From: a virus
Virus record (IMG/VR): IMGVR_UViG_3300032093_011975
Coordinates: 1-28,961 of that record
Strand: one strand, 5' to 3'
DNA: 28,961 bases
Translations under genes and position numbers: made by a program
In this document: positions 1 through 28,961 of the stretch, piece after piece
How positions within the stretch are numbered: the first letter of the stretch is position 1
How the letters are laid out: every line of letters begins with the position of its first letter
The notes under the pieces: generated by a model
What the model was told of the DNA's origin: nothing
Databases searched by the model: none
What the model saw: only the letters and a program-made list of their open reading frames with translations

Positions 1-239
1 GAAAACATGTGGTTATGATTAGTAACTTTACAGAAGCCGACCACGAATTCACATCGAATTGCACAAGAATTACGAATCCAAGTGTTTGTAACAGTTGCTG
101 GAATAACCCTAACTACAAGTTTGATAAAGGAGATTGGAATTGGTGTCCAGTTCATAAAGGAACAACTCGCCAATTTGAATGTCACACATCAATAACATCT
201 GAAATGGTGATAAATAAAATACAACACTTATTAAAATGA
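1..239 (+). CDS. C-terminal part of a TibC-like (BAHT family) heptosyltransferase, 5' truncated
   Basis: The reading frame is open to the window edge, so only about 79 C-terminal residues are present; a GTG and an ATG near the edge are unlikely to be the true start. The fragment carries a cysteine-rich pattern: NCTRI, then CNSCW, then DWNWCPVH, then FEC. This matches my memory of the iron-binding finger near the C-terminus of bacterial autotransporter heptosyltransferases (TibC/BAHT, GT9-like), which O-glycosylate surface proteins with heptose. The catalytic Rossmann domains would lie upstream and cannot be checked. The stop codon overlaps the next start (ATGA), implying translational coupling to the FkbM methyltransferase. 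Another Fe- or Zn-binding C-terminal domain is possible. Confidence 0.55.
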   Translation, partial: KHVVMISNFTEADHEFTSNCTRITNPSVCNSCWNNPNYKFDKGDWNWCPVHKGTTRQFECHTSITSEMVINKIQHLLK

Positions 240-907
240 ACTTAGACCAATTTGTATGGGAACCAAAATGTTATAATGGATTCCGCGAAACCGTAGAACA
301 AGAAATTTTTATTGATAAAATTTATGAAAGACATGTTCGAGTTGAAGAAGGTGATGTAGTTTTTGACATTGGAGCAAGTTTGGGGCCATTCACATTTTCT
401 ATATTAGATAAATCCCCGTCACAAGTTTTTGCCTTCGAACCAAGTTACGAAGAATTCAAAACATTGGTCCTTAACACAAGGCATGGGAACGTAACTCATA
501 TCAATAAGGGCATTAGTAACATTGTAGGAGAATTTAATTTTACAGACGTATTCGATTTGACAGGGAATCACAAACTATATTCAACAACATTTAAAAAAGT
601 TATTGAAGATTATGGAATCAAAAAAATTGATTTTTTGAAAACGGATTGTGAAAGTGGTGAGTATGAGATTTTCACTTTAGATAATTTGTTTTGGATTAAA
701 AACAACGTAAAAAAAATATCAGGTGAGTGGCACTTGAGAACTCCTGAACTTAAAGAAAAATTTAAGATTTTTAGAGATGTTTACCTACGATTTTTCCCAA
801 ACTTCAAAATATTTTCTTTCGATGGAGTTGATATTACTTGGTCAATTTGGAATGAGGATTTTATTCCGTACTATAATGAAGTTATGGTATACATTGATAA
901 TAGATAA
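236..907 (+). CDS. FkbM family SAM-dependent methyltransferase
   Basis: This 223-residue protein has the class I SAM-binding motif DIGASLG at residues 44-50, FEPS at 67-70 for the ribose-binding acidic strand, and the FkbM signature DFLKTDCESGEYEIF around 130-144. Family members usually O-methylate sugars or polyketides. The length is close to a minimal FkbM domain. It overlaps the preceding heptosyltransferase-like gene by four bases (ATGA), so a linked glycan-modifying step is plausible. No signal peptide or membrane segment is visible. The acceptor cannot be inferred. Confidence 0.85.
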   Translation: MNLDQFVWEPKCYNGFRETVEQEIFIDKIYERHVRVEEGDVVFDIGASLGPFTFSILDKSPSQVFAFEPSYEEFKTLVLNTRHGNVTHINKGISNIVGEFNFTDVFDLTGNHKLYSTTFKKVIEDYGIKKIDFLKTDCESGEYEIFTLDNLFWIKNNVKKISGEWHLRTPELKEKFKIFRDVYLRFFPNFKIFSFDGVDITWSIWNEDFIPYYNEVMVYIDNR

Positions 908-955
908 AGACTTTGAGTTGCACTATATTTATACTTAAGGAAAAAACAAAAAAAT
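908..955 (+). promoter_or_regulatory. Leader with candidate promoter before the Hint protein gene
   Basis: This 48-base gap is the longest wholly non-coding stretch of the plus block. It contains TTTG, then an AT-rich TATATTTATAC, then AAGGA about 14 bases before the ATG, then an A-rich run. AAGGA is too distant for an ideal Shine-Dalgarno site. On the opposite strand the same bases read TATAAATA, like a T4 late promoter, but that faces away from the Hint gene. The regulatory role is a guess from position and composition. Confidence 0.25.
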
Positions 956-3694
956 ATGAAAGGAACAGTATTCTCAGCCGATTTTGTCAAAGACTCTAAC
1001 GGAAACTTAAGATTATTAGAACTGAACACGGATACAGGGTTTATAGATCAGGAATTAGTAAATTTTGATTTCAATGGATTCTTGACTGTATTGTCTTCTA
1101 ATAACATCACAACATTAGACATTATTTATAAACCATTTTTGCACATTGATTTTGTTAATAAATTGATAGAAGAGGTGAATAATACCTTACCACTTATTTC
1201 AATCACCTTACATGATGAAAACATTAATTCAATCTATCCGACATCAGTTCCAGATGCAGCAGATAAATTTGTGTTGAGATTGGCTTACGACGAAACCGCA
1301 ATATTTGATAGCGTTTATTGTAAAAATAGATTGAATGTTTATAACCTATTCACTGAAGATTCAATCACCGACTATTGTGTTGGATATTATCACTCTTCAT
1401 CATTAGGAACTTTTGACACATTGACAAAAGAAGTAAATGCCTCTAATATACCAGATGCCACGATAAAAGACGTTTATGAATCATTCAATCCAATTAATTT
1501 TTACAAAATAAACGTTGAGAATGGAACAGTTGAAGAAAATTGGAATAATTTTATTCAAGGTAAATCTTCTGAAGATACTCTTATTGAACAATACCATTTT
1601 CATTCGTCCACCGTTGATGAAAATAACCACGTCACATCCATAAGATTTTTTGCAATAGTTTATGGTTCGAATTTGGATATACTTCCTCTACACAGTTACA
1701 AAATAAGTTCGATATTCGAATTACCAACTACGGTTAATTTAGAAGAAAATTCAAATAAGATAAAAGATTACCATTTTTACGAATTTGCAACAAACATGTT
1801 CAAAAATGATTCGGCTGGCATCTTATCTACACATGAAGTTCTAATGGCGGACCAAACTTGGGAAGAAATTTCCAACATTCAAGTTGGTGATGAAATCCAA
1901 TCTTATTCGATAAGTGGATCACCCCAAAGTGAGTCTGATTTGAATTCATTGACTTGGAACTACGAGGGTAGTGAATTCCCTGAGGGGTCTTTTCTCACAA
2001 CTTCGAGTGTAGTTTTCAGAGATGTTGCAAATCTGAAATATCACTCTATGATGGAAATGGTGGTAGATAGTGATTCTTTGTTTTCAGGAATTAATAAAAA
2101 ATATTTGGTATACAACAGTTTAACTAACAAAAGTAGTTATAAATACATTGCCGAAATTAACGCGATCACAGATTATCTTTACGATTTGAACGGCGAATTA
2201 ATTCAAGTTGATGAATTAAACTTTTACGTGTCGTCAGACAGTGGATTATCTTTTGTTGAATTAGATGTTGAAGATTCAGATACATACATTATAAATGGAT
2301 CCACCGCCTTTCATAGTTTAGTCTCTCACAATGCACCTTGCTTTGTGGCAGGAACCAAAATTCAAATGGAGGATGGTACAACAAAAAATATTGAAGATGT
2401 TTCAGTTGGGGATTCAATTGTTTCATTCGACTTCAAAAATGATGAAACAAAAATCAATAAGGTTTTAAATATATTTTCCAAAAAAGTAGATAAAATAGTA
2501 ATCTATGAGTTCGATAATGGAGGTACTTTGAAATCCACATTAGACCATCCAATTTTTGTGAATGGTAAAGGGTGGTCTGCGTTTGATAATGTATTGTCTA
2601 ACAACTTATATCAATTAGATTCTCCAGTGCTAAAAATTGAGATAGGAGATTCAGTAAAACTTATCAACACTAATGCAGTTTTAGAGAAGATTACATTATT
2701 AAACGAAGAAACTAGAGTTTATAATCTATCCAAAATTGAGATAAACCATAATTATTTTGCAAACGATATATTAGTACATAATCGAGCTTGTTTTGTTAAA
2801 GGAACCATGATTGAAATGGGGGATGGTACAGTCAAACCAATTGAAGAAATTAGTGTTGGAGATGAAGTCATTTCATTGAATATTCAAAATAATACTAAAG
2901 AAAAACAAAAAGTTACAAACGTAATTACCCCGATTCATGATGATATTGTAAAGTATTCATTTGAAAACGGAACTGAATTAGTTTGTACTTTCGACCATCC
3001 ATATTTTGTAAATGGTTTCAATTTAGCATCATATAAACCTCTTTTGACAAATGATAGATACAATCTTGGAGAAAATGTTTCACAAATAGAACTTGGAGAT
3101 AGTGTAACTTTAGTTGATGGTTCCAATACAAGAATTGTTAATATTGAAGAGTTAAAATCGAACCCAACACAAACTTTCATATTTGAAGTGTCGAATAATC
3201 ATAACTTTTTTGCAAACGGAATTCTAACTCACAACAAATTCTGTTTCATATCAGGAACAAAAATTTCAGTAGAAGACGGCGTTGAAAAGCACATAGAAGA
3301 TATACAAATCGGTGATATGATACTATCGTATAACGAAGAAAAAAAATCACAGGAATTAAAAAAAGTAACAAACACTTTCACACCAATACATGATGACTTA
3401 GTCGAATACACCTTATCGAATGGGATTCAAATTACTTCAACCTTTGACCACCCGTATTATATTAATGGTTTACAACTTGCGTCTTACAAACCAGATTGGA
3501 CTAATGAAAGATACGATTTACCTTCCAATGTAATTGAAATTAAAATTGGAGATTTTGTAAATCTGTCTGACAATACAACATCAAAAATTGAATCTATAGT
3601 CGAATTAAGTCGAACTGATACTCAAACATACATCATTTCGGTAGAAGATAACCACAATTTTTACGCAAATAAAATTTTAGTACATAACAAATAA
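956..3694 (+). CDS. Multi-Hint (intein/hedgehog-like) protein with three complete tandem modules
   Basis: This 912-residue protein is the largest in the window. Residues 1-285 are unassigned; a segment near residues 15-28 (DSNGNLRLLELNTDTG) faintly resembles the metal-binding strand of ATP-grasp enzymes, but I do not claim that. Residues about 286-461 look like a degenerate Hint module without the nucleophile or TxxH motif. Three good modules follow, beginning at C462, C612 and C763. Each opens with CF..GT.I..(E/G)DG, contains TLDH or TFDH (the TxxH block) and ends with HN. The residue after each terminal Asn is A, R, K and K, not Cys, Ser or Thr, so these look like bacterial intein-like domains that cleave rather than splice. 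The final module ends at the C-terminus. The gene precedes a set of protein-modifying enzymes. Confidence 0.8.
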   Translation: MKGTVFSADFVKDSNGNLRLLELNTDTGFIDQELVNFDFNGFLTVLSSNNITTLDIIYKPFLHIDFVNKLIEEVNNTLPLISITLHDENINSIYPTSVPDAADKFVLRLAYDETAIFDSVYCKNRLNVYNLFTEDSITDYCVGYYHSSSLGTFDTLTKEVNASNIPDATIKDVYESFNPINFYKINVENGTVEENWNNFIQGKSSEDTLIEQYHFHSSTVDENNHVTSIRFFAIVYGSNLDILPLHSYKISSIFELPTTVNLEENSNKIKDYHFYEFATNMFKNDSAGILSTHEVLMADQTWEEISNIQVGDEIQSYSISGSPQSESDLNSLTWNYEGSEFPEGSFLTTSSVVFRDVANLKYHSMMEMVVDSDSLFSGINKKYLVYNSLTNKSSYKYIAEINAITDYLYDLNGELIQVDELNFYVSSDSGLSFVELDVEDSDTYIINGSTAFHSLVSHNAPCFVAGTKIQMEDGTTKNIEDVSVGDSIVSFDFKNDETKINKVLNIFSKKVDKIVIYEFDNGGTLKSTLDHPIFVNGKGWSAFDNVLSNNLYQLDSPVLKIEIGDSVKLINTNAVLEKITLLNEETRVYNLSKIEINHNYFANDILVHNRACFVKGTMIEMGDGTVKPIEEISVGDEVISLNIQNNTKEKQKVTNVITPIHDDIVKYSFENGTELVCTFDHPYFVNGFNLASYKPLLTNDRYNLGENVSQIELGDSVTLVDGSNTRIVNIEELKSNPTQTFIFEVSNNHNFFANGILTHNKFCFISGTKISVEDGVEKHIEDIQIGDMILSYNEEKKSQELKKVTNTFTPIHDDLVEYTLSNGIQITSTFDHPYYINGLQLASYKPDWTNERYDLPSNVIEIKIGDFVNLSDNTTSKIESIVELSRTDTQTYIISVEDNHNFYANKILVHNK
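2339..3691 (+). repeat. Three tandem Hint-module coding repeats, about 450 bp each
   Basis: Units run approximately 2339-2788, 2789-3241 and 3242-3691, a period of 150, 151 and 150 codons. Units 2 and 3 are clearly closest to each other, sharing the TPIHDD, TFDHPY and LASYKP segments. Only one or two residues lie between the terminal HN of one unit and the Cys of the next, so no extein separates the modules. A degenerate fourth unit precedes them at about 1811-2338. Confidence 0.8.
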
Positions 3695-3704
3695 ATTTTG
3701 AAAA

Positions 3705-3857
3705 ATGGATACGTCAAAACACCCAACATTATATAAAAAAAAACCACTATCGGAAGTTAAAAACAGAACAACTTCTCAATTATCAAATACTGAAAAACAA
3801 AGAGTTGAGAATGTAATTGGTAAATTTTTCGAATTGTTCATAAATAAACATTTATGA
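3705..3857 (+). CDS. Small 50-residue protein of unknown function
   Basis: An ATG ten bases after the Hint stop opens a 50-residue frame ending in TGA that overlaps the start of the SET gene (ATGA). The peptide is basic in its first half (YKKKPLSEVKNR) and probably helical in its second half (STEKQRVENV-type spacing, then FFELFINKHL). The tight fit between neighbours and the coupled stop/start support a real gene. It has no recognisable domain or signal peptide. Possible roles, such as an accessory subunit for the SET enzyme or the Hint protein, are speculation from position alone. Confidence 0.55.
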   Translation: MDTSKHPTLYKKKPLSEVKNRTTSQLSNTEKQRVENVIGKFFELFINKHL

Positions 3858-4294
3858 TGGACGCATACAATTACATAAAAAATTGTGTTTTTGTAAAGTT
3901 AAAACCGAGTAATATTTCAGGGATAGGTGTTTTTGCACTCAAAGATATCCCTCACGATATTTTTTTATTCGAAAATTGGTCAGGTGAAACTGGATACTTC
4001 CCAATCACACAAAATCAGTTAAATGAATTGGACTATGAAGTCTCGAATCATATCAAAGAAATTTTTATTTATTCCTCTGATTTTCCTAAAGACACCAACG
4101 TTTATGTGAAACTAACAAATGGATGTCATTGGATTTATACAAATCCATATTATTTTATAAACAGTGGAATCTACGAAAAAAAATCTAACGTGGACAAAGA
4201 TAGTATGAAATCCTTACGTTTTATACGAAAAGGAGAAGAGTTGTTTAGCAACTATCCAAGATATGAAAAGTTAGAAAAAGTTAACTTAATATAA
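3854..4294 (+). CDS. SET-domain protein (putative protein lysine methyltransferase)
   Basis: The 146-residue protein carries GIGVFALKDI at 23-32, the usual start of a SET fold, and KGEELFSNY at 126-134, the usual C-terminal SET motif. The central catalytic and substrate block reads FINSG at 101-105 where the family normally has a NHSC-like motif, so the His is missing or displaced. SET enzymes transfer methyl from SAM to lysine side chains. No pre- or post-SET zinc region is present, which fits small viral and bacterial SET proteins. Translation is coupled to the upstream 50-residue ORF. The protein ends in VNLI. Confidence 0.7.
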   Translation: MMDAYNYIKNCVFVKLKPSNISGIGVFALKDIPHDIFLFENWSGETGYFPITQNQLNELDYEVSNHIKEIFIYSSDFPKDTNVYVKLTNGCHWIYTNPYYFINSGIYEKKSNVDKDSMKSLRFIRKGEELFSNYPRYEKLEKVNLI

Positions 4295-4295
4295 T

Positions 4296-4883
4296 ATGGA
4301 AAAAATACGAATCGGAGAAAATGAATTTGTTTACAGAAGTAAGTACCACGGATTGTTTACCAAAAATGATTTTTTATACAGATTTGCACAAAACAAAAAA
4401 ATTAGCACAATTCCAGATGATAATTCTATTTGGATTGAATTTGAATGTTCCGAATTTAAATCGATTGATTCTTTTATAATAGACTTGATTGAACGAGAAA
4501 TTGTTGGGAGTCAATTTAATTATTACGCGAAACATTCTTGGGTTTACACACAAAAAAAAGGATTTGATATGACGTATATGCATCAACATCTTCTATTACA
4601 CTCAAGTACAAATAGATCTACTATAAAATCTGACTATACTTTTACGTTTTATGTACAACAACCAAGTAACTTGACAGAAGATGAAGGAAAAATAGTTTTT
4701 AAGACCAAGGATGGAAATATTCATAAATTTTTACCTCAGGAAATGGACTTATTTATATTCCCTGCAGACATGTATCATACGGCAGTACCAACGCCGAAAA
4801 ATGACGAATTAAGGGTAGTTTATGCGGGAAATATTGCATATAACTTTTTGGATAAATCCCCTAAAAATCTCAATTTAATTTAG
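4296..4883 (+). CDS. 2OG-Fe(II) oxygenase-like protein, family A copy 1
   Basis: This 195-residue protein has a double-stranded beta-helix pattern resembling the 2OG-FeII_Oxy_5 group. Likely iron ligands are within MHQH (95-98) and H161 in MYHTAVPTP, and R173 could bind 2-oxoglutarate. The segments SDYTFTFYVQ and NEG/DEGKIVF recur in the paralog at 5418-5972. The HxD acid of classical members appears as HxH. These enzymes hydroxylate or otherwise oxidise a substrate using Fe(II), O2 and 2-oxoglutarate; the substrate is unknown. The gene starts one base after the SET stop. The C-terminus is NLNLI, beyond the end of the catalytic core. Confidence 0.65.
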   Translation: MEKIRIGENEFVYRSKYHGLFTKNDFLYRFAQNKKISTIPDDNSIWIEFECSEFKSIDSFIIDLIEREIVGSQFNYYAKHSWVYTQKKGFDMTYMHQHLLLHSSTNRSTIKSDYTFTFYVQQPSNLTEDEGKIVFKTKDGNIHKFLPQEMDLFIFPADMYHTAVPTPKNDELRVVYAGNIAYNFLDKSPKNLNLI

Positions 4884-4891
4884 TTTCCCTA

Positions 4892-5392
4892 ATGAAATTA
4901 ATAACATCAGAAGAAATTTCGTTAATAGAAAGTCTTTTTTATGGATTAAACGAGTTCCGAAAAAGAGATAGAAGTTATGAGGTCAAAATTATCGAATCAG
5001 AAATCATTATCCCAATAAAAATCAAGTTATTGAATTGGGTTTCAGAATCTTTAAATTTAAAATTCCACTCTTTCAATCAAAAATTTCAAATTTTACGATA
5101 CGATACGAATGATTTTTTTCTTCGTCATAACGATGACGACATTAAATACCGAAACGCATTTGGTAAAAATAGATATTTGGTCACTGGATTTCATTTAAAT
5201 GATGACTATACTGGCGGAGATTTCATTGTATATAATCCAAAATACGTCCTCACCAAAGAAATTGGGGTCCCTTATGTTTTCGAAGCTAATAGAGACCACG
5301 AGGTAAAAATTGTGACTAGTGGGACTCGGAGAAGTGTTGTAATGTTTATAAATCACGAAGATGTGATTTCATCGAATAATAAATTATTATGA
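4892..5392 (+). CDS. 2OG-Fe(II) oxygenase, family B copy 1
   Basis: The 166-residue protein has a clear prolyl-4-hydroxylase-like core: H79-N-D81 as the HxD motif, a GGDFIVYNP strand at 108-116, distal H136 and R146 or R147 to bind 2-oxoglutarate. Small stand-alone proteins of this type in phages are generally assumed to hydroxylate protein or small-molecule substrates, but the target is unknown here. It is most similar to the product of 9347-9844, sharing the GGDF..YNP layout, the DHE segment and the SG.R region. The gene starts eight bases after its upstream neighbour. It ends in NNKLL. Confidence 0.75.
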   Translation: MKLITSEEISLIESLFYGLNEFRKRDRSYEVKIIESEIIIPIKIKLLNWVSESLNLKFHSFNQKFQILRYDTNDFFLRHNDDDIKYRNAFGKNRYLVTGFHLNDDYTGGDFIVYNPKYVLTKEIGVPYVFEANRDHEVKIVTSGTRRSVVMFINHEDVISSNNKLL

Positions 5393-5417
5393 TGAGTTAT
5401 AATTTACCGAAAAAAAA

Positions 5418-5972
5418 ATGACACACAGTGTAAAATATAATTGGGAGTTCAATAAAGAAGAAATAGTTCAAAAAATTTATAAAAATAAAACTTTTCTAAA
5501 ACAACTTAACGGTAATACATCACAAAACACAGATGAATTAATGTTTTGTTGTAAAGAATTTGACTCCATCAAAAATTTTGTCGTTAATCAATATTTTAAA
5601 TTGAAAGAAACTGAAAAGGTGGATTATGCGGTCAGTATGTGGTCCTACATTCAAACAAAAAATTTACCTCCATCAAATTATATTTGGCACACGCACTCAA
5701 AATTAGATGGTGGTAGAACCCAATTAAAAACTGATTACACATTTGTTTTCTATGTACAAATACCTCCCAATTTAGAAAATGGAGAAGGTGACTTATTAAT
5801 AAAAGATAATGATAATTCCATTCGCACAATAACCCCAAAAGAAGGAGAAATCATTTTTTTTCCTGGATATTTATGGCATGTTCCAACACACACACCGACA
5901 GCAACTATCGACAGAATTGTTATTGCAGGAAACATAACTTCGGAATTTTTATTAAATACCTCATTGATATAA
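5418..5972 (+). CDS. 2OG-Fe(II) oxygenase-like protein, family A copy 2
   Basis: This 184-residue protein is the paralog of the product of 4296-4883. It keeps WSYIQTK, the HTH at 91-93, the KTDYTFVFYVQ strand, GEGDLLI, the distal H154 in YLWHVPTHTP and R166 followed by AGNI. The presumed metal motif is again HxH rather than HxD. The tails after AGNI differ in sequence and length between the two copies, yet both end in Leu-Ile. A 25-base gap with TTATAAT and an A-run precedes the ATG. Function is presumed Fe(II)/2-oxoglutarate oxidation of an unknown substrate. Confidence 0.65.
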   Translation: MTHSVKYNWEFNKEEIVQKIYKNKTFLKQLNGNTSQNTDELMFCCKEFDSIKNFVVNQYFKLKETEKVDYAVSMWSYIQTKNLPPSNYIWHTHSKLDGGRTQLKTDYTFVFYVQIPPNLENGEGDLLIKDNDNSIRTITPKEGEIIFFPGYLWHVPTHTPTATIDRIVIAGNITSEFLLNTSLI

Positions 5973-5977
5973 TAGAC

Positions 5978-6454
5978 ATGATAACTTACATACCAAATTT
6001 TCTAAGTAACCCCGAATGTGAATATTATATTGATTTGTTCAAATCAAATGATGTAGAATTTATGGAATGGATTCAAACGTATAATAAATTTGGTGATGAT
6101 GATGTGCTAAAATTTTATTATAACGACTTGACAGAGAATAGATTTGAAACCGATAAATTTCCAAATTATATTTTCAAAACATTAAGAATACAAATGGTGA
6201 ACGAATCTATAGACCAATGTAAAGCTCCACACACTCATGTGAATCCATGGTCGTTTGTTATTTTCCTGAATGAAAATTTCATTGGGGGAGAATTAGTTTT
6301 CGATAATATCGAATATGAACCAAAAACAGGAGATATGGTTTATTTTTCTGGGGAAGAGAGGCACAAACTTAACAATTGTGTCGGTGATAGATATACTCTC
6401 ATCGGAGGGATGCAAAATAATCCTTTAAACGTGAAAACAGGAAAATTAATTTGA
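5978..6454 (+). CDS. 2OG-Fe(II) oxygenase-like protein, family C copy 1
   Basis: I start the gene at the ATG at 5978, giving 158 residues, because the similar neighbour begins at the equivalent residue (ITYIPNFL against IVYYENFL) and the longer in-frame extension back to 5873 overlaps the upstream gene out of frame. The core has PHTHVNPWSF at 84-93, GGELVFD at 103-109, KTGDMVYFSG at 116-125, the distal H129 and R138. The presumed metal motif is H85-T-H87, again without the Asp. It starts five bases after the previous stop. The tail is NNPLNVKTGKLI. Confidence 0.65.
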   Translation: MITYIPNFLSNPECEYYIDLFKSNDVEFMEWIQTYNKFGDDDVLKFYYNDLTENRFETDKFPNYIFKTLRIQMVNESIDQCKAPHTHVNPWSFVIFLNENFIGGELVFDNIEYEPKTGDMVYFSGEERHKLNNCVGDRYTLIGGMQNNPLNVKTGKLI

Positions 6455-6461
6455 ATGTGGA

Positions 6462-6908
6462 ATGATTGTTTATTATGAAAATTTTTTGAATTCATCAGAA
6501 TGTGAGTACTTTACGGATTTATATAAAATAGAAAACGACCAGTATTGCGATGATGATATTTACAAATTTTATTTTATTAATTTAATAGGAAGAGAATTAA
6601 TTACCGATAGGTTTTCAACCTTTATATTCAAGAAGTTTAGAGTTCAAATGCTCAACGAATCAATAAATCAGTCTACTATCCCACATCGGCACGTAAATCC
6701 TTGGTCTTTCATTATTTTTCTTAACGATAATTTTACAGGAGGTGAAGTAATTTTTGACAAAATAAGCTATACCCCCAAAACAGGAGATATGATTTATTTT
6801 TCAGGTGAAGAAAACCATAAAGTCAATAATTGTATTGGAAATAGATATACCTTAGTTGGATTTATGCACAATAACCCAATGAATGTAAAAAAAAACACTC
6901 TTATATGA
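6462..6908 (+). CDS. 2OG-Fe(II) oxygenase-like protein, family C copy 2
   Basis: The 148-residue protein is a tandem paralog of its upstream neighbour. It shares LNSSECEY at the start, PHRHVNPWSF at 74-83, GGEVIFD, KTGDMIYFSGEE, H119 and NRYTLVGFMHNNP. The metal motif is H75-R-H77. It starts seven bases after the previous stop, and its stop overlaps the next ATG (ATGA), coupling it to the SGNH hydrolase. It ends in KKNTLI, whereas copy 1 ends in KTGKLI: the last two residues are kept while the preceding ones differ. The substrate is unknown. Confidence 0.65.
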   Translation: MIVYYENFLNSSECEYFTDLYKIENDQYCDDDIYKFYFINLIGRELITDRFSTFIFKKFRVQMLNESINQSTIPHRHVNPWSFIIFLNDNFTGGEVIFDKISYTPKTGDMIYFSGEENHKVNNCIGNRYTLVGFMHNNPMNVKKNTLI

Positions 6909-7729
6909 AAAAAAAACTTCTTATAACAATGGGATGTTCCTTCACAGAGGGAGTAGGATGTTATGACCCTGAAGTTGTCTCATACAAAGTTGGTGATAAA
7001 ACAAAGTATAAAAAAACAGAAGAAGTTTATTACATTAGTAAAGAAAGATTTCACAGATACTCTTGGCCATCACATCTTCAAAAACAACTCAATTATGATA
7101 CTCTAATCAATTTAGGGTTCGGTGGGTCATCCACCTCAGGTAATGTAAAAGTTTGGTTTGAAAAATACTATAATAAAAATTTTTCTGACGAGTTTGACGT
7201 TTTAGTTCTTTGGTTATTACCATCTCCAACTAGATTTTCATTCTACAGAGATTCCACACTGATGAATATAAACCCACTGATGGAAAAAAACATTTACAAT
7301 GTTCATAGTTACGAAATCGGAAAAGAATATTTGAAATTCATAAATGATTTAGATATGGACCCAATTCTTGAACAAATTTTTTATGTCAAAATTATAGAAG
7401 AACACTGTATTTCCAAGAAATACAAATTTCTGTATACTCCAATTGATTACCGTCAAAATACTTTTTTTGAAAAATTTCACAATATAAATAATATGATGAA
7501 ATTTAATCAATCTATTTTCCCTAACTTCGAAGAAAACTCAAATATGAAATCACTTGTTTGTAGTCATCCAAATGAACTTGGTTATCAATATGTCTCTGAT
7601 AATTTATATAATTGGATTAAAACAAATAATCCCGAAATTATTTCAGATAAAAAACCAAACAAATTTGAATCCAAATGGGATGGTTATCCAATTTTTAACC
7701 ATTTACGTGAAGTCAAAATACCTATCTAA
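6905..7729 (+). CDS. SGNH/GDSL-type hydrolase
   Basis: The 274-residue protein opens with the nucleophile block MGCSFTEGVG (S12), with Cys in place of the Asp of GDS. FGGSSTSGN around 72-80 fits the oxyanion Gly and Asn blocks, and SHPNELGYQY (H221) fits block V. The Asp normally three residues before the His is not visible (the residues are VCSH). SGNH enzymes are esterases or acyl-transfer enzymes, often acting on O-acetylated polysaccharides. No signal peptide is seen, so it should act in the cytoplasm or within a particle. It is coupled by ATGA to the oxygenase before it. It ends in VKIPI. Confidence 0.7.
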   Translation: MKKKLLITMGCSFTEGVGCYDPEVVSYKVGDKTKYKKTEEVYYISKERFHRYSWPSHLQKQLNYDTLINLGFGGSSTSGNVKVWFEKYYNKNFSDEFDVLVLWLLPSPTRFSFYRDSTLMNINPLMEKNIYNVHSYEIGKEYLKFINDLDMDPILEQIFYVKIIEEHCISKKYKFLYTPIDYRQNTFFEKFHNINNMMKFNQSIFPNFEENSNMKSLVCSHPNELGYQYVSDNLYNWIKTNNPEIISDKKPNKFESKWDGYPIFNHLREVKIPI

Positions 7730-7765
7730 TAATGATAAAAAAAAAATTTTTGTTATTATATATCT
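7730..7765 (+). promoter_or_regulatory. AT-rich gap with candidate promoter before the radical SAM gene
   Basis: This 36-base spacer is one of few gaps longer than 25 bases in the block. It contains a run of A, then TTTTTG, then TTATTATATAT close to the ATG. It could hold a promoter or simply be an A/T-rich leader. No Shine-Dalgarno site is present. Confidence 0.2.
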
Positions 7766-8815
7766 ATGAACTCAGAGGTAGACTTAAAAAAATATTTTTG
7801 TACAGTACCATTCAAAAACTTGGAGATTCACACTAATGTCTGTTTTGCATGCTGTCCATCTTGGTTGCCAAACAAAATAGAAACCTCAGAAGTTCCTTTG
7901 AAGGAAGTTTGGAATAGTACTCCAATGACTGACATTCGGGAATCAATAATTGATGGATCCTTCAAATACTGTGATAAAGAATTATGTCCTTATTTGAGTA
8001 AACTTATCAACTTTGGTGAAACATCTGGCCCCGTCCAATTGAAAACTGAATCTACACCTAAATCTCCATTTTTGAATGAAGGACCAAAAGTCTTGGTAAT
8101 GAATTTCGATAGGACTTGTAATTATAAATGTCCATCTTGTAGAGTAGATTTGATTGTAGAGGATAAAAAAGGAATACAACGAGTAGAAAAAACAATAGAG
8201 GAAATAGATTCCTTTTACTCCAAGGACGTTAAGACATTATATATAACAGGTTCAGGGGACCCATTTATATCCGTAGGTTTCAGAAACTACTTGCGTAATT
8301 TTGACCCCAAGAAATATCCTAAACTGAAGTCGATTCATTTTCATACTAATGCATCGATGTGGAATAAAGAAATGTGGGATAGTATGCCAAATGTTCACAA
8401 ATACGTCAAAAGTTGTGAGATAAGTATAGATGCTGGGACAAAAGATACTTACGAAAACAAAACAAGATTAGGAGGAAAGTGGGATAATCTTATAGAAAAT
8501 TTAAATTTCATAAATACAATTCCGAGTTTGAAATATGTCAAAACATCATTTGTAGTACAAGATTCGAACTACAGGGAGATGGAATTATTCTACAATATAA
8601 TGTACTCAATTTTCGGAAAAAAAGTTGGGGTGTTCTTTGGAAAAATAACTAACTGGGGAACATTCGGTGAAGATGAATTTAAATCGAAACAAGTATGGGA
8701 TAATTCGCATCCCGAACATGAATTATTCAAAGAAGAATTCAATAAAATTAGTAAGAACAAATATATGTTCCATAACTTACACGAATTTACAGATAAAACC
8801 AAAACTTTGATATAA
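7766..8815 (+). CDS. Radical SAM protein with an N-terminal twitch/SPASM-like cysteine cluster
   Basis: The 349-residue protein has the radical SAM CxxxCxxC motif at C118, C122 and C125 (TCNYKCPSC), which holds a [4Fe-4S] cluster and generates the 5'-deoxyadenosyl radical. Supporting elements are the TGSGDPF strand (GGE-like region) and SIDAGT. Before this domain lie C12, C26, C29, C30, C69 and C74 in a layout like a SPASM or twitch auxiliary-cluster domain (FCTVPF, CFACCPSW, YCDKELCP). Related proteins modify peptides or small molecules, but the reaction cannot be assigned. The end overlaps the sulfotransferase start (TAATG). It ends in KTLI. Confidence 0.75.
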   Translation: MNSEVDLKKYFCTVPFKNLEIHTNVCFACCPSWLPNKIETSEVPLKEVWNSTPMTDIRESIIDGSFKYCDKELCPYLSKLINFGETSGPVQLKTESTPKSPFLNEGPKVLVMNFDRTCNYKCPSCRVDLIVEDKKGIQRVEKTIEEIDSFYSKDVKTLYITGSGDPFISVGFRNYLRNFDPKKYPKLKSIHFHTNASMWNKEMWDSMPNVHKYVKSCEISIDAGTKDTYENKTRLGGKWDNLIENLNFINTIPSLKYVKTSFVVQDSNYREMELFYNIMYSIFGKKVGVFFGKITNWGTFGEDEFKSKQVWDNSHPEHELFKEEFNKISKNKYMFHNLHEFTDKTKTLI

Positions 8816-9375
8816 TGAAAATATTGGTATTATCTCATACTAGAAGTGGTTCTACTACCTTATGTAAATGGATTTCGAGGGAGATGAAGATTGAGTTGGA
8901 TGAAACTCCATATAATAAAAAAACTTTCTATTCAGTTTTTGATAAGAAAGATATAGTTAGAAAAATAGTCATTGAGGAATTCACACCTCCAAACCATGTA
9001 ATTCTTAAATTTGATAAAGTAATTTGTTTGACCCGTGATGATAGTGTTGAAACTGCGATAAGTTTCATCATGGCAAAAAAAACTGATAAATGGCATGTCG
9101 AATATGATATTACTAATGATTGGATTATTGAAAATAAAAATGAAATAATACGGAGGAAAAATTGGTATGATAGTATGAAATCAGTCCTAAAAAAATATGA
9201 TGTACTACAATTAAAATATGAAAACATTTATATCAATAAAACAGAATTGAAATTATTAACTGACTACCTGAATATTACAAGCCCCCAACATTTACATTTA
9301 CTTGATTACACTAAAAAATATAGAAAAGATAGATTCCAATTGATTCATGATTTTGAAAGAAAAGATATTATTTAG
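8815..9375 (+). CDS. Sulfotransferase-like protein
   Basis: The 186-residue protein begins with LSHTRSGSTTLCKW, the 5'-phosphosulfate-binding loop of PAPS-dependent sulfotransferases (residues 7-19). KVICLTRDDSVETAIS around 69-84 fits the 3'-phosphate-binding segment with its conserved Arg and Ser. It is shorter than cellular enzymes, which are usually above 250 residues. It would sulfate a glycan, peptide or small molecule in the cytoplasm. Its 3' end overlaps the next gene by 29 bases in another frame. The C-terminus is KDII. Some small proteins with this fold are kinase-like, so the exact reaction is uncertain. Confidence 0.65.
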   Translation: MKILVLSHTRSGSTTLCKWISREMKIELDETPYNKKTFYSVFDKKDIVRKIVIEEFTPPNHVILKFDKVICLTRDDSVETAISFIMAKKTDKWHVEYDITNDWIIENKNEIIRRKNWYDSMKSVLKKYDVLQLKYENIYINKTELKLLTDYLNITSPQHLHLLDYTKKYRKDRFQLIHDFERKDII

Positions 9376-9844
9376 TGCGAAGGAATGTCAATCTATAATT
9401 TGGGACGAAACCAAAAATATAAATAATCATTCCTATGTAAGTGATAGAAGATATAACTCACAGCCAATAAACTATAGTGAAGATACTAAATGGATATTTG
9501 AGAAAATATCTGAGTTTTTTCAAGAAGAAACTAAGTTAAAAATTACTACAATCAAAAATAAAATCCACTTTCATAAATTCGTTGCTGGAGATTGGTTTGG
9601 AAAACATAATGATGCAATTGACAACAGAGTTTATGCGGTTGGGGTTCTATTGAATGAAAATTTTGAGGGTGGTGACTTTAAATTGTACAATCCCCACGAG
9701 TATACGTTAAATAAAACTATTGGAAACAGTTACATATTTGAAGTAAACATAGACCATGAAATCACACCAATTTTAAGTGGAGAAAGATATTCTCTGTTAT
9801 GGTTTTTACAGAAAGATAATTTGATTACAAAAACAATAATTTAA
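9347..9844 (+). CDS. 2OG-Fe(II) oxygenase, family B copy 2
   Basis: The 165-residue protein has H87-N-D89 (HxD), GGDFKLYNP at 108-116, distal H137 and R147, giving a complete canonical facial triad plus 2-oxoglutarate anchor. It is the paralog of the product of 4892-5392, though about 4 kb away. The ATG at 9347 lies inside the sulfotransferase gene, but it is the only Met in the protein and the residues just after it fit the family start, so the 29-base overlap is accepted. It ends in TKTII. The substrate is unknown. Confidence 0.75.
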   Translation: MILKEKILFSAKECQSIIWDETKNINNHSYVSDRRYNSQPINYSEDTKWIFEKISEFFQEETKLKITTIKNKIHFHKFVAGDWFGKHNDAIDNRVYAVGVLLNENFEGGDFKLYNPHEYTLNKTIGNSYIFEVNIDHEITPILSGERYSLLWFLQKDNLITKTII

Positions 9845-11011
9845 ATGGAAATAGATTTTTGGTTTACAGATATATTCAAAGGGTCAGGTATTCAAGAAAT
9901 GCTAGAAAAAATAGACACAAATATTTCATTCAAAAATGTTGATACAGACGTAATTGATTCAAATAAATTGAACCTATTAGTTTTTGTTTGGGAAACAAGT
10001 CCAAAACTTCCATACACAACATACACTACTTCGGATGAATTTATAGATTTACTCAAAAAACTTCAGAATGAAAAGTTTTACTTCATGGCGGATTTTTCAA
10101 GAGAAGCCCATAACAGAGTAGACGATTTGAGCTTGTCTTTTTTAAATAAATTGAAATCCAATGGAATAGACATCAACCGATTAATTCTTGTAAAAAATGA
10201 TTCCTCAAAAATCGGTTTACACAAAATGAAATATGAGAATTTTACATTGAATACATTTTTCTTTCCCCACTTTTTCTTATCAACATATAACCATCTCAAA
10301 CAATATATTAACCCCGAAAACGAAAGGACAAAAATAGAACCAGATAAAAAATTTCTGTGTTTAAATCGGAGGGTATTTTATCACAAGTATCAAATTATTG
10401 AAGAGTTGTTCAAAAGAGGTTTATTGGATGAAACACGGCTAACTTGGGTGGACAATTATACCCCTCTCAAAATGATCGATTTAGATTTGGCACATAAACT
10501 AAAATTAAATGGTCTCGAGTTCAAATCCATACAATTAGAAGGTGATGTCATGTACGGTAGTAGACTATCATATCACGACGAATTCTTATTTACAATTAAC
10601 CCAGAATGGTATTACAAGAGTAAAGTAGATATAATTACTGAAACAATGTTATATGACGAGGCAATACATATCACCGAGAAAACTTACAAATCAATTTATT
10701 TAGGATTACCATTTGTTGTATCCGCGACCAAAGGACATCTGAAACATTTACGAGACATGGGGTTCAAAACCTTTAATTCAATCATAAATGAGGATTATGA
10801 TGGAATGAGTGGTAAAAATAAAATAAAACACGTTGTTGATGCCGCAATCGAGTTATCAAATGTCTATGACAACCCTGAAGTATTAGAAATATGTAAATTT
10901 AATAAAGAATTATATTTTAACCCTGAATTTCGTAAGAAAATTTGTAAAGAATTTTTCTTAGACAAATTACATGAAATCAAAGATAAATCACATTCTAGTT
11001 CATTAATTTAA
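9845..11011 (+). CDS. Putative glycosyltransferase (exostosin/GT-B-like C-terminal region)
   Basis: The 388-residue protein has a FLCLNRRVFYHKYQIIEEL segment near residue 177 and ITEKTYKSIYLGLPFVV around 277-293, followed by GHLKHLRDMGFKTF. The latter pattern is typical of the donor-binding half of exostosin- or fucosyltransferase-like glycosyltransferases found in phage and LPS clusters. The layout is repeated in the product of 18933-20150 on the other strand. No membrane segment is apparent. It starts immediately after the oxygenase stop without any Shine-Dalgarno site. The tail is rich in Ser and ends SSSLI. The family call rests on pattern memory. Confidence 0.5.
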   Translation: MEIDFWFTDIFKGSGIQEMLEKIDTNISFKNVDTDVIDSNKLNLLVFVWETSPKLPYTTYTTSDEFIDLLKKLQNEKFYFMADFSREAHNRVDDLSLSFLNKLKSNGIDINRLILVKNDSSKIGLHKMKYENFTLNTFFFPHFFLSTYNHLKQYINPENERTKIEPDKKFLCLNRRVFYHKYQIIEELFKRGLLDETRLTWVDNYTPLKMIDLDLAHKLKLNGLEFKSIQLEGDVMYGSRLSYHDEFLFTINPEWYYKSKVDIITETMLYDEAIHITEKTYKSIYLGLPFVVSATKGHLKHLRDMGFKTFNSIINEDYDGMSGKNKIKHVVDAAIELSNVYDNPEVLEICKFNKELYFNPEFRKKICKEFFLDKLHEIKDKSHSSSLI

Positions 11012-11015
11012 ATTT

Positions 11016-11828
11016 ATGGAATCATTGAAATACTGGTCTCCCAATGATTTTGAAATTTCATCATTAAGATATAAACTTAATGGTCAAAAAAGAGTAAAAG
11101 AGTTTAGAACTCCAACAAGCACTGAAACTAAATCTTGCACCTATACCTACAATGATTTGGGATATAGAGGAGACTCAATGCATAAAAAGGGCTTTCGTAT
11201 TATGTCAATTGGATGTTCATTGACTGAAGGAGTTGGTATTAATGATGATGAAACATGGCCCAATCAATTCACAAAAATGATTACTGATGGTGTAGATTTA
11301 AACTTTGGTTGTGGAGGAAGGAGTAACGATTATATTAGTCGGTGTTTGTTGAGTTATTATGATTTGATTAAACCCAACTTAGTTTTAATAATGTACACTT
11401 CTTTGGAAAGACGGGAGGTTTGGGCTAAAATTGATGGGGTAAAACCATTTATGCCTCCTTGTTGGGGCTATTTAAGAGAAACTGATGAAGGAAAAAAAAT
11501 ATGTAATAATTTGATTGATTTACAAAACGGTGATTCTGATTTCATAAACTGGTATAAAAATCATTTGTTAATAAAATTATTCTTGGAATCAAAAAAATGC
11601 AATTGGATTTGGAATGGTTCGTTTGGAGTTCATAAAGAGTTCAAGGAATACAATAGATTTGACGGAGATTATATGAGTGATTCATTTATTGACTTAGCAT
11701 CTGATGAGTCCCATCCAGGCCCAAAACATAATAAAGAATACGTTATTAAATTATTCAATCATTTGAACCAAAACTTTCCGAATTATTTATCGAATGATCA
11801 CCATTCTATTAACCAAAAATTATTTTAA
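11016..11828 (+). CDS. SGNH hydrolase, tandem copy 1
   Basis: The 270-residue protein has a 60-residue N-terminal region with YWSPNDFEISS and CTYTYNDLGYRGDS. The SGNH blocks follow: IGCSLTEGVG (S68), NFGCGGRSND (oxyanion Gly and Asn), IMYTSLERREVW, and SDESHPGPKHN with the Asp three residues before the His. Cys replaces the Asp of the classical GDS. The family hydrolyses or transfers acyl groups, often on glycans. It is one of three adjacent paralogs and differs by a tail after FPNYL that ends QKLF. No secretion signal is visible. Confidence 0.7.
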   Translation: MESLKYWSPNDFEISSLRYKLNGQKRVKEFRTPTSTETKSCTYTYNDLGYRGDSMHKKGFRIMSIGCSLTEGVGINDDETWPNQFTKMITDGVDLNFGCGGRSNDYISRCLLSYYDLIKPNLVLIMYTSLERREVWAKIDGVKPFMPPCWGYLRETDEGKKICNNLIDLQNGDSDFINWYKNHLLIKLFLESKKCNWIWNGSFGVHKEFKEYNRFDGDYMSDSFIDLASDESHPGPKHNKEYVIKLFNHLNQNFPNYLSNDHHSINQKLF

Positions 11829-11830
11829 AA

Positions 11831-12613
11831 ATGAAATCTCTCCAATTTTGGAAACCTGAAACATTCGAAATTTCTTCATACAAATATCACCTTGACGGTA
11901 AGAAAAATAAATCCTTTAGTACATCAGGAAGTGATAATACAGGATTGTGTACATATACATATAATGAATTAGGATTTAGGGGAGATTCAATCAATAAATC
12001 TGGATTCAAAGTAATGTCGATCGGGTGTTCATTAACCGAAGGAGTCGGTGTAAATGACGATGAAACTTGGCCTTACCAATTTACCCAACTCATACCCGAC
12101 AGTGTGAATTTAAATTTTGGGTGTGGTGGTAGGAGTAATGATTATATACTCAGATGCTTAGTCACCCACTATGATTTAATTAATCCTGATTTGGTATTAA
12201 TAATGTATACCTCTCCTCAGAGAAGAGAAATATATACAGATAATGGTGGGATTGAACCATTTATTCCAACATTATCTTGGGGGTATATGGATGAGACTGA
12301 AAGAGGAAGAGAAATCCAAAACTGCTTGATAGAATTACAAAATGATAATGAAGATTTTATCAATTGGTATAAAAATCACATAACTACAAAATTATTTTTG
12401 GAATCAAAAAATTGTAATTGGTTATGGAATGGATCATTTGGTATACCTAAAAAATACTCGGAATTCAATAGGTTTGATGGTGATTATATGAATGAACCAT
12501 TTTTGGATTTGAGTGTTGAAGGTTTACATCCTGGTCCAACACATAATAAATCTTATGTGGATAAATTGATGAACCATATACAAGACAATTTCCCGAATTA
12601 TTTAATCAAATGA
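11831..12613 (+). CDS. SGNH hydrolase, tandem copy 2 (Asp to Glu in block V)
   Basis: The 260-residue protein is collinear with its neighbours: FWKPETFEISS, CTYTYNELGFRGDS, IGCSLTEGVG (S67), GGRSNDYI, MYTSPQRREIY and LHPGPTHNKSY. In block V the residue three before the His is Glu (VEGLH), while copies 1 and 3 have Asp. This could weaken the catalytic triad or still support it. The protein stops at NYLIK, lacking the polar tail of the other copies. The stop overlaps the next start by four bases (ATGA). Confidence 0.7.
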   Translation: MKSLQFWKPETFEISSYKYHLDGKKNKSFSTSGSDNTGLCTYTYNELGFRGDSINKSGFKVMSIGCSLTEGVGVNDDETWPYQFTQLIPDSVNLNFGCGGRSNDYILRCLVTHYDLINPDLVLIMYTSPQRREIYTDNGGIEPFIPTLSWGYMDETERGREIQNCLIELQNDNEDFINWYKNHITTKLFLESKNCNWLWNGSFGIPKKYSEFNRFDGDYMNEPFLDLSVEGLHPGPTHNKSYVDKLMNHIQDNFPNYLIK

Positions 12614-13410
12614 ATTCAGACTCACTACGATATTGGACTCCCAATCAATTTGAGTCTTCGTCCATGAGATTCAAAATAAACAAAAAAAAGATTCAACTGG
12701 GGACTGATAATACTGGATTATGTACTTACACCTATAATGAACTCGGATTCAGGAGTGATTCAATATACAATAAGGGATTCAAAATCATGTCAATAGGTTG
12801 TTCAAACACTGAAGGAGTAGGTGTGAATGATAATCAAACTTGGCCTCATCAATTTTCTAAATTGATTTCCAATGGAATAGATTTAAATTTCGGTGCATCG
12901 GGTCGAAGTAACGATTATATTTCAAGATGTTTGTTAAGTTATTATGACTTGATAAAACCTGATTTAATTTTGATAATGTACACTTCACCTCAAAGACGCG
13001 AGGTATATACAAAAAATTCAGGAGTAAAACCTTTTCTGTATGAAGATTCTTGGGGATTTTTGCGTGAGGCCGAAGAAGGCAAAATGATTCAAAATAATTT
13101 ACTTCTATTACAAAATGAGAATGAAGATTTTATGAATTGGTATAAGAATCATTTATTAATTAAATTATTTTTAGAATCAAAAAAATGTAATTGGATATGG
13201 AATGGTTGGTTTAACATTCCTCCTGAATATTTAGAATTTAATCGATTTGATGGGTTATATGGAAAGTTTGTGGATTACGGTACTGATGGAGGCCATCCTG
13301 GCCCCCAACACAATAAAACATATGCAGAAAAACTATTCAAACACATAGAGACAAACTTTCCAAGCTATTTACCAAATGAAAATCAAACTTACACAAGTAA
13401 TTTGATTTAA
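12610..13410 (+). CDS. SGNH hydrolase, tandem copy 3
   Basis: The 266-residue protein repeats the architecture of the two preceding genes: YWTPNQFESSS, CTYTYNELGFRSDS, IGCSNTEGVG (S64), SGRSNDYI, MYTSPQRREVY, and GTDGGHPGPQHN with Asp three before His. The oxyanion block reads GASGRSND where the others have GCGGRSND. It carries a 12-residue tail after FPSYL that ends TSNLI. Its TAA shares the palindrome TTAA with the stop of the convergent minus-strand small gene, so it is the last gene of the plus block. Confidence 0.7.
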   Translation: MNSDSLRYWTPNQFESSSMRFKINKKKIQLGTDNTGLCTYTYNELGFRSDSIYNKGFKIMSIGCSNTEGVGVNDNQTWPHQFSKLISNGIDLNFGASGRSNDYISRCLLSYYDLIKPDLILIMYTSPQRREVYTKNSGVKPFLYEDSWGFLREAEEGKMIQNNLLLLQNENEDFMNWYKNHLLIKLFLESKKCNWIWNGWFNIPPEYLEFNRFDGLYGKFVDYGTDGGHPGPQHNKTYAEKLFKHIETNFPSYLPNENQTYTSNLI

Positions 13411-13523
13411 TGGTTGTAAATAAAAGGATCTCTTTTCTTTAATTCTTCAATTTTCTTTTTCAATTCTTTTTTTCTTTTTCGTTCCTTAATTTTTTTAAGG
13501 AACCAATCTATAATTTTTTTCAT
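13407..13523 (-). CDS. Small basic 38-residue protein of unknown function
   Basis: The ATG overlaps the stop of the carbamoyltransferase gene (ATGA on the minus strand). The frame encodes 38 residues starting MKKIIDWFLKKIKERK, continuing as a Lys/Glu-rich helix and ending KKRDPFIYNH. The sequence looks like a short amphipathic or coiled-coil helix with an aromatic tail; similar small peptides ending in a DPFIY-type motif occur, as far as I recall, in marine phages, but I cannot verify this. It ends exactly against the plus-strand SGNH stop. The coupling supports translation. Its function is unknown. Confidence 0.5.
   Translation of the reverse strand: MKKIIDWFLKKIKERKRKKELKKKIEELKKRDPFIYNH
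13481..13503. repeat. Perfect 9-bp inverted repeat (GTTCCTTAA / TTAAGGAAC, 5-base loop)
   Basis: GTTCCTTAA at 13481-13489 is the exact reverse complement of TTAAGGAAC at 13495-13503, with TTTTT between. It lies inside the 38-residue minus-strand ORF, near the point where the two operons converge. It lacks a G/C-rich stem and a following T-tract on either strand, so it does not look like a classical intrinsic terminator, although it sits where one would be useful. Confidence 0.5.
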
Positions 13524-15187
13524 AGTATTTTGTGTATTATATAGTTATCTAAAACTAGTAAGTCTAAATCAGTGTCCTTGAAAGTTTCTATTGCGTCATA
13601 GGGAGTCAATACCATTGTTTTATCTTTAACATTGAAGGATGTATTCAATATAATTGGAAATCCACTTAGTTTTTCAAACTCGATTAATAAGTCGTGAATA
13701 ACAGTATTTTCATAGACAGTTTGAATTCTTGAGGTTCCGTCCACGTGAACAACAGCCGATAATTTATCAACATATTCTTCTCTAACTTTAACAATCTGAT
13801 TCATATATGGTACGTCATCAATAGCATGAAAAAACTTATTTTGTTTCGCTTTGACTACCATAGGAGCGAAAGGACGAAACCCCTCTCGTTTCTTAATCAA
13901 TCTATTAATTCTTGATTTCATATCGGGTACAGTAGGGTCTGCTAAAATAGACCTGTGTCCTAAGGCTCTTGCTCCGAATTCGATTCTGTCTCTATACCAT
14001 CCAATTACTTTTCCTTCATGAATTTTTGTCACGATGTATTTTATTAATGTATTGTAATCGTGAATTTCAAAAAAATTCAAATTTTTAGTGTGACCCAAAT
14101 AAAATTCAACATCGTACTTTGGTCCTAAAAAAGGATTCTTAGTAACTCTTTTTGTTATTTTTTTATTTTCTACAAGGTAATGAATACAAGCACCAACACA
14201 GGACCCCGCATCTGATGGAGCAACTGGAATCCAAATTTTTTCAAAATCAGAGTTGGATACTATCTTCCCATTCGCAGTACCGTTGTATGCCGAACCACCT
14301 CCTAAGCAAAGATTATTACTACCAAGATTTTTCAAACTTTTGATAATATCGAATAAAACTTCTTCGTATCTTAGTTGAACTGCAGCTGCTAAATTTTGAT
14401 GAATTGTTGTAATTTCTTCGTCAGTTAATCTTGGCGAAATACCTAAATGTACTATTAGTTTTTCGTTGAACATCAATTTTTCTGACTTATCCCAACAAAA
14501 AACATTCATATCACAGATTAATTCCCCATCTTTGAATTTTATTAAACTTCTAACTTTTTCAATATACTCTTGAGGGTCTCCGTATGACGCCAAACCCATT
14601 AATTTATATTCCCCTTCATTTGGCTTGAACCCCAAATACGAAGTCATTGTAGAATAATAAAGTCCTAATGAATTTGGATATTTCCCTAAATCATGATATT
14701 CAATTCCATCATCATCTGCTAAACCAAAAGATAATGTATCAATTTCTCCAACACCATCAATAGACAAACATATCGCCCTTTCAAAATCGGAAGTGAAAAA
14801 AGAATAATACTGATGGGACAAATGGTGTTCGGAGTAAAACACTCTCCCCTTAAATGGTTTCAAATGTTTATTTACATCTGAAATATTTTTTAAAATTTTA
14901 ACTAATGATTTTAAAGAATATTTCGGTGACGTAAAAAAGTTTTTCTTAATGTTACTCAGTACTCTTTTTAGTTTCAGATTGAGGTCTTCATAATAACAAA
15001 CCATTTCAATATCATCATAGGTAATACTATAATGACTAAAGATGTATTCAATTGTATTAATTGGAAAAGAACTATCGTGTTTAATTCCCGTAAATTTTTC
15101 CTCTTCACAAGCAAACACCAACTCCCCGTCTTTGAATAGACAGGCGGATGAATCGTGATAAAAGGATGAAATACCAAGTACGTACAT
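13520..15187 (-). CDS. NodU/CmcH family O-carbamoyltransferase
   Basis: The 555-residue protein is full length. The N-terminal Kae1/TsaD-like domain begins LGISSFYHDSSACL (4-17) and includes the SEHHLSHQYY metal- and substrate-binding histidines (H121, H122, H125) and the LCLGGGSAYNGTANG nucleotide loop (293-307). The C-terminal domain carries GWYRDRIEFGARALGHRS (396-413) and GFRPFAPMVV. The family transfers carbamoyl from carbamoyl phosphate, via carbamoyl-adenylate, to a sugar or antibiotic hydroxyl. It starts within a TAATG overlap with the C-methyltransferase gene upstream; this pairing recalls noviose-type sugar modification. It would act in the cytoplasm on a nucleotide sugar or glycan. 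Confidence 0.9.
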   Translation of the reverse strand: MYVLGISSFYHDSSACLFKDGELVFACEEEKFTGIKHDSSFPINTIEYIFSHYSITYDDIEMVCYYEDLNLKLKRVLSNIKKNFFTSPKYSLKSLVKILKNISDVNKHLKPFKGRVFYSEHHLSHQYYSFFTSDFERAICLSIDGVGEIDTLSFGLADDDGIEYHDLGKYPNSLGLYYSTMTSYLGFKPNEGEYKLMGLASYGDPQEYIEKVRSLIKFKDGELICDMNVFCWDKSEKLMFNEKLIVHLGISPRLTDEEITTIHQNLAAAVQLRYEEVLFDIIKSLKNLGSNNLCLGGGSAYNGTANGKIVSNSDFEKIWIPVAPSDAGSCVGACIHYLVENKKITKRVTKNPFLGPKYDVEFYLGHTKNLNFFEIHDYNTLIKYIVTKIHEGKVIGWYRDRIEFGARALGHRSILADPTVPDMKSRINRLIKKREGFRPFAPMVVKAKQNKFFHAIDDVPYMNQIVKVREEYVDKLSAVVHVDGTSRIQTVYENTVIHDLLIEFEKLSGFPIILNTSFNVKDKTMVLTPYDAIETFKDTDLDLLVLDNYIIHKIL

Positions 15188-16416
15188 TATATATTATCTT
15201 TACCGATTATTTCGAATTTTGGACATGGTACAATAAATTTACCTCCACGTTCTAAAAATTCATGTTCTCTTTCAATAAATTCAGAAATAAAATGCCAAGG
15301 CAATACTAACATATAATCTGGGTTCATTTTTCTAACGTCATCTTCAGATAATATTGGAATGTTTGTACCTATTGTCTTATACCCATATTTGTAAGGACTT
15401 CGTTCAGCGATTACATCAATTAAAGTGTTGTCTATACCAAAATATTGCAACAAGGTGTTTCCTTTACTCGAAGCTCCGTAACCACAAATTTTCTTCCCTT
15501 TTGCCTTTTCTTCCCTTAAAAAATCTAGTGTTTGTTTTTTCAAATCTTGTACTCTTTGATAAAAATCCGACCATGTTTCTTCTGAGTCCAAATTTTGAGT
15601 TTTTTCCCAATTCAATATTGATTCAACTCTAACATTACAAACATCTCGATATGGTCTAGTCGCAAATTTAGTTTCATCAGAATTTTCTTTCTTAATATAA
15701 ATTCTAAAACTTCCTCCATTCACATCATTAAGTTGACAATCCACAATTTTTAATCCCGCCTCAACCATTAGTTTATTTAGTGAAGAAAGAGACCAATAAT
15801 AAACATGTTCGTGAGTTATATTGTCAAACGCCAACTGTTTAATCATCAATGGAGTGTAGCTCATTTGTATAACAAATAACCCATCATCATCAAGAACTTC
15901 ATTGACATCATTCAGAAAATCAATCGGTTCATCCAAATCATAAAACATTGCAATACAGGTAATTACCTTAGCCCTTTTTTCCGCAAACTGAGATCTCTTA
16001 TAAGATTCCAAAGTAAAATAATCTTGAATTATCTCATCAGCAACCTGTCTTGATTCAACTGTAAATGTATCATCTGTCGGGTCGATTCCCAATTTTTTAA
16101 TATGACTAGGTACGTATTTGAAAAGAGTTCCGTCATTACACGCGATATCCAACCATAAATCATTCTCTTCTAATTTTTGTACTTTCAAAATGTTTTCAAC
16201 AATACCCATCAATTCATTTCTCATGGTTGTGTTGGTTCCACTTCTATACCAATATTTCCCGAACATTGAATGGATTGGAGTACATTTTTCCAATCTTGCA
16301 GCTCCATACCGTTCATCAATCATTAGTGTTAAATCGTGTTTTCCAGCTCTTCCTTCTTCATCTTGTTTGATGAAATCGGATACATATAAGTCACCGAAGC
16401 TAAATAATTTTTTCAT
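15187..16416 (-). CDS. Sugar C-methyltransferase (NovU/TylC3-like) with degenerate zinc domain
   Basis: The 409-residue protein has the three-part layout of nucleotide-sugar C-methyltransferases. The N-terminal region (1-70) aligns by FGKYWYRSGTNTTMR but lacks the four zinc cysteines; only C45 remains. The SAM domain has DIACNDG (90-96) and GIDP, and the catalytic region has THEHVYYWSL (H202, E203, H204). The C-terminal domain has GYGASSKGNTLLQYFG (312-327) and LVLPWHF. Such enzymes methylate C-3 of a 4-keto deoxy sugar. It overlaps its upstream neighbour by ATGA and couples to the carbamoyltransferase. Confidence 0.8.
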   Translation of the reverse strand: MKKLFSFGDLYVSDFIKQDEEGRAGKHDLTLMIDERYGAARLEKCTPIHSMFGKYWYRSGTNTTMRNELMGIVENILKVQKLEENDLWLDIACNDGTLFKYVPSHIKKLGIDPTDDTFTVESRQVADEIIQDYFTLESYKRSQFAEKRAKVITCIAMFYDLDEPIDFLNDVNEVLDDDGLFVIQMSYTPLMIKQLAFDNITHEHVYYWSLSSLNKLMVEAGLKIVDCQLNDVNGGSFRIYIKKENSDETKFATRPYRDVCNVRVESILNWEKTQNLDSEETWSDFYQRVQDLKKQTLDFLREEKAKGKKICGYGASSKGNTLLQYFGIDNTLIDVIAERSPYKYGYKTIGTNIPILSEDDVRKMNPDYMLVLPWHFISEFIEREHEFLERGGKFIVPCPKFEIIGKDNI

Positions 16417-17153
16417 ATTAAATTTCTATCTCTTTTAAATCCTTCATTTTGCCCCCAATCCATGAATTTATCAAAAATTGAAGCATTAGTAATCTCTTCA
16501 GGTTTTAAGCCTCTCACGTTTGGTCTTACTAATTTTAAATCAAAATTTGGTAATTGAACAACATAATAGTCCAACTTCAATATTTCTTTTGCAAATTCAG
16601 TATGAATATTACCTGGCATTGTAGTTGGAAGACTATCAATTACATTAAATAATGTTTTGAAATGCCCCATAAAAAAATATTCTACTAAATAATATTCTTC
16701 TTTTGATGGCTTGCCAGTAATATATATTGGAGTTAACCCGTAGATTACATCTTCTTTTACGAATGTCGAATAGAAATCAGGAGTATAGTTGTAGAACGAA
16801 TAATTGTCAGGTCTTGTTAAGATTAACATTTCATAATCAACTCCACTTTCTTTAATCATATCCAATGAACTCTTCATCAAAAATAAATGTTTGTCGTTGT
16901 GAAAGGCCCTATCTCCCGAAAAATCAAAATCATTGACATCATACATTTTGATTTTTGCATTGGGTATATGTTCAAGAATCATGTCTTCGGTAATATCTTC
17001 TTCGATATGCATGTTTAAAACTTTGCTCGATTGGACTGATTTTTTCCAAGTCGAAAAATATACATCACAATCCAAGTCATTCAAAAATTTCCAAGACTTG
17101 ACCGCAATGTCAAATTGTCTACACATTCCTGAAACTAATACCGCAGTCTTCAT
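16413..17153 (-). CDS. Possible glycosyltransferase-like protein (GT-A/WavE-like), weakly assigned
   Basis: The 246-residue protein opens with AVLVSGMCRQFDIAVKSW, followed by DVYFSTWKK. This arrangement is common in poorly characterised LPS-cluster glycosyltransferases, where ALCISGQ.R and DVFIHTW are typical. MLILTRPDNYSFY near 110-122 resembles the DxD-type region (usually TRPD). No membrane helix is visible. It lies between the cytidylyltransferase and the C-methyltransferase in the sugar operon, preceded by a 30-base gap. The stop overlaps the next start (ATGA). It ends in RDRNLI. I cannot name donor or acceptor. Confidence 0.4.
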   Translation of the reverse strand: MKTAVLVSGMCRQFDIAVKSWKFLNDLDCDVYFSTWKKSVQSSKVLNMHIEEDITEDMILEHIPNAKIKMYDVNDFDFSGDRAFHNDKHLFLMKSSLDMIKESGVDYEMLILTRPDNYSFYNYTPDFYSTFVKEDVIYGLTPIYITGKPSKEEYYLVEYFFMGHFKTLFNVIDSLPTTMPGNIHTEFAKEILKLDYYVVQLPNFDLKLVRPNVRGLKPEEITNASIFDKFMDWGQNEGFKRDRNLI

Positions 17154-17183
17154 AATTTTAATATAATTAAATTATACAAATTT
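17154..17183 (-). promoter_or_regulatory. AT-only gap, possible internal promoter
   Basis: This is the largest intergenic gap of the minus block. On the minus strand it contains TTTGTATAATTTAATTATA just upstream of the ATG of the 246-residue gene, which includes a TATAAT-like hexamer. It may be an internal promoter or simply an unstructured leader in a system lacking Shine-Dalgarno sites. Confidence 0.2.
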
Positions 17184-17618
17184 TCAATTAAGTTTTAATC
17201 TTTTTTTAATTGCTGTTGTGGAAACATCTTCAGTATATGGAAGGTAAATAAGAACGATCTCATTATCATCCAACCATTTTTGTGTAAAATTCATTTGTTT
17301 GTAATAATCTTTTTTAGCCCAATCACTTCCAATGACAATAAATTTTGGATTCACAGAAAGTATTGTAGGTTTTGAATCTTCACCTTCACTATTCGGAATC
17401 ACCTCATCAACATATTTACAACTTACTAATACTTTTTTCCTATCTTCATAACTAATGATGGGATATTCTCCTTTATATCTGTGTATAAATTCATCCGTGT
17501 TTAAAGATACTACCACATAGTCTCCAACCTCTTTGCATTGACGCAAGAAGTTTACATGTCCACTATGGAATAAATCAAAAGTACCACCAGTATAAACTTT
17601 GCGATTACTCAAACACAT
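17184..17618 (-). CDS. Glycerol-3-phosphate cytidylyltransferase-like nucleotidyltransferase (TagD family)
   Basis: The 144-residue protein has GTFDLFHSGH at 12-21, the HxGH signature of cytidylyltransferases, then GDYVVVSLNTDEF, SYEDRKK, YVDEVIP, a VIGSDW segment and VSTTAIKKR near the end. This order follows TagD closely; the usual RTEGISTT is altered to YTEDVSTT, so the first Arg of that motif is replaced. TagD makes CDP-glycerol from CTP and glycerol 3-phosphate; related enzymes activate other polyol or sugar phosphates. It overlaps the phosphorylase gene by ten bases. It may supply a CDP-linked building block to the glycan. Confidence 0.75.
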   Translation of the reverse strand: MCLSNRKVYTGGTFDLFHSGHVNFLRQCKEVGDYVVVSLNTDEFIHRYKGEYPIISYEDRKKVLVSCKYVDEVIPNSEGEDSKPTILSVNPKFIVIGSDWAKKDYYKQMNFTQKWLDDNEIVLIYLPYTEDVSTTAIKKRLKLN

Positions 17619-18400
17619 CTTAAAACATCATTCAATATCAACCACACACGTTCAACAGCTTTATTTGCTGTGTCCTGTACTTCATTATGGTTTACACCCG
17701 ACTTCCCAACAATATTTGTAACCACGGACATAGAAAATATTTTCATCCCTAATTGTTTCCCAACAATGACTTCAGGTATGGTTGACATTCCAACAGCATC
17801 AGACCCTATTAATTTCAAGAATCTACATTCAGCGGGTGTTTCGTATGTTGGCCCCGATAATGCGGTAAGAACCCCTTGTTTGACTCTGAAATTATTCTTA
17901 TCACCAGTGAGTAATCCTACATCTATCAAATCTTTATCATAAACAGATGACATATCAATAAATCTTTCACCTTCGAGTTTTCCAATCAATGGGTTGGTTC
18001 CCATCAAATTTATGTGGTCATTGATTAACATAATGTCTCCGACTTCGAAAGATTCATTTATACCTCCGACCGCATTTGTGGTAATCAAAGTTTTTACCCC
18101 CAAAGATTTCATAACTCTTATGGGATATGTAATTTCCTGCATCGTATGACCCTCATAATAATGATTCCTACCCTGCATCAAAACTAAATTGATTTCACCT
18201 ATTTGACCGAATACTAAATTACCACTATGTCCTTCAATACCTGTATTCAAAAAATGAGGAATTTCTCGATAATTTATTATGATTGGGTCACTTACTTTTT
18301 CTACAATTTCACCTAAACCAGACCCCAATATAATTCCAACAGTTGGATGTAAACCAACTCTATTATCAAGGAATTCTATGGAATCTCTCAGTTTTTTCAT
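17609..18400 (-). CDS. punA: Purine nucleoside phosphorylase (trimeric PNP/MTAP family)
   Basis: The 263-residue protein is full length for the trimeric family. Visible motifs are GIILGSGLG (22-30, phosphate loop), GHSG (57-60), QGRNHYYEGH (76-85), TNAVGG (108-113), GPTYETPAE (183-191), GMST.PE (205-210) and TNI at 228-230 with the base-contacting Asn. The enzyme cleaves purine ribonucleosides with phosphate to give base and ribose 1-phosphate. It is embedded in a nucleotide-sugar operon, overlapping the TPP-enzyme beta gene by four bases and the cytidylyltransferase by ten. Ribose 1-phosphate might feed the sugar pathway, or the enzyme may serve nucleotide salvage; the sequence does not decide. 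Confidence 0.92.
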   Translation of the reverse strand: MKKLRDSIEFLDNRVGLHPTVGIILGSGLGEIVEKVSDPIIINYREIPHFLNTGIEGHSGNLVFGQIGEINLVLMQGRNHYYEGHTMQEITYPIRVMKSLGVKTLITTNAVGGINESFEVGDIMLINDHINLMGTNPLIGKLEGERFIDMSSVYDKDLIDVGLLTGDKNNFRVKQGVLTALSGPTYETPAECRFLKLIGSDAVGMSTIPEVIVGKQLGMKIFSMSVVTNIVGKSGVNHNEVQDTANKAVERVWLILNDVLRCV

Positions 18401-18936
18401 TTTGTGTATAATTGGGGATATTCAACAATAACATGAATTCCTCCTTCATTGTAAGCTTCTTTGTACTTATCTTCAATTAATTCATGAGATAATAGATTAT
18501 GAAATGTAATATTTTTACAAAGTGACTGATACTCAGTGAAATAATCCCCTTTGTGTTGATGTCCTGGGTCTATCGGATAATCCGACCCTTTACCTAATCT
18601 GACAATTATATTGGGATTGAATTGATTATTGCTCATCAATTTTATTTTGTCCAAATGATTCAATAATTGATTTGTAGCACAAATCAAAAAATCCCATCTG
18701 GGGTAAAAAGTAATCACGAAATGTCCAGTCATCGCCATTCCCAAAGACATACCCATTTGTGAATCCTCCATTACTGGTAATTCAATAATTTTATTTTTTG
18801 GAACATTTCCCAACGTTGTACTCATTGGGTTTCCTGGATAAAGAGTTTGTTGTCCAATAAAAATTGTATCGGATTGTTCGGCTAAAAAAGTCATTGCATT
18901 TGTCAATGCATCCTTATAACTTGTATCTTGATTCAT
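18397..18936 (-). CDS. TPP-dependent enzyme, E1 beta-like pyrimidine-domain subunit (short)
   Basis: The 179-residue protein matches the Pyr domain of 2-oxoacid dehydrogenase E1 beta or transketolase: SYKDALTNAM at the start, FIGQQTLYPGNPMSTT, then ELPVMEDSQMGMSLGMAM (52-69), where E57 would be the glutamate that activates TPP. Classical E1 beta is about 325 residues and has a C-terminal transketolase domain, which is absent. Its partner is the 209-residue alpha-like protein, separated from it by a glycosyltransferase-like gene. Together they would make a minimal TPP enzyme, perhaps transferring a two-carbon unit to a sugar. It overlaps both neighbours by ATGA. Confidence 0.7.
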   Translation of the reverse strand: MNQDTSYKDALTNAMTFLAEQSDTIFIGQQTLYPGNPMSTTLGNVPKNKIIELPVMEDSQMGMSLGMAMTGHFVITFYPRWDFLICATNQLLNHLDKIKLMSNNQFNPNIIVRLGKGSDYPIDPGHQHKGDYFTEYQSLCKNITFHNLLSHELIEDKYKEAYNEGGIHVIVEYPQLYTK

Positions 18937-20150
18937 ATTAAACTATTGTAGAAATTAAAGTCTGTTTTGTCATTTTTGATGTCTTCGAAAATTTGAATAT
19001 TTTTATCGAAACGATTTTTATTATTCTTGAAAAAACTTATTATATCTTGTTTTTTGGTGTTCAATCTTAAGATTTCATTGATAATCATTTCAAATCTTTT
19101 TTTTGCATTTGGTTCATTGTCATAACTATGATCGACAATATCATCGAAAAAATCAAAATTATACCTATCCTTCATTTTTTTAATATGATTTGCACTTGCC
19201 ATTATGATTGGAATTTGAGAAAAATATAAAGGTATAAAAGATTTTTCACTCAGGATTATAATATCATTTTTTTCAAAATTGGTTTCAGTAACTATGTTAA
19301 TGTATGAATTTTTGTATGGATTGTTTGAATAAGAGGCAACTGTGTCGAATGTATGAGGAGGATAATCAACTTGATAATTTTTTTCGTAAATGCTATTATG
19401 TATTTGAACATCAAGAAGTTTGATAATTTCTTTTTCATATATCAAAACCTCACTTTCAGTAAAGAATTGACTCAAATATGGTTTGAAATTTGAAAGACTG
19501 CCCGAATTGATGAAAAGTTCTCTCATTTCATATCCCCTTATCCAACTCCAATCTGTATCGTCAACTATGTTATGGTACATCAAATAAACTAATAGAGCGA
19601 ACCGATGTATTTTCACCTTTCGATTATATGACATGAATAAAAAATTTCTCTCTTTTTTGTAATTGTAAGGAAATCTGGTCAATTCATTAGCAATTGCGAA
19701 CTTTCCATTATTAGTTGTATGAGTAATCAAATCAACATCAAACTTTGTTTTTACATCATGATTGATTTCATTACAATTAATTACTACAAATTTTTTGGTA
19801 GGAATACCCATTTTTTTCAATAGGGCATCGAGACTATTGATTAAATTATCATCATCAGATTCAGCATCGTTCTTAACTATCACATAAAAATTCGGATTGA
19901 ATTTTAATAAGTCAATTACCTTTTCACTGAAGGGTAAATCTTGTTTTGAAACAATTTCTGCCGCTAAATAATATCGATATTCATAAAAATAATAATACTT
20001 TTGATTATCGTTAGGAATTTCATTGATGTTGAAAACTTTGAATTTGAACCCTTCAGGATTACGCATTCCTACATAACAATCAAAATAATTGATTACATCC
20101 TGTTTGAATACATCGACCTCATCATAAACTAAATTCAAAAAATTACCCAT
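18933..20150 (-). CDS. Putative glycosyltransferase, distant paralog of the 9845-11011 product
   Basis: I take the ATG at 20150 (405 residues); a GTG at 20174 would lengthen the overlap with the E1 alpha-like gene. The protein has FLFMSYNRKVKIHRFALL near the middle and NIVTETNFEKNDIIILSEKS, then FIPLYFSQIPIIMAS and HIKKMKDRYNFDFF, the same order as FLCLNRR, IITETMLY, ITEKTYKS and HLKHLRDMGFKTF in the plus-strand paralog. This resembles the donor side of GT-B or exostosin-like transferases. It sits between the two halves of the TPP enzyme. It ends in FYNSLI with an ATGA overlap to the next gene. Confidence 0.45.
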   Translation of the reverse strand: MGNFLNLVYDEVDVFKQDVINYFDCYVGMRNPEGFKFKVFNINEIPNDNQKYYYFYEYRYYLAAEIVSKQDLPFSEKVIDLLKFNPNFYVIVKNDAESDDDNLINSLDALLKKMGIPTKKFVVINCNEINHDVKTKFDVDLITHTTNNGKFAIANELTRFPYNYKKERNFLFMSYNRKVKIHRFALLVYLMYHNIVDDTDWSWIRGYEMRELFINSGSLSNFKPYLSQFFTESEVLIYEKEIIKLLDVQIHNSIYEKNYQVDYPPHTFDTVASYSNNPYKNSYINIVTETNFEKNDIIILSEKSFIPLYFSQIPIIMASANHIKKMKDRYNFDFFDDIVDHSYDNEPNAKKRFEMIINEILRLNTKKQDIISFFKNNKNRFDKNIQIFEDIKNDKTDFNFYNSLI

Positions 20151-20764
20151 TTTCCAGTTCCGTAGTGCGGCCACTCTTTTTTATATTTATACCAAATAAC
20201 ATCTTCAGGAATTTCGGTTTTCTTAGCCCATGTTTCAATAGTTGGTGTATTAGTTGAAACTTCATTATCTTCCACAACAAATCTAATAGGTAAATCGAAA
20301 TTTTTAGCGTACTTATAATTTTCCATGAAAGTACCAGTTTCGAATGTCATGTCTCCAACGAAACACCACACCATTTCATCAATACCTTTTCGTTTGTTTG
20401 CCATCGCAACACCAACCGCTATTGGTATTATACCACCAACAATTGCCGAACTATAAAACTTCTCGTCTTTATTGACGATTGTAATCGACCTACCTTCCAA
20501 TATTTCTTTTTCCAACCATTCAGGAGATATTCCTTTCAGTAAAGCATGATAATGTGACCTCCACGTTGAAAATACCCAGTCTTTCCTTGAAATTCTTTTG
20601 AATATTTCAACAAGATGTTTTTCATTACCTCCACTCAAATGAACAGGGCCTCGTATTTTACCTGACTCCCAATGTTCAACTATTTTATTTTCAAAATGAA
20701 TAAGTTCCTCTTCATTCCAGTTGTGTTCTCTAACTATTGGATATTGCTCTAAATTTTTTGTCAT
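20135..20764 (-). CDS. TPP-dependent enzyme, E1 alpha-like subunit (short)
   Basis: The 209-residue protein matches the pyrophosphate-binding domain of E1 alpha: STWRSHYHALLKGIS (66-80), a Gly-rich SSAIVGGIIPIAVGVAMA segment (105-122), GDMTFETGTFMENYKYAKN (137-155) and VVEDNEVSTNTPT (163-175). The TPP/Mg motif normally reads GDG...N; here it is GDM...N with D138 and N167. Typical alpha subunits exceed 320 residues, so this is a reduced form. The partner is the beta-like protein at 18397-18936. The 3' end overlaps the glycosyltransferase-like gene by 16 bases. The substrate is unknown; acyl or ketol transfer to a keto-sugar would fit the setting. Confidence 0.7.
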   Translation of the reverse strand: MTKNLEQYPIVREHNWNEEELIHFENKIVEHWESGKIRGPVHLSGGNEKHLVEIFKRISRKDWVFSTWRSHYHALLKGISPEWLEKEILEGRSITIVNKDEKFYSSAIVGGIIPIAVGVAMANKRKGIDEMVWCFVGDMTFETGTFMENYKYAKNFDLPIRFVVEDNEVSTNTPTIETWAKKTEIPEDVIWYKYKKEWPHYGTGKWVIF

Positions 20765-20767
20765 AAC

Positions 20768-21379
20768 TTATTTATTAAAAGATACAATTGAGTACCTCGA
20801 ATTTTTGGCAAATTCCTCAACTGAAGAAACAAAATGAGGAGACCTGAAGACTTTATTGTTCAATAATGTCACTCGATTAAATTTGGGTAAAATTTGTTTG
20901 TTAAATTCGTAATCATTATCGTCTGTAATGTTGAGAATACCTCCCCAATCCCAAATCCATTCTTCATTAACATAATATATTAAATTGATATTACCAGCAT
21001 AATCATCAACATGAGTTCTAAAGTAGTCCCCTTTATCTGATTTGTGACATCTTATGTCAAATTCGGTTAAATCAAAGGGAGAAACTTTTTTGAGGAAGGG
21101 AACAAAAAATTCATTATAGATATTTTTTAATCCCTCGTTTTTTTCCAAAATGAATGACCTACTAAATCTTGTTGAATAAACTTCGTCGTTCTTTGGTAAA
21201 TAGGGTGATTTCGTTTTGAACACATGTTCATAATGATTTTCTCTCACCTGATGTATTTTTTCCCAAGAATTTTCTGAAGTGAACAAATCTTGTATATTTT
21301 TTGCAACATCGATTGGTAAAAAGTTGTCAATTATCGAATACCCGATTTCACCTAATTCGTATCTAACCTTATCTAACAT
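20768..21379 (-). CDS. 2OG-Fe(II) oxygenase (prolyl-hydroxylase/Tpa1-like)
   Basis: The 203-residue protein starts with a SIIDNFLP segment typical of the family N-terminus and has H123-V-D125 as HxD, GGILNI at 146-151, distal H182 in SPHFVSSV and R195 in NSRYSIVSF. The triad is canonical, unlike the HxH members on the plus strand. The layout resembles proline 4-hydroxylase-like enzymes often found next to glycan genes. It lies between a conserved unknown and the TPP enzyme alpha gene, three bases from the latter. It lacks the Leu-Ile tail and ends SFNK. The substrate is unknown. Confidence 0.75.
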
Positions 21380-21388
21380 ATGAATAAT

Positions 21389-21796
21389 TTATTCCCAACT
21401 AATACCCCAATCTTTGAACTCCGCAGCCAAACAATCAGTTTTATAATCTTTTCTGCCACCTACAATTTCTTGTATTCTATTTTTTGCTGTGTTACGAACT
21501 CCATTCAATCCATGAGTCAGTTCCAAATTATTTCCTTCTTTAATTCCTTTTCTGTAATTGGATTCATTGTGCCATATATGTAAATTAGTCTGAGCTAAAA
21601 CTACAATCGATCTTAAAGTCTTTGCGTCAATCACCACATTTTCTTCTTTAAGAATCAAATCAATATCATGTTCAATGTCTCTAATTTCTTGTGCGTATTC
21701 CTCTTTATGTTCGGGAATAAAAACTTCTTTCAACTGAGAAATACTTAATCTGTCAATCAGTTCCGCTAATGTTGGTAGGTACTTTCTTTTTTCCAT
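21389..21796 (-). CDS. Conserved-looking hypothetical protein
   Basis: The 135-residue protein is not assigned to a named domain. It begins LPTLAELIDRLSISQLKEV, then FIPEHKEEYAQEIRDIEHDI, a pattern I associate with unnamed proteins in phage LPS-like regions, and ends GISWE. It is predicted to be mainly alpha-helical and charged, with Asn, His and Trp (LHIWHNESNYRKG) in the centre. There is no signal peptide, membrane segment or obvious metal site. It is separated by one base from the GDP-mannose dehydratase gene and by nine from the oxygenase, so it belongs to the sugar operon. Its role is unknown. Confidence 0.6.
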   Translation of the reverse strand: MEKRKYLPTLAELIDRLSISQLKEVFIPEHKEEYAQEIRDIEHDIDLILKEENVVIDAKTLRSIVVLAQTNLHIWHNESNYRKGIKEGNNLELTHGLNGVRNTAKNRIQEIVGGRKDYKTDCLAAEFKDWGISWE

Positions 21797-21797
21797 T

Positions 21798-22805
21798 TTA
21801 TCTATTTAAAAATTTTCTTCCTTTATTAATTCTATCTCTCCAATATTCCAATAAATCATCCATTGTTTGATTGAAGTTTATTGTTGGCTCCCACCCTGTC
21901 ATCTCTCTAAATTTTGTTGTATCAGGTATTTGTAAATCTGCGTCAATAGGTCTAAGACGACTTTTATCAACAACAATATCTATGTCTTTCACTGTAGATT
22001 TAGAAATAAGATAATTCAAAGTATCTCCCACTTTACATGTATGAGTACCACCAATATTATAATACGCACCAGGTGATGGATTGATGTTCAATAACATCCA
22101 ATATGCTCTCACTGCGTCTCTAACATCGGCATAAGTTCGAAGGGAGTCTAAATTACCCACAAATATTTGCGGTTGTTGTAACCCGTGTTCAATCATCGCA
22201 ATTTGTTTTGCGAAAGTTGATTCGTGAAAAACATCACCTCTCCTTGGACCTGTATGTGTAAACATTCTAGTCGTCATTACCATCATTTTGTATGCTTCTC
22301 CGTAATACCTTCCTATTAAATCAGTTCCAACTTTTGAAATTGCATATGGTGATGCTGGATGTAAGGAACATTCCTCATTGATGGGTAATTTTTCTTTTGG
22401 AACTCTACCGAATATTTCACTTGAGGCACACACATGGATGTACGCGTCTTTATGTGGGGATTTTCTGATGGCTTCTAATAAATTTGCGGTTCCAATTATG
22501 TTCGTCTGCAAAGTTTCAATCGGGGAATCAAAACTTGTTTGCGGGTATGATTGAGCCCCAAGGTGAAAAACATAATCAGGTTTGGAAATTTCTATTGCAT
22601 TAACAATTGAACTGTAATCATTTAAATCTCCATAAATCAGTTTTATCCTGTCCGTAGTGTTAATCACCTCAGTTAAATGTTCAATGTTGTCCATTGATTC
22701 GTTCCATCTACAGAATCCATATATTTTCAGGTTAGTTTTTTCTAACAAAAAATCCAACATGTGGGACCCAACCATCCCTAAAACACCAGTAATTAATACG
22801 TTCAT
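21798..22805 (-). CDS. gmd: GDP-mannose 4,6-dehydratase-like SDR enzyme
   Basis: The 335-residue extended SDR protein has GVLGMVG (7-13) for NAD(P) binding, HLGAQSYPQTSFDSP (81-95), ASSEIFG (127-133) with the dehydratase-type Ser and Glu, Y154xxxK158 in SPYAISK, and HTGPRRGDVF, GNLDSLRTYADVRDAV further on. These fit GMD or the closely related GDP-6-deoxy-mannose reductase; the Ser-Ser-Glu triad favours the dehydratase. GMD converts GDP-mannose to GDP-4-keto-6-deoxymannose, the entry point for fucose, rhamnose and colitose. Its product would be the substrate for the ColD-like enzyme upstream. The start overlaps the preceding stop by four bases. Confidence 0.78.
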   Translation of the reverse strand: MNVLITGVLGMVGSHMLDFLLEKTNLKIYGFCRWNESMDNIEHLTEVINTTDRIKLIYGDLNDYSSIVNAIEISKPDYVFHLGAQSYPQTSFDSPIETLQTNIIGTANLLEAIRKSPHKDAYIHVCASSEIFGRVPKEKLPINEECSLHPASPYAISKVGTDLIGRYYGEAYKMMVMTTRMFTHTGPRRGDVFHESTFAKQIAMIEHGLQQPQIFVGNLDSLRTYADVRDAVRAYWMLLNINPSPGAYYNIGGTHTCKVGDTLNYLISKSTVKDIDIVVDKSRLRPIDADLQIPDTTKFREMTGWEPTINFNQTMDDLLEYWRDRINKGRKFLNR

Positions 22806-23758
22806 TTAAATTTTAATTTATACCAATCAATCGTCTCTTTTATTCCTTCTTTGAAAGTGTGTGTTGGTTCAAATCCCAATTCATTTTTTATCCTATCAAT
22901 ACTTACTGCTCGGAAAGGTATTGTTGTCGGTTTTGAATCATCCCAAACAATTTTAGGTGTTTCATCTGTGACTTCCAAAATAGTATTCAATATTTCTCCA
23001 ATAGAGATTCCACCTCCGTAACCTAAATTATATGGTCTCATTGATTCTCCTTTTTCAAGAATCAAAAGACCTCCTTTAACAACATCTTTTACATATAAAA
23101 AATCTCTTACAACATCGGGAGTACCCCACACTACGAACGGGTTTTCACCACTTAATAATCGTTTAATTAGTGCTGGAACAACATGACAAGTTTTCAAATC
23201 GAAATTGTCATAAGGTCCGAATATTGCAGTACCTCTTGCGATACAGATCTCCATATCACCCAACCGTGATACGTGCTCCATAAGTTTTTCTCTATATCTT
23301 CTCATCCACCCATACCCATAATAAGATTTATAAGGTTCATCAATCCAAAACTCATCTTCGGTCAATGGTCTTCTTATGTCGGGATAGCCAGTGGAACTAT
23401 TCAAATCTAAGAATCTTTTTACTTTTGATTTGTAAGATGCTTCTAACACATTTCCAATTATTTGTATTTGTTTCAGAGAAATTTGTACGTCTGTTGGAAC
23501 TGTCGATGGATGTGCTATTTGCCCTGCGCAATGAATTACGTAATCTGACCCTTCAACAAGTTTGAAACAATCTTCCAGTTTTGTTAAGTCTAAATTTTCA
23601 TGAACGAAAATATCATCATGATTATACTGTAATGGAGATTTGTGAGTATGTGTTACAACTTTTGCTCCTTGATTTACAAGTTCAATCAAATAATGAGTAC
23701 CAATGAATCCTGACCCACCTGTGACTACAACTTTTTTATTTTTAAAAAAATCTTTCAT
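22802..23758 (-). CDS. NAD-dependent sugar epimerase/dehydratase (extended SDR), copy 1
   Basis: The 318-residue protein has GGSGFIG at 14-20, HCAGQIAHPS, LNSSTGYP, and IARGTAIFGPYDNFD, all typical of nucleotide-sugar SDRs. The expected YxxxK catalytic motif reads YGWMR, so Lys is replaced by Arg or shifted; this deserves caution about activity. VVRDFLYVKDVVKG and the C-terminal GFEPTHTFKEGI are normal for the family. It may be an epimerase/reductase acting after GMD and the ColD-like enzyme, as GDP-fucose synthase or ColC do. It is coupled by ATGA to both neighbours. Confidence 0.7.
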   Translation of the reverse strand: MKDFFKNKKVVVTGGSGFIGTHYLIELVNQGAKVVTHTHKSPLQYNHDDIFVHENLDLTKLEDCFKLVEGSDYVIHCAGQIAHPSTVPTDVQISLKQIQIIGNVLEASYKSKVKRFLDLNSSTGYPDIRRPLTEDEFWIDEPYKSYYGYGWMRRYREKLMEHVSRLGDMEICIARGTAIFGPYDNFDLKTCHVVPALIKRLLSGENPFVVWGTPDVVRDFLYVKDVVKGGLLILEKGESMRPYNLGYGGGISIGEILNTILEVTDETPKIVWDDSKPTTIPFRAVSIDRIKNELGFEPTHTFKEGIKETIDWYKLKFK

Positions 23759-24426
23759 ATCAATTTATTTGTTTCGATATATCTTTTGTATGAAATTTCA
23801 CGTTTTCCTATTCCTATTGCGTCATCCAAAAATAAATCACATGGGTCATTGTGAATATAATTTGACAATGAACTACCATATAATAATTCATTTTTCACAA
23901 AAATTAAGTTTCCTGTCATACAAACTAACGAATAATCCTTAGTTTTAGCTAAATCAACAGTCGACTTGAAACTACTACTGAAAGTTTTACCATCATAGAC
24001 ATGTTCAGTCTGACAATCGAAAAAGGGATTTATTTCTATAACAACAACATTAGGAGTATAATCATTAAGACTATTCCATATATGATAGTCATTTCCGTCA
24101 ATATCAATACTAAGTATGTCAAAATTTAATTCCAAATCAGTTTTTTTCAAAACATTATCCAATCGACTATCTCCAAGTGGAGTTATTTCTTCGTGAATAA
24201 TTATACCCCCCTCTAACTGTGGTAAATGAAAAGGATTTTTATCAATATAAACTCCATACCATCCGTAGTTTTGAACTAAATTATATGTATTGGAGAAAAT
24301 AAGATGATTCATTCCTACCTCACAACACTGTTTGTTATTCAACTTTAACTCATCGATTAAAAATTGCAAAACTCCATCTTCTCCATACTGAGAATATATT
24401 GAATATGAATTGTCAATTATTTTCAA
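23755..24426 (-). CDS. FkbM-like methyltransferase-fold protein
   Basis: The 223-residue protein opens with SIYSQYGEDGVLQFLIDEL, a signature of an FkbM-related group, then CCEVGMNH (SAM motif I region), YGWYGVYIDKNP (acidic strand) and DILSIDIDGNDYHIW, which parallels the DxD/E region of FkbM proteins. Motif I lacks the usual G-x-G, so SAM binding is not assured. It lies between two SDR genes and overlaps both by four bases, so it is probably an O-methyltransferase of the sugar pathway. It ends in TNKLI. Confidence 0.55.
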   Translation of the reverse strand: MKIIDNSYSIYSQYGEDGVLQFLIDELKLNNKQCCEVGMNHLIFSNTYNLVQNYGWYGVYIDKNPFHLPQLEGGIIIHEEITPLGDSRLDNVLKKTDLELNFDILSIDIDGNDYHIWNSLNDYTPNVVVIEINPFFDCQTEHVYDGKTFSSSFKSTVDLAKTKDYSLVCMTGNLIFVKNELLYGSSLSNYIHNDPCDLFLDDAIGIGKREISYKRYIETNKLI

Positions 24427-25394
24427 TGATTTACAAAAGGGTTGTAACGCTTATCTAAAATGTTTTTATTATTAAGGAACCAATCTGTAGTTTTTTGAAT
24501 ACCATCTTCCAAAGAAATTTGATTTTTGAAACCATATTTCTTCATTTTATTCATACTCATCAATCTTTTTTTATCACCACTTGGTATATCTGTGTGCCAC
24601 TTTACATCAATTTTTCTACCAGAGTGTTTAATGACTAATTCAACTAATTCCTTTATTGAATTTCCCTCTCCTGAACCCAAATTGACTGGTTCGGTAATTT
24701 TATTTTCAACCGCGAATATCATACCATTAGCGACATCTTCAGCGTGAATGAAATCACGGATTTGAGACCCGTCTCCAAAAACGTCTAAAACTTCGTTCTC
24801 TTGAACTTTGCGTATCAAAGAAGGCACAACCATTGCATTCGCTGGATTAAAGTTGTCATAGGGTCCGTAAACGTTTGCAGGCCTTACTATCGACACTCGG
24901 TTCCAACCATATTGTTTGGAGTAGGTTTCAGTCTGTAATTCCCCGATTCTTTTTGCCCATCCAGCATACATGTCGTTCGGTGATGGAAATGTACCCCACA
25001 CACTTTCTTCATAAAAAATTTCAGAAGGAGCATAAACTCCAACTGAACTTGTAAACATATACCATTTGACATCAGACTCAAATGCCGCCTGAGTCATATT
25101 GGTATTGAACTGTAACATTGGGACCATAAAATCAACAGGTTGGTTCATACACATTACTGGAGAACCTTTCACGCCTGCTAAATGAAAAATATAGTCTTTG
25201 CCCTTACAAATTTCCAAACAGTTATTGAAATGTCTTAAATCAGTTTTAACAAACTCTACATTATCAGGTAAATCTATCGGGTCGGTTAAATCTGCAATAG
25301 TAACCTGAGCACCCTTATCCAACAACTTTTTAACAAGTTGTCTCCCAATCATTCCTGACCCACCTGTGACCAAAACTTTCTGTCCTTTAAACAT
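24423..25394 (-). CDS. NAD-dependent sugar epimerase/dehydratase (extended SDR), copy 2
   Basis: The 323-residue protein has GGSGMIG (11-17), FHLAGVKGSP, FTSSVGVYAP, MYAGWAKRIGELQ and IVRPANVYGPYDNFNPA, DFIHAEDVANG. This is the WcaG/GDP-fucose synthase-like group. The Tyr and Lys are spaced YAGWAK rather than YxxxK, a variant that occurs in the group as far as I recall. It follows the ColD-like gene with an eight-base overlap, so the best guess is the 5-epimerase/4-reductase step on a GDP-4-keto-3,6-dideoxy sugar, but substrate identity is inference. The 3' end overlaps the methyltransferase gene (ATGA). Confidence 0.72.
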   Translation of the reverse strand: MFKGQKVLVTGGSGMIGRQLVKKLLDKGAQVTIADLTDPIDLPDNVEFVKTDLRHFNNCLEICKGKDYIFHLAGVKGSPVMCMNQPVDFMVPMLQFNTNMTQAAFESDVKWYMFTSSVGVYAPSEIFYEESVWGTFPSPNDMYAGWAKRIGELQTETYSKQYGWNRVSIVRPANVYGPYDNFNPANAMVVPSLIRKVQENEVLDVFGDGSQIRDFIHAEDVANGMIFAVENKITEPVNLGSGEGNSIKELVELVIKHSGRKIDVKWHTDIPSGDKKRLMSMNKMKKYGFKNQISLEDGIQKTTDWFLNNKNILDKRYNPFVNH

Positions 25395-26574
25395 TATTAA
25401 GTCTTTTAGTTAGATTTATAATTTGCTCATCAGTCAAATCAATGTGATTCCCAATGTAGAGAGAATTATTGTGAACATAATTAACAATATCCAATTCTCC
25501 TTTTACTTTAAAAGGAAAGTTGTCTAAGTAAGGTTGGATTGCTTGATTACCTCCACCAGCGGTTCCTAACCTATATTCAACTCCATGTAAGTCTAAAATG
25601 TCACAAACACTGTCAAAATCATCATTGATATGGAATCTATCTTTATAGAGAGGACGAATTATGAGAGGTAAAGCAAAACTACTATTACCTTCAACTTCAA
25701 ACTCAGTGAAATATTTTTTACTGTCTAAATTTCGTAACCAAATAGACAAATTATGTTTTCGTTTTTCGACATAACTGTCGATTCTTTTCATTTGTTCGAT
25801 TCCTAAAACAGCATTCAATTCTGTACTCCTCATGTTGAATCCTGCAACAGCAAAGGTAAACAATGGATTTAATTCAGGATAATTTGTTTTGTAGTGATTT
25901 TGAGTTTTTTCCGACACTTCTCTTGTCATACCATGCGATCGGAACAATTTTGACAACTCATCGATTTTTTCATTGTTAGTACAAATCATCCCACCTTCAA
26001 TAGTGGTAATGTGATGCCCAAAGTAAAATGAGAAAATTGAAATGTCCCCAAAAGTTCCTACTTTTTCACCATTGTAAACCGCACCATGTGCTTCACAACA
26101 ATCTTCAATTAAAAGTATGTCATGTTCTTTAGCAATTTTTATAATTTCTTCATTAATTCCATTAAATCCCAAACAATGAACTAAAACAATAGCTTTAGTC
26201 TTGTTGGTTATAGCTTTTTTGATATTCTCTGATGTTATTGCCAAATTATCCAAAGATATATCAACAAATACGGGAGTCATCCCTAACTGAACGACGGAAG
26301 AAATGTCTGAAACCCATCCCAATGGAGGTACAATTACTTCCCCTATACCCTTGAGTTCCTTGACAATTGCAATAGAAAGAAAATTTCCAGAGTTTCCTGA
26401 ATTTAACATTGTACTATGTTTCACTCCTAACCAATTACTCCAAATTTTTTCAAATTCTTGTACTTTGGTCCCATTTGTCAATCTTTGATTTGATAAAATA
26501 AAGTTTGATAGAATCTCCCTATCCTCTCGACTCACGTTGTCATTGATAAGAGGCCAATTATAAGTTTTTCCCAT
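25387..26574 (-). CDS. ColD/RfbH-like PLP-dependent sugar 3-dehydratase (DegT/DnrJ family)
   Basis: The 395-residue protein has the DegT/DnrJ/EryC1 fold pattern: LNSGNSGN (58-65, phosphate site), IVPPLGWVSDIS, VFVDI, VLVHCLGFNG, LIEDCCEAHGA (PLP Asp158) and FSFYFGHHITTIEGG (181-195). In aminotransferases the residue at H187 is the PLP-binding Lys. His there marks the 3-dehydratases ColD (GDP-4-keto-6-deoxymannose) and RfbH/E1 (CDP sugars). The cysteines that bind the E1 [2Fe-2S] cluster are missing, which favours the ColD type. With GMD and two SDR genes downstream, a GDP-colitose-like pathway is plausible. It starts 17 bases after the DUF5672-like gene. Confidence 0.82.
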   Translation of the reverse strand: MGKTYNWPLINDNVSREDREILSNFILSNQRLTNGTKVQEFEKIWSNWLGVKHSTMLNSGNSGNFLSIAIVKELKGIGEVIVPPLGWVSDISSVVQLGMTPVFVDISLDNLAITSENIKKAITNKTKAIVLVHCLGFNGINEEIIKIAKEHDILLIEDCCEAHGAVYNGEKVGTFGDISIFSFYFGHHITTIEGGMICTNNEKIDELSKLFRSHGMTREVSEKTQNHYKTNYPELNPLFTFAVAGFNMRSTELNAVLGIEQMKRIDSYVEKRKHNLSIWLRNLDSKKYFTEFEVEGNSSFALPLIIRPLYKDRFHINDDFDSVCDILDLHGVEYRLGTAGGGNQAIQPYLDNFPFKVKGELDIVNYVHNNSLYIGNHIDLTDEQIINLTKRLNNV

Positions 26575-26591
26575 AATAATAAAAATAAAAT

Positions 26592-27326
26592 TTATTCGAC
26601 TGAAGTCAAAGACTTATCCAATATTAATTTCAAAAGATGTATGGGTATGTTTATCGGATTGTGTAGACCGATTGGGGTTGGATAGAAAATATCTTCAACA
26701 CTAAACTGCATTGCTGTCAGTATATCAGGTAGTTCATTTTCATTCATATATTTAACAAAAAAAATATCTTCCCAAATATCTTTTTCTGTTTCATGTTTTT
26801 TTAAATATTCGATTATTTTTGATTTTTTTCTAATCGATAAACCTCCGTTCCCTACAAACTTACCCTCTTTAGGTTTTGACCAAGGTGCTCCAATAAAATC
26901 ATATTTCAAAAAATTTTCAGGAATTTCTCTCAACAACAACGAATCAATTTGAAAATTAAGTATTGTGTCCCCTTCAACTAACTCCCAAAAATCTAAACTT
27001 TTTAATAATTCAGTATGAGATATTTTGTCAATATCTTCTATATCCAATTCAGTCAAGATTACATTTTCCCAATCATTGACAATTTTACTAATAAAATTTT
27101 TATTACTTTTACTATGAAAAATTTGTAACCCCCACTTTATCTCAGAATTATTTTTATTTAAAAAATAAATGTGATTTTTCAAAATTTGTTCAAAATTAAT
27201 CACAGTTCTATTCTCAATTATTATTGAATTGAAATCGGAATTTTTTTTTAATAAAGGTTTGAACTCCTTTGTTTTTTCACAAAATTTATTCAAGTAGTCG
27301 TTTAGTATGGAGTGTTGAAGGGTCAT
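26592..27326 (-). CDS. DUF5672-like protein (glycan-cluster family, possible glycosyltransferase)
   Basis: The 244-residue protein has the DUF5672 block: LNFQIDSLLLR (123-133), FLKYDFIGAPWS (139-150), VGNGGLSIRKKSKI (158-171) and WEDIFF near 185. Family members sit beside glycosyltransferases in LPS and capsule clusters and resemble GT-A folds, with QxDS acting as the likely DxD equivalent. The N-terminal 60 residues are Lys/Asn-rich and unassigned. It lies between an SGNH hydrolase and the ColD-like enzyme. It ends LTSVE, without the Leu-Ile tail. Donor and acceptor are unknown. Confidence 0.65.
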   Translation of the reverse strand: MTLQHSILNDYLNKFCEKTKEFKPLLKKNSDFNSIIIENRTVINFEQILKNHIYFLNKNNSEIKWGLQIFHSKSNKNFISKIVNDWENVILTELDIEDIDKISHTELLKSLDFWELVEGDTILNFQIDSLLLREIPENFLKYDFIGAPWSKPKEGKFVGNGGLSIRKKSKIIEYLKKHETEKDIWEDIFFVKYMNENELPDILTAMQFSVEDIFYPTPIGLHNPINIPIHLLKLILDKSLTSVE

Positions 27327-27332
27327 TTTTTT

Positions 27333-28106
27333 TCAAATCAACTTTTTTTCAATTATGTGTTTGTAAAATAGTTCGAACTGAACAAGGTGTCCTTTTTCCC
27401 CCATATGTGTATCAACAACTTGCCAATTGGTTTCTTCCCCAACTGTTACTCCTCCATATTCGTAAAAAACATCAAATATCGTCCTTTTCATACTTGTTCG
27501 ATGTATTTGTATATGTTTTTCATAAGGGATTGCAAATGGTATATTATTTATTAGGTCACCCAAAATATACTTTCTGTCAATTAATCGTTCCGTTGGTAAA
27601 TCATTTATTATGTCTACGTCTGCCGACCAAAAAAAAACTTCAAACCCTTTTGATTTTGAATATTCGAATATTAAATTTTCATTTTCATAAATTTCTTCGA
27701 TACAAGGAGGAAGAAGTTTATGTAAAGCAATATCGTTTCTAGTGTCTTCTGAAATTACAGTTCCATCATGAGGATTACCTCCTAATCTCACCCATTTATA
27801 ATTTCGGTCATCATCTGACCAAGTAACCCAACGAAACCTACTTGGATAGGTCCAATTTATAATCACTATATCATCTTTTTTAAATTCATGAGAGTGTCTA
27901 CAAATTGTTTGGAAAATTTCTGAATTTGACATACCTGCAATCGCATGATTTGCCATTTCCATGCCTAACTTTTCTGAAAGTAATTCTCCCCAACATGGAG
28001 GAAAATCCCCTCCTCTATATTTTTTCCATTCTTTAAATGGTGGGAATGTCAAATCAAGTTTATGACCTTCGGTAAAACTATCTCCGAATAAATGTAACTT
28101 TTTCAT
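27333..28106 (-). CDS. SGNH/GDSL-type hydrolase
   Basis: The 257-residue protein opens HLFGDSFTEGH (S10), a classical GDS block, then ANHAIAGMSNSEIFQ with the oxyanion Gly and Asn, WTYPSRFRWV, and VVDTHMGEKGH for block V with Asp two residues before His. The N-terminal half differs from the GCS-type copies on the plus strand and is closer to the neighbouring 212-residue SGNH protein. It starts three bases after that gene. Esterase or acyltransfer activity on a glycan is likely by family. It ends IIEKKLI. Confidence 0.68.
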   Translation of the reverse strand: MKKLHLFGDSFTEGHKLDLTFPPFKEWKKYRGGDFPPCWGELLSEKLGMEMANHAIAGMSNSEIFQTICRHSHEFKKDDIVIINWTYPSRFRWVTWSDDDRNYKWVRLGGNPHDGTVISEDTRNDIALHKLLPPCIEEIYENENLIFEYSKSKGFEVFFWSADVDIINDLPTERLIDRKYILGDLINNIPFAIPYEKHIQIHRTSMKRTIFDVFYEYGGVTVGEETNWQVVDTHMGEKGHLVQFELFYKHIIEKKLI

Positions 28107-28109
28107 TTT

Positions 28110-28748
28110 TTATATTTGGTGTTGAATTTTCTTAAAAATTTCTTCAGCAATTAATTTATATCCTAAAATATTCGGATGATAATCCCCCCAAAAAAGATTT
28201 TCCTCATTTTTCCAAACACTTCTACTTTCATATTCCCAAACCGAAACATCGTTAATAATTTCATATTCTCTTAAAATATCCACCATAGTACCATTCGGAT
28301 TTATAAAATAGTCAGGAAGTGTTGTTACATCAAAATCATTTTCATCTTTAAACGTAGGATAAAAACTATTAAAATAAAATCGTTTATGTAATTTTAGTAG
28401 TTTCTCTAATTTTTCGAAAATTTCGACGGGGTTATTCTCAGGTTTTTTTACTCTGTATCTATGGGGATATGAAAACATAATAATGAAAACATCTTCATCT
28501 TCAACCATTTTATCATCAAACAATATTTTTACTTCATTGTAAATGTCATGATTACCTGCCCCACAATACCCATTGTTCACAAATGGACAATTCAATTTTT
28601 CAGCAACATATCTCGGCCAAGAATTAAACTTTCTTAGATTGACAATGAAATTTTTTCCTTGGGTTGGATGTGGATTTTCCTTATATTTGATATCTGACTC
28701 AACTCCATGTCCAGCCGTCCAACTATCTCCGAACGCCAACAATCTCAT
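28110..28748 (-). CDS. SGNH/GDSL-type hydrolase, short
   Basis: The 212-residue protein has AFGDSWTAGHG (S9), NNGYCGAGNHDIYNE for the oxyanion blocks, MFSYPHRYRV and WGDYHPNILGYKLIAEE for block V. The triad Asp would be in GDYH, two residues before the His. There is no signal peptide. Its start overlaps the stop of a partial upstream gene (ATGA), so the operon continues beyond the window. It is one of at least six SGNH proteins here. It ends QHQI. Confidence 0.68.
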   Translation of the reverse strand: MRLLAFGDSWTAGHGVESDIKYKENPHPTQGKNFIVNLRKFNSWPRYVAEKLNCPFVNNGYCGAGNHDIYNEVKILFDDKMVEDEDVFIIMFSYPHRYRVKKPENNPVEIFEKLEKLLKLHKRFYFNSFYPTFKDENDFDVTTLPDYFINPNGTMVDILREYEIINDVSVWEYESRSVWKNEENLFWGDYHPNILGYKLIAEEIFKKIQHQI

Positions 28749-28961
28749 AATTTTTCATTTATGAATTTGACTATGTTTTCATGAAGATACTCTTCGTAAA
28801 TAATTTTTTGCGCATCGGACCCATAATGAAAATTTGTTTCACTTATTGGTTTCAAATTTATTTTTTTCGCAAATGACTCAACAGACCCATCTATAATATC
28901 CATAGAGTCTAATATTTTCTCATATCCAACTTCTTTCGCAAGTTCCTTGATGTCAACGGCC
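28745..28961 (-). CDS. C-terminal fragment of an unidentified protein, 5' truncated by the window edge
   Basis: The minus-strand frame is open from the window edge and ends in TGA overlapping the ATG of the SGNH gene. The visible 71 residues include LAKEVGYEKILDSMD, DGSVESFAKKINLKPIS and NFHYGSDAQKIIYEEYLHEN, ending NEKL. The HYGSDAQKIIYEEYL stretch resembles the final His block and helix of SGNH proteins, where HPN..GY..IAEE is usual, but the call is weak. The ATGA coupling supports a real gene. Confidence 0.5.
   Translation of the reverse strand, partial: AVDIKELAKEVGYEKILDSMDIIDGSVESFAKKINLKPISETNFHYGSDAQKIIYEEYLHENIVKFINEKL

Follow-up and report, generated by a model that had tools for sequence, protein, structure and literature searches.

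The window, which is the whole viral stretch of 28,961 nucleotides analysed here (IMG/VR record IMGVR_UViG_3300032093_011975), has a GC content of 31%. A plus-strand gene at 956..3694 encodes a protein of 912 residues, hereafter called the hub, which matches Pfam Intein_splicing/Hint as well as the NCBIfam intein N- and C-terminal regions. The hub begins with a predicted ATP-grasp-like domain of about residues 1–281 (956..1798), whose fold is taken from models of relatives and whose end is placed by comparison with them. A degenerate Hint domain without the first Cys, delimited by motif positions, follows at 1820..2332 and terminates in S-H-N; its equivalent in relatives adopts an intein fold in the model (Z 14.3). 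Three canonical Hint domains complete the protein, namely CFVAGT ... ILVHN (2339..2785), CFVKGT ... ILTHN (2789..3238) and CFISGT ... ILVHN-K (3242..3691), all of them located by Pfam and motif positions and the last by NCBIfam as well.

Enzyme genes that end in Leu-Ile or in a close variant lie downstream on the same strand. They encode a SET-like protein of family cl23 (3854..4294, KVNLI; 10/10 cl23 members end in [LIFM][IL]), 2OG-Fe(II) oxygenases or oxygenase-like proteins (4296..4883, NLNLI; 4892..5392, NNKLL; 5418..5972, NTSLI; 5978..6454, TGKLI; 6462..6908, KNTLI; 9347..9844, TKTII), a radical SAM enzyme (7766..8815, KTKTLI), a Stf0-like sulfotransferase (8815..9375, RKDII), a cl3 protein (9845..11011, SSSLI) and two SGNH-like proteins (11016..11828, NQKLF; 12610..13410, TSNLI). 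On the minus strand, similar endings are found in a carbamoyltransferase (13520..15187, HKIL), whose family has 7/22 members ending in [LIFM][IL] and none in Leu-Ile, in an unassigned protein with the tail RDRNLI (16413..17153; 3/4 family members end in Leu-Ile), in a second cl3 protein that clusters with the first one (18933..20150, YNSLI), in a protein ending in TNKLI (23755..24426) and in a third SGNH-like protein (27333..28106, EKKLI). The hub itself is untailed.

The sequence-only reading had listed twelve Leu-Ile proteins, each with N, S, T or K before the dipeptide, together with additional endings in II, LL, LF, KIL and PI. All twelve are present where they were placed, 12/12 carry one of these four residues, and the additional endings can be read in the translations (KLL at 4892–5392, DII at 8815–9375, TII at 9347–9844, KLF at 11016–11828, KIL at 13520–15187 and PI at 6905–7729). 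Thus 12/34 genes of the window terminate in Leu-Ile (12/36 with two end-truncated genes, both tailless), whereas inside the proteins the dipeptide occurs at 0.82% (binomial p ~4e-17). When stop triplets of all frames are counted, Leu-Ile codons precede 47 of 3704 (1.3%). The automatic gene caller, a greedy longest-ORF script rather than a trained gene finder, gives 11/33, with 5418–5972 dropped for overlap. The fold labels fared unevenly. The radical SAM label passes, and SET misses its cut-off by 0.1 bit. Among the Leu-Ile oxygenases, 5978–6454 and 6462–6908 pass Pfam, 5418–5972 lies below the cut-off and 4296–4883 is found by PHROGs only (PHROG 81); the variant-tailed oxygenases at 4892–5392 and 9347–9844 and the sulfotransferase are named by Pfam or other family matches. 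The SGNH label is reached through clustering, which is the basis at 11016–11828 too: 12610–13410 groups with 11831–12613, itself a sub-threshold GDSL match, and 27333–28106 with 28110–28748 (Lipase_GDSL above cut-off). The glycosyltransferase and FkbM labels on tailed genes, the former given to both cl3 proteins, found no family match at all, and family searches returned no name for several tailed proteins, including the supposed methyltransferase at 23755–24426.

In relatives, the tail follows a consensus of about K-x-[KN]-[TSKN]-[LIF]-[IL]-COOH, derived from 518 members of 18 families that were picked for bearing it. The motif is therefore broader than Leu-Ile, with LL, II, FI and IL variants, K or N at −4 and T, S, K or N at −3; Thr at −3 is enriched 5-fold in these families. 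Twenty-two clusters had been flagged for Leu-Ile, of which cl20, cl32, cl45 and cl73 were excluded by eye and counted as other, and the consensus, codon, linker and donor-versus-acceptor counts all use families selected with knowledge of the tail; the Fisher p for the last of these counts is therefore no clean probability. Rows with identical last 60 residues were removed (3444 to 2376), and near relatives stay in, so that the counts are non-independent. The protein ends diverge around the motif: between homologues the region from −14 to −5 is just 9–36% identical, [LIFM][IL] is kept in 57–100% of partners, and the tail is retained at 30–56% mean protein identity. Codons diverge as well. Fourteen codon pairs encode the final two residues. 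Homologue pairs for the codon and linker comparisons were drawn at random, with a ceiling of 40 or 60 per family; in the 347 pairs compared for codons, partners share the codon of the tail Leu as often as that of conserved Leu inside the protein (0.51 vs 0.51), and that of the tail Ile at a rate close to the one for internal Ile (0.59 vs 0.53). The tail is a C-terminal signal at the protein level, common to unrelated enzymes, as had been proposed.

An effect at the nucleotide level, in which an AT-rich start context, a gene overlap or the promoter of the next gene yields Leu-Ile, would fit the low GC content of the window, the close trailing of most tailed genes by another gene and the over-use of ATA at the tail (0.66 vs 0.45). 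However, the Leu-Ile share in tail families is similar in every downstream context, with 117/221 for overlapping genes, 100/194 at 0–30 nt, 33/69 beyond and 16/27 for convergent neighbours; the corresponding figures in other families are 12/545, 4/481, 5/502 and 8/306. The gene ending at 13410 was correctly described as having no downstream partner on its strand, its neighbour at 13520–15187 being convergent. The suggested comparison of tail retention with changes of neighbour, made only by downstream-context class and by homologue pairs, likewise points to a signal at the protein level. Together with the codon divergence, the Thr enrichment and the tailless other genes of the same genomes, these data rule out start context and composition, leaving such an effect scarcely credible. 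Copying of all 3' ends from one ancestor by recombination, with no function today, is very improbable too: paralogous arrays make up several of the families (cl0, cl2), but the tail families do not cluster by sequence, use 14 codon pairs and unlike linkers, and keep the tail at the low identities given above.

The tail is tied to one cassette around the hub rather than to the proteome. The genome-wide tabulation proposed in the sequence-only reading gave Leu-Ile endings in 2.9–4.3% of genes in four relatives and 12% in the closest relative, against 1/188 in a T4-like control (G011); a genome-wide C-terminal bias was rejected on these figures. T4-like ancestry per se was also rejected, since in addition to the control 0/18 proteins (listed oxygenases and their neighbours) of Prochlorococcus phage P-RSM4 and Synechococcus phage ACG-2014g end in [LIFM][IL]. 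The relatives G001 and G002, on which both models were run, have Gp23 capsid and terminase above cut-off, as T4-like jumbo myoviruses do; by gene names, the window includes neither.

In all 87 occurrences of the hub family (cl4), a count that includes redundant loci, at least one tailed gene lies within six genes of the hub in either direction. A tail-blind hub set was built from the best 80 of 252 matches, giving 72 new loci and 38 distinct hubs, of which 22 are absent from the first set. Around the 38 hubs, tailed genes make up 56/75 at +1 kb, 57/68 at +2 kb and 5/38 at +8 kb; around the 22 independent ones, 28/45, 30/39 and 4/23, respectively. Tail frequency is highest in the 7 kb nearest the hub. 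A tailed gene lies within 8 kb in 21/22 independent hubs; the one with no [LIFM][IL] gene in this range is probably L254 (0/5 scored; two neighbours end in TLF). The hub is found in five whole relatives and in G013, and is absent from 11 records taken from L109–L139, whose source loci have 0–8% Leu-Ile endings. G014 has tailed genes without a hub, its cassette being close to the contig end, and L095 has tail carriers with the hub elsewhere on the contig. Four relatives have 21 carriers with high scores outside their cassettes; cl5, cl7 and cl3 together account for 10 of them, and other families or singletons for 11. Because some carriers are encoded at a great distance from the hub of their own genome, adjacency to it is not required.

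The hub consists of a modelled ATP-grasp-like domain and one or more intein-like Hint domains. Across 50 sequences, that of the window among them, sixteen positions of the N-domain do not vary, including D9, E22, N24, K169 and R224. The N-domain model of relatives (pLDDT 91) matches 1m0w distantly, with Z 9.0, rmsd 5.2 and 223 aligned residues, and other ATP-grasp structures were also matched. The nearest folds are glutathione synthase, YgiC/YjfC and glutathionylspermidine synthetase, followed by RimK, LysX/ArgX and tubulin tyrosine ligase. The model thus points to a distant ATP-grasp fold with putative catalysis. An N-domain profile found no ATP-grasp or other match among PDB sequences, and a viral structure library gave nothing below E 0.001. 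The Hint model of relatives (residues 278–461) matches 4o1s with Z 14.3, rmsd 2.6 and 146 aligned residues, and the Cth BIL with Z 14.0. H459 and N460 at its C-terminus are invariant in 32 sequences, and HN closes every Hint of the window. In the branch with a Cys-rich core, the Hint start lacks a conserved nucleophile (Cys, Ser or Thr) of the kind that a splicing intein would have; Hint 1–3 of the window do have one, a Cys. A pattern-based scan covering 84,980 bacterial and archaeal species, each represented by a single genome, turned up no hub relatives, and neither did a tblastn search of 50,697 phage records with the L105 hub as the only query. Against cultured phages, tblastn found nothing for the radical SAM protein of the window, the 9845–11011 protein and a Zn-ribbon-family protein; oxygenase cl19 hit 94 phage records, mostly cyanophages. 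None of the literature titles and abstract openings examined describes this hub or such a tail.

In 71 of 83 hub sequences (the sets of 45 and 38 pooled, repeats included), His-Asn is followed by a hypervariable peptide of 25–56 residues with 6, 8 or 10 cysteines. The cysteine number is even in 71/71 peptides, 56/56 distinct ones and 43/43 clusters at 70% identity, which suggests disulfides. The other 12, the window included, are not scored as having a Cys core: eight end in HN-K or HN-KV, one ends otherwise and three are fragments with Cys-rich ends. Among hubs with the core in the 0.6–0.7 bin, identity is 0.66 in the body and 0.38 in the core (225 pairs). The conserved leader and variable core of a RiPP precursor are thus seen in these hubs but not in the window hub. 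Because this branch has lost the first Cys, only C-terminal cleavage is expected. The window lineage has three additional Hint repeats in place of the Cys peptide, and its tails persist; docking would therefore take place on the conserved N-domain and the first Hint instead of on the peptide.

Tagged families include oxygenases, radical SAM enzymes, sulfotransferases and SGNH proteins, and look like acceptor modifiers. As had been claimed, donor-making enzymes are tailless, with 0/98, or 0/72 if cl10, which was labelled by guesswork, is set aside. The enzyme that supplies the sulfo donor, APS kinase, is encoded close to the hub in 15/45 loci and is untagged. Within 8 kb of the hub, the 2OG oxygenase family is present in 45/45 loci and radical SAM in 40/45, figures biased by the use of such enzymes to find the loci. 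Some cassette enzymes are tailless, including oxygenases ending in LNFWFH or FWFYK and, in the window, 236–907, 6905–7729 and 20768–21379.

These observations lead us to favour, somewhat better than evenly, a model in which the hub is a RiPP-like precursor or scaffold to which the tail recruits acceptor-modifying enzymes. Placed on an otherwise variable enzyme end, the tail would serve as a short C-terminal signal for targeting or docking, and the hub, usually encoded adjacent, would be the precursor that gathers the tagged enzymes. Once docked, oxygenases, radical SAM enzymes, sulfotransferases, SGNH proteins and others may act on the hub peptide or on some different product that the hub holds, and the Hint domain may then free the modified peptide by Asn cyclisation behind His-Asn. 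We infer the hub as receptor, the peptide as substrate and this order of events. A carboxylate pocket in the hub is plausible because ATP-grasp enzymes such as glutathione synthase and those of the RimK type have C-terminal carboxylates as substrates. More tentatively, and less likely than not, these uncultured phages may have a ribosomal-peptide pathway in which the hub makes a hypervariable disulfide-rich peptide, the ATP-grasp domain reads and perhaps covalently ligates the tag of a changeable set of modifying enzymes, and newly tagged enzymes join.

The receptor could also be another phage or host protein, such as a PDZ-like protein, a chaperone, a secretion or packaging factor, or a protease timing removal, the cassette then being incidental; this is unlikely, although with an appreciable chance. 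Class I PDZ ligands have the pattern [ST]-x-hydrophobic-COOH, which the tail would fit in the 0.47 of tail-family members that have T or S at the third-last position, and free hydrophobic C-termini are frequent protease and chaperone signals elsewhere. Carriers outside the cassette, 11/21 from other families, need no adjacent hub. Against such a receptor stand the concentration of tails within 7 kb of the hub, the marking of acceptor-modifying rather than donor-making families, and the origin of the hub-less records in loci poor in Leu-Ile endings; an unsystematic look noticed no PDZ-like gene in the cassettes. It is improbable that the tail is a substrate whose Ile or Leu carboxylate is activated by the hub ATP-grasp domain and ligated to an amine of the hub peptide, a Lys side chain, an amino acid or a polyamine, so that the enzymes become covalently joined. 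Some of the enzymes with folds nearest to the N-domain act on the C-terminal carboxylates of peptides or proteins, and acidic and basic N-domain residues are invariant in 50 sequences. However, the ATP-grasp activity is putative and the fold match distant, and we know of no ATP-grasp enzyme that conjugates a set of enzymes.

Recruitment of tagged enzymes to the hub would resemble several known systems in part. RiPP biosynthesis relies on leader recognition by RRE domains, and proteusins have large folded leaders. The phage cassettes likewise encode a precursor with a folded leader and a hypervariable Cys-rich core amid radical SAM, oxygenase and transferase genes, whereas here the enzymes, not the precursor, bear the short recognition motif, the leader is composed of ATP-grasp and Hint domains, the cysteines are even in number, and modification is putative. 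The intein fold with His-Asn before a possibly released C-terminal part recalls BIL/Hint, Hedgehog and PT-HINT proteins, but the Cys-core branch of the hub has no first Cys, and its Hint is fused to an ATP-grasp-like domain. Peroxisomal PTS1, PDZ ligands and encapsulin cargo peptides are C-terminal address tags, in which a few free C-terminal residues are common to unrelated proteins, as in the phage tail; the phage motif is distinct, sits on modifying enzymes and has no compartment known. RimK, LysX-ArgX/LysW, tubulin tyrosine ligase and glutathione synthase pair an ATP-grasp enzyme with a peptide C-terminus, whereas in the phages the C-termini come from many enzymes and ligation is hypothetical. 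As in NRPS and PKS assembly, short terminal elements may gather successive enzymes, but NRPS/PKS docking motifs and domains are pair-specific and the phage tail is one common tag.

If recruitment by the tail is correct, it would represent a new mode of assembling a modification line, in which enzymes are swappable while only a few residues are kept, and the tag could be useful in peptide engineering. It would also suggest that phages make their own processed Cys-rich peptides, for which the host surface, a competitor, a receptor and the virion are candidate targets.

Twelve proteins of the window, a virus record of 28,961 bases, were described in the sequence-only reading as ending in Leu-Ile (LI) preceded by Asn, Ser, Thr or Lys, and all 12 were confirmed; five further window proteins end in LL, II, LF or IL. 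Leu-Ile ends 12 of the 34 window genes compared with 0.82% for Leu-Ile at internal positions of these proteins (p about 4e-17); Leu-Ile codons precede 47 of the 3704 stop triplets of the window in any frame. Among 518 members of 18 families picked for the tail (22 flagged, four dropped by eye), position -1 is Ile (0.69) or Leu (0.14), position -2 Leu (0.67), Ile (0.16) or Phe (0.06), position -3 Thr (0.29), Lys (0.20), Ser (0.18) or Asn (0.13), and position -4 Lys (0.45) or Asn (0.21), with Lys enrichment extending to -7.

Such a tail could arise from the start context of the next gene. However, the LI share in tailed families is similar whether the downstream gene overlaps (117/221), starts within 0-30 nt (100/194) or beyond 30 nt (33/69), or is convergent (16/27), with 2/7 at contig ends; the corresponding values for other families are 12/545, 4/481, 5/502, 8/306 and 1/24. 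Tail codons also diverge like internal ones. In 347 sampled homologous pairs with 35-75% identity and LI at both ends, the Leu codon is identical in 176 (0.51) at the tail and in 1747/3412 (0.51) at internal conserved Leu residues, and the Ile codon in 206 (0.59) and 1942/3691 (0.53), respectively. Fourteen codon pairs are seen at the tail, where Leu codons track internal usage (TTA 0.69 versus 0.63, TTG 0.13 versus 0.17) and Ile is shifted toward ATA (0.66 versus 0.45). The alignment of homologues proposed earlier showed that the tail is kept at the protein level although residues -14 to -5 are only 9 to 36% identical (mean overall identity 30-56%); depending on the family, the partner ends in [LIFM][IL] in 57 to 100% of pairs. 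Judged from these sequence comparisons, the tail is a protein-level feature and not a DNA effect.

Three viral-contig scans with the radical SAM protein, an oxygenase and the 9845-11011 protein as queries gave loci L002-L139, and LI ends 7 to 83% of ORFs in L002-L108 and 0 to 8% in L109-L139. The tail is not genome-wide when counted, as had been suggested, across whole relatives: LI ends 12/409 proteins in G001, 13/380 in G002, 9/208 in G003, 8/209 in G004 and 14/117 in G007, and 1/188 in the T4-like control G011. T4-like Gp23 and terminase are present in G001, G002 and G011. In G001 (302958-303137), G003, G005, G006, G008 and G009, short ORFs (about 97-149 aa) match a small internal segment of Gp23, and only those of G001 and G008 exceed the cut-off. 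Outside the cassettes of G001-G004, 21 tail carriers were found at the score used, 10 of them from families cl5, cl7 or cl3.

Tailed genes cluster round one family, cl4, hereafter the hub. At 45 distinct loci, [LIFM][IL] genes number 67/73, 69/82, 47/62, 42/60, 32/48, 25/50, 18/45, 5/40 and 1/38 at +1 to +9 kb downstream, and 27/59, 23/50 and 1/26 at -2, -3 and -7 kb upstream. Every one of the 87 occurrences of the hub (redundant loci counted) has a tailed gene no more than six genes away. A search by hub only gave 38 distinct hubs from the best 80 of 252 matches, with 56/75, 57/68, 34/53, 34/56, 26/42, 24/49, 12/45 and 5/38 genes tailed at +1 to +8 kb; for the 22 of these hubs that were new, the values are 28/45, 30/39, 20/31, 14/34, 12/24, 12/30, 4/25 and 4/23. 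A tailed gene lies within 8 kb in 21 of these 22 independent hubs, among which strict LI is scarcer (8/45 at +1 kb, 13/39 at +2 kb). An N-domain profile found the hub in 81 of the 107 loci L002-L108. In 24 of the 26 others the first tailed gene starts less than 0.8 kb from one locus end; L037 of these has a hub fragment. The hub of L095 sits elsewhere in its contig, and no hub was found for L099 (G014), where the first tailed gene is 1.5 kb from the end.

The hub is about 495 residues long in most relatives, which have a single degenerate Hint domain and a Cys-rich peptide; the window hub (956-3694) instead has four tandem Hint repeats, one of them degenerate and three canonical, and ends HN-K. 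H459-N460 is invariant in an alignment of 32 sequences (A1). The first intein Cys is absent in the branch with the Cys-rich peptide and retained in Hint 1-3 of the window. In a full model of the L105 hub (pLDDT 81.8), residues 278-461 match inteins (4o1s, Z 14.3, rmsd 2.6, 146 aligned) and a Clostridium BIL (Z 14.0). The N-domain modelled alone (pLDDT 91) matches glutathione synthase 1m0w (Z 9.0, rmsd 5.2, 223 aligned), then YjfC, YgiC and glutathionylspermidine synthetase, and lower down RimK, ArgX/LysX and tubulin tyrosine ligase; its sequence profile found no ATP-grasp match. Sixteen N-domain positions are invariant in 50 sequences, the window included.

After His-Asn, 71 of 83 hub sequences carry a peptide of 25-56 residues with 18.7% Cys compared with 0.6% in the hub body. 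Eight of the remaining 12, the window's included, end HN-K or HN-KV, L088 ends otherwise, and three are Cys-rich-ended fragments. The Cys number is 6, 8 or 10 in 71/71 peptides (56/56 distinct peptides; 43/43 clusters at 70% identity), whereas other residues tested split near half between even and odd, except Lys (even in 12/56). Because Cys counts stay even at such divergence (peptide identity is 0.38 where hub body identity is 0.6-0.7), they would indicate full disulfide pairing. One 211 kb phage contig (L254 and L258) has two different hubs with dissimilar Cys peptides, and IscU scaffold and IscA-type Fe-S protein genes lie near a hub there (L254 7334-8066); G001 has similar-looking genes at 315818-316550.

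The [LIFM][IL] tail is carried by 2OG oxygenases (cl0 116/137, cl9 27/30), radical SAM proteins (cl1 43/56), Stf0-like sulfotransferases (cl5 37/40), SGNH proteins (cl2 32/50, cl7 20/36), SET-like proteins (cl23 10/10) and cl3 (27/46; no family match), and near hubs by cl19 (13/13), Zn-ribbon-like cl8 (26/33) and cl6 (38/39). The start of cl6 resembles a sulfotransferase motif; family searches gave it no match bar one chance-level hit. Pooled, ten tailed families of this kind, picked with the tail already in view, reach 362/456. In eight donor or precursor families (SDR/GMD, DegT, TPP subunits, TagD-like, PNP, APS kinase and cl10) the tail occurs in 0/98 members, or in 0/72 once cl10, which lacks a family match, is set aside, and the earlier statement that donor-making enzymes lack the tail was upheld. 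Families of similar type to the tailed ones are also untailed (cl33 FkbM, cl109 oxygenase, cl86 C-methyltransferase). One group within the cl0 cassette oxygenases, beside the hub in L018, L071, L096 and others, has no tail and shares a different ending, LNFWFH or FWFYK. APS kinase (cl14; L160 19215-19649), a DUF2061 membrane protein and the small cl10 protein lie close to the hub at 15, 18 and 19 of the 45 loci, respectively (cl10/cl13 example, L104 1357-1952). APS kinase would supply a sulfo donor, and its location fits sulfation as one reaction.

In cultured phages, the L105 hub, the window radical SAM protein and the 9845-11011 protein found no match, and two oxygenase queries found weak matches in 4 and 94 records; the two phages read from the 4-record search lack the tail. 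No description of the tail or hub was found in the titles and abstract openings searched, and no hub in the bacterial and archaeal genomes scanned.

Gene neighbourhoods identify the hub as the tail's constant partner, and this holds also for the window lineage, where the Cys peptide is missing. In G001 the tailed cassette is followed, a few kb downstream, by a collagen-repeat tail-fibre protein ending in Peptidase_S74 (294170-296197), a possible alternative acceptor. Some ATP-grasp enzymes act on C-terminal carboxylates; by analogy, the ATP-grasp-like N-domain, as modelled, suggests a site for a free C-terminus, and the tail may be ligated by the hub. In the simplest account, the tail would dock modifying enzymes on the hub N-domain or first Hint, with enzyme binding, peptide modification and release as the presumed steps.
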